From contig NZ_JAMKFE010000023.1 in assembly GCF_023721835.1 (NCBI RefSeq), forward strand, positions 1-51,111: a stretch of 51,111 nt of DNA, read 5' to 3'. The stretch comes from Caldimonas mangrovi (GTDB lineage: Bacteria; Pseudomonadota; Gammaproteobacteria; Burkholderiales; Burkholderiaceae_C). Each line of letters starts with the position of its first letter. The first letter of the stretch is position 1. Below the pieces are notes generated by a model. The model had not been told where the DNA came from and ran no database searches. It saw nothing but the letters and a program-made list of their open reading frames with translations. This document shows, in pieces, positions 1 to 51,111 of this stretch. A program made the translations under genes and the position numbers.

Positions 1-1
1 C

Positions 2-691
2 GAGCCCGCCCAGGCCGATGCGGCCCAAAAGCACACCGCCGCGCAAGACGACAAGCTGCCGCACACCACCGACCCGGTGATCGCGATCAGCGCCAAGGCC
101 GGCTTCGGGCTCACCGCGGGGCAGGACCTCCACGTGGCCGCCGGCGAGATCGTGCACACCGCGGCCGGGCAGGACCTGCACCAGGCCATCGGCGGGCAGG
201 CCCGGCTGCACACCGGCCAGGCCATCGGCGTGCTGGCCGGGGCCATCGGGCCGGGCAGCGAGGCGGCAGGCACCGGACTGACGGTGATCGCCGCACAAGG
301 CGACGTCGACGTGCAGGCGCAGGCCGGGCCGATGCAACTGGCGGCCAGGCAACTGGTCGACGTGAAAAGCAAGGCCGCGCACATCGACTGGGCCGCGGCC
401 CAGCGCATCGTGCTCAGCACGGCAGGCGGCGCCAGCCTCACCCTCGACGCCGGCGGCATCGTCACCCAGTGCCCCGGCAAGATCACCGTGCAGGCCGGCA
501 AGAAGAGTTTCAGCGGGCCGGGGCGGCAGAGCTACGTGCTGCCCTTGATGCCCAAGGAGGACATGTCCTGGGTCGACATCGAGGCCAGCTACGACGACGC
601 CTGGAACACACGCTGGCCGCTGGATCACCTCAAGCTCGACGTGGCCGGCCAGACCGTCAGCGAATCCGCCGCCGTCAACCCGCTCAAATGA
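2..691 (+). CDS. vgrG: VgrG C-terminal part (type VI secretion spike protein), 5' end outside window
   Basis: The frame is open from the first bases of the window to a TGA at 689-691, giving 229 visible residues, so this is the 3' part of a longer gene. The visible protein has the regular beta-repeat character of the DUF2345 extension of VgrG (runs such as ISAKAGFGLTAGQDLH and VAAGEIVHTAAGQDLH, later QAGPMQLAARQLVDVKS). In this family the region extends the gp5-like needle at the tip of the T6SS tube and often carries effectors. Its stop overlaps the start of the next gene (ATGA at 688-691), which fits translation coupling of a VgrG with its cognate cargo. The N-terminal gp27/gp5 domains are not in the window, so the family call rests on the C-terminal repeats alone. 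Confidence 0.85.
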   Translation, partial: EPAQADAAQKHTAAQDDKLPHTTDPVIAISAKAGFGLTAGQDLHVAAGEIVHTAAGQDLHQAIGGQARLHTGQAIGVLAGAIGPGSEAAGTGLTVIAAQGDVDVQAQAGPMQLAARQLVDVKSKAAHIDWAAAQRIVLSTAGGASLTLDAGGIVTQCPGKITVQAGKKSFSGPGRQSYVLPLMPKEDMSWVDIEASYDDAWNTRWPLDHLKLDVAGQTVSESAAVNPLK

Positions 692-1911
692 CCATGCCAG
701 ACACCCCCCCTACGACAGAAACCCGGCGCGTCCTCGCGTCCCAGGACGGCGCCGTTCTCGCCGTTGCCCGGCCCGACGTGACCGAGCAGGAGATCGTCGA
801 AGACCGCGACGCCATCGTGCACCGCCTGCACGCGGCGTATCTCAACCTGACGGACCACATGGCCGAGTTCCAACAGCAGTGGGACGAAGGCCCCACGATG
901 GCTTTCATCACGGCCGCCCGCGAAGGCTGGAACCAGGGCGGCGCCGACTGGCTGAACGACCAGGCCGAGCTGTTCGAGAAGGACACCTGGGTCAAGCTGG
1001 GCCGCGACGTCAAGGAATTCGCCGGCACCAGCTATGACCGGCTGGCCACCTACAGCAAGCAGAGATACGAGAGCCTGCGCGACGAGCTCAACAGGCACAT
1101 CGAGAACCCCGACGACACGCTCTACAACTGGGCGTGGTGGCAGCGGGGCATCGAAGAGCAGATCGACGACCGCATCGCGCGCCTGGAAGCCGCAGGCGCC
1201 GCCGTGAGAGACGGCGCGCAGTCGGTGCTGAACACCGCCGACAAGGCGAAGAAGATCTACCGGCACCGCGAAGCCATCGCCAACCTGCCCACGCTGATCG
1301 CCGGCGGCGACCCCAAGCCGGTGCAGGCTTTCGTCGACACGGTGCTGATGGACATCGACCCCGAGCTGGCGAAGGCGATCCGCAACGATCCCAACTTCGC
1401 CATCGTGCTGGAGCTGATCGCCGACCACGACAGCGCGCTGGGCTACCTGGCCTATGTGGGCCTCGCGGTCGAGGCCATTCCGCCCAACTTCTATGCCTAC
1501 ACCGCCGGCAAGGGCGGTGCGTATGTCGCCATCGAAGTCGTGTTGCTGCTGGTGACGGCGCTGCTGAGCCTGGGCGCCGGCGTGGCCGCGCGCATCGGCA
1601 TGCTGACCGCGCGCTTTGCAGCGGCAGGCGCGAAGGCCGCCACCGCAGGCGCCAAGATCCGGCGCGCGCAGGCCGCGGTGAGCGCCTTTGTGCGGCTGCT
1701 CGAAGACTTCTCCCGTGCTGTCGACGACCTGCATGCACTCGGCGAAAAGCTCGTGCGGGCGCGCAGCAAGGGCCTGGTGCTGCGCGGCAACACGAAAACC
1801 ACCGTGCTGGCCAAGCGCGAAAGCATCAAGCGCGACAAGCGCTGCCGCATCTGCGGCAGTACGAAGCACAGCACACCGCGGCATCGGCCGGGGACCGTGG
1901 TGTATCGGTAA
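688..1911 (+). CDS. VgrG-linked T6SS effector N-terminal region (possibly truncated)
   Basis: The 407-residue product starts at the ATG overlapping the vgrG stop. It has a charged, helical N-terminal half, then a strongly hydrophobic stretch around residues 270-310 (VAIEVVLLLVTALLSLGAG) that could insert in a membrane. It ends with a basic tail carrying a CxxC pair (CRICGSTKH). This layout is typical of the carrier part of T6SS effectors whose toxin domain lies at the C-terminus, but no toxin domain is present here. An AHH nuclease ORF begins 51 bases after the stop. The stop at 1909-1911 is followed by short protein-like pieces in other frames, so this may be the front of a frameshifted full-length effector. 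The effector role is inferred from position and architecture. Confidence 0.65.
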   Translation: MTMPDTPPTTETRRVLASQDGAVLAVARPDVTEQEIVEDRDAIVHRLHAAYLNLTDHMAEFQQQWDEGPTMAFITAAREGWNQGGADWLNDQAELFEKDTWVKLGRDVKEFAGTSYDRLATYSKQRYESLRDELNRHIENPDDTLYNWAWWQRGIEEQIDDRIARLEAAGAAVRDGAQSVLNTADKAKKIYRHREAIANLPTLIAGGDPKPVQAFVDTVLMDIDPELAKAIRNDPNFAIVLELIADHDSALGYLAYVGLAVEAIPPNFYAYTAGKGGAYVAIEVVLLLVTALLSLGAGVAARIGMLTARFAAAGAKAATAGAKIRRAQAAVSAFVRLLEDFSRAVDDLHALGEKLVRARSKGLVLRGNTKTTVLAKRESIKRDKRCRICGSTKHSTPRHRPGTVVYR

Positions 1912-1961
1912 ATGTCGACTACAACCGAATCGTCAAAAAGTAAGCAGGGATACGTTTCGCG

Positions 1962-2630
1962 ATGAAGATCGGCAACACGGCCAAGAACAGCGTGTACTTG
2001 GCGAATATGAAGAGCCACACGGAGCGGGACAGGGATCACCCGCGCTTTCATGGCATTCGAATGCAAGCGCATCACGTGCTTTCCGCGGAGGGCGTCAAGC
2101 TTTCCGGCTTGGGAAGGAAGATCGAGAAGTGCGGTTATGACATCAACTCCCTCTCCAACCTGGCTTTCATCCCTTGTACGCTGCAAGGCGCCTGTCATTT
2201 GGGGATCCAGCCTCATCGAGGGAACCATACCGCTGTCGCAGATCCTGAGAACGACTACGACGACGACGACGAACCTTTGACCTACCACAAGATGGTGTCG
2301 AGGAAGATTCAGGAACTCGATCCACACCTTCGAAAAGAGTGTGTCGGCAAGGACGAAGCACACCTCATTCCCAAAAAGCTGGATGACATGAGCACAGAGG
2401 TGCTAGAGCTGATTCAGTACAAACCGACGAAAGCGCCTTTGACTACGATTGCCAAGCACTTCGCGCCCGGTAGCCCGATCGGATGTGGGGGCGTTGACAA
2501 CGTCGGTGCCGTTCATGTTGGTCACTGCCCTGTTGGCCGCAACCATCTTGGCAAGCAAGGCCCAAAGCAGAAGAAAGAAGACATCAAGTTTGTCAGTGAC
2601 GGTCGGTATCGACTTCGGACAAGAAAGTAA
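1962..2630 (+). CDS. AHH-family HNH/endonuclease VII-fold nuclease toxin
   Basis: The 222-residue protein carries the AHH nuclease signature: QAHHVLS near residues 29-35, then GYDINSLSNLAFIP, then a second histidine cluster (HRGNHT) and a following YHKMVSRKI helix. AHH proteins are predicted DNases or RNases of the HNH/Endo VII superfamily, usually found as C-terminal toxin domains of polymorphic and type VI effectors. Here the domain starts almost at the N-terminus, so it has no delivery module of its own. It follows the VgrG-linked carrier ORF and is followed after 5 bases by an immunity-type gene. A short CGA triplet repeat at about 2255-2272 encodes an acidic run. Its start overlaps the stop of a 17-codon ORF at 1912-1965. 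It may be the detached tail of the upstream gene. Confidence 0.8.
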   Translation: MKIGNTAKNSVYLANMKSHTERDRDHPRFHGIRMQAHHVLSAEGVKLSGLGRKIEKCGYDINSLSNLAFIPCTLQGACHLGIQPHRGNHTAVADPENDYDDDDEPLTYHKMVSRKIQELDPHLRKECVGKDEAHLIPKKLDDMSTEVLELIQYKPTKAPLTTIAKHFAPGSPIGCGGVDNVGAVHVGHCPVGRNHLGKQGPKQKKEDIKFVSDGRYRLRTRK

Positions 2631-2635
2631 AGGCT

Positions 2636-3247
2636 ATGCGCAACTACGACGAAGAGTACTTCTTCATTGAAGAAGCCGAGAACGAGCAACTGCCTGCGTT
2701 GCTCCCCGACGCCAATACAGAAGACCGGACTTTCCGATTCGAGGCGCAGCCAGTCGGGTCTCCGCCGCTTGTCTTTCGAAACGGCGCTCACGACGCGCAG
2801 CGCCGCCGCCGCTTGAGTCCGCTTCGACCGGTTCCAGACGTGTTGTTCTCCGGCGCCAATCTTGTCGTGCGAACCAAGATTCGGGATGCATTGCTTGGTA
2901 TCAACATACCCCATCTGTCCATGCATCCCACGGTCTACATCGACGAAGACGATAAGTGGCATGAGGACTTTTGGTACATGACGTTCACGCAGACCTTCGA
3001 CTGCTGGGATCGAAAGTCATCCGACTACAAAGCCACCCCTCTGGTGGTGGGAGGCGCGAAGCTCTACAGCGTCTATAGCTACAGCCTGGATGCGGACGTG
3101 CTCGACAAGGTGCCCCTCGAACAACGTTTGCTGTTCAAGATGGGCGGCACGCAAGACGGGTATATCGTCTGCCACACGACGATGACGAAGCACTTCACTT
3201 CTGCGCTGAACACAAGCTTGGTGCTGACGAAGATCTCTGAGTACTGA
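2636..3247 (+). CDS. Probable toxin immunity protein (imm11/DUF1629-like)
   Basis: The 203-residue soluble protein begins 5 bases after the AHH toxin stop, the usual position of a cognate immunity gene. It lacks a signal peptide, as expected for protection against a nuclease acting in the cytoplasm. The central pattern (PDVLFSGANLVVR, then HLSMHPTVYID, WHEDFWYMTF and FDCWDR) resembles the DUF1629/imm11 group of predicted immunity proteins found next to polymorphic toxins. The family assignment is from memory of the pattern and is moderate. The immunity role comes mainly from gene order. Base composition is lower in GC than the genome around it, which is common for exchanged toxin-immunity cassettes. 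Confidence 0.65.
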   Translation: MRNYDEEYFFIEEAENEQLPALLPDANTEDRTFRFEAQPVGSPPLVFRNGAHDAQRRRRLSPLRPVPDVLFSGANLVVRTKIRDALLGINIPHLSMHPTVYIDEDDKWHEDFWYMTFTQTFDCWDRKSSDYKATPLVVGGAKLYSVYSYSLDADVLDKVPLEQRLLFKMGGTQDGYIVCHTTMTKHFTSALNTSLVLTKISEY

Positions 3248-3273
3248 GTGCGCTGCCCCCGGATCACAGCAGC

Positions 3274-3711
3274 ATGATCTACTTGCGGAGCTACGACACC
3301 TACAAGGAGACGCTGGAGTACGACGTTGATACCGGTGCTTCCCGTTTAGTCTCTCGCGAGGAGGTGGAGCGTGCCGGGGTGCAAAGAACTTTCGGCATGT
3401 TCACACGGGTGGGAGACCGCTTCTTCGGTGTCTATGCCACGCCCGAAGGCCCGGTGTTCTTTGGCGATGACATCAGGGTTCTGGGACGCTTCGGGGTGAC
3501 CCGAGGACATGTCGAACTGGACAAGGCCACCAGAATTCACCGCTTTGCGCTGTTCGACGACTCACGACTGGTTTTGAGCACGCACTACCCGGAGAGAGAA
3601 GGGTTGGGAACGAATCCATACGATACCGAACCTGAAGATGTCGACATGTTCGCGGCCATCGCCAAGGGGACGGAGAGCCGGCAGTTTTTTGAGAACTACC
3701 GGCGCGGATAG
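3274..3711 (+). CDS. Hypothetical protein, possible second immunity gene
   Basis: The product is an unrecognised 145-residue soluble protein, rich in beta-strand-like aromatic segments (RFFGVYATPEGPVFFGDD) with an acidic C-terminal part (NPYDTEPEDVDMF). It has no signal peptide and no membrane segment. It lies 26 bases after the imm11-like gene on the same strand and shares that gene's lower GC. A second immunity gene or an orphan immunity gene kept after loss of its toxin is plausible, but nothing in the sequence proves it. No convincing ribosome binding site precedes the ATG, so an internal start cannot be excluded. Confidence 0.5.
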   Translation: MIYLRSYDTYKETLEYDVDTGASRLVSREEVERAGVQRTFGMFTRVGDRFFGVYATPEGPVFFGDDIRVLGRFGVTRGHVELDKATRIHRFALFDDSRLVLSTHYPEREGLGTNPYDTEPEDVDMFAAIAKGTESRQFFENYRRG

Positions 3712-3778
3712 GTGTAGAGGGCGGGAAGGCAGAGCCAGCCGCCCATCGGCGAGAATGCGCCCGGCTTTCTCGCCTGCC

Positions 3779-4801
3779 ATGACCGACCGCACCGACGCCC
3801 TCCTGGGCCACCTGTTGAAACGGGTGTCCCGTTCCTTCTATCTCAGCCTGCGCGTGCTGCCGCCGGGGCTGCGCGTGCCGGTGAGCCTGGCCTACCTGCT
3901 GGCGCGGGCCGCGGACACCATCGCCGACACGCAGGGCACCAGCGAGAGCGAACGCCTGGCCCGGCTGACGGCGCTGCGAGAGCGTATCGCCGGCGACGAA
4001 GCGGCGGTCATCGACGTGACTGCTGCACTGAACCCGGACGAGCGCACGCTGCTCGAAGCGATGCCCGCCGCGCTGCAGTTGCTGCAGCGGCTCGACCCGG
4101 TCGATGCTGCCGCGGTGCGCCGCGTGGTGTCGACCCTGATCGATGGCATGAGCTTCGACCTGCAGCACTTTGCCGGCGCCACGGCGCAAGCGCCGATCGC
4201 GTTGGCGTCCACCGACGAACTGGACCGCTACACCTACCTCGTGGCCGGCTGCGTCGGTGAGTTCTGGACCGAGATGGCGATGCGCCACAGCCCCGCGCTG
4301 CGGCATTGGAACGCGCCCCAGATGGCGGCACGCGGCATCGACTACGGCCGGGCGCTGCAGCTGACCAATGTGCTGCGCGACTGCGGCGACGACCTCGCGG
4401 CGGGGCGTTGCTACCTGCCGCTGCCGCTGATGCCGGCGGCCGTGGCGGGCCGGCCGCTGCGCCGCGACGACGCACTGACGGCCCGGGCGCCGCTGTTGCG
4501 GCTCGCGCTGGACCGCTACCGGCAGGGCACAGCCTACGTGCTGGCGATCCCGCGGTCTTGCGTGCGCTTGCGCCTGGCTTCGCTGTGGCCGCTGCTGATC
4601 GGCCTGGCGACGCTGCGTGAACTGGGCCGCAACGCGCACTGGCCCGACCCGGCCCGGCGCAGCAAGGTCGGCCGCGGCGAGGTCTACCGCATCGTTGCGC
4701 GTTCGATCCCGGCCGTGCTGTCCAACGCGGCCTTGTCGCGCTGGCTCGACGGGGCCTTTCGGGACGCTGAAGCGGCCTGCGCCGGGCACTCCGTTTGCTG
4801 A
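3779..4801 (+). CDS. Squalene/phytoene synthase family protein
   Basis: This 340-residue trans-isoprenyl diphosphate synthase-type enzyme would condense two C15 (or C20) isoprenyl diphosphates head to head. Both aspartate-rich Mg-binding motifs are intact: DTIAD at residues 46-50 and DCGDD at 201-205, the latter followed by the usual GRCYLP. The Tyr-rich segment YLVAGCVGEFW lies at 153-163. A hydrophobic stretch around 265-283 could tether the protein to the membrane. The start is the ATG at 3779, which begins the conserved N-terminal helix; the frame stays open further upstream but that part is unlike the family. No other hopanoid or carotenoid gene is nearby, so product specificity cannot be given. 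Confidence 0.85.
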   Translation: MTDRTDALLGHLLKRVSRSFYLSLRVLPPGLRVPVSLAYLLARAADTIADTQGTSESERLARLTALRERIAGDEAAVIDVTAALNPDERTLLEAMPAALQLLQRLDPVDAAAVRRVVSTLIDGMSFDLQHFAGATAQAPIALASTDELDRYTYLVAGCVGEFWTEMAMRHSPALRHWNAPQMAARGIDYGRALQLTNVLRDCGDDLAAGRCYLPLPLMPAAVAGRPLRRDDALTARAPLLRLALDRYRQGTAYVLAIPRSCVRLRLASLWPLLIGLATLRELGRNAHWPDPARRSKVGRGEVYRIVARSIPAVLSNAALSRWLDGAFRDAEAACAGHSVC

Positions 4802-4854
4802 CCGGTGGTGCGCGGCCCCGTGGCGCCGCGCGCCCGATCAGGAGCGGCCCGCAG

Positions 4855-5481
4855 ATGAGTATTCCCCGCAAGATCATGCTCGCCGGCATGCTGGCGTCGT
4901 GCGTGGCCGTGCCGGCCGCCTTTGCCGAGGCCGACTTCGGCGAAGTGCAGCCGGCGGGCACCGTGCGCACGGTGGCCGAGGCTGCGGTGAGGACGAACGA
5001 CCCGAACGGCCTGCCGTTCGCGATCCTCGACAAGGTCGGTGCACGCCTGTATGTGTTCGACGCGCAGGGGCGGCTGCAAGGGGCCGCGCCGGTGCTGCTG
5101 GGCCTGGCCAAGGGCGACGATTCGGTGCCGGGCATCGGACAGCGCAAGATGTCCGAGATCCGCGCGCACGAGCGCACCACGCCGGCCGGCCGCTTCGTCG
5201 CCGAGCATGGCCGCAATCTGAAGGGCGAGGACATCATCTGGGTCGACTACGACGCTGCCGTGTCGATGCACCGCCTGCGCCCCGTCCACCCGAAGGAGCG
5301 GCGGCAACAACGGCTGGCCACGCCCACACCGACCGACAACCGCATCTCGTATGGCTGCATCAACGTGCCGCCGGCGTTCTACGACGGTGTGCTGAAGCCC
5401 AGCTTCGACGGCCGGCACGGCGTGGTCTACGTGCTGCCCGAAACGCGGCCGCTGCACCAGGTGTTCGCCTTCACCCGGTGA
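4855..5481 (+). CDS. Periplasmic L,D-transpeptidase (YkuD domain)
   Basis: The 208-residue protein has a classic cleavable signal peptide ending AAFA at residues 21-24, so it acts in the periplasm. The YkuD core covers roughly residues 55-205. The catalytic cysteine is C168 in ISYGCINVP, with a histidine at position 139 (SMHRL). Enzymes of this family make 3-3 cross-links in peptidoglycan or anchor proteins to it. The chosen ATG has an AGGAG box 11 bases upstream; an in-frame ATG at 4795 would precede a sequence unlike a signal peptide. The gene lies 53 bases after the squalene synthase gene with no terminator between them, so the two may be co-transcribed. Confidence 0.88.
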   Translation: MSIPRKIMLAGMLASCVAVPAAFAEADFGEVQPAGTVRTVAEAAVRTNDPNGLPFAILDKVGARLYVFDAQGRLQGAAPVLLGLAKGDDSVPGIGQRKMSEIRAHERTTPAGRFVAEHGRNLKGEDIIWVDYDAAVSMHRLRPVHPKERRQQRLATPTPTDNRISYGCINVPPAFYDGVLKPSFDGRHGVVYVLPETRPLHQVFAFTR

Positions 5482-5486
5482 AAAAC

Positions 5487-5513
5487 AGGAACCGGGCGCC
5501 GGGCCCGGTTCCT
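5487..5513 (-). terminator. Rho-independent terminator for the leftward gene
   Basis: A perfect 11-bp stem with a 5-nt loop spans these bases. On the minus strand it is followed directly by GTTTTT (plus-strand aaaaac at 5481-5486), which makes it a good terminator for the small secreted-protein gene ending at 5556. On the plus strand no T-run follows, so any effect on the transpeptidase gene is through the hairpin alone. Confidence 0.8.
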
Positions 5514-5555
5514 CGTGTCGATACCGGCGGCCGCAAGACCGCCGGGAACAGCGCG

Positions 5556-5879
5556 TCAGTTCCGATCGGCGCGTGCCGCGCGTTCCCCTGTCGCCGCGTC
5601 CTGATTCAGAGTGGCGCTGTCCGCGGTACCGGTGGTGGTGCCGCTTCCTGCCTCGTTGCCCATGGCCCGGCCTTGGGGCGTGGCGGCGGGCGCAGCTGAA
5701 GGCGCGGCGCCCGGGTTCACCGTGCCCGATTGGGCAGGGGCCGCTGCGTCCGGCGTGGTGCCCTGGGAGCTGGGCGCACCGCTGGTGGTGCCGCCGGCGT
5801 TGCCGGACTGGGCATAGGCAACGCCCAGTGCGGTGGCAAGGGCTGCCGCAGCGGCGACGCTTTTGGTGATGGTCTTCAT
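5556..5879 (-). CDS. Small secreted low-complexity protein
   Basis: The product is a 107-residue protein with a clear signal peptide (MKTITKSVAAAAALATALG, cleavage after AYA near residue 25). A mature part rich in Ala, Gly, Ser, Thr and Pro follows, with no recognisable fold. It is probably an unstructured periplasmic or exported protein. The start at 5879 has a TAGGAG box a few bases upstream; the longer open frame upstream is not protein-like. The gene ends before a strong terminator and faces the transpeptidase gene tail to tail. I do not recognise a family and assign no function. Confidence 0.7.
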   Translation of the reverse strand: MKTITKSVAAAAALATALGVAYAQSGNAGGTTSGAPSSQGTTPDAAAPAQSGTVNPGAAPSAAPAATPQGRAMGNEAGSGTTTGTADSATLNQDAATGERAARADRN

Positions 5880-6015
5880 GGATGGATCTCCTAAGACGGA
5901 TGGGTGAAAGACGAGCCCCTCCGACCACGCGGCAGCGATCCTGAGGCGGCTGCCATGCGCCGGAGTCTCGGCACGGTGTAAGGGCAACCGACATGCCCGC
6001 GCCGTTTCCCTGTCG

Positions 6016-7278
6016 TCAGTCGGCGACGGTTCCCGGCGCAGCCTTGCCGCCGTCTGCGGTCCATGCAACCGGTGCGCCGGAGGGCTCGGTGCGCAGCCGC
6101 CCGACCCACCACAGCATCAGCAGCGTCATGGCCACCGCCAACCAGCCGTTGTGCATGTAGCCCTCCACGCGCCCGGCAGCGTCGCGCGAGATCAACAGGC
6201 CGCCGATCAGCGATGCGACGCCCATCGCGACCGACTGCACGCAGCTGTTCAGGCTCATGAACGTGCCGCGCAGTGCAGGCACGGTGGCCTGGGTGACCAG
6301 CGCCATCGCCGGCACCATGCGGCCCGACACCAGCACGAAGAACAGCGTGGTGACGATCAGCAGCACCCACAACGGCACGGCTCCCAGCGACGTGGCGAGC
6401 AGCAACGGCACGATGGAGCCGGCAGCCACGAAGCGGAAGGTGCGCACCTTGCCCCAGCGGTCGGCCAGCACGCCGATCCAGCGTGCGGTGAACAGCGTGG
6501 CCACGCCGCCGGCGAGGTAGACCAGCGGCACGTCATCGAGCGCGATGCCGACGTTCGACGTCATGTAGATGGTCAGGAACGGGATGGTCGTGAAGCCGGC
6601 CGACATCACCAGCGCGCTCAGCCCGAAGGCGCGCCAGTGGTTGGGCTCGCGCAGCACGGCGGCCAGCGCAGACCAGCGCGACCCGACGCCTGCGTGCAGG
6701 TGCGCGTCGATCCGCGGCAGCGTGCGCAGGCCGAGCGCTGCGATCGCGAAGCTCGCCACCGCGATGGCGATGAAGGTGCCGTGCCAGCCGAACGCCTGCG
6801 CCAGCCACAGCGAGGCCGGCACGCCCGCCACGGTGGCGAGCGAGAACGAGGCCATCACGACGCCCATGGCGCGCCCGCGCCGCTCGAAGGGAATGGCGTC
6901 GCCGACGATGGTCTGCACCAACGTGCCGATCAGGCCGCCGAACAGGCCGGCGGCGATGCGTGCGGCCATCAACATGGCGTAGCTGTCGGCCAGGCCGCAG
7001 GCCAGCGTGGCGATGCCGAAGGCGAGGTAGGCCCACAGCAGCAGGGTCTTGCGCTCGAAGCGGTCGATGAAGCCGGTGGCGCCGAGCCCGGCAGCACCGG
7101 CCGCCAGCGTATAGGCCGACACCAGCAAGCCGAACTGCGCGTCGCTGATGCCGAACAGCCGCGTGAACTGCGGCCCCAGCGGCATCATCACCATGAAGTC
7201 GACAATGTGGGTGAACTGGATGCCCGCCAGTGTCAGCAGCAGCGTGCGTTCACGGGCGGCGGGCGAAAGATGTTTCAT
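6016..7278 (-). CDS. MFS transporter (DHA1-type drug/metabolite efflux)
   Basis: The 420-residue protein has about twelve hydrophobic helices. It shows the MFS motif A-like loop (GATGFIDRFERKTLL) between helices 2 and 3 and a second RxGR-type loop (ERRGRAMG) after helix 4. Family members are inner-membrane proton-driven exporters of drugs or sugars. The visible sequence does not tell the substrate. The gene stands alone on the minus strand. Its upstream region holds a promoter-like TTGACT/TATGCT pair with an unusual 19-bp spacing. Confidence 0.85.
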   Translation of the reverse strand: MKHLSPAARERTLLLTLAGIQFTHIVDFMVMMPLGPQFTRLFGISDAQFGLLVSAYTLAAGAAGLGATGFIDRFERKTLLLWAYLAFGIATLACGLADSYAMLMAARIAAGLFGGLIGTLVQTIVGDAIPFERRGRAMGVVMASFSLATVAGVPASLWLAQAFGWHGTFIAIAVASFAIAALGLRTLPRIDAHLHAGVGSRWSALAAVLREPNHWRAFGLSALVMSAGFTTIPFLTIYMTSNVGIALDDVPLVYLAGGVATLFTARWIGVLADRWGKVRTFRFVAAGSIVPLLLATSLGAVPLWVLLIVTTLFFVLVSGRMVPAMALVTQATVPALRGTFMSLNSCVQSVAMGVASLIGGLLISRDAAGRVEGYMHNGWLAVAMTLLMLWWVGRLRTEPSGAPVAWTADGGKAAPGTVAD

Positions 7279-7308
7279 GGGGAGGGTGCGAAGTGAAGAA
7301 CGAACGCA

Positions 7309-7342
7309 AGCATAGAAGCTGAAGCTTGCTTGAAGTCAAGCA
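7309..7342 (-). promoter_or_regulatory. Candidate promoter with 19-bp spacer and dyad, upstream of the MFS gene
   Basis: Read on the minus strand, TTGACT (7339-7334) and TATGCT (7314-7309) are 19 bases apart, the spacing typical of MerR-family-regulated promoters. A 7-bp dyad, TGCTTGA-AG-TCAAGCA (7327-7342), overlaps the -35. In known MerR sites the dyad lies in the spacer, so the fit is only partial. No MerR-type regulator gene is in the window. Confidence 0.35.
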
Positions 7343-7493
7343 CCCAGCGGCCGGGCCGGCCCCGAAGATCCGTAGTGCGAGCGGTACGCTCGCGCAGATC
7401 ATGCCGCTGCCTGCGCGGTCCGCGGTTCGGCCCGCAAATTGCCCGCTCGGCAAAAGAAGCCGCAGACCTGCTTTCACGCCACGAGTACACGCC

Positions 7494-7820
7494 ATGCCGA
7501 TGACCACCCGCTTCGAGCCGATCGAACCGACACGCGCCGAGATCGACGCCACCCAGGGCGCTCTCGTCCTCGAGTTCGGGGCCCCCTGGTGCGGTTACTG
7601 CCAGGCCGCGCAGCCGCTGATCGAGCGCGCCTTCACGCGGAACGTTGCCGCCAGCCACCTGAAAATCGAGGACGGCAAGGGCCGGCCGCTGGGGCGGTCG
7701 TACGGTGTCAAGCTCTGGCCCACGCTGGTGTTCCTGCGTGACGGGCAGGAGGTCGAACGCCTCGTCAGGCCCAGCGACGCCCGCTCGATCGAGCAGGCGC
7801 TGCAGCGCATCCAGGCCTGA
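7494..7820 (+). CDS. Thioredoxin family protein
   Basis: The 108-residue protein contains one thioredoxin fold with the redox motif WCGYC at residues 32-36 and the cis-proline in KLWPTLVF (P76). There is no signal peptide, so it should work in the cytoplasm as a disulfide reductase. The start is set at the first of two nearby ATG codons (7494 and 7500). The open frame further upstream covers the MFS promoter region and is not thioredoxin-like. It is shorter than some thioredoxin-domain proteins but complete for the fold. Confidence 0.85.
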   Translation: MPMTTRFEPIEPTRAEIDATQGALVLEFGAPWCGYCQAAQPLIERAFTRNVAASHLKIEDGKGRPLGRSYGVKLWPTLVFLRDGQEVERLVRPSDARSIEQALQRIQA

Positions 7821-7901
7821 TCGGAGGCCCCGGCGCCCACGCGCCGGCGGGAACCGCGTTTGCCCGGCATGGCGCGTCATGCGCTCTGCAGGGGACCCTC
7901 C

Positions 7902-10355
7902 ATGCTTCGATCGAGTCCATCGCCCGTACTGCTGCTGATCTGCCTGCTCGTCGTCGCCATGGGCCTGGTGCTCGGCATCGGCGGTGCCTGGCTGATCGCG
8001 CTGGGCGGCTCGTGGTACTACCTCATCGCCGGCCTGGCCTTCTTGCTGACCGGCCGGCTGCTGATGGAGCGCAGCTCGCACGCGCTGTGGGTGTTTGCCG
8101 CCACCGTCGCGGGCACGCTGCTGTGGGCGTTGTGGGAAGCGGGACTCGACTGGTGGCCGATCGCGATTCGCGGGGACGTCCCGTTCCTGCTCGGTCTGCT
8201 GCTGCTGTCACCTTGGGTCACGCGCCATCTCGAACCGGCCGCGATGCAGGGCGGACGGCTGGCGCTGGGACTGGCGCTGCTGGCTTTCGGCGGCGTCGCG
8301 GCGGTGTCGTGGCTGGCCGATCCGCACGATGTCGAGGGGGTGCTGCCGCAGGCCGCTGCCACCGCCGAGCCGGCGGACGGCAGGGTGCCGCCCGGCGAAT
8401 GGCACGCCTACGGCCGCACGGGGCACGGCCAGCGCTATTCGCCGCTGGCGCAGATCACACCGGGCAACGTGGCACGGCTCGAGGTGGCCTGGCACTACCA
8501 GACGGGCGACGTCCGCGGGCAGCCCGGCGACCCGCAGGAGACGACCTTCGAGGTGACGCCGCTGAAGGTCGGCAACCGGCTGTTCCTGTGCACGCCGCAC
8601 CAGCGGGTGGTGGCGCTCGACGCGACCACGGGCGCCGAGCTGTGGCGCTACGACCCCAAGATCGAAGGCCAGCTGGCGCTGCAACACCTGACCTGCCGCG
8701 GCCTGTCCTACCTGCCGCCCGGTGCCGCGGCGGGCGCACCGGCGCCGACGACACGCGAACCGGTGGGCACGGGTTCGCAACCGGTGGCGGCCCGGGAGGG
8801 ACCGGCCACCGACGATTGCCCGGCGAAGCTGTTCATGCCGACGGCCGACGGCCGGCTGATCGCCCTGAACCCCGACAACGGGCAGGTCTGCCGCAGCTTC
8901 GGCGGCGGCACCGGGCAGATCGACCTGTGGGCCCACATGCCGAACAAGCGCGCGGGCGGCTACTACTCGACCTCGCCGGTGGTCGTCACCGACCGGGTGA
9001 TCGTCGTGGGCGGCACGGTGCTGGACAACGTCAGCACCCACGAGCCGTCGGGTGTCATCCGTGCCTTTGATGTGCGCACCGGGGCCCTGGTCTGGAATTG
9101 GGACGCCGGCAACCCGGACGCCACCGCACCGATCGCACCCGGTGCGACCTACACGCCGAGTTCGCCGAACAGCTGGTCGATCTCCAGCGTCGACACCGAG
9201 CTGGGATTGGTCTACGTGCCGTTGGGCAACCAGCCGCCCGACCAGTGGGGCGGCCGGCGCAGCGAGGCAGTCGAGCGCTATTCGTCGTCGGTGGTGGCGC
9301 TCGAGCTCGAGACCGGGCGCGTGCGCTGGCATTTCCAGACGGTCCATCACGACCTCTGGGACTACGACGTGCCGTCGCAGCCGAGCCTGGTCGACCTCAC
9401 GATCGGCGGCAAGCGTGTGCCGGCGCTGGTGCAGCCGACCAAGCAGGGCGAAGTGTTCGTGCTCGACCGCCGCACCGGCCAACCGGTGCTGCCGGTCAAG
9501 GAGGTGCCGGCACCTCAGGGCGCTGCCGAGGGCGATCACACCGCGCCGACCCAGCCGGTGTCGGCGCTTTCGTTCGACCCGCCGCCGCTGAGCGGGCGCG
9601 ACATGTGGGGCGCGACGCTGTTCGACCAGATGTACTGCCGCATCGCCTTCCACCGCCTGCGCTACGAAGGCCGCTACACGCCGCCGACGACGAAGGGCTC
9701 GCTGATCTACCCCGGCAATTTCGGGGTCTTCAATTGGGGCGGCATCGCGGTCGATCCGCAGCGGCAAGTGGCCTTCGCGACGCCAACCTACCTCGCCTTC
9801 ACGTCGCAGCTGGTGCCGCGCCAGGACGACACCTCGCTCTACGTGCAGGGGGGCGAGCAGCCCGACGAGCACCTGCCGTCGCTGAACGAGAACTTCGGCG
9901 CACCGTTCGCCGTCAAGCTGGGCGCCTTCACGTCGCCGCTGGGGCTGCCGTGCCAGGCGCCGCCCTGGGGTTACGTCGCACTGGCCGACCTGCGCACCGG
10001 GCGGATCATCTGGCAGCATCGCAACGGCACCGTGCGCGACAGCTCGCCGCTGCCGCTGCCGTTCCGCATGGGCGTGCCCAACCTCGGCGGTCCGATCGTG
10101 ACGGCCGGCGGCGTGGCCTTTCTGTCCGGCACGCTCGACTATTACGTGCGCGGCTACGACCTCGCGACCGGCGAGGAGCTGTGGCGCAGCCGCCTGCCGG
10201 CCGGCGGTCAGGCGACGCCGATGACCTACCAGGGCGAAGACGGCCGGCAATACCTGCTGGTCGCCGCCGGCGGCCACGGCTCGCTGGGCACGAAAGCCGG
10301 CGACGACGTGATCGCCTATGCGCTGCCGCGTGCGAGCAGCTCGGAGAAGCGCTGA
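7902..10355 (+). CDS. gcd: Membrane-bound PQQ-dependent glucose (quinate/shikimate-type) dehydrogenase
   Basis: The 817-residue quinoprotein has about five transmembrane helices in the first 140 residues, then an eight-bladed propeller facing the periplasm. Diagnostic segments include DNVSTHEPSGVIRAFDVRTG, TYTPSSPNSWS and FQTVHHDLWDYDVPSQP, all typical of the Gcd branch. It would oxidise glucose or a similar sugar or polyol to a lactone and pass electrons to ubiquinone. The ATG at 7902 has AGGGGA upstream, and the hydrophobic N-terminus starts there; an upstream in-frame ATG at 7869 is less likely. The gene ends in a 40-base tail-to-tail overlap with the minus-strand dehydratase gene. No PQQ synthesis gene is seen nearby. 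Confidence 0.9.
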   Translation: MLRSSPSPVLLLICLLVVAMGLVLGIGGAWLIALGGSWYYLIAGLAFLLTGRLLMERSSHALWVFAATVAGTLLWALWEAGLDWWPIAIRGDVPFLLGLLLLSPWVTRHLEPAAMQGGRLALGLALLAFGGVAAVSWLADPHDVEGVLPQAAATAEPADGRVPPGEWHAYGRTGHGQRYSPLAQITPGNVARLEVAWHYQTGDVRGQPGDPQETTFEVTPLKVGNRLFLCTPHQRVVALDATTGAELWRYDPKIEGQLALQHLTCRGLSYLPPGAAAGAPAPTTREPVGTGSQPVAAREGPATDDCPAKLFMPTADGRLIALNPDNGQVCRSFGGGTGQIDLWAHMPNKRAGGYYSTSPVVVTDRVIVVGGTVLDNVSTHEPSGVIRAFDVRTGALVWNWDAGNPDATAPIAPGATYTPSSPNSWSISSVDTELGLVYVPLGNQPPDQWGGRRSEAVERYSSSVVALELETGRVRWHFQTVHHDLWDYDVPSQPSLVDLTIGGKRVPALVQPTKQGEVFVLDRRTGQPVLPVKEVPAPQGAAEGDHTAPTQPVSALSFDPPPLSGRDMWGATLFDQMYCRIAFHRLRYEGRYTPPTTKGSLIYPGNFGVFNWGGIAVDPQRQVAFATPTYLAFTSQLVPRQDDTSLYVQGGEQPDEHLPSLNENFGAPFAVKLGAFTSPLGLPCQAPPWGYVALADLRTGRIIWQHRNGTVRDSSPLPLPFRMGVPNLGGPIVTAGGVAFLSGTLDYYVRGYDLATGEELWRSRLPAGGQATPMTYQGEDGRQYLLVAAGGHGSLGTKAGDDVIAYALPRASSSEKR

Positions 10356-11326
10356 GCGTCGATGTTGGAGCCGCAGACGATCAGGCCGACACGCCGGCCT
10401 TCGAGCCGTGTGCGCAGTGGGCCGAGCAGCGCGGCCGTTGCAGCTGCCGCGGCCGGCTCGGCCACCAGCTTCATGTCGCGGAACAGGTGGTGCATCGCGC
10501 GGCACAGCTCGTCGTCCGAGACGCGCACGATGGCGTCGACGAAACGCCGGCACACGCCATAGCTGTACGGCAGCGCATAGGGCGCGCCGAGGCTGTCGGC
10601 CACCGTGTCGACGCGCTCCAGCCGCACCGGCTCGCCGGCCTCGAAGCTGCGGTACATCGCGTCGGCGCCGTAGGGCTCGACGCCATACACCTCGCACGAT
10701 GGCCGCAGCTGCTTGACTGCAGCGGCGATGCCGGCACACAGGCCGCCGCCGCCCACCGGCACGACCACCGCGTCGAGGTCGGGCACCTGCTGCAGCAATT
10801 CGAGACCCACGGTGGCCGTGCCTTCGGCGGTGCGCGGGCCATCGAACGGGTGGATCATCGTGCGGCCTTCGTCGGTCACCAGCTGCTGCGCGAGTGCGAA
10901 GGCTTCGTGCACGGTGTCGGTCAGCATCACCTGAGCGCCGTCGGCGCGGCACGCGGCGATACGCATCGGGCTGGCGTGGCGCGGCATGCACACGGCGGCG
11001 CGGGTGCCGACCGCGCGCGCCGCGTGCGCCACCGTCATCGCGTGGTTGCCGGCGCTGGCGGCCACCACACCGCGTTGCAATGCGGCGGCATCGAGCGACG
11101 CCAGTGCATTCAGCGCGCCGCGCAGCTTGAAGCTGCCGGTGCGCTGGAACAGCTCCAGCTTGAGCCACACCTCGGTGTCGGGGGGCAGTCGGTCGTGCAC
11201 GACGCCGGTCTGCCAGCGCCAGACCGGGGTTTCGAGGACGCGGCCGGCCAGGCGGGCGGCCGTCTGCCAGACGTCATGCAGGGTAGGGTAGGTGGACGCA
11301 GGGGCGTCCAGCACGGCGGAAGACAT
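10316..11326 (-). CDS. Threonine/serine dehydratase family PLP enzyme
   Basis: The 336-residue fold-type II PLP enzyme has the cofactor lysine in TGSFKLRGA (K67) and the phosphate-binding glycine loop PVGGGGLCAG at about 190-199. It would deaminate a hydroxy-amino acid such as threonine, serine or a hydroxyaspartate. The length matches catabolic dehydratases without a C-terminal ACT regulatory domain, so feedback inhibition by isoleucine is not expected. The start at 11326 has AGGAGAG just upstream. Its last 40 bases overlap the end of gcd on the other strand. Exact substrate specificity cannot be read from the sequence. Confidence 0.85.
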   Translation of the reverse strand: MSSAVLDAPASTYPTLHDVWQTAARLAGRVLETPVWRWQTGVVHDRLPPDTEVWLKLELFQRTGSFKLRGALNALASLDAAALQRGVVAASAGNHAMTVAHAARAVGTRAAVCMPRHASPMRIAACRADGAQVMLTDTVHEAFALAQQLVTDEGRTMIHPFDGPRTAEGTATVGLELLQQVPDLDAVVVPVGGGGLCAGIAAAVKQLRPSCEVYGVEPYGADAMYRSFEAGEPVRLERVDTVADSLGAPYALPYSYGVCRRFVDAIVRVSDDELCRAMHHLFRDMKLVAEPAAAAATAALLGPLRTRLEGRRVGLIVCGSNIDAQRFSELLARGSA

Positions 11327-11615
11327 GGGGGCTCTCCTTGAGCGAGGCATTCGATTCGGGGCGCGCCGCAGTGGGCGCGCACGCAGGCGTCCGAGCGGGA
11401 CCGCCGAGCACCGGCCGAGGCCGCAGCTCAACGATCCTGTCGAATTCGAATCGGGCGAATGGAGAGCGAAAGAGGGGGCAGGTCGACACCACCGCTGCGC
11501 ACCCATGCCGCGCATCCCGTCGGGGCCGCGGTGTCGGTGGAAGGCAGGCACGGGTGCGTCACGCGGGCAATGATGGCACAGCCGCGCGGCTGCCGGCAAG
11601 CCGCGCCGGCTTCAT

Positions 11616-12287
11616 TCAGTAGGAGATCGCGTAGCGGTAGTTCCGGAAGCGCAGCACCGCGCTCTTCAGCCGGATCTCCTCCAGCGTCAGGTCCGGCGTC
11701 GGCTGGTCGCCTTCGCGGAACGGTCGCCCGTTGAGAATCAGCACCCGGTCGGACGGGTTCGACGAATAGACCGACCCGCCGACCGACAGGGCCGGCAGGC
11801 TGCGACGCACATCGTCGGGCAGCTCGCTTGGGGTATGGATGCGGCTGCCGGCCGCAGGCACGGGCGGCGGCGCCACGGCGGCGGCGACGGCGACGGGGGC
11901 GGGCGCCGGCGAGGGCGGGGGCGGGGATGGCGCCGCGCGCTCGACCACCGGGGGGGCGGTGGGCGGTGTCACCACGACTGGCGGCACCGGCGCAGGGGGC
12001 GGGTCCGCCGGCAGGGAAGGCGGGGCGGCGACCGCCGGAGCAGGCGTCGGCGCGGGAGGCGCCAGCGCCACGGTGGCGTGCGGCGTCTCGCGGCCCAACG
12101 CCAGCCATGCGAGCGGGATCAGCAGACCCAGCGAGATGCCCACGGCGATCCAGGCCCAGGGGCGTGACGAGGCCGTGGTGCGGGTGTGGGCCGAGCCCGG
12201 CGGCACCGGCTGGGTGTGCAGCCCCGGCACCGAGCCGCGCTCGCGTTCGGAATCGGCGCGCCGCAGCGCGTCGAGGATGTAGGACAT
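11616..12287 (-). CDS. gspB: GspB-type general secretion / ExeB-like protein
   Basis: The 223-residue protein starts with MSYILDALRRADSERERG, the hallmark N-terminus of GspB/ExeB proteins. One transmembrane helix (about residues 45-63), a long proline/alanine-rich periplasmic linker and a compact C-terminal domain (ILNGRPFREGDQ near the end) follow. GspB works with the GspA ATPase to help the type II secretion secretin assemble through peptidoglycan. The ATG overlaps the gspA stop by one base (TGATG on the minus strand), so the pair is translationally coupled. The remaining type II secretion genes are not in this window. Confidence 0.88.
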   Translation of the reverse strand: MSYILDALRRADSERERGSVPGLHTQPVPPGSAHTRTTASSRPWAWIAVGISLGLLIPLAWLALGRETPHATVALAPPAPTPAPAVAAPPSLPADPPPAPVPPVVVTPPTAPPVVERAAPSPPPPSPAPAPVAVAAAVAPPPVPAAGSRIHTPSELPDDVRRSLPALSVGGSVYSSNPSDRVLILNGRPFREGDQPTPDLTLEEIRLKSAVLRFRNYRYAISY

Positions 12288-13954
12288 CAGTTCGCTCCCT
12301 GCAGGCGCGGTTCGTCGACGCCGGTGGCACGGTTGAGCTGCATGAAGGTGACCGGGCCCGCCAGGCCGTCGGCCTCGAGCCCCTGCGACAGCTGGAACGC
12401 GTGGATGCGCGCGCGCAGCGGCCCGTCGCTCGGCTGCCCGGGCAACTGCGCGAGCTGTTTCGCAAGCCATTCGGCGACCGGACCGGTCTCTGCCACCGCC
12501 TTGTTGTCGTAGCCGGGCGGTGCCCGCCAGAAGGTCGCGAAGTCGCCGCGCCATACCTGCGCCAGCGCGGCCAGCGGCACGGTGTGGGCGACGTCGCCCA
12601 CACGCAGCACGGCGTTGTCGCCGGCGAGCCGGGTCAGTAGCGCGTGCCCGCCGGCCGGGCTGCCGTCGTTGAGCGTCAGGATGCCGGGACGCCCGAGCAG
12701 CCGAATCTGTGCCAGGCTGCTGCGGCTGCTTCTGAAGCAGTGCACCTGCTGCCGCTGCGCGGCCTGGCAGGGGTCGCCGTCGCCGAGCGCCAGCTCCCAT
12801 TCGGCGGCCAGCTCGCGCCAGGCCTGCTTGTCGTCCGCGATCAACGTCTTGAAGGTGCCGGGCGGCGGCAGTTCGTCCTCGGCTGCCATCGTCACGGCTT
12901 CGCTGGCGGCCAGGGCGGGCGCTGCCGCGGGCACTGCAGACGCAGCACTCGCCGGCGGTTCTGTCACCCGGCCTGCGAAGGACGGGCCGGCGGCCACCGC
13001 CGGAGCCAGCCCAGGGTCCCGTCCGACGACGGCGAAGCCGGCCGCCGCCGCCAATGCCGCGCCGGCCAGCAGGCCGACGGCGCCCCCAGCCAGCGCGACC
13101 CGGCGGCGCGAGCGCTCGGCCGGTATCGCTTCGCCCTTGTCGAACACCTCGCTGGCGGCTTTGGCGATGATCTCGTCGTCGACCCGCGTCTTGCCGCTGG
13201 CATACGCGCCCAGCAGCGCGCGGTCGCACAGCAGGTTGATGCGCCTGGGGACACCGCGCGACAGCTCGTGGATGCGCTTGAGCGCGCCGCGCTCGAAGGG
13301 CACCGCGCGGGTCATGCCGGCCACGGCCAGGCGGTGGCGAATGTACTGCTCGGTCTCGGACTCGGACAGCGCCTCGAGGTGGAAGCGGGCAATGACGCGC
13401 TGCGCCAGTTGCTCCAGCTCGGGCCGCGCCAGCATCGTGCGCAGCTCGGGCTGGCCGATCAGGATGATCTGCAGCAGCTTGCGTTCGCTGGTTTCGAGGT
13501 TGGTCAGCAGGCGCAGCTGTTCGAGCACGTCGGCTGACAGGTTCTGCGCCTCGTCGATGATCAGCACGTTGTTCTGGCCGACGGCGTGCGTGCGCAGCAG
13601 GAACTCGTTGAGCGCGTCGACGTAGTCCTTCACGGTCGGTGTGCCGTGCCCGCGGTCGAGCGGCGGGATGCGGAACTCCTCGCACACCGCCCGCAGCAAC
13701 TCCTCCACCGTGAGCTTCGGGTTGAAGATGTAGGCCACGTTGCAGCGCTTGGGCATCTTCTCGAGGAAGCACCGGCACACGGTGGTCTTGCCCGCGCCGA
13801 TCTCGCCACTCAGCAGCACGAAACCGCCACCGCCGCGCACGCCGTAGAGCAGATGCGCCAGCGCCTCGCGGTGCCGCTCGCTCATGAAGAGGTAGCGCGG
13901 ATCGGGCGCGATCGAGAAAGGCTCTTGCCTGAGACCGAAGAACTTCGCGTACAT
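12287..13954 (-). CDS. gspA: GspA/ExeA-type AAA ATPase with peptidoglycan-binding domain
   Basis: The 555-residue protein begins MYAKFFGLRQEPFSIAPDPR, the standard start of ExeA-like ATPases. Walker A is GEIGAGKTT at about 50-58 and Walker B is VLIIDEAQN at about 130-138. A transmembrane helix near residue 290 is followed by a periplasmic part that ends in a PG_binding_1-type repeat (SQGLEADGLAGPVTFMQLN). Together with GspB it is thought to open peptidoglycan for secretin assembly. The open frame upstream of 13954 lacks family similarity, so the start is secure. Confidence 0.92.
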   Translation of the reverse strand: MYAKFFGLRQEPFSIAPDPRYLFMSERHREALAHLLYGVRGGGGFVLLSGEIGAGKTTVCRCFLEKMPKRCNVAYIFNPKLTVEELLRAVCEEFRIPPLDRGHGTPTVKDYVDALNEFLLRTHAVGQNNVLIIDEAQNLSADVLEQLRLLTNLETSERKLLQIILIGQPELRTMLARPELEQLAQRVIARFHLEALSESETEQYIRHRLAVAGMTRAVPFERGALKRIHELSRGVPRRINLLCDRALLGAYASGKTRVDDEIIAKAASEVFDKGEAIPAERSRRRVALAGGAVGLLAGAALAAAAGFAVVGRDPGLAPAVAAGPSFAGRVTEPPASAASAVPAAAPALAASEAVTMAAEDELPPPGTFKTLIADDKQAWRELAAEWELALGDGDPCQAAQRQQVHCFRSSRSSLAQIRLLGRPGILTLNDGSPAGGHALLTRLAGDNAVLRVGDVAHTVPLAALAQVWRGDFATFWRAPPGYDNKAVAETGPVAEWLAKQLAQLPGQPSDGPLRARIHAFQLSQGLEADGLAGPVTFMQLNRATGVDEPRLQGAN

Positions 13955-14210
13955 GACAGCAGTTGGGGCAGGGCTGCAGTCTAGTACAGCGTCCACCGAG
14001 CCGCGGAAATCGCATCCCGCGGGAGCCGGACCGCCGCGCCTGTTGCCGCCCCCGGTTCCGAGGCCGCCCGCCGGAGCCCGTTCGCCTACGACGGCGCCGG
14101 GGAGAGGCGCGTGACCGGTCCCCGAGCCGTCGGCAGGAAGGCTGATGCGCCTGGTCAAGCTTTTCAAGCGCACCCCGGGGGCCTGAGCCTTCACCGGGCA
14201 GCAGCGAGCG

Positions 14211-15161
14211 TCAAGTGCGCAGCCGGCGCTGTCTGGCGCGGCGCGGCCGTGCAGGCGGGGCGGCCTCTGCCCGGACCCACTCGACCAGCGCGCTGACCTC
14301 CGGGCTCCATGGCCGGGCCGGGGCCAGCAGCCAGTAAGCGTGCCCCGGCGTCGGGCTTTCCTCGGGCGCCGCCAGCGCGACCAACCGCCCGTCGGCCAGC
14401 ATCGGCTCCAGCAATTCGAGCCGGCCGAGCGCGATGCCCTGGCCGGCCATCGCCGCATGGATGATCTGGTCGTACTGGTTGAAGCGCAGCACACCGCGCG
14501 GTTTGGCGCGGCCCCAGCCGCGCGCGGCGATCCAGTCGCTCCAGTGCAGCCAGGGGCGCTGCGGCGGCGGGTCGTCGAGTTCCAGCAGCACGTGATCGGT
14601 CAGCACGGCAGGCCTGTCGATCGAGCGCAGCCCGAGCGAGGGGTGGGCGACCGGCGCACGCACCTGGCCGAACAGGCGGATCGCATCGGCGGGGACGGCC
14701 GCCTGGGGGGCATACCGGATCGCGAGGTCGACGCCCTCCGCAGCCATGTCCACCACGCGGTTGCTCGCTGCGACCCGCACATCGACATCCGGGTGACGCT
14801 GCTGGAAGCGGCCCAGCCGCGGCAGCAGCCACAGGCCGGTGACGCCGATGCTGGCCGACAGCGTCACCGGGCGGCGCTCGTCCTTCGGCACCAGTGTGGC
14901 GATCACGTCCTGCAGCTGCTGCACCGCGCCGTCGGCACTGCGGAACAGCCGCTCGCCCTCGGCCGTGAAAGCGATCGAGCGGTGGCCGCGCACCAGCAGC
15001 TTGACACCCAGCCGCCCCTCCAGTGCGTGCACCTGCCGGCTGACCGCCGACTGCGTGAGGCACAGATCTTCCGCTGCCAGCGTGATGCTCATGCGGCGGC
15101 CGACCGCGACGAAACCGCGTACGAGGTCGAGGAAGGAGAGTTGCGAGAGCGGTACTGACAT
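14211..15161 (-). CDS. LysR-type transcriptional regulator (GcvA-like)
   Basis: The 316-residue protein has an N-terminal winged helix-turn-helix (LCLTQSAVSRQVHALEGRLG at about 33-52) and a periplasmic-binding-protein-like effector domain from about residue 95. The LSFLDLVRGFVAVGRRMSIT start and the spacing of the effector domain resemble the GcvA branch. It is divergent from the MFS gene at 15288, and the 126-bp gap holds an inverted repeat with T-N11-A geometry, so regulation of that transporter is the likely job. The C-terminal tail is unusually arginine-rich. Confidence 0.9.
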   Translation of the reverse strand: MSVPLSQLSFLDLVRGFVAVGRRMSITLAAEDLCLTQSAVSRQVHALEGRLGVKLLVRGHRSIAFTAEGERLFRSADGAVQQLQDVIATLVPKDERRPVTLSASIGVTGLWLLPRLGRFQQRHPDVDVRVAASNRVVDMAAEGVDLAIRYAPQAAVPADAIRLFGQVRAPVAHPSLGLRSIDRPAVLTDHVLLELDDPPPQRPWLHWSDWIAARGWGRAKPRGVLRFNQYDQIIHAAMAGQGIALGRLELLEPMLADGRLVALAAPEESPTPGHAYWLLAPARPWSPEVSALVEWVRAEAAPPARPRRARQRRLRT

Positions 15162-15196
15162 TCCTTCAGCTCATGTGAAAGGCACCGAAATATCGT

Positions 15197-15210
15197 TTGA
15201 GTCGTCTCAA
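15197..15210. promoter_or_regulatory. Candidate LysR operator (T-N11-A inverted repeat)
   Basis: TTGAG-TCGT-CTCAA forms a perfect 5-bp inverted repeat and satisfies the LysR T-N11-A rule (T15197 with A15209, T15198 with A15210). It lies in an AT-richer patch between the divergent lysR and MFS genes, where such sites are normally found. Confidence 0.5.
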
Positions 15211-15287
15211 TATGAACAGTGTAATTCGGGGCAGCAGGTCAGGACTTCTCGCTTGACCTTGGCGAATGCGAGCAAGGAGTTGGTCGA

Positions 15288-16505
15288 ATGCAGGGCAAAT
15301 CGTTCTGGACGCACCCGTGGACGCTGGTGGTCGCCGGCGGGCTGATCATGGGCATGGCACTCGGCGTGCGCCATGTGCAGGGGCTGTTCCTGGTGCCGGT
15401 GACGATGCACCACGGCTGGTCGCGCGAGACCTTCGCCTTCGCGATCGCGGTGCAGAACCTGGCCTGGGGCGTGGCGCAGCCCTTCACCGGCATGGTGGCC
15501 GACCGCTACGGCTCGATGAAGGTCATCGCGGCCGGTGTGCTGGTGTACGCCGTCGGGCTGGTGCTGATGGCGCAGTCGCAGACACCGCTGCAGTTCACGC
15601 TCAGCGGGGGACTGTGCATCGGCGTCGCGCTGTCGGGCACGTCGTTCGGCGCCATCTACGGCGCCTTGAGCCGCATCGTCGCGCCGGAGCGCCGCAGCTG
15701 GGCGCTGGCCGCCGCAGGGGCGATCGGCGGCTTCGGCCAGTTCGCGATGGTGCCGGCCACGCAGGAGCTGCTCGACGCGATGGGCTGGGTCGCGGCGCTG
15801 ATGGCCATGGCGCTCGTCATCGCGCTGTTGCTGCCCCTTGCGCTGCCGTTGAAGGAACCCCGTTCGGCATCCGCCGGCGCGGCACCGGCGATGCCGCTGT
15901 CGACGGCATTGCGCCAGGCCTTCGGGCACGGCGGCTTCTGGCTGCTCAACTTCGGCTTTCTGGCCTGCGGCTTCCAGCTCGCCTTCATCGCGTCGCACAT
16001 GCCGGCCTATCTGCTCGACCATGGGCTGACCCCGCAGGATGGCGTGGTGGCGCTGGCTCTGATCGCGCTGACCAACGTGCTCGGCACGTATGCCTGCGGC
16101 CCGCTCGGGGCGGCCTACCGGCGCAAGCGGCTGCTGGCGCTGATCTATCTGCTGCGCACGGCCGCGATTGCGGCCTTCGTGATGTTGCCGTTGAGCACCA
16201 CCACGTTGTACGCGTTCTCGATCGCGATGGGCCTGTTGTGGCTCGGCACCGCACCGCTGACCAACGGCCTGGTGTCGCAGATCTTCGGCGTGCGCTATGT
16301 GTCGACCCTGTTCGGCTTCGTGTTCCTGAGCCACCAGGTCGGCTCCTTCCTCGGCGTGTGGCTCGGCGGGCACGTGTTCGAGGTGACGCGCTCGTACGAC
16401 GCCGTATGGTTCGGCGCAATGGGGCTGGGCCTGCTGGCGGCGGCCCTGCACTGGGGCATCGACGACCGCGAGCTGGTGTCCCCCCGCATGCCGGTGCCGG
16501 CCTGA
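15288..16505 (+). CDS. MFS transporter (OxlT/monocarboxylate-like)
   Basis: The 405-residue protein has about twelve hydrophobic helices. Its first loop (GMVADRYGSMKV) carries the MFS motif A, and the N-terminus (HPWTLVVAGGLIMGMALGVRHVQGLF; first helix) resembles oxalate/formate- and monocarboxylate-type members of the family. It would import or exchange a small organic acid across the inner membrane; the substrate is unknown. The start has an AAGGAG box upstream. It is divergent from the LysR gene that probably controls it, and it ends one base before the lrp-family gene that faces it. Confidence 0.88.
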   Translation: MQGKSFWTHPWTLVVAGGLIMGMALGVRHVQGLFLVPVTMHHGWSRETFAFAIAVQNLAWGVAQPFTGMVADRYGSMKVIAAGVLVYAVGLVLMAQSQTPLQFTLSGGLCIGVALSGTSFGAIYGALSRIVAPERRSWALAAAGAIGGFGQFAMVPATQELLDAMGWVAALMAMALVIALLLPLALPLKEPRSASAGAAPAMPLSTALRQAFGHGGFWLLNFGFLACGFQLAFIASHMPAYLLDHGLTPQDGVVALALIALTNVLGTYACGPLGAAYRRKRLLALIYLLRTAAIAAFVMLPLSTTTLYAFSIAMGLLWLGTAPLTNGLVSQIFGVRYVSTLFGFVFLSHQVGSFLGVWLGGHVFEVTRSYDAVWFGAMGLGLLAAALHWGIDDRELVSPRMPVPA

Positions 16506-16506
16506 G

Positions 16507-16971
16507 TCAGCCCGGCCGGGCCAGCGTGCGCACGATCGGCTTGACGGGCGTCGACGACAGCACCACCGACGTGACCACGGCGCCATAGCGCGCCAGGTCG
16601 TCGACCACGGCCTGCAACTGCACGGCCTTGCCGACCAGCACCTTCAACACGAAGCAGTCTTCGCCGGTCACGCGGTGCGTCTCGAGCACGTGGGCCATGC
16701 GCTCGAAGGCCTCGAGACAGGTGCGCATCTGCGCATGCGTCGTGCGCAGCCGGATCAACGCAGTCAGCTCCAGGCCCAGCGCATGCGGGTCGACGCGCGC
16801 CCCATAGCCCTGGATCACGCCCAGGTCTTCGAGCACGCGCACGCGCTCAGTGACGGCCGGCGCCGACAGGCCCACCTGGCGGCCGAGGTCGGCCCAGGTG
16901 ATGCGCGCGTCCTGCTGCAGGATTTCGAGGATGCGCCAGTCCTTGGCGTCCAGGTCGGGTTTCGATTCCAT
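16507..16971 (-). CDS. Lrp/AsnC family transcriptional regulator
   Basis: The 154-residue protein has an N-terminal AsnC-type helix-turn-helix (ITWADLGRQVGLSAPAVTER) and a C-terminal RAM/Lrp ligand-binding half with the HRVTGEDCFVLKV segment typical of the family. It probably senses an amino acid or related metabolite and forms dimers or octamers on DNA. The start is placed at the ATG at 16971, which gives the usual family length; a longer frame to 17013 is possible. It faces the MFS gene with one base between stops and is divergent from the small hydrolase gene at 17101. Confidence 0.88.
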   Translation of the reverse strand: MESKPDLDAKDWRILEILQQDARITWADLGRQVGLSAPAVTERVRVLEDLGVIQGYGARVDPHALGLELTALIRLRTTHAQMRTCLEAFERMAHVLETHRVTGEDCFVLKVLVGKAVQLQAVVDDLARYGAVVTSVVLSSTPVKPIVRTLARPG

Positions 16972-17100
16972 CGTGGGCAAGGGTGATCTTTCTTCGATTC
17001 GTCGGTCCGGCACGCGCGAGGCTTATGGCTCGTCATGGACGGTGCCGGCTCCCGTTCCTAGACTGCCGGTATCGACCCCAGAATCAAGGAGTGAACAGGA

Positions 17101-17643
17101 ATGGCGAGCGTACTGATGGTGCCGGGTATCGGCAACTCCGGTCCGACGCACTGGCAGACCCTGTGGGAGCAGCGCGAGCCGCAACGCTTCGTGCGCATCG
17201 AACAGGCCGATTGGGAGCGACCCGAGGCCTCGGCCTGGTGCGACGGTTTCGAGCAGGCTGTGCGCCGCGCCGGTGGGCCGGTGGTGGTCGTGGCGCACAG
17301 CCTGGGCTCGCTGCTCGCCGTGATGGCCACGCCGCGCAGCGCCGATCGCATCGCCGCGGCAATGCTGGTGTCGGTGCCCGATCCGGCGTCGGCAGCCTTT
17401 CCGCGCGAGGAGACCCGCGGCTTCGAGTCGGTGCCGCGCGCGGCCTTGCCCTTTCCGTCGCTGGTCGTGATGAGCAGCAACGACCCGTTCGGCAGTGTCG
17501 AGCATGCCCGCGCGCTGGCAGGCGCCTGGGGCAGCGAGTTCGCCTGTATCGGCGACGCGGGGCACATCAATGCAGCGAGCGGGCTGGGCGACTGGCCTCA
17601 GGGGCAGACCCTGTTGGCACGGCTGACGGCAGGGCTGCGATGA
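17101..17643 (+). CDS. RBBP9/YdeN family alpha/beta hydrolase
   Basis: The 180-residue serine hydrolase matches the compact RBBP9/YdeN group: N-terminal MVPGIGNSGPTHWQ, nucleophile S67 in VAHSLGS, acid D128 in SSNDPF and histidine H155 in GDAGHINAASG. All three triad residues are present, so the enzyme should be active, but natural substrates of the family are poorly known. A strong AAGGAG lies upstream of the ATG. It is divergent from the Lrp-type regulator, which could control it. Confidence 0.9.
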   Translation: MASVLMVPGIGNSGPTHWQTLWEQREPQRFVRIEQADWERPEASAWCDGFEQAVRRAGGPVVVVAHSLGSLLAVMATPRSADRIAAAMLVSVPDPASAAFPREETRGFESVPRAALPFPSLVVMSSNDPFGSVEHARALAGAWGSEFACIGDAGHINAASGLGDWPQGQTLLARLTAGLR

Positions 17644-17659
17644 GCGGCAACGGTACGCT

Positions 17660-18930
17660 TCACCGGCTCGCCGCCGCCTGCTCGACCAGCCGGTGATAGA
17701 AGCGCACCAGCTCCGCCAGGTTGGCGGTCGACACCCGTTCGTTGGTGCCATGGAAGCGCGGCAGGTCTTCCGGCCGTGCACGCACCGGCGAGAAGCGGTA
17801 GATGTGGTCGCTGATCGCAGTGAAATGGCGTGAGTCGGTCGCACCGATCATCAGACCCGGCGCGACAATGGTGCCGGGGAAGACTTCGCGCACGGTGCGG
17901 TTGATCAACTGGTACGACGGCGATTGCGTCGGCGAGACGGGCGACGCCTCCGAGCTGCCGGGCAGGGCATAGAGCTCGAAGCGGTCGTCGGCCACCGTGC
18001 GCTTGACATGCTGCAGCACGCCGTCCTTGGTGTCGCCCGGCAGCAGCCGGAAGTTGACCGTCGCCTCGGCGCGACCGGGCACCACGTTGTCCTTGTTGCC
18101 GGCGTTGACCATCGTCAGCGCGGTGGTGGTGCGCAGCATCGCGTTGGTGCTGGCGCCGGCTTCGAGCTGCTTTTGCACCACCGGGCCGAACAGCCACAGG
18201 TTGGACAGCGCGATGCGACCGAAGCCGTCCATCTCGGGCGCGACGGTCTCGAACATCTCGCGGGCGACGCCACGGATGCCGCCGGGCAGCTGTTCGTCAT
18301 CGATCCGCTTGAGCGCCGCGCTCATCATCGGGATCGCGCCGGTGCCTTGGGGGGGCGGCATCGAAGAATGGCCCGGCGTGGCCGCCACGCGCAGCACGAC
18401 CGACAGGTAGCCCTTCTCGGCGATGCCGATCAGCGCCGCAGGCTTCGACAGCCCAGGCATCACACCGTCGGTGATCAGCAGGCCCTCGTCGATCACGAAC
18501 TCGAGCTTCACGTTGCGTTCGGCCAGCAGGCGGGCGATCTGTACCGCGCCGCGCTGGCCGCCGACTTCCTCGTCGGCGCCGAAGGCGAGGTAGACGGTGC
18601 GCCGCGGCTGGAAACCGGCGGCGAGCAGCATCTCGATGGCCTCCAGCTGCGCGATCAGGTTGCCCTTGTCGTCCCAGGCGCCGCGACCCCAGACAAAACC
18701 GTCCTTCACCTCGCCCGAGAAGGGCGCGACGCTCCAGTCGCCTTCGGTGCCGGCCGCGACGGGCACCACGTCCTGGTGCGCCATCAGCAGGATGGGAGGC
18801 GCCGCCGCGTCGGTGCCGCGCCAGGTGTAGAGCAGACTCAACTCGCGGTGACGGCGGCGGCGAGCAACAGCGCCAGCAGCAAGACCGCCAGCAGCAGGCG
18901 CTTGACGAGAACAAGGGCACGAGGGCGCAC
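17660..18930 (-). pseudogene. M20 family metallopeptidase with deleted and frameshifted N-terminal part
   Basis: The main frame, readable from about 18844 down to 17660, encodes the M20 catalytic and dimerisation domains. Metal-ligand motifs are present: LLMAHQDVVP, WGRGAWDDKG, FGADEEVGGQ and VIDEG. No proper start exists in that frame. In another frame, a GTG at 18930 with GGAG upstream encodes a normal membrane-anchor start (VRPRALVLVKRLLLAVLL, about 30 residues) and then hits TGA at 18840-18838. Members with this architecture normally have several dozen residues between anchor and catalytic core. Those are missing, and the join changes frame. The gene therefore looks inactivated by a deletion of roughly 200 bp. 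A sequencing or assembly error is the alternative. Confidence 0.7.
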
Positions 18931-19139
18931 GGGGAGCTCCGAAGCGAACGACCGTGCGGAGTATAGGCAGCGACCGCCCGGGAACCTCGCCCGTCGGGTC
19001 GACTGGCGATGGTCCCAGGTGCGTGCGCCACCGCACCTGGGTTACCGTTGCGCCCGCGTCGATGTCGCACAAGCGACGCCGCCGACCGGACGCGCGGCCT
19101 AGGCTGGCACCGCAAGAACCGATGATGTAGGAGACCCTC

Positions 19140-20774
19140 ATGACCCTGTCCCGTCTGGCCCGCCGGGCCTTCGCCCTGCTCGCCGCAGCCGCGCTTGCCG
19201 CCTGCAGCACCGCACCCGTGACCCGACCGTCGGGCTGGTCGGCGCCCGAGGTGCTGGTGCCGCCGTCCGCCTTCAAGGGCGTGCATGGGCTCGCGGTCGA
19301 TGCCCAGGGCCGGCTGCTAGCGGCCAGTGTCGTCGGCAATGCCATCTGGGAGGTCGACCGTCGCAGCGGGGAAGCCCGCGTCTTCATCGGCGCGCCCGAA
19401 GGACAGGCGGATGACATCGCGGTCGGGCCCCGGGGCGAGCTGGCCTGGACGGCCTATCTGCAAGGCCAGGTGCACTACCGGGAAAACGATGCCGCGCCCA
19501 TCCGGGTGCTGGCGAAGGGCCTGCCCGGCCTTAATTCGCTGGCCTTCGACCCGCGCAACGGCAAGCTCTATGCAACGCAGGTCTTTCTCGGCGACGCGCT
19601 GTGGGAGATCCATCTCGACGGCAGGCCGCCGCGGCTGATCGCCAAGGATTTGGGCGGCCTGAACGGTTTCGAGGTGGGGCCGGACGGTTTCATCTACGGC
19701 CCCTTGTGGTTCAAGGGGCAGGTCGCGAAGGTCGACCCCGCCGACGGCAGGATCAGCGTGATCAACAGCGAGTTCAAGATCCCCGCCGCCGCCAACCTCG
19801 ACGGCAAGGGCAACCTCTGGGTGGTCGACACGAACACCGGAGAGTTGTCGCGCGTGGCGCTGTCGAGCGGCCGTAAAACCGTGGTCAGGCAGCTCGACCG
19901 GGCGATCGACAACCTCGCCATCGCTCCCGACGGCACGATCTACGTGGCCAACATGGTCGACAACGCGGTGCAGGCCTATCACCCCGCGAGCGGCGAGTTG
20001 CGCACGCTGACGAGCGGCAAGCTGTCGGTGCCGGCCGGGCTGAAGGCCGACGGCGATACGCTGTGGATCGCCGACATCTTCAGCTTCCGCCGCATCGACC
20101 GGCACAGCGGCGAGGTGAAGGACGTCTTTCGCATGCAGTCGTCCGACCTGGAGTACCCGTTCTCGGTCTCGGTGTCGGCCCGCCACTTCGCGCTGACGTC
20201 CTGGTTCACCGGCTCGGTGCAGGTGGTCGACCGCTCCAGCTTGAAGACCGTGGCCTTCCTGCACGGGCTGCAGGCGCCGTCCGATGCGGTGCTGTTCGAC
20301 GATGGCAGCCTGGCCTATGCAGAGCTGGGTTCCGGCAACGTCGTGCAGGCCAGCGGGGCGGACTTCAAGCAGCGCCGCGTCGTCGCGCACGGCCTCGCCG
20401 GCCCGGTCCAGATGGTGCGCGGACGCGACGGTGCCCTCTACGTGACCGAAGCTGCCGGGCGCCTCGTGCGCATTGCGCTGGCCGACGGCAAGCGCACCAT
20501 CGTGGCCGACCGCCTGGCGCTGCCCGAGGGCGTCGCGCAGACCCCATGGGGCAGCTTCATCGTTGCCGAGGCGGCGGCGCGCCGGTTGACAGAGATCGAC
20601 CCCGACAGCGGCCAACGCCGCACGGTGGCAGAGAACCTGCCGATCGGCTTCGAGGCCGGCCCGGGCATGCCGCCACCGTACATCCCGACCGGGGTCACCG
20701 TGACGTCGGACGGCACGGTCTACGTCAGCGCCGACCGGAACAATGCGGTCTACCGCATCCGGCCGGCACGCTGA
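19140..20774 (+). CDS. Beta-propeller lipoprotein (SMP-30/NHL-like repeats)
   Basis: The 544-residue protein has a lipoprotein signal with lipobox LAAC (cysteine 22), so it is anchored to a membrane facing the periplasm. The rest is a series of about 40-residue propeller blades with the recurrent pattern xPDGxIYVAxxxxxxV (for example IAPDGTIYVANMVDNAV and VTSDGTVYVSADRNNAVY), as in NHL and SMP-30/gluconolactonase folds. Two propellers may be present given the length. No catalytic site can be named with confidence. The gene is divergent from the damaged M20 peptidase gene. Confidence 0.8.
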   Translation: MTLSRLARRAFALLAAAALAACSTAPVTRPSGWSAPEVLVPPSAFKGVHGLAVDAQGRLLAASVVGNAIWEVDRRSGEARVFIGAPEGQADDIAVGPRGELAWTAYLQGQVHYRENDAAPIRVLAKGLPGLNSLAFDPRNGKLYATQVFLGDALWEIHLDGRPPRLIAKDLGGLNGFEVGPDGFIYGPLWFKGQVAKVDPADGRISVINSEFKIPAAANLDGKGNLWVVDTNTGELSRVALSSGRKTVVRQLDRAIDNLAIAPDGTIYVANMVDNAVQAYHPASGELRTLTSGKLSVPAGLKADGDTLWIADIFSFRRIDRHSGEVKDVFRMQSSDLEYPFSVSVSARHFALTSWFTGSVQVVDRSSLKTVAFLHGLQAPSDAVLFDDGSLAYAELGSGNVVQASGADFKQRRVVAHGLAGPVQMVRGRDGALYVTEAAGRLVRIALADGKRTIVADRLALPEGVAQTPWGSFIVAEAAARRLTEIDPDSGQRRTVAENLPIGFEAGPGMPPPYIPTGVTVTSDGTVYVSADRNNAVYRIRPAR

Positions 20775-20888
20775 GCGCGGCCTCGGCAGGGGCAGCGATG
20801 TCCGTCCGCGGAGGCGATGTTTAAATTAAAGTGACAGATTAGATATGCCGCCGATCTCATTGTCATGCAACGATATTTCATGATGATC

Positions 20889-20894
20889 TATAAC
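20889..20894 (+). promoter_or_regulatory. Possible -10 element before xthA in an AT-rich island
   Basis: The gap 20775-20926 contains an AT-rich stretch (about 20818-20893) that stands out from the GC-rich surroundings. TATAAC at 20889-20894 lies 32 bases before the xthA ATG. No well-spaced -35 hexamer was found: the best candidate, TTGTCA at 20860-20865, is 23 bases away. Confidence 0.3.
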
Positions 20895-20926
20895 GGCGGG
20901 CACGTGTACTGCTCGATGCTCCGGCA

Positions 20927-21706
20927 ATGAAGATCGCGACCTTCAACGTCAACGGCATCAATGGCCGCCTGCCGCGCCTGCTCGAATGGCTGGGTGAATC
21001 GCAGCCGGACGTCGCCTGCTTGCAGGAGCTGAAAACCGTCGACGCCAGCTTCCCGGCCGCCGCCATTGCCCAGGCCGGCTACGGTGCCCTGTGGCACGGG
21101 CAGAAAGGCTTCAACGGCGTCGCGATCCTGGCCCGCGGCGCGGAGCCGGTCGAGTTGCGTCGCGGCTTGCCGGGTGATGCCGCCGACACGCAGAGTCGCT
21201 ATCTCGAAGCTGCCGTCAACGGTGTGGTGATCGGTTGCCTCTACCTGCCCAACGGCAACCCGCAGCCTGGCCCGAAGTTCGACTACAAGCTGGCGTGGTT
21301 CGAGCGCTTCATCCGCCACGCCGAGACGCTGCGCGAGTGCGGCGCCCCGGTGGTGCTGGCGGGCGACTACAACGTGGTGCCGACCGACGACGTGGCCGAT
21401 ATCTATTCGACGCGATCGTGGAAGAAGGACGCGCTGCTGCAGCCCGAATCTCGCGACGCCTACGGCAGGCTGCTGGCGCAGGGCTGGACCGACGCCATCC
21501 GCCACCTGCACCCCGGCGAGCCGGTCTACACCTTCTGGGACTATTTCCGCGATCGCTGGCCACGCAATGCGGGGCTGCGCATCGACCACCTGCTGCTCAA
21601 CTCGCTCGCGGCGACGCGGCTGGCCGACGCCGGTGTCGACCGGGAGCAGCGCGGCAAGGAGAAGGCGAGCGACCATGCGCCCGCGTGGGTGCGGCTGGCC
21701 GACTGA
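20927..21706 (+). CDS. xthA: Exodeoxyribonuclease III
   Basis: The 259-residue protein is a full-length ExoIII/AP endonuclease of the EEP superfamily, acting in base excision repair as a 3'-5' exonuclease and AP endonuclease. Visible catalytic motifs are MKIATFNVNGI at the start, QELK with metal ligand E34, the tyrosine in LYLPNGNP, AGDYNVVP and the C-terminal SDHAP. It lies 11 bases from the convergent acetoacetyl-CoA synthetase gene. Its promoter probably lies in the AT-rich stretch just upstream. Confidence 0.93.
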   Translation: MKIATFNVNGINGRLPRLLEWLGESQPDVACLQELKTVDASFPAAAIAQAGYGALWHGQKGFNGVAILARGAEPVELRRGLPGDAADTQSRYLEAAVNGVVIGCLYLPNGNPQPGPKFDYKLAWFERFIRHAETLRECGAPVVLAGDYNVVPTDDVADIYSTRSWKKDALLQPESRDAYGRLLAQGWTDAIRHLHPGEPVYTFWDYFRDRWPRNAGLRIDHLLLNSLAATRLADAGVDREQRGKEKASDHAPAWVRLAD

Positions 21707-21717
21707 GGGACCGACAT

Positions 21718-23712
21718 TCAGGCGCAGCCGCTGTGCGCGGCCTGGTCGACATACCAGCCCAGGCACTGTGGGTTGGCCATCGCGTCGCGGTTGACCACCC
21801 GTTCGATCGGCTGGCCCAGGAACAGCTTCTTGATCGGCACTTCCTGCTTCTTGCCCGACAGCGTGCGCGGAATCTCCGGCGCCTGGATCAACTCATCAGG
21901 CAGGAAGCGCGGCGACAGCGCGGTCTTGATCGCGTCGCGGATGCGGGCCGTCAAGGCGGCGTCCAGCGTGTGTCCGGGGCGCAGCACGACGAACAGGATC
22001 ATGCGGCTGTCGCGGCCCAGGTATTCGAGGTCGATGACCATGGAATCGAGCACCTCGGGCAGCGCCTCGACTGCGGCGTAGATCTCGCTCGTGCCCATGC
22101 GCAGCCCGTGGCGGTTGATCGTCGCATCGCTGCGGCCGAAGATCACGCAACTGCCGTCGGGCAGGATCTTCAGCCAGTCGCCATGGCGCCACACACCGGG
22201 GTAGACATCGAAGTAGCTGGACAGATAGCGCGCGTTGCCGGTGTCGCCCCACAGGCGCAGCGGCATCGAGGGCAGTGGCCGGGTGCAGACCAGTTCGCCG
22301 ACCTCGTCGACGACCGGCTCGCCGGCTTCGTTCCAGGCTTCGACGGCGCTGCCGATCTGCCGGCACTGCATGCGCCCCGGCACCTGAGGCAGCTCGCGGT
22401 GGCCGGCGATGAAGGCGCCGCAGAAGTCGGTGCCGCCGGAGATATTGCTCCACCAGATGTCTTGCGTGCCGAGGCGTTCGAACTGTGCGCTGCCCCAGCG
22501 CTGCACCTCTTCGGCCAGCGGCGAGCCGGTGGCGCCGAGCGCGCGGATGCCGGTCAGGTCGCCGCAGGCCGGCAGGTCGACGCCGGCTTTCATGCAGTTG
22601 GCATAGAAGGCCGCGCCTGCGCCGAAGTAGGTGAGCCGATGCCGCGCGGCAAAGCGCCACAGCACGGTCCAGTCGGGCGCCTCCTTCGGGCCGCTGGGGC
22701 TGCCGTCGTAGAGACAGATGGTGACGCCGTCCAGCAGCCCGCCGATCTGGCAGTTCCACATCACCCAGCCGGTGCTGCTGTACCAGTGGAAGCGTTCGCC
22801 GAAGTTGTTCGCGCTGTAGCTGGCGCCCAGGTCGTAGTGCTTGCCGCCGGCGGCAGCCATCAGCAGGATGCCGCCATGGCCGTGCACGATCGGCTTGGGC
22901 AGGCCGGTGGTGCCGCTGGAATAGACGATCCACAGCGGATGGTCGAAGGGCAGCCATTCGGGTTCGAAGCCGGCGGTGCGCAAATCGTTGCGTGCCGTCG
23001 CGTCGGCGAAGCGCAGATCGGCCGCGACGCGGTGTGCGGCAAAGGGGGTTTCGAGCACGACCAGCGTGCGCACGCTGGGCAATTCGGCACGCAGCGACTC
23101 GATGGTGCCGGCCCGGTCCAGCGGCTTGCCGGCGTAGTGCACCCCGTCGGCCGCGATCAGCACGCGCGGCTCGATCTGGCGGAAGCGGTCGACGACGGCA
23201 CGCGTGCCCATGTCCGGGGCGCACACGCTCCAGATCGCGCCGACGCTCGCGCAGGCCAGGAAGGCCACCACGGTCTCCGGCACGTTGGGCAGGTAGGCCG
23301 CGACCCGGTCGCCGCGCTGCACGCCGGCGTCCTGCAAAGCCAGTGCGAGCGACGCCACCTGGCGCTTCAGTTCGGGCCACGAAAACTCGCGCACCTGACC
23401 CCGTTCGTTCTCGCAGACGATCGCCGGCATGCCGGCCGCATGGGCCGCTTCGACGTGGCGGAACACGCGCTGCGCGTAGTTGACCTGTGCGCCAGGAAAC
23501 CAGCGCGCGCCGGGCATGCGGTCATCGGCGAGCACCGCCGTGAACGGCGTCGGCGAGTCCATCTGCTCGTAGTCCCACAGGCTGCGCCAGAAGGCGTCGA
23601 GGTCGGTCACCGACCAGCGGCGCAGGGATTCGAAGTCCGGGAAGCTCAGGCCGCGGTGCTCGCGCAGCCAGTCCTGGTACAGGCGGATCTGAGGAACGTA
23701 AGGCGGTTTCAT
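21718..23712 (-). CDS. Acetoacetyl-CoA synthetase (acetoacetate-CoA ligase)
   Basis: The 664-residue ANL-superfamily enzyme starts MKPPYVPQIRLYQDWLREHRG, the N-terminal cap seen in acetoacetyl-CoA synthetases. The AMP-binding P-loop is VYSSGTTGLPKPIVHGHGG. Other marks are WYSSTGWVMWN, the YDGSPSGP loop and the C-terminal lysine region RTLSGKKQEVPIKKL. It activates acetoacetate to acetoacetyl-CoA using ATP, linking ketone-body or polyhydroxyalkanoate breakdown to central metabolism. The start at 23712 is preferred over an in-frame codon at 23760 because it matches the family N-terminus. It stands as a single gene convergent with xthA. Confidence 0.92.
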   Translation of the reverse strand: MKPPYVPQIRLYQDWLREHRGLSFPDFESLRRWSVTDLDAFWRSLWDYEQMDSPTPFTAVLADDRMPGARWFPGAQVNYAQRVFRHVEAAHAAGMPAIVCENERGQVREFSWPELKRQVASLALALQDAGVQRGDRVAAYLPNVPETVVAFLACASVGAIWSVCAPDMGTRAVVDRFRQIEPRVLIAADGVHYAGKPLDRAGTIESLRAELPSVRTLVVLETPFAAHRVAADLRFADATARNDLRTAGFEPEWLPFDHPLWIVYSSGTTGLPKPIVHGHGGILLMAAAGGKHYDLGASYSANNFGERFHWYSSTGWVMWNCQIGGLLDGVTICLYDGSPSGPKEAPDWTVLWRFAARHRLTYFGAGAAFYANCMKAGVDLPACGDLTGIRALGATGSPLAEEVQRWGSAQFERLGTQDIWWSNISGGTDFCGAFIAGHRELPQVPGRMQCRQIGSAVEAWNEAGEPVVDEVGELVCTRPLPSMPLRLWGDTGNARYLSSYFDVYPGVWRHGDWLKILPDGSCVIFGRSDATINRHGLRMGTSEIYAAVEALPEVLDSMVIDLEYLGRDSRMILFVVLRPGHTLDAALTARIRDAIKTALSPRFLPDELIQAPEIPRTLSGKKQEVPIKKLFLGQPIERVVNRDAMANPQCLGWYVDQAAHSGCA

Positions 23713-23809
23713 GAGGTGCAGCCTACGGGCAAGGCCCGCAGCGCACCTCAGGGTTTTCACTTCGGCACTTGCGCCATTCGCACATCGGCCGCCACCGGGC
23801 GTCGAGCCG

Positions 23810-24127
23810 CTACGGCGCCTCGCGCCAGGGGTCGTCCCAGCCCAGCAACTCGGCGACGCGCCGCATCACCCAGGTCGCCTCGGCAGCATCGACGCCGGTG
23901 TCGCCGGCGAGCAGACCGCGGTGCATGCGCTCCAGCACATCGGCCTCCGTCACCTGCAGTTGCCATAGCTTGTCGCGTGCGGTCTCGCCGAGCATCTGGG
24001 CCAGGTCCTCGCAGTACTCGTAGCGCTGTGCGATGTGCTCGCGGCTTTCGCGTGGTTTCAGCCGCCCGGGCTCGACGAAGAGCTCGATGAACGACGGCGG
24101 GACGATGAACTGGTTTTCTTCGGACAC
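23810..24127 (-). CDS. Conserved hypothetical protein
   Basis: The product is a 105-residue acidic, helical, soluble protein with no signal peptide or membrane segment (start MSEENQFIVPPSFIELFVE). The pattern resembles small conserved proteins of Burkholderiales for which I know no function. It lies between the acetoacetyl-CoA synthetase and a small thioredoxin on the same strand, 97 and 30 bases away, so it could share a transcript with either. Confidence 0.7.
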   Translation of the reverse strand: MSEENQFIVPPSFIELFVEPGRLKPRESREHIAQRYEYCEDLAQMLGETARDKLWQLQVTEADVLERMHRGLLAGDTGVDAAEATWVMRRVAELLGWDDPWREAP

Positions 24128-24157
24128 CGGCGCATTGTCACACCGGGCGCACCGGGC

Positions 24158-24481
24158 TCATTCGAGACGTGCCGCGAGCTGCACCACCGGTTCGTCGCCG
24201 GGCGACAACCGGTGCTCGGCGGCCGCGCGCACCAGCCGTTGCAGTTCGGCCTGCGACGGCGTGCCGGTGCCGAAGAAGCGCACCTCGCCGGCGTCGCCGC
24301 GGATCAGCAGCGTCGGGAAGTTCTCGACGTCGACACTGCCGACGAGTTCCGCTTCGTCCTCGATGTCGATCCAGCGAAACGCGTGCTGCGGCCACGCGGC
24401 AGCGACGGCTTCGAAGTTGGCTCGGTAGTCGTTGCAGACATGGCACCAGCGGGCACAGAGGCAGGCGATCAGCATGGGCAA
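24158..24481 (-). CDS. Thioredoxin-fold protein
   Basis: The 107-residue thioredoxin-like protein has the redox motif WCHVC at residues 12-16 and cis-proline P56 in NFPTLLI. The His at the second variable position of the CxxC is unusual for thioredoxin and reminiscent of more oxidising family members. It lacks a signal peptide. The N-terminal strand before the active site is very short, so the fold is minimal; an upstream start was not found because a hairpin and the tannase gene come next. It probably shares a transcript with the hypothetical gene 30 bases downstream. Confidence 0.8.
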   Translation of the reverse strand: MPMLIACLCARWCHVCNDYRANFEAVAAAWPQHAFRWIDIEDEAELVGSVDVENFPTLLIRGDAGEVRFFGTGTPSQAELQRLVRAAAEHRLSPGDEPVVQLAARLE

Positions 24482-24494
24482 GGGCGGCAGGCAA

Positions 24495-24519
24495 GGCAGC
24501 GCGGACAGGCCGCGCTGCC
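24495..24519 (-). terminator. Hairpin terminator after the tannase gene
   Basis: A perfect 10-bp GC-rich stem (GGCAGCGCGG/CCGCGCTGCC) with a 5-nt loop begins about 22 bases after the tannase stop on the minus strand. It is followed by TTGCC rather than a long T-run, so termination may be partial. Confidence 0.5.
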
Positions 24520-24541
24520 GCCGTCTTCTGAGATCCGTCCA

Positions 24542-26248
24542 TTATCTGCATTCGAAGTTCTCGGCGTCCTCGATGCTGCCCGTTCCCAGGTAGCGGGCCA
24601 CTCGCGGGTAGGGGCACAGCGGCCGGGTGCGGTCGGCCGCCCAACCGGCCGGCACGTCGGGATTGGCACCACCGGCATTGCCTGCTCCGCGGGCCGAAGC
24701 GACGACACGGTGCGGTTCGATGCCGCGTTCGACCCAGTCGACCAGAGCGCCCAGCATGTCGAACTGGTCGGTGGACGGACCGCCCGAGCAGTGCCCCATG
24801 CCCGGCACCCGGTAGAAGCGCGCAAACTCCGCCGCCTTGCCGTCGTGGGTGGCCTGCAGGCCGTCGTACCACGCCTGCGTGTCGTCGACCGAGAAGATCG
24901 GGTCGCTGACGCCGTGGTAGACCATCATCTTGGCACCCCGGTTGCGCAAGGTGGACAGGTCGCGGACGTCGGGCGGTGTCATGAAGCTCATTGCCGGCTC
25001 GGTGTAGGTGCCGTTGCTCGCGCTCACGGCGGCCACCAGGGCATCGATGTCGGCGGACAGCGCGAAGGCCGGCCCGTTGAAGCCGGCCGGGTCTTGCGGC
25101 GGCACCTGGAAGACGAAGCCGATCGCGCTCGAATCGAGCACCAACGGGGCGGTGAACTCCCAGAACGCGACGCCGGGCGAGGCCAGGCCCGAGTCGTACG
25201 GGAAGCTGGCATAGACGGCCGCACCGCTGCTGCTGACGGCGCCGCTGAAGATGGGCGCAATGGCGGTCTTCTGTGCCGCGCTCAGGCAGCTGCCGTCGCG
25301 TGCACCGGTGCAGGTGGGCACGTCGTCGGCGAGACTGAAGGCGGCCTGGCAGGCGCTGGTGTCTTGCACCATGCCGTCCTCGGCGCCATCCAGCGCGTCG
25401 CACTTCGCCAGCACCCGTTCGGCCACCAGGCTGCGCTCGTCCGCGGTGAAGGCGGTCGACAGGTCGGTGGGGTCGGTCGCGACACTGGCGTAGCGCTGCG
25501 CGCCGAAGATGTTGGCGATCGCGGCCCGGGGCAGCCGGTAGCCCGGCGCGCCGGCCAGAAAGCCGTCGTACTGATCGGCATAGCGGGCTGCTGCGACGAA
25601 GGTATGGCGCCCACCGTTCGAACAGCCGCCGAAGTAGGAACGGTCGGGCGCCTTGCCGTACGCCGTTGCGATCACCTGCCGCGCCATCGGCGTCAGCTTG
25701 GCGACGGCCTGGTAGCCATAGTCCAGGCGCGCCTGCGGGTCGAGGCCGAACACCGGGTTTTGTGCGGCGCTGTGGCCTGCGTCCGAACTGAGCACCGCAA
25801 AACCCCGGTGCAGTGCATGCGTCAACGGCCCGCCGCCGGCGGCGCCGGTGGCCTGCACCACCGAGCCGTCCAGCCCGCCGTTGCCCTGGTGGAAGAAGCG
25901 GCCGTTCCACGCCACCGGCAGGCGCATCTCGAAGCCGATGGCGTAGGGCTGACTGTCCACGGCGCTGGTGCGTTCGTGCATGCGGCCGGTCACCAGGCAA
26001 TGTGCGGGCACCGGCTGGCCGCCCACCGTCAGGTCGCCGGCCGGCACCGTGGCCGTGGTGTCGATGACGGTGTCGGTCAGCACGAGCCGGTCGGCCAGCT
26101 GGTCGCATGTTCCGTCGAGCCCGGCGGGGGTCGCTGGCGCGAGTCGGGGCAGCGTGTCGTCATTGCTGCCGCCGCCGCAAGCGGCCATGACGAGCAGCGA
26201 TGCCGTGGCAATGACGAAACCCGACGGAAGCCGGCGGATGTGGTGCAT
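24542..26248 (-). CDS. Tannase/feruloyl esterase family lipoprotein
   Basis: The 568-residue exported protein has a lipoprotein signal (lipobox VMAAC, then GGGSNDD), so it is probably membrane-anchored. It belongs to the tannase/feruloyl esterase alpha/beta-hydrolase family. The nucleophile motif is GCSNGGRH at about 211-218. The acid region is YHGVSDPIFSVDDTQ and the histidine lies in VPGMGHCSGG, with the family's cysteines flanking the active site (GCS and GHC). It would cleave ester-linked aromatic acids such as gallate, ferulate or terephthalate-type esters. That fits thematically with the aromatic-acid clusters downstream, although it is a separate transcription unit. Confidence 0.85.
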   Translation of the reverse strand: MHHIRRLPSGFVIATASLLVMAACGGGSNDDTLPRLAPATPAGLDGTCDQLADRLVLTDTVIDTTATVPAGDLTVGGQPVPAHCLVTGRMHERTSAVDSQPYAIGFEMRLPVAWNGRFFHQGNGGLDGSVVQATGAAGGGPLTHALHRGFAVLSSDAGHSAAQNPVFGLDPQARLDYGYQAVAKLTPMARQVIATAYGKAPDRSYFGGCSNGGRHTFVAAARYADQYDGFLAGAPGYRLPRAAIANIFGAQRYASVATDPTDLSTAFTADERSLVAERVLAKCDALDGAEDGMVQDTSACQAAFSLADDVPTCTGARDGSCLSAAQKTAIAPIFSGAVSSSGAAVYASFPYDSGLASPGVAFWEFTAPLVLDSSAIGFVFQVPPQDPAGFNGPAFALSADIDALVAAVSASNGTYTEPAMSFMTPPDVRDLSTLRNRGAKMMVYHGVSDPIFSVDDTQAWYDGLQATHDGKAAEFARFYRVPGMGHCSGGPSTDQFDMLGALVDWVERGIEPHRVVASARGAGNAGGANPDVPAGWAADRTRPLCPYPRVARYLGTGSIEDAENFECR

Positions 26249-26268
26249 GGTGGCGTCTCCTCTGGTGG

Positions 26269-26297
26269 TATGTAATTAAATTAATTAAATAAAAATC
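26269..26297 (-). promoter_or_regulatory. AT-rich promoter region of the tannase gene
   Basis: A run of almost pure A/T (plus strand around gtaattaaattaattaaat, 26271-26289, then aaaaat) lies about 20-50 bases upstream of the tannase start. It is exceptional in this GC-rich window. Several overlapping -10-like hexamers occur, so the exact element cannot be fixed. Confidence 0.4.
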
Positions 26298-26418
26298 CAG
26301 AGGTCAGGGGGGATTCCCTAGGTCTTGTCGCCGTAAATGATTCAAGAAGTGCATGAAATCAGCGCACTGGAAGGCCAAGGCCGAACACGGCCGGGCACGC
26401 AGGGGGCGGATGGAAAGG

Positions 26419-26444
26419 GCGAGGCCGGCAGGTGCCGGCCTCGC
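26419..26444 (-). terminator. Hairpin terminator at the end of the leftward benzoate operon
   Basis: A perfect 11-bp stem (GCGAGGCCGGC/GCCGGCCTCGC) with a 4-nt loop lies about 47 bases after the livF stop on the minus strand. Only a weak CCTTTCC tract follows. Its position at the end of the nine-gene operon supports a terminator role. Confidence 0.55.
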
Positions 26445-26491
26445 GGTGGGCTGGTGCGGGGCCGCGTCCATCGGCCCCCAGCGAGGGAGCA

Positions 26492-27205
26492 CTACACCCC
26501 CAGATAACGTCCCAGTTCGGCAGGGCGCCGCTGCAGCTCATCGCTGCGGCCGGCGAGTACGACGCGGCCTTTCGCGAGCACCACGAGCCGGTCGGAGTTC
26601 GCCATCACGGTACGGTAGTTGCGGTCGACCACCAGGGTGGCCAGGCCGGTCGCGCGGATCTCGCCGATCACGCGCCAGATCTCGGCCACGATCAACGGAG
26701 CGAGGCCCTCGGTCGCTTCATCGAGGATGATCGCTTCCGGATTGGTCATCAGCGCGCGGCCGATCGACAGCATCTGCTGCTCGCCGCCGGACAGCTGCGA
26801 GCCGAGGTGGTCCAGACGCTCCGACAAGCGGGGAAACTTGGTCATCACGCGCTCGAAGGTCCAGTCGCGCTGGCCCTGCGAGCCGGCACGCGCGGTCATC
26901 ACCAGGTTTTCCTTCACCGTCAGGTTGGGGAAAATGCCGCGTCCTTCAGGGACGTAGGCGATGCCGAGCTTCGCGACTTCGTGTGGACGGCCGCGCGAGA
27001 GGTCGCGCCCCCGCACCTGTATGCGGCCCTCGCGCTGGCGCACATGGCCGAGCAGGCTGCGGATCAGCGTCGACTTCCCCATGCCGTTGCGGCCGAGCAG
27101 GCCTACAGTCTCGCCGCGCGCCAGCGCAAAGTCCACGCCGTGCAGAACGTGGCTGCTGCCGTACCAGGCATGCAGGCCGCCGGCTTCGATGAGTGCGTCG
27201 TTCAT
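26492..27205 (-). CDS. livF: Branched-chain/aromatic-acid ABC transporter ATP-binding protein (LivF type)
   Basis: The 237-residue ABC ATPase has Walker A GRNGMGKST, signature LSGGEQQMLSIGRAL and Walker B AIILDEATEGLAP, the last typical of LivF. It powers uptake by the LivH/LivM permease with the LivG partner. It is the last gene of the operon, 11 bases after livG, and starts at the ATG at 27205 preceded by GAAGG. Because the operon carries benzoate genes, the cargo is probably benzoate or a related aromatic acid, not leucine. Confidence 0.9.
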   Translation of the reverse strand: MNDALIEAGGLHAWYGSSHVLHGVDFALARGETVGLLGRNGMGKSTLIRSLLGHVRQREGRIQVRGRDLSRGRPHEVAKLGIAYVPEGRGIFPNLTVKENLVMTARAGSQGQRDWTFERVMTKFPRLSERLDHLGSQLSGGEQQMLSIGRALMTNPEAIILDEATEGLAPLIVAEIWRVIGEIRATGLATLVVDRNYRTVMANSDRLVVLAKGRVVLAGRSDELQRRPAELGRYLGV

Positions 27206-27216
27206 GGTGCAGGCCT

Positions 27217-27981
27217 TCAATGCTCGCCGAGGTAGGCGGCTTGTACGTCCGGGTTGCGTCGCACCTCGTCAGGCGTGCCGGATGCAAGGACGCAGCCGTT
27301 GACCATCACGGTGATGCAGCCGGCCACGGCGAACACGGCATCCATGTCGTGTTCGACCAGCAGGATGGCGTGGCCGCGGCGCAGCTCCCGCAGCAGCGCC
27401 AGCATGCGCTCGGACTCCTCCGGGCCCATGCCGGCCAGCGGCTCGTCGAGCAGCAGCACGCGCGGCTGCGTGGCCAGGCACATCGCCACTTCGAGTTGGC
27501 GCTTCTGTCCGTGCGACAGGCTGGCGGCCGGCTGGTTGGCCACGACCGCAAGGCCGGCGCGCTCCATCGCCTCGTCGGCACGTCGGGTGCTGTGCGGGCA
27601 GCGCCGTGCCGACTCCCAAAGTCGCCACGGCTGTTGCGCATGGCTTTGCGCCGACAGCCGGCAGTTCTCGCGCACCGACAGCGGCAGGAAGATGTTGTTG
27701 CGCTGGTAGCTGCGGCCCAGGCCGGCTCGGGCCCGGCGCGGCTGGGACCAGCGCGTGATGTCCCGGCCATCGAGCTGCACCGTGCCCGAGCTGGCCGGCA
27801 ATTCGCCCGACAACAGGTTGATCAGCGTCGATTTGCCGGCGCCGTTGGTGCCGATCACTGCATGGATCTGGTCAAGGTGCAGCGCAAGGCTGATGTCTGC
27901 CACCGCCGCCAGGGCGCCGAAGCGACGGGTCAGGGCGTGGGCGCTGAGCAGCGGGCGCCCGTGGGAGGCCGGGGGGGTCAT
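27217..27981 (-). CDS. livG: Branched-chain/aromatic-acid ABC transporter ATP-binding protein (LivG type)
   Basis: The 254-residue ABC ATPase has Walker A GTNGAGKST, signature LSHGQKRQLEVAMCLA, Walker B VLLLDEPLAGMG and H-loop LVEHDMDAV. The C-terminal GTPDEVRRNPDVQAAYLGEH is the standard LivG end. The start at 27981 overlaps the livM stop by four bases (ATGA), showing translational coupling. The longer open frame upstream belongs to livM sequence in another frame. It works with LivF to energise the permease. Confidence 0.92.
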   Translation of the reverse strand: MTPPASHGRPLLSAHALTRRFGALAAVADISLALHLDQIHAVIGTNGAGKSTLINLLSGELPASSGTVQLDGRDITRWSQPRRARAGLGRSYQRNNIFLPLSVRENCRLSAQSHAQQPWRLWESARRCPHSTRRADEAMERAGLAVVANQPAASLSHGQKRQLEVAMCLATQPRVLLLDEPLAGMGPEESERMLALLRELRRGHAILLVEHDMDAVFAVAGCITVMVNGCVLASGTPDEVRRNPDVQAAYLGEH

Positions 27982-29048
27982 GGTGTCTCCGCGTGGTGCA
28001 ACAGCGCACGTGATGCGTCCGGGTTGGAACTGCGCAACGAGATGTCGCCCGCTTCGTCGGCCGCGGCGGGGGCGTGGCGGGCAACCGGCGGCGAGCGCCG
28101 CTGCTTCAGCCGGGTGAAGCCGCCGGCAATGCCTTGCGGCAGCAGCACGACCAGCCCTATGATGAAACCGCCCATCAGCAGCTGCCAGTGTTTCGTCAGC
28201 CCCTGGAACCATTCGGCGAGCAGCACGAAGGTGGCGGCCCCCATCACGGCGCCGGCCAGGCTGCCCAGACCGCCGAGGATCACCATCAGCAAGGCATCGC
28301 CCGACTTGTGCCACGACAGCAGCTCGGGGTTCACATAGCCGTGCTGGACGGCATACAGGAAGCCGGCGACGCCGGCCAGGGCCCCGCCGATCACGAAGCT
28401 CGCCAGCTTGTAGGCCACCGTGGCGTAGCCGGCCGCACGCATGCGCTGTTCGTTGTGCTTGATGCCGATGAAGGCGTGACCCAGGCGAGAGCGCAGCACC
28501 AGGCTCAGCGCGGCGACCGTCAGGGCCAGCATCGCCAGCGTGAACCAGTAGAACTGCCCGGGCTGCTCGAGATCGACGAAGCGCCAGCCGGCGAGCGTGA
28601 ACGCGGGCTTGAAGTAGATGTAGGTGCCGTCGCTGCCGCCGAAGTAGTCGGTGTCGTGCACGACGAAGTAGACGAGCTGCGCGAAGGCGAGCGTCACCAT
28701 GATGAAGTAAATGCCCCGGGTGCGCATCACCAGCGCGCCGATCACTGCGGCCAGCAACGCGGCCGCGCCCGCGGCTGCGCCGAGCAGCAGCCAGCCGTTG
28801 CCGACATCGGACTCCGGCGCCAGCAGGGCCACCACATACCCGGCAAAGCCGAAAAACGCGGCATGCCCCAGGCTCACCAGCCCGGTGTAGCCGACCAGCA
28901 GTTGCAGGCTGGCCGCGAAGATCGCCATGATGGCGACCTTGGCCCCCAGTTCGACGTGAAACGGCGTGCCGATCGGTTCCGGCAGCAGCGGCAGCGACGC
29001 CAGCGCAGCGAACGCTGCAGTCCAGGCCCAGAAGGTGGAATGCTTCAT
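27978..29048 (-). CDS. livM: Branched-chain/aromatic-acid ABC transporter permease (LivM type)
   Basis: The 356-residue inner-membrane permease has eight or more hydrophobic helices. It shows the family segments LVGYTGLVSLGHAAFFGFAG and GHAFIGIKHNEQRMRAAGY, the latter being the coupling loop that contacts the ATPases. The C-terminus carries an extra polar tail after FTRLKQRR. It pairs with LivH. The start at 29048 lies 14 bases after the livH stop. Confidence 0.92.
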   Translation of the reverse strand: MKHSTFWAWTAAFAALASLPLLPEPIGTPFHVELGAKVAIMAIFAASLQLLVGYTGLVSLGHAAFFGFAGYVVALLAPESDVGNGWLLLGAAAGAAALLAAVIGALVMRTRGIYFIMVTLAFAQLVYFVVHDTDYFGGSDGTYIYFKPAFTLAGWRFVDLEQPGQFYWFTLAMLALTVAALSLVLRSRLGHAFIGIKHNEQRMRAAGYATVAYKLASFVIGGALAGVAGFLYAVQHGYVNPELLSWHKSGDALLMVILGGLGSLAGAVMGAATFVLLAEWFQGLTKHWQLLMGGFIIGLVVLLPQGIAGGFTRLKQRRSPPVARHAPAAADEAGDISLRSSNPDASRALLHHAETP

Positions 29049-29062
29049 GGTCAGTCCTTCGG

Positions 29063-29932
29063 TCAGGTCCCTTGCTTGAAGAGCCCTTCGGGCTTCCACA
29101 GCAGGATGACCGCCATCAGCAGGTAGACCAACGCGCCGGCCGCCTGCTGCCAGAACACCTTGCCGAAGGTGTCCACGAAGCCGATCAGCAGGGCCGCCAC
29201 CAGTGCGCCCTTGATCGAGCCGATGCCGCCGATCACCACCACGACGAAGCAGATGATGAGGACCGAGCCGCCCATGCCGGGATAGACCGAGCTGACCGGC
29301 GCGGCGATCATTCCGGCCAGGACCGCCAGTGCGACACCGCCGGCGAAGACGCAGCGGTACAGCAGCGAGATGTTGATGCCCAGCGACTGCACCATCTCCC
29401 GGTTGGTGGCGCCGGCGCGCACCATCATCCCCAGCCGGGTGCGCTTGATCATCAGGTACATGCCGGCAGCCAGCGCCAGGCACACGCCCGAGATGAAGAG
29501 CCGGTAGACCGGATAGGTCATGCCGTTGCCGATCTCGATGCCGCCCGCCAGCCACGCGGGCACCTCGACGCCGTGCACGTCGTCGCCGACCAGCAGGCTG
29601 CGCGTTTCCTCGAAGACCAGGATCAGGCCGTAGGTCATCAGCACCTGCAGCAGGTGTTCGCGCTCATAGAGAAAACTGAAGAAGCCCCACTCCAGCAGGT
29701 AGCCCAGCACCACCGCGAGCACGGTGCCCAGCACCAGCGCCAGCGCGAAGTTGCCGGTCATCGACGACAGCGTGAACGCCATGTAGGCGCCGATCATGTA
29801 GAAGCTGCCGTGCGCCAGGTTGATGACGCCCATGATCCCGAAGATCAGCGTCAGCCCGCTGGCCACCAGGAACAGCAGCAGCCCATACTGCACGCTGTTC
29901 AGGCACTGGATGAGAAAGGTGGTGAAGTCCAT
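29063..29932 (-). CDS. livH: Branched-chain/aromatic-acid ABC transporter permease (LivH type)
   Basis: The 289-residue permease shows the LivH marks: SGLTLIFGIMGVINLAHGSF near the N-terminus and RAGATNREMVQSLGIN, the EAA-like coupling loop. About eight transmembrane helices are visible. Together with LivM it forms the translocation channel. It is separated from the upstream substrate-binding protein gene by a 236-bp gap largely filled by a hairpin-rich repeat, in contrast to the tight junctions elsewhere in the operon. Confidence 0.92.
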   Translation of the reverse strand: MDFTTFLIQCLNSVQYGLLLFLVASGLTLIFGIMGVINLAHGSFYMIGAYMAFTLSSMTGNFALALVLGTVLAVVLGYLLEWGFFSFLYEREHLLQVLMTYGLILVFEETRSLLVGDDVHGVEVPAWLAGGIEIGNGMTYPVYRLFISGVCLALAAGMYLMIKRTRLGMMVRAGATNREMVQSLGINISLLYRCVFAGGVALAVLAGMIAAPVSSVYPGMGGSVLIICFVVVVIGGIGSIKGALVAALLIGFVDTFGKVFWQQAAGALVYLLMAVILLWKPEGLFKQGT

Positions 29933-30004
29933 GGTTGATCCAGATCAGCTGCGCGCGGGCTCAGCCTTCACAGAATCGCGTGCCCGCCACAGAGGTGTCC
30001 CAGC

Positions 30005-30150
30005 GAACACCGCGGATCCGGCTCCGCCGGTCCGCTGGTGTTGCCCCCTCGAGGGGGCCGAGCCCGGACTCGGACAGTCCCTGCGGACTGTCCGTGCCTG
30101 GCGAAGGGCCGGACCGTCCTCGGTCCGGCGCGGGCTGCAAGCCCGCGCAG
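30005..30150 (-). repeat. Hairpin-rich intergenic repeat, copy A
   Basis: The segment between the substrate-binding protein gene and livH contains four consecutive perfect stems: GCCCCCTC/GAGGGGGC at 30043-30058, CGGACAGTCC-CTGC-GGACTGTCCG at 30071-30094, GCCGGACCG-TCCT-CGGTCCGGC at 30108-30129 and GCGCGGGCT-GCA-AGCCCGCGC at 30128-30148. Its reverse complement matches copy B (40399-40540) closely over the whole length. Read in the direction of the operon it ends in the shared core GGAGCCGGATCCGCGG. Confidence 0.85.
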
Positions 30151-30168
30151 CGCGTACGGGGTGGGCCG

Positions 30169-31341
30169 TCAAAGCTTGCAGCCACGTGCCGGATCGGCCA
30201 GCCCTTTCACGGCGATGCTGACCGAGCGGTTGGTCTTGCCGTCGACCTTGCGCAGGTAGATGTCCTGCACCGGGTTGTGAGCCTTGGACATCGTGAACGG
30301 TCCGCGTGGACTGTCGATCTTGGCCTGCTCCATGCCCTTGACGAGCGCATCGCGGTTCTTGAAGTCGCCGCCGGCGGCCTTCAGGCCCGCAGCGAGCAAC
30401 TGCGCCGCGTCGTAGCCCTGCACCGCATACACGTCGGGCTGCAGCTTGTACGCCTTGGCGTAGCTGAAGCGGAACGAGCGGTCCTTCGGCAGCGTCAGGT
30501 CGTCGGCGTAGTGCAGCGTCGTGAACAGGCCCGAAGCGGCATCGCCCTGGGCTTCCAGCGTGCCGTCGGTGAGGAAGCCCGCGCCGTACAGCGGAATCTT
30601 GTCCTTCAGGCCGGCGGCGGCGTAGTCCTTGACGAACTTCACCGCTCCACCGCCTGCGAAGAACACGTACACCGCATCGGGCTTGAGCGCAGCGATCTCG
30701 GTCAGCAACGCCTGGAATTCGACGTTGGGGAAGGGCAGGTTCAGCTCTTTGATCACCTTGCCGCCCTTGGACTCAAAGCCTTCCTTGAAGCCGCGCACCG
30801 ACTCGTCGCCGGCGGCGTACTTCCAGGTCAGCGTCACCGCGGTTTTGTGCTTGCGCTGTTCGGCCGCGACCAGCCCCATCGCGTACGCGGGTTGCCAGTT
30901 GGTGAACGAGCTGCGGAAGATGTTCGGCGCACACAGCGGCCCGGTGATCGCGTCGGCGCCGGCGTTCGGCACGATCAGCAGCGTGTTGTTGTCCTTCGCG
31001 ACCTTGGCCATGCCCATCGCGACGCCGGAGTGCACCGTGCCGACCAGCACGTCGACCTGGTCGCGCTTGACCAGCTTGTTGGCGTTCTCGGGAGCCTTGG
31101 ACGGATCCGACTCGTCGTCGACCTTGAAGTATTCGATCTCCTTGCCGGCCAGCTTGCCGCCTTGCTCTTGCACATACAGGCGAAAGCCGTTCTCGATCGC
31201 GGTGCCGAGCGCGGCGTACGTGCCGGTGTAGGGCAGCATCAGCCCGACCTTGATCTTGTCTTGTGCCTGCGCGCCGGCGGCAAGCGAGAAGGCCAGCGTC
31301 GCGGTCGCGACGAGCGGGAGGGAGCGTCGAGCAGTCAACAT
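30169..31341 (-). CDS. ABC transporter substrate-binding protein (aromatic-acid type)
   Basis: The 390-residue periplasmic binding protein has a signal peptide (cleavage after AGAQA, about residue 26). It has the type I Leu/Ile/Val-binding fold, starting KIKVGLMLPYTGTYAALG. The sequence resembles binding proteins found with benzoate and other aromatic-acid clusters. It captures the substrate for the LivHMGF permease encoded immediately downstream. The gene follows the alpha/beta hydrolase after 18 bases. Ligand identity is inferred from the neighbouring benzoate genes. Confidence 0.9.
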   Translation of the reverse strand: MLTARRSLPLVATATLAFSLAAGAQAQDKIKVGLMLPYTGTYAALGTAIENGFRLYVQEQGGKLAGKEIEYFKVDDESDPSKAPENANKLVKRDQVDVLVGTVHSGVAMGMAKVAKDNNTLLIVPNAGADAITGPLCAPNIFRSSFTNWQPAYAMGLVAAEQRKHKTAVTLTWKYAAGDESVRGFKEGFESKGGKVIKELNLPFPNVEFQALLTEIAALKPDAVYVFFAGGGAVKFVKDYAAAGLKDKIPLYGAGFLTDGTLEAQGDAASGLFTTLHYADDLTLPKDRSFRFSYAKAYKLQPDVYAVQGYDAAQLLAAGLKAAGGDFKNRDALVKGMEQAKIDSPRGPFTMSKAHNPVQDIYLRKVDGKTNRSVSIAVKGLADPARGCKL

Positions 31342-31359
31342 GGGTTGGTCTCCGTGTGG

Positions 31360-32199
31360 TTAGAAGGAAGCTCCGGTGAACTCCGGGGTCTTGTTCGTCA
31401 GGTGCCTGCGCATGAAGCCGGCCACCCCCTGCATCAGCTGCGCAGGCTGGTCGCGATGCGGCGCGTGACCGCAGTCGTCGAGCTTGAGCAGTTCGGCGCC
31501 AGGCACGGCCTGCGCGATGCCGTCGACCTGCGCCATCGTTCCGTACTCGTCGTCGTAGCCCTGGATCGCGAGCACCGGACAGCGGATCTGCGGCAGCAGC
31601 GCGCGAATGTCCCAATGCCGGAAGTCGGGGTCCAGCCACACGTCGTTCCAGCCCCAAAAGGCGGAGTCGGGGTCGGCGTGGTAGCGCGCCAGCTTGCTGC
31701 GCAGGTCGGTCGTGACATAGCCGTCCTTGGCTTTCTCGATGCTGGCGACGGTGAGGTCTTCGACGAAGATGTGCGGTGCGGCGACCACCAGGCCACCGAC
31801 ACGGTCGGGCTGCGCGGCCGCGTGAATCAGCGCGATCGAGCCGCCGTCGCTGTGGCCGTAGAACCAGGGCCGGTCCTTTGTGGTGTCGAGGTCGATCGCC
31901 TCGAAAAAGGCCGGCAGGAACGCGCGCGCCTGGTGGTGCATGAAATCGACCGGCCAGCGCTCGTGCAGCGCACGCGGGCTCGACAGCCCATAGCCCCAGC
32001 GCGACAGCACCAGGCCGCGGCAGCCGGCCGCTTCGCACAGCGCGCGGGGAAAGTCCTTCCACATCGCGACCGAGCCGAGCCCCTCGTGCAGGAACACCAG
32101 CAGTGGCCGGTCGTGCCGCTCGGGTGCGAGGTGCACGTACTCGATGCGGTCCTCGCGGCCGGACCAGCGCACCGAGGCGAACTGCGACGCAACATTCAT
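31360..32199 (-). CDS. Alpha/beta hydrolase of the benzoate operon
   Basis: The 279-residue hydrolase has the oxyanion loop FLHEGLGSVAMW, nucleophile serine in YGHSDGGSIAL, an acid in QGYDDEYG and histidine in DDCGHAPHRDQP. Such proteins are often found beside benzoate-CoA ligase in box clusters. Their role is unproven; hydrolysis of a dead-end CoA ester or of a benzoate ester is plausible. The ATG overlaps the ligase stop by four bases, so it is translated together with the ligase. No signal peptide is present. Confidence 0.85.
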   Translation of the reverse strand: MNVASQFASVRWSGREDRIEYVHLAPERHDRPLLVFLHEGLGSVAMWKDFPRALCEAAGCRGLVLSRWGYGLSSPRALHERWPVDFMHHQARAFLPAFFEAIDLDTTKDRPWFYGHSDGGSIALIHAAAQPDRVGGLVVAAPHIFVEDLTVASIEKAKDGYVTTDLRSKLARYHADPDSAFWGWNDVWLDPDFRHWDIRALLPQIRCPVLAIQGYDDEYGTMAQVDGIAQAVPGAELLKLDDCGHAPHRDQPAQLMQGVAGFMRRHLTNKTPEFTGASF

Positions 32200-33773
32200 G
32201 CGGCCGCTCCGGCCTGTTCGCGCTCGCGCAGCCGGAAGCGCTGGATCTTGCCGGTCGCGGTCTTCGGCAGCTCGTCGACGAACTCGATCGCGCGCGGGTA
32301 CTTGTGCGGCGCCAACCTGCTCTTGATGAAGGCCTTGAGTTCGGCCTCCAGCGACGCCCCTGCGGGGTGGCCCGGCTTGAGCACGACGAAGGCCTTGGTC
32401 TTGGTCAGCCCTTCGGCGTCCGCGACACCGATGACGGCGGCCTCCAGCACGCTCGGGTGTTGCACCAAGGTGGCTTCGACCTCGAACGGCGAGACGTACT
32501 GCCCGCTGACCTTCAGCATGTCGTCACTGCGGCCGGCGTAGGTGTAGTAGCCGTTCGTGTCGCGGCTGTACTTGTCACCGCTCTTGGTCCAGCCGCCCTG
32601 GAAGGTGTCGCGCGACTTGTCACGGTTGTTCCAGTACATCAGCGCCGCACTCGGGCCCCGGATGTAGAGGTCGCCGATCTCTCCGTCCGCAACGGCCTGG
32701 CCGTCCTCGCTGCGCAGCTCGATCTCGTAGCCTTCGACCGGCCGCCCGGTGGTGCCGTAGCGCACGTCGCCCGGGCGGTTCGACAGGAAGATGTGCAGCA
32801 TCTCGGTCGAACCGATGCCGTCGATGATCTCGCAGCCGAAATGCGCAGTGAAGCGCTCGCCGATCTCCTGCGGCAATGCCTCGCCGGCCGATGAACACAG
32901 GCGCAGCCCGACCTGCGAGCGAGCCGGCAGCGCCGGTGAAGCCAGCATGCCGGCATAGCCGGTGGGAGCGCCGCAGAAGACGGTCGGGCGGTGCTCGATC
33001 AGGCGCTTGAAACAGGCGTCCGGCGTCGGGCGTTCGGCCATCAGCACCACGCTCGCGCCCACGCTCAGCGGAAAGCTCAGTGCGTTGCCGAGGCCGTAGG
33101 CGAAGAACAGCTTGGCTGCGGAAAAGACCGTGTCGTTCTCGCTCATGCCGAGCACCGGCCTGGCGTAGAGCTCGGCGGTCCAGTACGGGTTGGCATGCGT
33201 GTGCACGGTGCCTTTCGGCCTTCCGGTGGAGCCGGACGAGTAGAGCCAGAAGGCTGGTTCGTCGGCCAGCGTCGGTGCCGACGTGGCCAGCGGCTGGTGC
33301 GCGGCCAGCAAGGCCTCGAGACCGTGAGCGCCCGCTGGCAGCCCGGTGGTCGGCCGTGCAACGATCAGTTGCTTCAGTTCGTGCGGCGTCTGCTGCATCG
33401 CGGCTTGCAGTGTCGGCAGCAGCGCCGCCGAAACGAGCGCTGCCTGGGCGCGGCTGTGCTCGAGCATGTAGGCGTAGTCGTCGGCGGTGAGCAGCGTGTT
33501 CACGGCCACCGGCACGATGCCCGCATACAGGCTGCCGAGGAAGCTCACGGGCCAGTCGCTGCAGTCGTGCATCAGCAGCAGCACGCGCTCCTCGCGCTTG
33601 AGCCCCAGCGCGCGCAGTGCGGCCGCCATGCACCGGATGCGCTCTGCCAGCGCCCCGTAGCTCAGCGAACCGTGATCGTCGATGTAGGCGGTCTTGCCGG
33701 CACGGCCAGCGTTCAGATCGATGAGGTGCTGCGCGAAGTTGAACTGCGGGCGCGGCGGTGCGGGCAGGCTCAT
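32196..33773 (-). CDS. bclA: Benzoate-CoA ligase
   Basis: The 525-residue ANL-family ligase has P-loop YSSGSTGRPKGTVHTH, the motif GIGSTEMLHIFLSNRPGDVRYG (19 of its residues are diagnostic of benzoate-CoA ligases) and the catalytic lysine in PKTATGKIQRFRLR. It activates benzoate with ATP and CoA to benzoyl-CoA, the first step of the box pathway. It sits between boxD (24-base gap) and the hydrolase (4-base overlap) in the leftward operon. Confidence 0.93.
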   Translation of the reverse strand: MSLPAPPRPQFNFAQHLIDLNAGRAGKTAYIDDHGSLSYGALAERIRCMAAALRALGLKREERVLLLMHDCSDWPVSFLGSLYAGIVPVAVNTLLTADDYAYMLEHSRAQAALVSAALLPTLQAAMQQTPHELKQLIVARPTTGLPAGAHGLEALLAAHQPLATSAPTLADEPAFWLYSSGSTGRPKGTVHTHANPYWTAELYARPVLGMSENDTVFSAAKLFFAYGLGNALSFPLSVGASVVLMAERPTPDACFKRLIEHRPTVFCGAPTGYAGMLASPALPARSQVGLRLCSSAGEALPQEIGERFTAHFGCEIIDGIGSTEMLHIFLSNRPGDVRYGTTGRPVEGYEIELRSEDGQAVADGEIGDLYIRGPSAALMYWNNRDKSRDTFQGGWTKSGDKYSRDTNGYYTYAGRSDDMLKVSGQYVSPFEVEATLVQHPSVLEAAVIGVADAEGLTKTKAFVVLKPGHPAGASLEAELKAFIKSRLAPHKYPRAIEFVDELPKTATGKIQRFRLREREQAGAAA

Positions 33774-33797
33774 GGGCGGTCTCCTCGGCGGGATCGG

Positions 33798-35366
33798 TCA
33801 GAACGTCAGGCGCGAGCCCGTGGCGGCGAGCCGCTCGATGGCGGCAGCACCGGCCTGCACGGCCGAACGCCGGTGATAGAAGTTCAGCGCGCGCAGGCCG
33901 CCGAGTTCCTCGCCGCCGCCGGCGCGGCCAGGGCCGCCGTGCAGCGACATCGGCATCACGTTGCCATGCCCGGTGTGCAGGCTCGCAACCTCGGGCGAGA
34001 CCGCGTGCACGCGGCCGTGGCTGTCGGCCAGCGCCGCTGCGGCTTCGGCGATCTGCTGCGGGTCCGTGCCGTAGACCGAAGCGACCAGCGAGCCTTCGCC
34101 CCGGCGGATCAGGGCCTGGGCTTCGCCCAGATCGCGATAGGGCAGCAGCGTCGCCACCGGGCCGAACACCTCGACCTCGTGCACCAGACTCGCAGCGTGG
34201 GCGTCGCGGGCGCCGAGCAGCGTCGGGCCCATGCAGGCGGCCACCGCCGGGTCGGCATCGACGATCGGGTGGGAGGCACCGTCGTGCAGCAGCTCGGCCT
34301 GCTCGCGCAGCTGCGCCAAGCCGGCACGCACGCCGTCGAGCTGCTCACGGCTCACCAGTGAGCCCATGCGCACGCCGTCGCTGCGCGGGTTGCCCACGGC
34401 AATGCCGCGCAGCTTGGCCGAGATCGCCTCGGCGATGGCGTCGTAGCAATGGCCCGGCACGAAAACACGCCGGATCGCGGTGCACTTTTGACCGGACCTG
34501 ACCGTCATTTCGCGCACCACCTCGCCGACCAGCAGCTCGAAGCTGGCGCTGCCCGGCGACGCGTCGGGCAGCAACAGCGCGGCGTTGAGGCTGTCGGCTT
34601 CGATGTTGACGCGCACCGAATGCCGCGTGACGGCCACGTGCGAGCGGATCAGCGCAGCGGTGTCGGCCGAGCCGGTGAAGGACACCACGTCGAAAGGCCG
34701 CAGGGGGTCCATCAAGCCCTTGGAGCTGCCGCAGACGATGGACAGCGCGCCCGGCGGCAGCACGCCGGCGGCCGTCACGTCGGCCACCATGCGCTGGGTC
34801 AGCCAGGCTGTGGCAGTCGCCGGCTTGACGACGACCGGCACGCCCGAGAGCAAGGCCGGTGCAGCTTTCTCCCACAGTCCCCAGGCCGGGAAGTTGAAGG
34901 CGTTGATGAACAGCGCCAGGCCGCGGACCGGGGTCAGCAGATGCTGCGACTGGAAGGTGCCGTCCTTGGCGAGCCGCATCGCGTCGCCGTCCAGCAGGGC
35001 GCGAGCATCGCCGAGCGACTCGCCCCATTTCGCGTACTGCGCCAGCGTGTAGAGCGCACCCTCGATGTCGACGCCCGAGTCCTTGCGCGTGGTGCCCGAG
35101 TTGGCCATCGAGATGTCGTAATAGGCTTCGCGATGGGCCTGCAGCACCTGACCCACCTCGGCGAGCAAGGCAGCGCGTTGGCGGTAGGTGAGGGCACGCA
35201 ATGCGGTGCCCCCGGTCTCGCGCGCATAGTCGAAGCCTTCGGCGAGGTCCAGCCCTTCGCTGCTGACCCGCGCGAGTTCGGTGCCCAGCACCGGGTCGAA
35301 CAGCGGTGTGCCGGGGCCGCTGCCGTGTTGCCAACGGCCGGCCAGATGATTGGAAAGCAGGTTCAT
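33798..35366 (-). CDS. boxD: 3,4-dehydroadipyl-CoA semialdehyde dehydrogenase
   Basis: The 522-residue aldehyde dehydrogenase is of the PaaZ-N/BoxD type. Visible motifs are the catalytic cysteine in VRSGQKCTAIRR, the general-base region VNIEADSLN and INAFNFPAWGLWEK for cofactor binding. In the box pathway it oxidises the semialdehyde released by BoxC to 3,4-dehydroadipyl-CoA using NADP. It lacks a C-terminal hydratase domain as in PaaZ, matching the single-domain box enzymes (also called boxZ in some species). Its start overlaps the DUF4863 stop by four bases. Confidence 0.9.
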   Translation of the reverse strand: MNLLSNHLAGRWQHGSGPGTPLFDPVLGTELARVSSEGLDLAEGFDYARETGGTALRALTYRQRAALLAEVGQVLQAHREAYYDISMANSGTTRKDSGVDIEGALYTLAQYAKWGESLGDARALLDGDAMRLAKDGTFQSQHLLTPVRGLALFINAFNFPAWGLWEKAAPALLSGVPVVVKPATATAWLTQRMVADVTAAGVLPPGALSIVCGSSKGLMDPLRPFDVVSFTGSADTAALIRSHVAVTRHSVRVNIEADSLNAALLLPDASPGSASFELLVGEVVREMTVRSGQKCTAIRRVFVPGHCYDAIAEAISAKLRGIAVGNPRSDGVRMGSLVSREQLDGVRAGLAQLREQAELLHDGASHPIVDADPAVAACMGPTLLGARDAHAASLVHEVEVFGPVATLLPYRDLGEAQALIRRGEGSLVASVYGTDPQQIAEAAAALADSHGRVHAVSPEVASLHTGHGNVMPMSLHGGPGRAGGGEELGGLRALNFYHRRSAVQAGAAAIERLAATGSRLTF

Positions 35367-35827
35367 GTACGGGTGAATTCGATGCGCCCTTCGGGCAGGA
35401 GATACAGCACCAGGGCGCGGCCCTGGCGGACGGTGGGCCGGTGTGCACTGCCCGGCGGATAGACCTTCCAGCCGGCCGGGCTGCCGTCGAAGCGGGCGTC
35501 GGGCGCCAGCGGCATGATCAGGTCGACCTCGCCGGTCGGATGGATGTGGTGAGGGCCGGCAACGTCGTCCATGTCGACGACGTCCACCGAAAAACCGTAG
35601 GTTTCAAGCGAAGGACGGATGACACGGCCGTAGCGGATGCCGTCGGCCTCGTGCTTGCACAGCCAGCCCTCGCGCACACCCGCCTCGCATGTCGCCTGCA
35701 TCTGCTGGAACCAGTCGGACCCCGGCCCGTGGGTCTGGTTCAGCCATGCCTGCAACCCGCCGTCCAGCGGCTGGCCGGAAAGGGCCTGCGTTATCGTTCG
35801 CACCAGGGCATGAAACTGCTCGCGCAT
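35363..35827 (-). CDS. DUF4863 family protein (4-hydroxylaminobenzoate lyase-like)
   Basis: The 154-residue cupin-like protein (HHIHPTGEVDLIMPL, then GWKVYPPGSAHRPTV, a pair of histidine-bearing strands) belongs to DUF4863. From memory, this family includes PnbB, a 4-hydroxylaminobenzoate lyase of nitrobenzoate degraders. It is the first gene of the leftward benzoate operon and overlaps boxD by four bases, so it is made with the core pathway. Its reaction here is unknown; detoxifying or rearranging a substituted benzoate is possible. The start at 35827 gives the family length; the open frame upstream runs into the promoter and boxR and is not coding. Confidence 0.8.
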   Translation of the reverse strand: MREQFHALVRTITQALSGQPLDGGLQAWLNQTHGPGSDWFQQMQATCEAGVREGWLCKHEADGIRYGRVIRPSLETYGFSVDVVDMDDVAGPHHIHPTGEVDLIMPLAPDARFDGSPAGWKVYPPGSAHRPTVRQGRALVLYLLPEGRIEFTRT

Positions 35828-35905
35828 TCGGGTCCTCGTTCCTTGCGATGCGGGGGCAAGCGCTTGCGGGCCGGCATCACATGAAGTATCGTGCATGTGT
35901 TGGGA

Positions 35906-35935
35906 ACAATACGCGGGTGATCTGATCCATGTCAA
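35906..35935 (-). promoter_or_regulatory. Promoter of the leftward benzoate operon with TGCA motif
   Basis: On the minus strand a perfect -35 TTGACA (35935-35930) and -10 TATTGT (35911-35906) are 18 bases apart, about 80 bases upstream of the DUF4863 start. A TGCA motif at 35892-35895 lies just past the predicted start of transcription, and another at 35945-35948 lies upstream. The -10 is identical to that of the boxC promoter. TGCA elements are, from memory, the core of BzdR/BoxR operators. Confidence 0.7.
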
Positions 35936-36018
35936 GAAAAATAATGCATGCTCGGGTAAATACCGAGGACGGCCGCACAGCTTCTGCTGACGCCGCGAAA
36001 GGGCAACACACCGTGGAC

Positions 36019-36924
36019 ATGACCGAACTGAACACTGATGCAGGGGCGGCGAAAGACTCCTTTCTGGTCGCACTCGGCGAGCGCATACGCACGGTGCGTG
36101 CACGGCGAGGCCTGACCCGCAAGGAAACGGCATTGGCCGCGGACGTCTCAGAGAGGCACCTGGCCAATCTGGAGCTGGGCACCGGCAATGCATCGATCCT
36201 GGTGTTGAACCAGGTGGCCCAGGCACTGCAGTGCTCGCTGGCAGAGCTGCTCGGTGATGCAACGACGTCGTCGCCGGAGTGGCTGATGATCCGGGAGCTG
36301 TTGGAGGGCCGCTCCGAGGCGGATCTGCATCGGGCGCGCCAGAAGCTGGTCGAGCTGTTCGGATCGGGCGGCGACAAGCACTCGCGCCAATCGCGCATTG
36401 CCCTGGTCGGCCTGCGCGGCGCAGGCAAGTCGACCCTGGGTCGCATGCTGGCCGAAGACCTGGGCTTCCCGTTCGTCGAGTTGAGCCGCGAGATCGAGAA
36501 GGTCGCGGGGTGCAGCATTGTCGAGATCCACTCGCTGTACGGCACCAACGCCTACCGGCGCTACGAGCGCCGCGCCCTCGAGGAGACCGTGCAGATCTAC
36601 CCCGAGGTGGTCATTGCCACGCCCGGCGGCATCGTTTCCGACGCGGCCACCTTCAATCTCCTGCTGTCGCATTGCTACACGGTGTGGCTGCAGGCCGAAC
36701 CCGAGGACCACATGAAACGCGTGGTCGCGCAGGGCGATTTCCGGCCGATGTCCGGCAGCCGGGAGGCCATGGACGACTTGAAGCGCATCCTGGCCGGGCG
36801 CGCAGCCTTCTATGCCAAGGCCGACCTCAGCTACAACACCAGCGGACATTCGCTCGAGGCCAGTTTTGCGGGCCTGCGTACCGCGGTCCGCGATGCGGTG
36901 GGGCTGATGGACTGGACGGCCTGA
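36019..36924 (+). CDS. boxR: BoxR/BzdR-type regulator (HTH + shikimate-kinase-like domain)
   Basis: The 301-residue regulator has an XRE-type helix-turn-helix (LTRKETALAADVSERHLANL) and a C-terminal shikimate-kinase-like domain with P-loop GLRGAGKSTLGR and an intact fold that serves as benzoyl-CoA sensor in this family. BoxR represses box genes until benzoyl-CoA binds. The ATG at 36019 gives the usual family length of about 300. In-frame ATGs at 35929 and 35944 would add up to 30 residues, but the first overlaps the -35 of the divergent promoter and none has a clear ribosome binding site. It lies between the two box transcription units that it should control. Confidence 0.88.
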   Translation: MTELNTDAGAAKDSFLVALGERIRTVRARRGLTRKETALAADVSERHLANLELGTGNASILVLNQVAQALQCSLAELLGDATTSSPEWLMIRELLEGRSEADLHRARQKLVELFGSGGDKHSRQSRIALVGLRGAGKSTLGRMLAEDLGFPFVELSREIEKVAGCSIVEIHSLYGTNAYRRYERRALEETVQIYPEVVIATPGGIVSDAATFNLLLSHCYTVWLQAEPEDHMKRVVAQGDFRPMSGSREAMDDLKRILAGRAAFYAKADLSYNTSGHSLEASFAGLRTAVRDAVGLMDWTA

Positions 36925-36930
36925 CGGCCT

Positions 36931-37008
36931 GTCCCCTGCGGCCTTCGTCGGCCCCTCACGGGGCGGCACCGACGGAACGGCACAGCCGGATCCCTGGCGG
37001 CACTGGCG
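36931..37008 (+). repeat. Hairpin repeat, diverged copy E (boxR-boxC gap)
   Basis: The segment after boxR matches the later copies in order: a CCCTGCGGCCTTCG lead, the stem GCCCCTCACGGGGC (36951-36964), then a GACGGAACGGC-like stretch and the core AGCCGGATCCCTGGCGGCACT. It is more diverged than the other copies. Confidence 0.6.
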
Positions 37009-37107
37009 ATGTGCGGACGGTGGACGGTGGTTTTTCTTCGCGGACGTTCTCGCTGCGACGGGCGGTGGGCCTCATCACTTCCTGGGGTTTGCCCGAGCTT
37101 GGTGTTC

Positions 37108-37136
37108 TTGACGCGGCTCATGACATGCACTATTGT
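37108..37136 (+). promoter_or_regulatory. boxC promoter
   Basis: TTGACG (37108-37113) and TATTGT (37131-37136) are separated by exactly 17 bases and lie 55 bases upstream of the boxC ATG. The arrangement is the best sigma70 match in the window. The first TGCA-N6-TGCA element overlaps the -10, so a bound repressor would block RNA polymerase. Confidence 0.75.
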
Positions 37137-37170
37137 GCAGTCAACACAGCACTGCATGCAGTTTGGTGCA
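37126..37170. promoter_or_regulatory. BoxR operator: two TGCA-N6-TGCA elements
   Basis: TGCA occurs at 37126, 37136, 37153, 37157 and 37167. Two pairs have exactly six bases between them (37126-37139 and 37157-37170). The first pair straddles the -10 and the second lies just downstream of the predicted transcription start. The TGCA-N6-TGCA layout agrees with what I recall for BzdR/BoxR operators in Azoarcus/Aromatoleum. Binding by the local BoxR is inferred. Confidence 0.7.
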
Positions 37171-37191
37171 TGCGCCGACAGGAGCCTTCAG

Positions 37192-38850
<1,659 letters not shown>

Positions 38851-38944
38851 CCGGCACGTTGTGCGGCACGGATCCCGACGGGTCGCGCCGCCACCGAGTT
38901 CTCTTCCTCCTCCCACCAGCACAGCATCGACCGCGGAGATCTGA

Positions 38945-40372
<1,428 letters not shown>

Positions 40373-40398
40373 TAGCGACCATCCCTATGGCCTGCGGC

Positions 40399-40540
40399 GG
40401 CTTGCAGCCCGCGCCGGACCGGGGACGGTCCGACTCTTCGCCAGGCACGAACAGTCCGCAGGGACTGTTCGTGTCCGGCTCAGCCCCCTGCAAGGGGGCG
40501 ACACCACGCGGACCGACGGAGCCGGATCCGCGGTGTCCAC
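40399..40540 (+). repeat. Hairpin-rich intergenic repeat, copy B (boxB-boxA gap)
   Basis: This copy matches the reverse complement of copy A almost end to end, with stems CGAACAGTCC-GCAG-GGACTGTTCG (40448-40471), GCCCCCT-GCA-AGGGGGC (40483-40499) and GGACCG-GGGA-CGGTCC near 40415. Several differences from copy A are paired changes that keep the stem. It ends in the shared core GGAGCCGGATCCGCGG, reading in the direction of the box operon. Confidence 0.85.
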
Positions 40541-40593
40541 TGGAGAACGCGCTGCCGTATCGCGTAGGACGACCGCGAATTGAAGGATTCAGC

Positions 40594-41874
40594 ATGGACA
40601 TGGCGACGCAGACGGTCATCATCAAGCAGCACCTGATCGACCCCGAGATCTGCATCCGCTGCAACACCTGCGAGGCCACGTGCCCGATCGGCGCGATCAC
40701 GCATGACGACCGCAACTACGTGGTGAAGGCGGACGTGTGCAACGGCTGCATGGCTTGCGTACCGCCATGCCCGACCGGTGCGATCGACAACTGGCGCCAG
40801 ATGCCGAAGGCGCTCGCCTATTCGATCGAGGCGCAGCTCGGCTGGGACGAATTGCCGCCCGAGCTGAGCGACGACCAGCTCGCGGCCGCGGGGGTGGACA
40901 TGGCGCAGGCCGAGGTGTCGCTGGCGCCGGGCGCTGCCGCGATGCCAGCGTCGAACACGGCCGGCGATTCGCCGCTGAACGCCGCTGCGTATGGCGCCAC
41001 GGTGCCGCCGTGGTCGGCGGCACATGCGTATACCAATCTCTATGGCCCCAAGAGCCCGACTACCGCCACCGTGGCGGGCAACTTCAAGGTCAACGAGGCC
41101 GGCACCGAGAACGAGACCCATCACATCGTGCTGGACTTCGGCGCCATGCCGTTCCCGGTGCTGGAGGGGCAGTCGATTGCGATCGTGCCGCCGGGCGCCG
41201 ACGCCCACGGCAAGCCGCATCACGCCCGCCAATACTCGATTGCCAGCCCGCGCAACGGCGAGCGCGCCGGCTACAACAACGTCTCGCTGACCGTGAAGCG
41301 CGTGACGGCCGATCACCAGGGACGCCCCGTGCGGGGCATCGCATCGAACTACCTGTGCGACCTGAAGGTGGGCGACACGGTGCAGGTGATCGGGCCGTTC
41401 GGCACCAGCTTCCTGATGCCCAACCACCCCCGTTCGAACATCGTGATGGTGTGCACCGGCACCGGCAGCGCACCGATGCGCGCGATGACCGAATGGCGGC
41501 GGCGCCTGCGTGCCGGCGGAAAGTTCGAAGGCGGCAAGCTGATGCTGTTCTTCGGGGCACGCACGCAGCAAGAACTGCCGTATTTCGGCCCGTTGATGAA
41601 GCTGCCCAAGGACTTCATCGACGTCAACCTGGCCTTCTCGCGCACGCCCGGGAGCCCGAAACGCTATGTGCAGGACCTGATGCGAGAGCGCGCGGCCGAC
41701 CTGGCGGGGCTGCTCGCGAGCCCGGACACCTACGTCTATGTCTGCGGGCTGAAGAGCATGGAAGAGGGCGTGTTGCTGGCGCTGCGCGAGGTGGCGCTGC
41801 AGGCGGGGCTGCCATGGGAAACGCTGGGCGCGACCTTCAAGCGCGAAGGGCGGCTGCACCTGGAGACCTACTAG
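40594..41874 (+). CDS. boxA: Benzoyl-CoA 2,3-epoxidase reductase BoxA
   Basis: The 426-residue iron-sulfur flavoprotein has two N-terminal 4Fe-4S clusters ([16 protein letters not shown] and [16 protein letters not shown]). A ferredoxin-NADP reductase-like part follows: FAD motif [12 protein letters not shown] loop [12 protein letters not shown] and C-terminal [13 protein letters not shown]. It passes electrons from NADPH to BoxB. The start at 40594 is the family N-terminus ([20 protein letters not shown]); the long open frame upstream crosses the repeat and is not coding. Confidence 0.95.
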
Positions 41875-41880
41875 CCCAGC

Positions 41881-41943
41881 ACGCTTCGCGCGCCCCTCAA
41901 GGGGCGACGCCAGCGGACCGGCGCCGGATCGGCGGCGTCACTC
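41881..41943 (+). repeat. Hairpin repeat, short copy C (boxA-hydratase gap)
   Basis: This short form has the stem CGCCCCT-CAA-GGGGCG (41899-41913 region), AGCGGACCGGC, the core GCCGGATCGGCGG and the tail CACTCGG. It is the same modules and order as copies D1 and D2, in the direction of the operon. Confidence 0.7.
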
Positions 41944-41976
41944 GGATTGTCCGATTCATGTACTGGTGATGTTTCG

Positions 41977-42762
41977 ATGAACACCCTCCAAGTTTCTCGC
42001 TCGGCGACGGGCGTAGCGACGGTCGAGATGGCCCGGCCGGAACGCTACAACGCTTTCGACGAGACCATGATCGCCGAGCTGGCGCAGGCCTTCGATGCGC
42101 TGTCTGCCGACCCAGAGGTGCGGGTCGTCGTGCTGGCCGGGCAAGGCAAGGCTTTCAGTGCGGGGGCCGACCTGGAGTGGATGCAGCGTGCCTCTCTGGC
42201 GAGCTTCGAGTGGAACCTGGACGATGCGCGCCGCTTTGCCGCGATGCTGGCGTGCATCGCGGCCTGCCCCAAACCCACCATAGCGCGAGTGCAGGGGCTG
42301 GCACTGGGCGGTGGTGCCGGGCTGGCATGCGCCTGCGATATCGCGGTCGCCGCCGACGACGCGCAATTCGCCGTCAGCGAGGCGCGCTTCGGCATCCTGC
42401 CCGCGGTGATCGGGCCTTATCTCGTCAATGCGGTAGGGCCGCGCCAGGCACGGCGCCTCGCGCTCACTGCCGCACGCATTCGCGCCGAGGAAGCCCTGGC
42501 CTTGGGGTTGGTGCAGCAGGTGGTGCCGTCGGATCGGCTGGATGCGGCGGTGCAGGCCACTGTGAACGAGCTGCTGAAGAACGGCCCGCAGGCGCTCAGC
42601 GAAATCAAGCGGCTTTTCGGCCGGCTGCAGGCGGGCCCCGTGAACGAAGAGGTGCGCGAACTCACCGCCCGCACCATCGCACGCGTGCGCGGCAGCGATG
42701 AGGCGCGCGAAGGTTTTGCGGCGTTCCTGGCGAAACGTCCGGCTGCGTGGGGGTCGTCATGA
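41977..42762 (+). CDS. Enoyl-CoA hydratase/isomerase family protein of the box operon
   Basis: The 261-residue crotonase has oxyanion-hole segments AFSAGADLEWM and GLALGGGAGLACACD and the conserved SEARFGILPAVIGPY. After BoxCD, 3,4-dehydroadipyl-CoA must be isomerised and hydrated to 3-hydroxyadipyl-CoA; this gene is the natural candidate. Its stop overlaps the start of the dehydrogenase gene by four bases (ATGA), tying the two steps together. Which of isomerase or hydratase it is cannot be decided by sight. Confidence 0.85.
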   Translation: MNTLQVSRSATGVATVEMARPERYNAFDETMIAELAQAFDALSADPEVRVVVLAGQGKAFSAGADLEWMQRASLASFEWNLDDARRFAAMLACIAACPKPTIARVQGLALGGGAGLACACDIAVAADDAQFAVSEARFGILPAVIGPYLVNAVGPRQARRLALTAARIRAEEALALGLVQQVVPSDRLDAAVQATVNELLKNGPQALSEIKRLFGRLQAGPVNEEVRELTARTIARVRGSDEAREGFAAFLAKRPAAWGSS

Positions 42763-44288
42763 GTGCAGCGTTGAAAACCGCGCCGGTGCTGGTGGTGGGG
42801 GCCGGCATCATGGGCGCCGGCATCGCCCAGGTGGCCGCGCAATCGGGCCATCGCGTGTGGCTGCATGATGCTCGCGCAGGCGCAGCAACCGAGGCCCATC
42901 GCAAGCTGGCTTCGAGTCTTGAGGCCTTGGTCGCCAAGGGCCGGTTGAGCGTGGAAGCGGCAGGCGCCACGCTGGCGCGCATCGAGCCGGTCAGCGCACT
43001 GGAACAGGCCCGCGACGCCGGCCTCGTGATCGAGGCCATCGTCGAGAACCTGGATGCCAAGCGCGAGCTGCTGCAAGAGCTGGAAGCGCTGGTGCCGGCC
43101 CATGCCGTGCTGGCGTCGAACACCTCGTCCATTTCGATCACGGCGCTGGCCCGTGGCCTGCAGCAGCCCGGCAGGGTGGTGGGCATGCATTTCTTCAACC
43201 CCGTGCCGGTGATGAAGCTGGTCGAGGTGGTGTCCGGGCTGCACACCGACGCGGCGGTGGCCGAGGCCATCTTCGAGCTGTCCGTCGCCTGGGGCAAGAC
43301 CCCGGTGCACGCGCGTTCCACGCCGGGGTTCATCGTCAACCGCATCGCGCGGCCGTACTACGCCGAAGCACTGGCGCTGTTGCAAGAGCAGGCCGCGACG
43401 CCGGCCGTGCTGGATGCGTGCTTGCGCGGCGCAGGGTTCCGGATGGGGCCGTGCGAGCTGATGGACCTGATCGGCCACGACACCAACTACTCGGTAACGG
43501 AGTCGGTCTACCACGCCAACCACGGCGACAAGCGCTATGCACCTTCCCTCGTACAGCGCGAGATGGTCGACGGCGGGCTGCTGGGCCGCAAGTCGGGACG
43601 CGGCTTCTATCGGCACGATGCCGCGATGCCGGAAGCCGGCAGCTCGCAGCCCGTACAGACGGTTGCCTGGCCCGAAGCAGCCGACCTCGTCGTGCATGGG
43701 GGCGGCCCGGGTGCACAGCTGTGGCAACGCGCTGCGCAGGCAGCGGGCTGCGTCTGCGCCCATCGGCCCGACAGCCCCTGGACCGGCCTGCAGGCCGGCT
43801 TGGCGCAATTGCGCCTCACCGATGGTCGGCCAGCCCTGCAGGTGAGCGTGGAAGAGGGCGTGCGGGACCTGGCGCTGTACGACCTGCCGTTGCAGGGCGG
43901 CGGCGCACTGGCCTGGAGCGGCAGTGCAGCGTCGAACGAAGGCTGGCTGGAGCAGGTGCCGCAATGGCTGGGCACGGCCGGCTACGCGCCTCGGCGCTTG
44001 CAGGATGCCCCGGGCCTCGTCGTGGCGCGCACGATCGCGATGCTCGTCAACGAAGCGTGCGATGCCGCGCACCAGGGCGTGTGCACGCCCGAAGGCGCCG
44101 ACCTCGCGATGAAGCTGGGCGTCAACTACCCGGCCGGCCCGTTCGAATGGCTGGAGCACTGGCCTGCGAACGACGTCGTGCGTCTGCTCGACCACCTCGA
44201 CACCTGCTACCGCGGCGAGCGCTACCGGGTCAGCCCTGCGCTGCGCCAACGGGCGTGGCAGGCGACGGTTGGACCGCGGGCTTCTTGA
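42759..44288 (+). CDS. 3-hydroxyacyl-CoA dehydrogenase (PaaH/PaaC type)
   Basis: The 509-residue enzyme has the NAD-binding motif GAGIMGAGIAQ near the N-terminus, the catalytic region MHFFNPVPVMKLVEVV, and two copies of the C-terminal helical domain. The second copy (PEGADLAMKLGVNYPAGPFEW) is typical of the long PaaH/PaaC form. It would oxidise 3-hydroxyadipyl-CoA to 3-oxoadipyl-CoA in the lower benzoate route. It is the last gene of the rightward box operon and converges on the tetR gene with nine bases between. The final thiolase for 3-oxoadipyl-CoA is not in this operon. Confidence 0.9.
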   Translation: MSAALKTAPVLVVGAGIMGAGIAQVAAQSGHRVWLHDARAGAATEAHRKLASSLEALVAKGRLSVEAAGATLARIEPVSALEQARDAGLVIEAIVENLDAKRELLQELEALVPAHAVLASNTSSISITALARGLQQPGRVVGMHFFNPVPVMKLVEVVSGLHTDAAVAEAIFELSVAWGKTPVHARSTPGFIVNRIARPYYAEALALLQEQAATPAVLDACLRGAGFRMGPCELMDLIGHDTNYSVTESVYHANHGDKRYAPSLVQREMVDGGLLGRKSGRGFYRHDAAMPEAGSSQPVQTVAWPEAADLVVHGGGPGAQLWQRAAQAAGCVCAHRPDSPWTGLQAGLAQLRLTDGRPALQVSVEEGVRDLALYDLPLQGGGALAWSGSAASNEGWLEQVPQWLGTAGYAPRRLQDAPGLVVARTIAMLVNEACDAAHQGVCTPEGADLAMKLGVNYPAGPFEWLEHWPANDVVRLLDHLDTCYRGERYRVSPALRQRAWQATVGPRAS

Positions 44289-44297
44289 CGGGCCGTC

Positions 44298-44927
44298 TCA
44301 AGGAGAGGCGAGCAACAAGCGCTCGATCAGCGCGCTGCGATCGGCCTTCTGCGATGCGGTGCCTTGCGAATGCAGCAGTGATTCCGCGACCTCGTAACCA
44401 TAGAGGATGAAGGCCCGCGAACGTGCCTCGGCGATGCCGAAACCCAGGGCGGAGAAGCACTGTGCGATGTATGACAGGCGTCGTGAATCCACGTCGTCGA
44501 GTGCCTGACGTGCCATCGGGTCACTGCGCGCCCAGGCGCGAATCGCCAACTCGATACGTGCGGCCCGCTCGGCAGCCCGGCCGCGGAACGGCAGGCTCAG
44601 CAGCTCCTTCACCAGCGCGCGCGGATCCGATTGCACCTTCTCGAAGCGCTGGATGATCTGTTCGGTGGCGGCATTGCGCCACGTCTCCAGCATGTGCAGC
44701 AGCAGGTCGTCGCGGTCCTTGAAGTGCCAGTAGAAGCTGCCGCGGGTGACGCCCAGGGTCTTGGCCACCACGTCCACCCGTACCGCGTCGATGCCATGGT
44801 CCACCAGCAGTGCGGTGGCGCACTCGATCCAGCGCTCGGGCGTGAGCGAGATGCGCGGCTGTTCTGCGGTCGCGGCACTGGGTTGCTTGCGGCGGCGCAG
44901 GGGCGCCAGGCGTTCGGTATCTGCCAT
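44298..44927 (-). CDS. TetR family transcriptional regulator
   Basis: The 209-residue regulator has an N-terminal TetR helix-turn-helix (RVDVVAKTLGVTRGSFYWHF) and an all-helical ligand domain. It is divergent from the CoA ligase operon, with two matching palindromes in the gap, so repression of that operon and of itself is the likely role; the ligand is probably an aromatic acyl-CoA. The ATG at 44927 has GAGG eight bases upstream; an in-frame ATG at 44966 lacks a ribosome binding site. A GATAAT hexamer at 44960-44955 (minus strand) may be its -10. Confidence 0.88.
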   Translation of the reverse strand: MADTERLAPLRRRKQPSAATAEQPRISLTPERWIECATALLVDHGIDAVRVDVVAKTLGVTRGSFYWHFKDRDDLLLHMLETWRNAATEQIIQRFEKVQSDPRALVKELLSLPFRGRAAERAARIELAIRAWARSDPMARQALDDVDSRRLSYIAQCFSALGFGIAEARSRAFILYGYEVAESLLHSQGTASQKADRSALIERLLLASP

Positions 44928-44973
44928 CGGAGCTGCCTCATCGGAAAGCCGGGGATTATCCAGCATGGAACCA

Positions 44974-44991
44974 TACACATATGTATGTGTA
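44974..44991. promoter_or_regulatory. TetR operator 1 (tetR side)
   Basis: TACACATA-TG-TATGTGTA is an 18-bp inverted repeat just upstream of tetR, next to its likely promoter. It differs from operator 2 at a single base. AT-rich palindromes of this size between a tetR gene and a divergent operon are typical TetR binding sites. Confidence 0.75.
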
Positions 44992-45044
44992 CGGGGGCAA
45001 ACCCCGATGCAGATCATGGGCAACATAACTAGCATTTCTTTCCA

Positions 45045-45062
45045 TACACATGTGTATGTGTA
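45045..45062. promoter_or_regulatory. TetR operator 2 (ligase side)
   Basis: TACACATG-TG-TATGTGTA is the second copy, 71 bases centre to centre from the first (close to seven helical turns). It ends 11 bases before the ligase ATG, so a bound repressor would block the start of the operon. A shifted register, CATACACA-TGTGTATG (45043-45058), is a perfect 16-bp palindrome. Confidence 0.75.
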
Positions 45063-45073
45063 TGGAGACAGGA

Positions 45074-46876
45074 ATGATCCAAGGATGCTTCGAAGATCCC
45101 GGCATGCTGGCGCCGGCGCGCACCGTGAAGATCGACTTCGATGGCGGCGCCTTCGTGCTGCGTTCGCCCGAGCCGCTGCGGCCATATGCCCGTTGCGTCG
45201 GCGAATGGCTCGAGCACTGGGCCGAGCACACGCCTGACGCACCGGCACTCGCCGAACGCGATGAGCAAGGCGAGTGGCGCGTGCTGACCTGGTCTGCGTT
45301 GCGCCGCCTGGTCGGCTCGGTGGCGCAAAGTCTGCTGGGACTCAGGCTGCCGCCGGCCAAGCCCGTGGTCGTGCTGTCCGACAACGCCATGGACCACGCA
45401 CTGCTGATGTTGGCGACGATGCACATCGGCCGCGCGGTCTGCACGGTATCGAGCGCCTATTGCCGACTGACGAGGGACTACAGCAAGGTGCACGGCATCC
45501 TGGGCACGCTCGACCCCGCGCTGGTGTATGCCTCGGACTCGGCCATCTACGGTGCGGCGGTGAGCAGCGCACGGCTCGACGCGGTGGCGGTGTTCAGCCG
45601 CGGCGCCGAAGCCTGCCCCGGCGCCCTGGCGTTCTCGAGCCTGACCCGCACGATCGAAAGCGACGAGGTGCGCACCGCCTTCGAGGCCATCCTGCCCGAC
45701 ACGCCGGCCAAATACCTGCTGACATCCGGGTCGACCGGGCACCCGAAGGTCGTCGTCAACACGCACCGCATGCTGTGCGCCAACCAGCAGATGATCGCGC
45801 AGGTGTGGCGCTTCCTGGAGCAGGAGAAGCCTGTCGTGCTCGACTGGCTGCCCTGGAGCCACACCTTCGGCGGCAACCACAACATGAATCTGGTGTTGCG
45901 CCACGGCGGCACCCTCTACATCGACGACGGCCGCCCCGCACCGGGCCTTGTCGACAAGACAGTGCGCAACCTGCGCGAGGTGCGCCCGACGCTGTACTTC
46001 AACGTGCCGCGCGGCTTCGACATGCTGCTGCCGTACCTGGAGTCCGACGAGGCGCTGGCACGCGGCTTCTTCTCGGGGCTGCGCATGCTCTTCTACGCCG
46101 GGGCCGCGCTGCCGCAAGCCACCTGGGAGCGGCTGCAGGCCGTCGCGCGCAAGGTGCGTCGGGAGCCGGTGTGGTTCACCACCTCATGGGGTTCGACCGA
46201 GACGTCGCCGGCGGTCACCAATGCACATTGGCAGCTCGACCGCGCCGGCTGCCTGGGGCTGCCGCTGCCGGGCATGGAGCTGAAGTTCGTGCCCAACGGC
46301 GAGAAGCTCGAGCTGCGCGTGCGAGGCGTGTCGGTGTTTCCCGGGTATCGCAACGCCCCGGACCTCACCGCGCAGGCCTTCGACGACGAGGGCTACTACA
46401 AGATCGGCGACGCGGGCTACCTCGTCGACCCAGACCGGCCCGAGCGCGGCGTCGTCTTCAATGGCCGCGTGACCGAGGACTTCAAGCTCACGACCGGCAC
46501 CTGGGTGTCCGTGGGCACCTTGCGCGTGAAGGTGGTCTCGGCGCTGGCGCCGCTGGCGCAGGACGTGGTCGTCACCGGGCACGACCGCGACGAGATCGGC
46601 GTGCTGATCTTCTTGCAGCCCGCCGCGCGCGAACTGCCGCCCGAAGAGCTCAAAGCCCGCGTGCGCGACGCGCTGCTGAGCCTGCGTGCCGACGGCGGCG
46701 GCTCGTCACAGGCGCCGGCACGGGCGCTGCTGCTGCCCGATGCGCCGGATGCCGATGCCGGCGAGATCACCGACAAGGGTTACGTGAACCAGCGTGCGGT
46801 GCTGACCCGCCGTGCCGCCGACGTCGCCGCGCTGTACGCAGGCGGGGCCGACCCGCGCGTCGTGCTCGCCCGATGA
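45074..46876 (+). CDS. Feruloyl-CoA synthetase-like aromatic acid CoA ligase
   Basis: The 600-residue ANL-family ligase has P-loop LLTSGSTGHPKVVVN, the motif WFTTSWGSTETSPAVT and a C-terminal part (FNGRVTEDFKLTTGTWVSVG) characteristic of the feruloyl-CoA synthetase branch. It would activate a hydroxycinnamate or a similar phenylpropenoid acid to its CoA ester. The ATG at 45074 has GGAG six bases upstream; in-frame ATGs at 45050-45062 fall inside the operator. It is the first gene of the TetR-controlled operon. The true substrate cannot be fixed from sequence. Confidence 0.82.
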   Translation: MIQGCFEDPGMLAPARTVKIDFDGGAFVLRSPEPLRPYARCVGEWLEHWAEHTPDAPALAERDEQGEWRVLTWSALRRLVGSVAQSLLGLRLPPAKPVVVLSDNAMDHALLMLATMHIGRAVCTVSSAYCRLTRDYSKVHGILGTLDPALVYASDSAIYGAAVSSARLDAVAVFSRGAEACPGALAFSSLTRTIESDEVRTAFEAILPDTPAKYLLTSGSTGHPKVVVNTHRMLCANQQMIAQVWRFLEQEKPVVLDWLPWSHTFGGNHNMNLVLRHGGTLYIDDGRPAPGLVDKTVRNLREVRPTLYFNVPRGFDMLLPYLESDEALARGFFSGLRMLFYAGAALPQATWERLQAVARKVRREPVWFTTSWGSTETSPAVTNAHWQLDRAGCLGLPLPGMELKFVPNGEKLELRVRGVSVFPGYRNAPDLTAQAFDDEGYYKIGDAGYLVDPDRPERGVVFNGRVTEDFKLTTGTWVSVGTLRVKVVSALAPLAQDVVVTGHDRDEIGVLIFLQPAARELPPEELKARVRDALLSLRADGGGSSQAPARALLLPDAPDADAGEITDKGYVNQRAVLTRRAADVAALYAGGADPRVVLAR

Positions 46877-46901
46877 ATCATCACTTCTTCCAGGAATGCG
46901 C

Positions 46902-47705
46902 ATGAACTTCCAACCGGTGCCCGGCCTGCTGGCTCAATTGCCGCTGCTGCGCGCGCAGGCCGATGGCCCCATCGTGCACCTGCAGCTGGCGCGGCCCGAC
47001 AAGCGCAACGCGATCAACGATGAACTCGTCGCGCAAATCCATACCGCGTTTGTCAACCTGCCCGCCCAGGCACGGGTGGCGATCGTCAGCGGGGAGGGCG
47101 AGCACTTCTGTGCCGGGCTCGACCTGTCGGAGTTGAACGAACGCGACGTCGGCGAAGGCATCGAGCATTCGCGGCGCTGGCACGCAGCGTTCGAGCAGGT
47201 GCAGTTCGGCCGCGTGCCGGTGATCGCGGTGCTGCATGGCGCGGTGGTCGGCGGCGGGCTGGAACTGGCAGCGTCGGCGCATTTGAGGGTCGCCGAACCC
47301 TCGGCTTTCTACGCGCTTCCCGAGGGGCAGCGCGGCATCTTCGTCGGAGGCGGCGGCTCGGCGCGCATTCCGCGCCTGGTGGGCGTCTCGACCATGACCG
47401 ACATGATGCTCACCGGCCGTGTGCTCGATGCGCACGAGGGCCACTCGGCCGGCTTGTCTCACTACCTCGTCGAAGCCGGCGCCGGGCTCCGGCATGCGAT
47501 GCAGCTGGCCCGCAAGGTGGCCACCAACGCGCCGCTGTCGAACTTCGCCGTGATGCACGCCTTGCCCCGCATCGCCGACATGGCCCAGGGCGACGGGCTG
47601 TTCGTCGAATCGCTGATGTCGGCGATTGCGCAAGGCGACGACGCCGCCAAACAGCGCGTGCGGGATTTTCTGGAAAAGCGCGCGGCCAAGGTGGGCGTGG
47701 CATGA
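46902..47705 (+). CDS. Enoyl-CoA hydratase/crotonase family protein
   Basis: The 267-residue crotonase has oxyanion-hole segments HFCAGLDLSEL and LHGAVVGGGLELAAS and the acid region PEGQRGIFVGGGGSARIP. In this operon it should hydrate the unsaturated aromatic acyl-CoA made by the ligase, either as a plain hydratase before thiolysis or as a hydratase-lyase that releases an aldehyde. The presence of a thiolase favours the first. It starts 25 bases after the ligase stop. Confidence 0.85.
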   Translation: MNFQPVPGLLAQLPLLRAQADGPIVHLQLARPDKRNAINDELVAQIHTAFVNLPAQARVAIVSGEGEHFCAGLDLSELNERDVGEGIEHSRRWHAAFEQVQFGRVPVIAVLHGAVVGGGLELAASAHLRVAEPSAFYALPEGQRGIFVGGGGSARIPRLVGVSTMTDMMLTGRVLDAHEGHSAGLSHYLVEAGAGLRHAMQLARKVATNAPLSNFAVMHALPRIADMAQGDGLFVESLMSAIAQGDDAAKQRVRDFLEKRAAKVGVA

Positions 47706-47723
47706 CACCGGACAGGAACTGAG

Positions 47724-48974
47724 ATGGCATCCAAAGGCATGTTCGACGGCTTCGAGGGGGTCTGGCTGCTCGACGGCGTGCGCACCCCGATGGTCGACTA
47801 CTGCGGCGCGTTGGCCAGCGTGTCGCCCACGGACCTGGGCATCAAGGTGGCGCGCGAGATCCTGGCGCGCACGGACATTCCCCCTGCGCAGGTCGATCAG
47901 GTGCTGGCCGGCAGCATGGCGCCCGGCGACTTCGACCAGTTCTACCTGCCGCGGCACATCGGCCTGTATGCCGGCGTGCCGCTCGAGGCGCCGGCCTTGA
48001 TGGTGCAGCGCATCTGCGGCACCGGTTTCGAGCTGTTCCGCCAGGCCGGGCACCAGATCGAAGCCGGTGGGACCGAGACGGTACTGGTGGTCGGCACCGA
48101 ATCGATGTCGCGCAACCCGATCGCCGCCTTCGAGCACCGGCAGGGCTTCAAGCTCGGTGCGCCGATCGGGTTCAAGGACTACATGTGGGAGGCGCTGAAC
48201 GACTCGGCTCCTGCCATCTCGATGATCCATACGGCAGAAAACCTGGCACGCAGCTACGGCCTCACCCGCGGGGAGGTCGACAGCTACGCGGCGCGTTCGT
48301 TCGAACGGGCCGTGCGGGCACAGTCGGCCGGCTGGTTCGACGGCGAGATCGTTCCGGTGCGCGACGAGCGCTTCGAACTGGAAGGCTATCGGCCGCGGGG
48401 CATACGCCTGTCGGGCAAGACAGAGGAAGTTGCCGCGGACACCCACCCGCGGCCGTCGTCGGTGGAGGTGCTGGCCAAGCTGCGGCCGGTGTACCCCGGT
48501 GGCGTTCAGACCGGCGGCAACAGTTCGGCGCTGACCGACGCCGCTGCCGCTGCCGTGGTGGCGTCGACACCCGCAATGCAGCGCTGGGGCAGGCGGCCGC
48601 TGGCGCGCGTGGCAGCCGCCGCTGTCGTGGGCGTGCGGCCAGAGGTCATGGGCATCGGCCCTGCACCCGCGATCCGGCTGCTGCTGGAACGCACCGGGCT
48701 GCGGCTCGACGACATCGCGCGCTTCGAGATCAACGAGGCACAGGGCGCGCAAACCCTGGCCGTGCAGCGCGAATTGGGGCTCGACGAAGCACGCCTGAAC
48801 GTGCATGGCGGTGCGATCGCGCTGGGCCATCCCCTCGCGGCCACCGGCGTGCGGCTGACCGTCACCGTGGCGCGGCAGCTGCGCGAGGCGCAGGCGCGCT
48901 GGGGCGTCGCCGCCGCTTGCATCGGCGGAGGCCAGGGCATTGCGCTGCTGCTCGAGAACATGGAGGCCGCATGA
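47724..48974 (+). CDS. Thiolase (acyl-CoA acetyltransferase)
   Basis: The 416-residue thiolase has the nucleophilic cysteine C98 in MVQRICGTGF, histidine in HGGAIALGHPL and the second cysteine in ACIGGGQG, with NEAQGAQ in the usual place. All catalytic residues are present. It would cleave the 3-oxo aromatic acyl-CoA to acetyl-CoA and a shortened aroyl-CoA. It starts 18 bases after the hydratase and overlaps the thioesterase by four bases. Confidence 0.9.
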   Translation: MASKGMFDGFEGVWLLDGVRTPMVDYCGALASVSPTDLGIKVAREILARTDIPPAQVDQVLAGSMAPGDFDQFYLPRHIGLYAGVPLEAPALMVQRICGTGFELFRQAGHQIEAGGTETVLVVGTESMSRNPIAAFEHRQGFKLGAPIGFKDYMWEALNDSAPAISMIHTAENLARSYGLTRGEVDSYAARSFERAVRAQSAGWFDGEIVPVRDERFELEGYRPRGIRLSGKTEEVAADTHPRPSSVEVLAKLRPVYPGGVQTGGNSSALTDAAAAAVVASTPAMQRWGRRPLARVAAAAVVGVRPEVMGIGPAPAIRLLLERTGLRLDDIARFEINEAQGAQTLAVQRELGLDEARLNVHGGAIALGHPLAATGVRLTVTVARQLREAQARWGVAAACIGGGQGIALLLENMEAA

Positions 48975-49384
48975 GCCGGGCCACCACGTTCGCGGTGCAG
49001 GTGCAGTTCGGCGACTGCGACCCAGCCGGCATCGTGTTCTTTCCGAACTTCTCGCGCTGGATGGACGCTGCGTCACTGCACTTCTTCGTGCAGTGCGGCG
49101 TGCCGCCCTGGCGCGAACTCGTCAAGACGACCGGGATCATCGGCACGCCGCTGCTCGAGATCCACACCCGCTTCCTGCAGCCGGCCACTTACGGCGAGAC
49201 CCTGGAGGTGCACACCGACATCGAGGAGTGGCGCCGCAAAGTCTTCATCCAGCGACACCGCGTGATGCGGAACGAGACCCTGCTGTGCGAGGGCCGCGAA
49301 ACGCGTGCCTTTTGCATCCGCGATGCCGAGGGGCGCCTCAGATCGATCCCCGTTCCCGACGACATCCGCACCTTGTGCGCATGA
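48971..49384 (+). CDS. 4-hydroxybenzoyl-CoA thioesterase-like hotdog thioesterase
   Basis: The 137-residue 4HBT-family protein has QVQFGDCDPAGIVFFPNF. The aspartate D17 sits where the catalytic Asp of Pseudomonas 4-hydroxybenzoyl-CoA thioesterase lies. It would hydrolyse an aroyl-CoA to the free acid and CoA. Coupling to the thiolase by an ATGA overlap implies that the thiolase product is its substrate, so the operon would end with release of a free aromatic acid such as a hydroxybenzoate. Confidence 0.88.
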   Translation: MSRATTFAVQVQFGDCDPAGIVFFPNFSRWMDAASLHFFVQCGVPPWRELVKTTGIIGTPLLEIHTRFLQPATYGETLEVHTDIEEWRRKVFIQRHRVMRNETLLCEGRETRAFCIRDAEGRLRSIPVPDDIRTLCA

Positions 49385-49418
49385 ACTTTCCCTGACCCGA
49401 AGACGAAGGAGACAATCC

Positions 49419-50555
49419 ATGAAAGCTGTATTCAAGGCCGGCCTGGCTGTCATCGCGGTGGCCACCTCCGGCACGGCACTGGCCGACCTCACGATCGGCG
49501 TGGTGCTGCCGCTCACCGGGCCGGCCTCCGGCCTCGGCATCCCGATGCAGAACGGCTTCAAGCTATGGCCGCAGACGATTGCGGGCGAGAAAGTGCGGCT
49601 GGTCATCCTGGACGACGCCACCGACCCGAGCAAGGGGGTGCAGAACGCTCGCCGCCTGGTGACCGAGGACAAGGTCGACGTGTTGATGGGCTCCGGCGCG
49701 ACGCCGGTGGCCATTCCGATGGCCGATGTGGCGGCCGAGGCCAAGACACCGCACCTGGCGATGTCGCCGGCGCCTCTGCCGGCCGGCAAGGACCACTGGA
49801 CGTTCCGGCTGCCGCAGTCCAACGGCGTGATGGCGAACGCGATCGTCGCGCACATGCAGAAGTCCGGCGTCAAGACGGTGGGTTTCATCGGCTACACCGA
49901 TGCGTACGGCGAATCGTGGCTGCAGGAACTCAAGCCGCGGCTCGAGAAGGCGAGCATCCAGCTGGTCGCCACCGAGCGTTTTGCACGTGCCGACACCAGT
50001 GTGACGGCCCAGGCGCTCAAGCTCACGTCCGCCAACCCGGATGCCATGGTCATCGTCGCCTCGGGCTCGGGCGCTGCCATGCCGCAATTGGCGCTGGTGG
50101 ACCGCGGGTACAAGGGCAAGTACTACCAGACCCATGCCGCGGCCACGCGTGACCTGATGCGCGTCGGCGGCAAGGCGGTGGAGGGCACCTTCGTGTCGTC
50201 GGGGCCGGTGGTGGTGGCCGAGCAGCTGTCCGACGAGCACCCGTCCAAGGCGCAGGGCCTGAAGTTCGTGCAGGCCTACGAAAAAATGTTCGGTGCCGGC
50301 ACGCGCAACCAGCTGGCTGCACATTCCTATGACGGCCACCTGCTGCTGGAACAGGTGGTGCCGGTCGCGCTGAAGAAGGCGCAACCGGGCACGCCGGAGT
50401 TCCGTGCCGCGCTGCGCGACGCGATCGAGAACGCGCAGGCCGTCGCCGTCAGCCATGGCGTGCTCGACTTCAGCCCGACCGACCACTGGGGATTCCGGCC
50501 CGACACCGGCGTGATCATGAAGGTGGTCAATGGGGACTGGCGGCTGGAGAGATAA
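49419..50555 (+). CDS. ABC transporter substrate-binding protein of the ligase operon
   Basis: The 378-residue periplasmic binding protein has a signal peptide ending GTALA (about residue 22) and the type I fold (DLTIGVVLPLTGPASGLG, later FIGYTDAYGESWLQEL). It is clearly different from the benzoate-operon binding protein. It probably captures the aromatic acid handled by the ligase. A GAAGGAG box precedes the ATG. The gene is 34 bases after the thioesterase and is followed by two tandem repeat copies and a livH-type permease. Confidence 0.9.
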   Translation: MKAVFKAGLAVIAVATSGTALADLTIGVVLPLTGPASGLGIPMQNGFKLWPQTIAGEKVRLVILDDATDPSKGVQNARRLVTEDKVDVLMGSGATPVAIPMADVAAEAKTPHLAMSPAPLPAGKDHWTFRLPQSNGVMANAIVAHMQKSGVKTVGFIGYTDAYGESWLQELKPRLEKASIQLVATERFARADTSVTAQALKLTSANPDAMVIVASGSGAAMPQLALVDRGYKGKYYQTHAAATRDLMRVGGKAVEGTFVSSGPVVVAEQLSDEHPSKAQGLKFVQAYEKMFGAGTRNQLAAHSYDGHLLLEQVVPVALKKAQPGTPEFRAALRDAIENAQAVAVSHGVLDFSPTDHWGFRPDTGVIMKVVNGDWRLER

Positions 50556-50613
50556 GCCCACCCCTGCGGGCTTCGCCCGCCCCTCAAGGGGCGCCGCTGG
50601 CGGACCGGCAGGG
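50556..50613 (+). repeat. Hairpin repeat, short copy D1
   Basis: This is the first of two tandem short copies: CCCCTGCGGGCTTCGCCCG, then the stem CGCCCCT-CAA-GGGGCG, then TGGCGGACCGGCAGG. It starts directly at the stop of the binding protein gene. Confidence 0.75.
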
Positions 50614-50614
50614 A

Positions 50615-50698
50615 TGGGCTCACCCCTACGGCCTTCGGCCGCCCCTCGAGGGGCGCCACCAGCGGACCGGCAGAGCCGGATCCGCGGCGGCACTCGGA
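50615..50698 (+). repeat. Hairpin repeat, copy D2 (tandem with D1)
   Basis: The second tandem copy is more complete: CCCCTACGGCCTTCGGCCG, stem CGCCCCTCGAGGGGCG, AGCGGACCGGCAGAGCC, core GGATCCGCGGCGG and tail CACTCGG. The inner stems of D1 and D2 differ by changes that keep pairing. Confidence 0.8.
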
Positions 50699-50753
50699 TT
50701 TCGGGGCTGCGCTGGGTGCCGGTTGGGGGCGGGCGCATTGAGACGAGACGGAC

Positions 50754-51111
50754 ATGGACATCTCCATTGCAAGCATCCTGCTGCTGGACGGCGTGACGAA
50801 CGGAGCGATCTACGCGCTGCTGGCGATGGCCACGGTGCTGCTGTTCGCGGTGACGCGGGTGATCTACATCCCGCAAGGCGAGTACGTGGCGTTTGCGGCG
50901 CTGACGGTGGGCCTGCTGCAGCTGGGCCAGGTGCCCGGCACCGTGTGGTTCCTGCTGGCGATGGCCGCGCTGGTGGCGGTGCTTGACGCGTGGGCCGGCT
51001 GGCGAGGCGGGCAGGGCGTGGGCGCGGTGCTGCGGCAGGCCTTGCGCACGCTGGCCTGGCCGGTGGCGGTGTCGGCGCTGACGATCTGGCTGGCGCCGCA
51101 GCGCCCGCCGC
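50754..51111 (+). CDS. livH: LivH-type ABC transporter permease, 3' end outside window
   Basis: The first 119 residues of a permease are visible: MDISIASILLLDGVTNGAIY, then a long hydrophobic stretch with VTRVIYIPQGEYVAFAALT, which matches LivH proteins where NLAHG-like sequence normally follows helix 2. Several hydrophobic helices are present. The frame is open to the window end, so the gene is truncated by the window, not broken. It should serve the binding protein encoded just upstream, as part of a second aromatic-acid uptake system. Confidence 0.85.
   Translation, partial: MDISIASILLLDGVTNGAIYALLAMATVLLFAVTRVIYIPQGEYVAFAALTVGLLQLGQVPGTVWFLLAMAALVAVLDAWAGWRGGQGVGAVLRQALRTLAWPVAVSALTIWLAPQRPP

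What the first reader, a model, noticed from the sequence alone, without database searches (positions are those of the whole stretch)
30005..50698. Family of transcript-oriented hairpin repeats within the aromatic-acid clusters
Six copies of one modular repeat sit in five gaps between co-directional genes: binding protein|livH (A, 30005-30150), boxR|boxC (E, 36931-37008), boxB|boxA (B, 40399-40540), boxA|hydratase (C, 41881-41943) and binding protein|livH of the second cluster (D1 and D2, 50556-50698). Shared modules are a CCCCT...AGGGG stem, an AGCGGACCGGC block and the core GAGCCGGATCCGCGG. Every copy reads the same way relative to transcription: A is on the minus strand in a minus-strand operon and the others are on the plus strand. 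I saw no copy in the first 26 kb. They could be mRNA processing or stability elements that set different levels of neighbouring genes, or a mobile REP-like element that lands in operon gaps.
Basis: partly seen in the sequence, partly recalled or inferred. Interest (0 to 1): 0.72.

Follow-up and report, generated by a model that had tools for sequence, protein, structure and literature searches.

The report
Hairpin repeats parked behind stop codons
About a hundred copies of a short three-hairpin DNA repeat sit in this bacterium, most of them immediately behind the stop codons of genes and pointing the way the gene is read; the repeat is a REP-like element (probably the poorly known "BRE" of Bordetella and relatives), and its strict placement suggests that it both spreads to gene ends and shapes the messages it sits in.

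Summary
The window holds exactly six copies in the five gaps named, all reading with transcription; the genome holds about 110. A unit is about 82 nt: a C-rich leader and three hairpins with strong compensatory change. Of 108 own copies, 101 have the upstream gene in sense, and 78 of these start within 10 nt of its stop codon against 15 expected. In 108 copies from other, titled records 89 have a sense stop codon at the 5' side and 10 an antisense one at the 3' side; shifted controls give 5 of 631. Six more own copies start just behind an intrinsic terminator. In Achromobacter, copies split what look like ancestral ATGA gene overlaps. The genome has no Y1 (RAYT) transposase match. Best reading: a REP-like, non-autonomous repeat, probably BRE (Hot et al. 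2011; its letters were not available, so unproven), that enters gene ends and acts as a transcribed hairpin behind the terminating ribosome. The RNA effect is inferred and the way it moves is unknown.

The parts
30001..30080 (-). Copy A, conserved part (hairpins 2 and 3), between substrate-binding protein gene (30169-31341, -) and permease gene (29063-29932, -)
   Evidence: R1 67.3 bits; sequence; fold z -2.97
30081..30168 (-). Long 5' part of copy A: C-rich leader directly behind the stop codon plus extra hairpins, of a form shared with B and several other genome copies
   Evidence: 30005-30150 folds at z -5.85; similar long form read at C23:194719, C52:52238, C6:151458, C2:124219
36926..37006 (+). 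Copy E, decayed, directly behind the boxR stop codon (36922-36924)
   Evidence: R1 45.2 bits; fold z +0.42
40373..40447 (+). Long 5' part of copy B, directly behind the boxB stop codon
40448..40542 (+). Copy B, conserved part, boxB|boxA gap
   Evidence: R1 49.8 bits; fold z -4.39
41875..41944 (+). Copy C, shortened hairpin 3, boxA|enoyl-CoA hydratase gap (the R1 match begins 8 nt earlier, inside boxA)
   Evidence: R1 65.4 bits at 41867-41944; fold z -2.07
50554..50614 (+). Copy D1, cut within hairpin 3, at the stop codon (50553-50555) of a substrate-binding protein gene
   Evidence: R1 37.4 bits; fold z -2.50
50616..50696 (+). Copy D2, full, head-to-tail behind D1
   Evidence: R1 88.3 bits (D2 is one of the 24 seeds of R1); fold z -3.53
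30169..31341 (-). Substrate-binding protein gene upstream of A
   Evidence: Peripla_BP_6 E 2.9e-80
29063..29932 (-). Permease gene downstream of A
   Evidence: BPD_transp_2 E 1.3e-33
36013..36924 (+). boxR-type regulator upstream of E
   Evidence: NF006015 anaerobic benzoate catabolism regulator E 4e-136
37192..38850 (+). boxC downstream of E
   Evidence: TIGR03222
38945..40372 (+). boxB upstream of B
   Evidence: TIGR03225
40594..41874 (+). boxA between B and C
   Evidence: TIGR03224
49305..50555 (+). Substrate-binding protein gene upstream of D1
   Evidence: Peripla_BP_6 E 7.7e-46

Best explanation
It is a family of REP-like, non-autonomous interspersed repeats, probably the Beta-proteobacterial repeat element (BRE). 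A unit is a C-rich leader plus three hairpins. Shown by sequence: its 5' side lies against a sense stop codon in most copies (less often just behind an intrinsic terminator), and its fold is kept through compensatory change. Supported by comparison: copy number differs widely between relatives, and copies have been gained at gene junctions, two of them formerly ATGA overlaps. Inferred: once there it is transcribed with the upstream gene and works like the REP of malE-malF (recalled). Hairpin 1 starts a median 13 nt behind the stop codon, at the edge of a terminating ribosome (footprint recalled), so the structure can shield the upstream message from 3'-5' decay and lower or uncouple translation of the next gene. 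How copies move is unknown.
For: Copy number and core beyond chance. Structure: 95.4% of cells pair, 252 double changes against a mean of 79 in shuffles and 5-44 in slid controls. Orientation 101 of 108; codirectional gaps 61 to 2. Stop adjacency (within 15 nt) in 51 of 65 codirectional and 28 of 36 convergent own copies; in 17 other genomes 67 of 74 sense and 54 of 74 near a stop; in the titled set 89 of 108 against 10 of 108 at the other end and 5 of 631 shifted. Stop-to-hairpin distance 7-18 nt in 62 of 67 measured cases. Gain: ATGA overlaps at site 1 in 6 of 6 genomes of three other genera, copies in 21 of 27 Achromobacter genomes read. Four window gaps are empty in a congener. Binding-protein families are somewhat commoner upstream than downstream, 6-8 of 60 against 2 of 61, the malE-malF pattern, not significant.
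Against: No RNA data. Six to seven own copies lie behind intrinsic terminators, where they would be outside most of the upstream message, yet they keep the same orientation. Copies are patchy: eight congeners have 0-8 against 77 in the own genome in the same capped search, so no copy is essential to the group. Wobble counts do not settle RNA against DNA: 58 G-U against 24 A-C in hairpin 3, but 46 of the 58 come from one position. No general target duplication in 69 own sites. Eight of 14 non-Achromobacter genomes read at site 1 have spacers rather than the overlap, so the history there is not simple. The covariation alignment was fitted to the model structure.
Confidence: 0.5

Rival explanations
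1. A selfish element whose insertion machinery targets gene 3' ends (stop codons and terminator ends) in a transcription-defined direction; it does nothing for the host.
For: Sense orientation persists behind terminators (6 of the 30 own copies without an adjacent stop, against 14 of 648 shifted positions, p 1e-4). Stop adjacency is as strong in convergent gaps, 28 of 36 copies, where no downstream promoter forces it, as in codirectional ones, 51 of 65. Patchy copy number. TAG stop codons are enriched at filled ends, 24 of 89 against 29 of 280, as if the 5' border sometimes supplies the stop.
Against: No transposase identified; no target duplication in the own genome; fold kept through compensatory change, though a ssDNA intermediate could explain that too.
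Confidence: 0.32
2. A transcription terminator or attenuator without a U-tract, used as a main or back-up terminator.
For: Sits where terminators sit, also behind existing terminators and in convergent gaps.
Against: None of 108 own copies has TTTT in the 15 nt behind it (13 of 432 positions further downstream do). Intrinsic-terminator-like sites are not clearly depleted where a copy is present: convergent 6 of 24 (1 of 6 with copies on both strands) against 3 of 10, codirectional 9 of 59 against 16 of 83 (small, and drawn only from loci fetched for the element). It lies inside box, liv and hom-thrC operons.
Confidence: 0.12
3. A classical REP mobilised by a RAYT (Y1 transposase).
For: Palindromic, interspersed, at gene ends like GTAG and CGTC REPs (PMC3733652, passages read). 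Y1 domains are common in the relatives, 40 of 60.
Against: No PF01797 match in the own genome nor in copy-rich G019 and G028. A Y1 match is present in 20 of 27 sampled genomes with copies and in 20 of 33 without (p 0.41). None of 12 Y1 loci fetched, six of them from genomes with copies, has a copy within its roughly 3 kb. No conserved GTAG or CGTC tag seen in the alignments.
Confidence: 0.08

Closest known systems
BRE, Beta-proteobacterial repeat element (Hot et al. 2011, PMC3110155; abstract, section 14 and passages read)
   Same: About 90 bp (75-91), interspersed in Bordetella, Comamonadaceae and one Rhodocyclaceae genome; tandem copies of variable number; the 13 loci of its Table 3 are codirectional or convergent, none divergent; the taxa found here fit that spread
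   Different: Its letters are in a figure and supplement that were not available, so identity is not proven, and the species of its Table 2 were not searched by name here. Mean GC 69% there (63.7-78.9), 66-84% in the own copies. No structure, stop-codon anchoring or strict orientation is described in the section read; some BREs are said to lie inside coding sequences
Bor repeats of Bordetellae (Petrillo et al. 2006, PMC1590033; passages read)
   Same: Short REP-like stem-loops close to coding regions, mRNA stabilisation proposed
   Different: 26-30 bp only; consensus is in a figure not held, so a match to hairpin 3 is a guess
GTAG and CGTC REPs / REPINs (PMC3733652, passages read)
   Same: Lie next to ORF 3' ends in codirectional and convergent gaps; GTAG termini often supply a TAG stop codon
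   Different: 20-40 bp palindromes with an unpaired terminal tag, in many families paired head to head; here an 82-nt oriented three-hairpin unit without a conserved tag
E. coli REP within 15 nt of a stop codon (Liang et al., known here only as cited in PMC12306157; passages read)
   Same: Structure at the edge of a terminating ribosome; said to stall ribosomes and lower translation
   Different: 446 of 4,072 E. coli REPs (about 11%) in that paper's count; here most copies

Membership tests
BRE | 75-91 bp repeat in Bordetella and other Betaproteobacteria | tested here: met
   82-nt model; titled hits in Bordetella petrii, Bordetella sp. BOR01, Achromobacter, Pigmentiphaga, Methylibium, Rubrivivax, Piscinibacter, Xylophilus
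BRE | Sequence identity to B. pertussis coordinates 3605317-3605401 | not testable with these tools
   No published letters in the held text; I recognised no genome of that strain among the handles
BRE | Tandem arrays; codirectional or convergent gaps | tested here: met
   Array at C23:312361-312974 and close-spaced copies in G271 and G133; 92 of 99 own gaps are sense codirectional or convergent
BRE | Mean GC about 69% (63.7-78.9) | tested here: inconclusive
   Own copies 66-84%, higher on the whole; ranges overlap
REP (GTAG/CGTC) | 20-40 bp hairpin with unpaired GTAG or CGTC tag at one end | tested here: not met
   Read from alignments: unit of three hairpins starting CCACCCC(C); the ends of the last stem vary (GGCGTC, GGTGTT, GGCATC, GGTGGC)
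REP/REPIN | RAYT gene in the genome, flanked by copies | tested here: not met
   (PF01797 only; 12 loci checked for flanking copies)
REP (functional sense) | Transcribed hairpin that alters mRNA decay or translation | not testable with these tools
   Needs RNA data
Intrinsic terminator | GC hairpin followed by a T-tract | tested here: not met
   0 of 108 own copies with TTTT in the next 15 nt
Rfam families | Match above gathering score | tested here: not met
   0 matches in the window (other loci not searched)

The most novel reading that the evidence does not exclude
A mobile element, with no RAYT, whose insertion itself is aimed at the ends of genes (behind stop codons and behind terminator T-tracts) and whose direction is set by transcription, through a transcription- or RNA-coupled integration route not yet described; by splitting ATGA overlaps it repeatedly turns translationally coupled genes into separately tunable ones.
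Probability: 0.2. Interest if true: 0.8.

Novelty: new variant of a known kind. Interest (0 to 1): 0.5.

Why it matters
REPs are known to lie near gene ends. A family with near-complete strand polarity and a near-fixed distance to the stop codon, in copy-rich genomes of at least two bacterial families, makes two open questions testable: how such repeats spread where no RAYT is found, and whether hairpins at the edge of the terminating ribosome are used to set ratios between neighbouring operon genes.

Tried and rejected
Target duplications as a general rule: rejected for the own genome (mean scores 6.1 against 5.9 for mispaired flanks in 44 codirectional sites and 6.6 against 6.0 in 25 convergent sites). 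At the Achromobacter junctions the right flank resembles the end of the upstream gene (site 2: up to 12 of 15 letters before the start codon in genomes with a spacer; site 1: 9-16 of 21), but a Shine-Dalgarno-like sequence would resemble it anyway; suggestive only.

RAYT mobility: not supported. Terminator replacement: not supported. Strand-specific wobble test: inconclusive. I lowered the best explanation from 0.55 to 0.5 for this and raised the selfish-element rival from 0.3 to 0.32. Phage or plasmid spread: an exact 22-nt core is in 3 stretches of the viral collection and one copy used as query matches 3 of 72,556 plasmid records, so neither looks like a main vehicle. Group II intron or attC relatedness was considered from memory (bulge in the last hairpin, position behind stop codons and terminators) and dropped for lack of any motif seen; it was not tested by a search. 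A link to aromatic metabolism was dropped, since copies are genome-wide.

Rows dropped before counts: 2 of 110 own matches (26.1 and 27.5 bits); 7 of 115 matches before (three of L324, whose scores look like duplicates of L297; two tandem copies of L339; two partial matches, L279 and L319). One copy of the titled set (L316, Achromobacter sp. Root83) is also. One search used 69 of 108 own copies (near a stop, 45 bits or more, right flank long enough). One search measured 67 of the 79 copies near a stop. The hairpin-3 table used 166 of 212 sequences.
Full report
Observation. The six copies are real. R1, a covariance model from 24 copies of the own genome, D2 among them, finds in the window D2, A, C, B, E and D1, with nothing else better than E 0.065. 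Each reads with the flanking genes. The window is a whole contig of a 5.52-Mb genome in 53 contigs. The genome has 94 places of the 24-nt core at up to three mismatches against four for the reversed pattern, and 110 matches to R1 at E up to 0.1 (150 of 9754 candidates were scored). No Rfam family matches the window.

Anatomy. A typical unit reads CCACCCC(C)TA, a 4-5 bp hairpin with a three-base loop, a CCCC(C)-GGGG(G) hairpin, and a long hairpin with core GCGGACCGGC-NNA-GCCGG-A-TCCGC. Across 98 own copies 95.4% of cells pair, 16 of 26 pairs have double changes, and there are 252 double-change cells against a mean of 79 in shuffles and 5-44 in slid controls (the alignment was fitted to the model, which favours it). 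The asymmetric internal loop of hairpin 3 occurs mainly as A/AT (107) or C/TT (35) among 166 of 212 own and other sequences that could be parsed. A and B belong to a longer form with extra 5' hairpins, which also starts directly behind a stop codon. Head-to-tail arrays occur, for example five copies at C23:312361-312974 at about 133-nt spacing.

Placement in the own genome. I called genes with a codon-usage model of my own. Of 108 copies, 101 have the upstream gene in sense: 65 with a codirectional and 36 with a convergent next gene; 5 lie in divergent gaps and 2 are antisense in codirectional gaps. Counted by independent gap these are 61, 31, 5 and 2 of 99. Of the 101, 78 start within 10 nt of the stop codon where a uniform position in the gap predicts 15.2; within 15 nt lie 51 of 65 codirectional and 28 of 36 convergent copies. 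A second test that needs no gene chain finds a coding sense ORF ending at the 5' side in 78 of 108, at the 3' side on the other strand in 5 of 108, and at shifted positions in 4 of 648. Of the 30 others, 6 start right behind an intrinsic terminator (shifted positions 14 of 648; p 1e-4), 10 are long-form or tandem copies behind a stop codon, and 14 are unresolved, at least four of these being copies inside the C23:312361 array. One of the 14 (C23:88295) also follows a T-run by eye. Hairpin 1 begins 7-18 nt behind the stop codon in 62 of 67 measured cases, median 13. TAG stop codons are enriched at filled ends, 24 of 89 against 29 of 280.

Placement elsewhere. In 74 copies of 17 other genomes, 67 have a sense upstream gene and 54 lie within 15 nt of its stop. 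In 108 copies from loci found by an exact core pattern in titled records (96 stretches), 89 have a sense stop at the 5' side, 10 an antisense stop at the 3' side, and shifted positions give 5 of 631; no terminator was scored at the 5' side in this set. The gene table of a Variovorax plasmid agrees: by extrapolation the copy starts about 15 nt behind an annotated gene on the same strand. On a Methylibium plasmid a partial match overlaps an annotated transposase gene on the other strand, which does not fit.

Spread. In the own family 27 of 36 sampled genomes have copies; one representative each of 24 other families has none, although two of those families (f3, f4) are positive when more members are sampled (13 of 399 genomes of the order at a shallow depth). 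One genus of f4 has 6-136 copies in 6 of 6 species. Eight congeners of the window's genome have 0-8 copies where the same capped search gives 77 for the own genome.

Gain of copies. Four window gaps were compared with congeners. In G008 all four orthologous gaps are empty, by eye and by R1. G007 has a copy directly behind the stop codon of boxB in one of its box clusters but not in the other. In an aminotransferase-homoserine dehydrogenase-threonine synthase operon of Achromobacter (Pfam), both junctions of the empty form are 4-bp ATGA overlaps. Site 1 was read in 27 Achromobacter genomes: 21 filled, 6 empty; the table shows the same split in three more. At site 2, R1 finds copies in 8 of the 26 fetched besides the query, and 12 of the 26 show the overlap. 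Of 14 genomes of other genera read, site 1 has the ATGA overlap in all 6 of g102, g202 and g187, and a spacer in all 8 of g172 and g189; site 2 has overlapping or abutting genes in 10 and a spacer in 4. Only G528 among the 14 holds a copy, at site 1; three of its relatives carry a different hairpin repeat there. I read this as an ancestral overlap with later gain, but the g172 and g189 spacers show that the junction also opens without this repeat. G452 and G440 have spacers at site 2 without a copy, so loss or decay also occurs.

Mobility. The own genome has no PF01797 protein. Of 60 relatives 40 have one: 20 of 27 with copies and 20 of 33 without (p 0.41); copy-rich G019 and G028 have none. 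None of 12 such loci fetched has a copy nearby. No general target duplication is seen. The mechanism of spread is therefore open.

Function. Upstream genes include 6-8 of 60 with substrate-binding protein families (two of them in the window) against 2 of 61 downstream, and downstream genes include 5 of 61 with BPD_transp_2 permeases against at most 1 of 60 upstream (only 25 families are listed in each). Neither contrast is significant (p 0.05-0.2), and the background rate of such pairs in the genome was not measured. This recalls malE-REP-malF. The position at the edge of a terminating ribosome recalls E. coli REPs within 15 nt of stop codons (PMC12306157, passages). Copies behind terminators do not fit a pure mRNA-stabiliser role; they fit either targeting of gene ends or a back-up terminator. 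Terminator-like sites are not clearly depleted where copies sit, and no copy of 108 is followed by TTTT within 15 nt.

Known or new. The repeat is REP-like in behaviour. GTAG and CGTC REPs also hug ORF 3' ends and can supply TAG stops (PMC3733652, passages). It fails two defining REP features tested here, the terminal tag and the RAYT link. It is probably BRE (PMC3110155): similar size, taxa, tandem habit and gap types, though its GC is higher on the whole. A second hairpin repeat (GGTGTC...GACACC) occurs in 10 of the 96 titled loci, all Bordetella petrii, and in none of the own loci fetched, so it fits the published BRE spread less well. In what I saw of seven paper searches there was no description of the strict orientation or stop-codon anchoring of this family; most subscription papers are not held.

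Noticed in passing
L415, L416, L418 (G526, G527, G532), junction aminotransferase|homoserine dehydrogenase: A different hairpin repeat (AGGTGTC...GACACC type) occupies the same operon junction that holds the main repeat in Achromobacter and G528; the junction looks like a hot spot for hairpin repeats.
   Followed up: partly
G000:C23:451261-451495 (L084): The second of two tandem copies is preceded by a 22-bp near-duplicate (21 of 22) of the upstream gene's end including its TAG stop codon, so tandem growth seems to copy the gene end together with the element.
   Followed up: partly
G000:C23:312361-312974 (L105): Five-copy array at about 133-nt spacing whose unit combines hairpin 3 with what reads like an intrinsic terminator (GC hairpin then T-run).
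   Followed up: no
L183 (G007:C86), boxR|boxC gap: This congener's boxR-boxC gap is several hundred bases long, holds no R1 match, and by eye carries an insert flanked by inverted sequences.
   Followed up: no
L201 and L205: Two copies not behind a called stop codon share the upstream sequence GATAGTGACAGTCAT in two different genomes, perhaps another anchor or another repeat.
   Followed up: no
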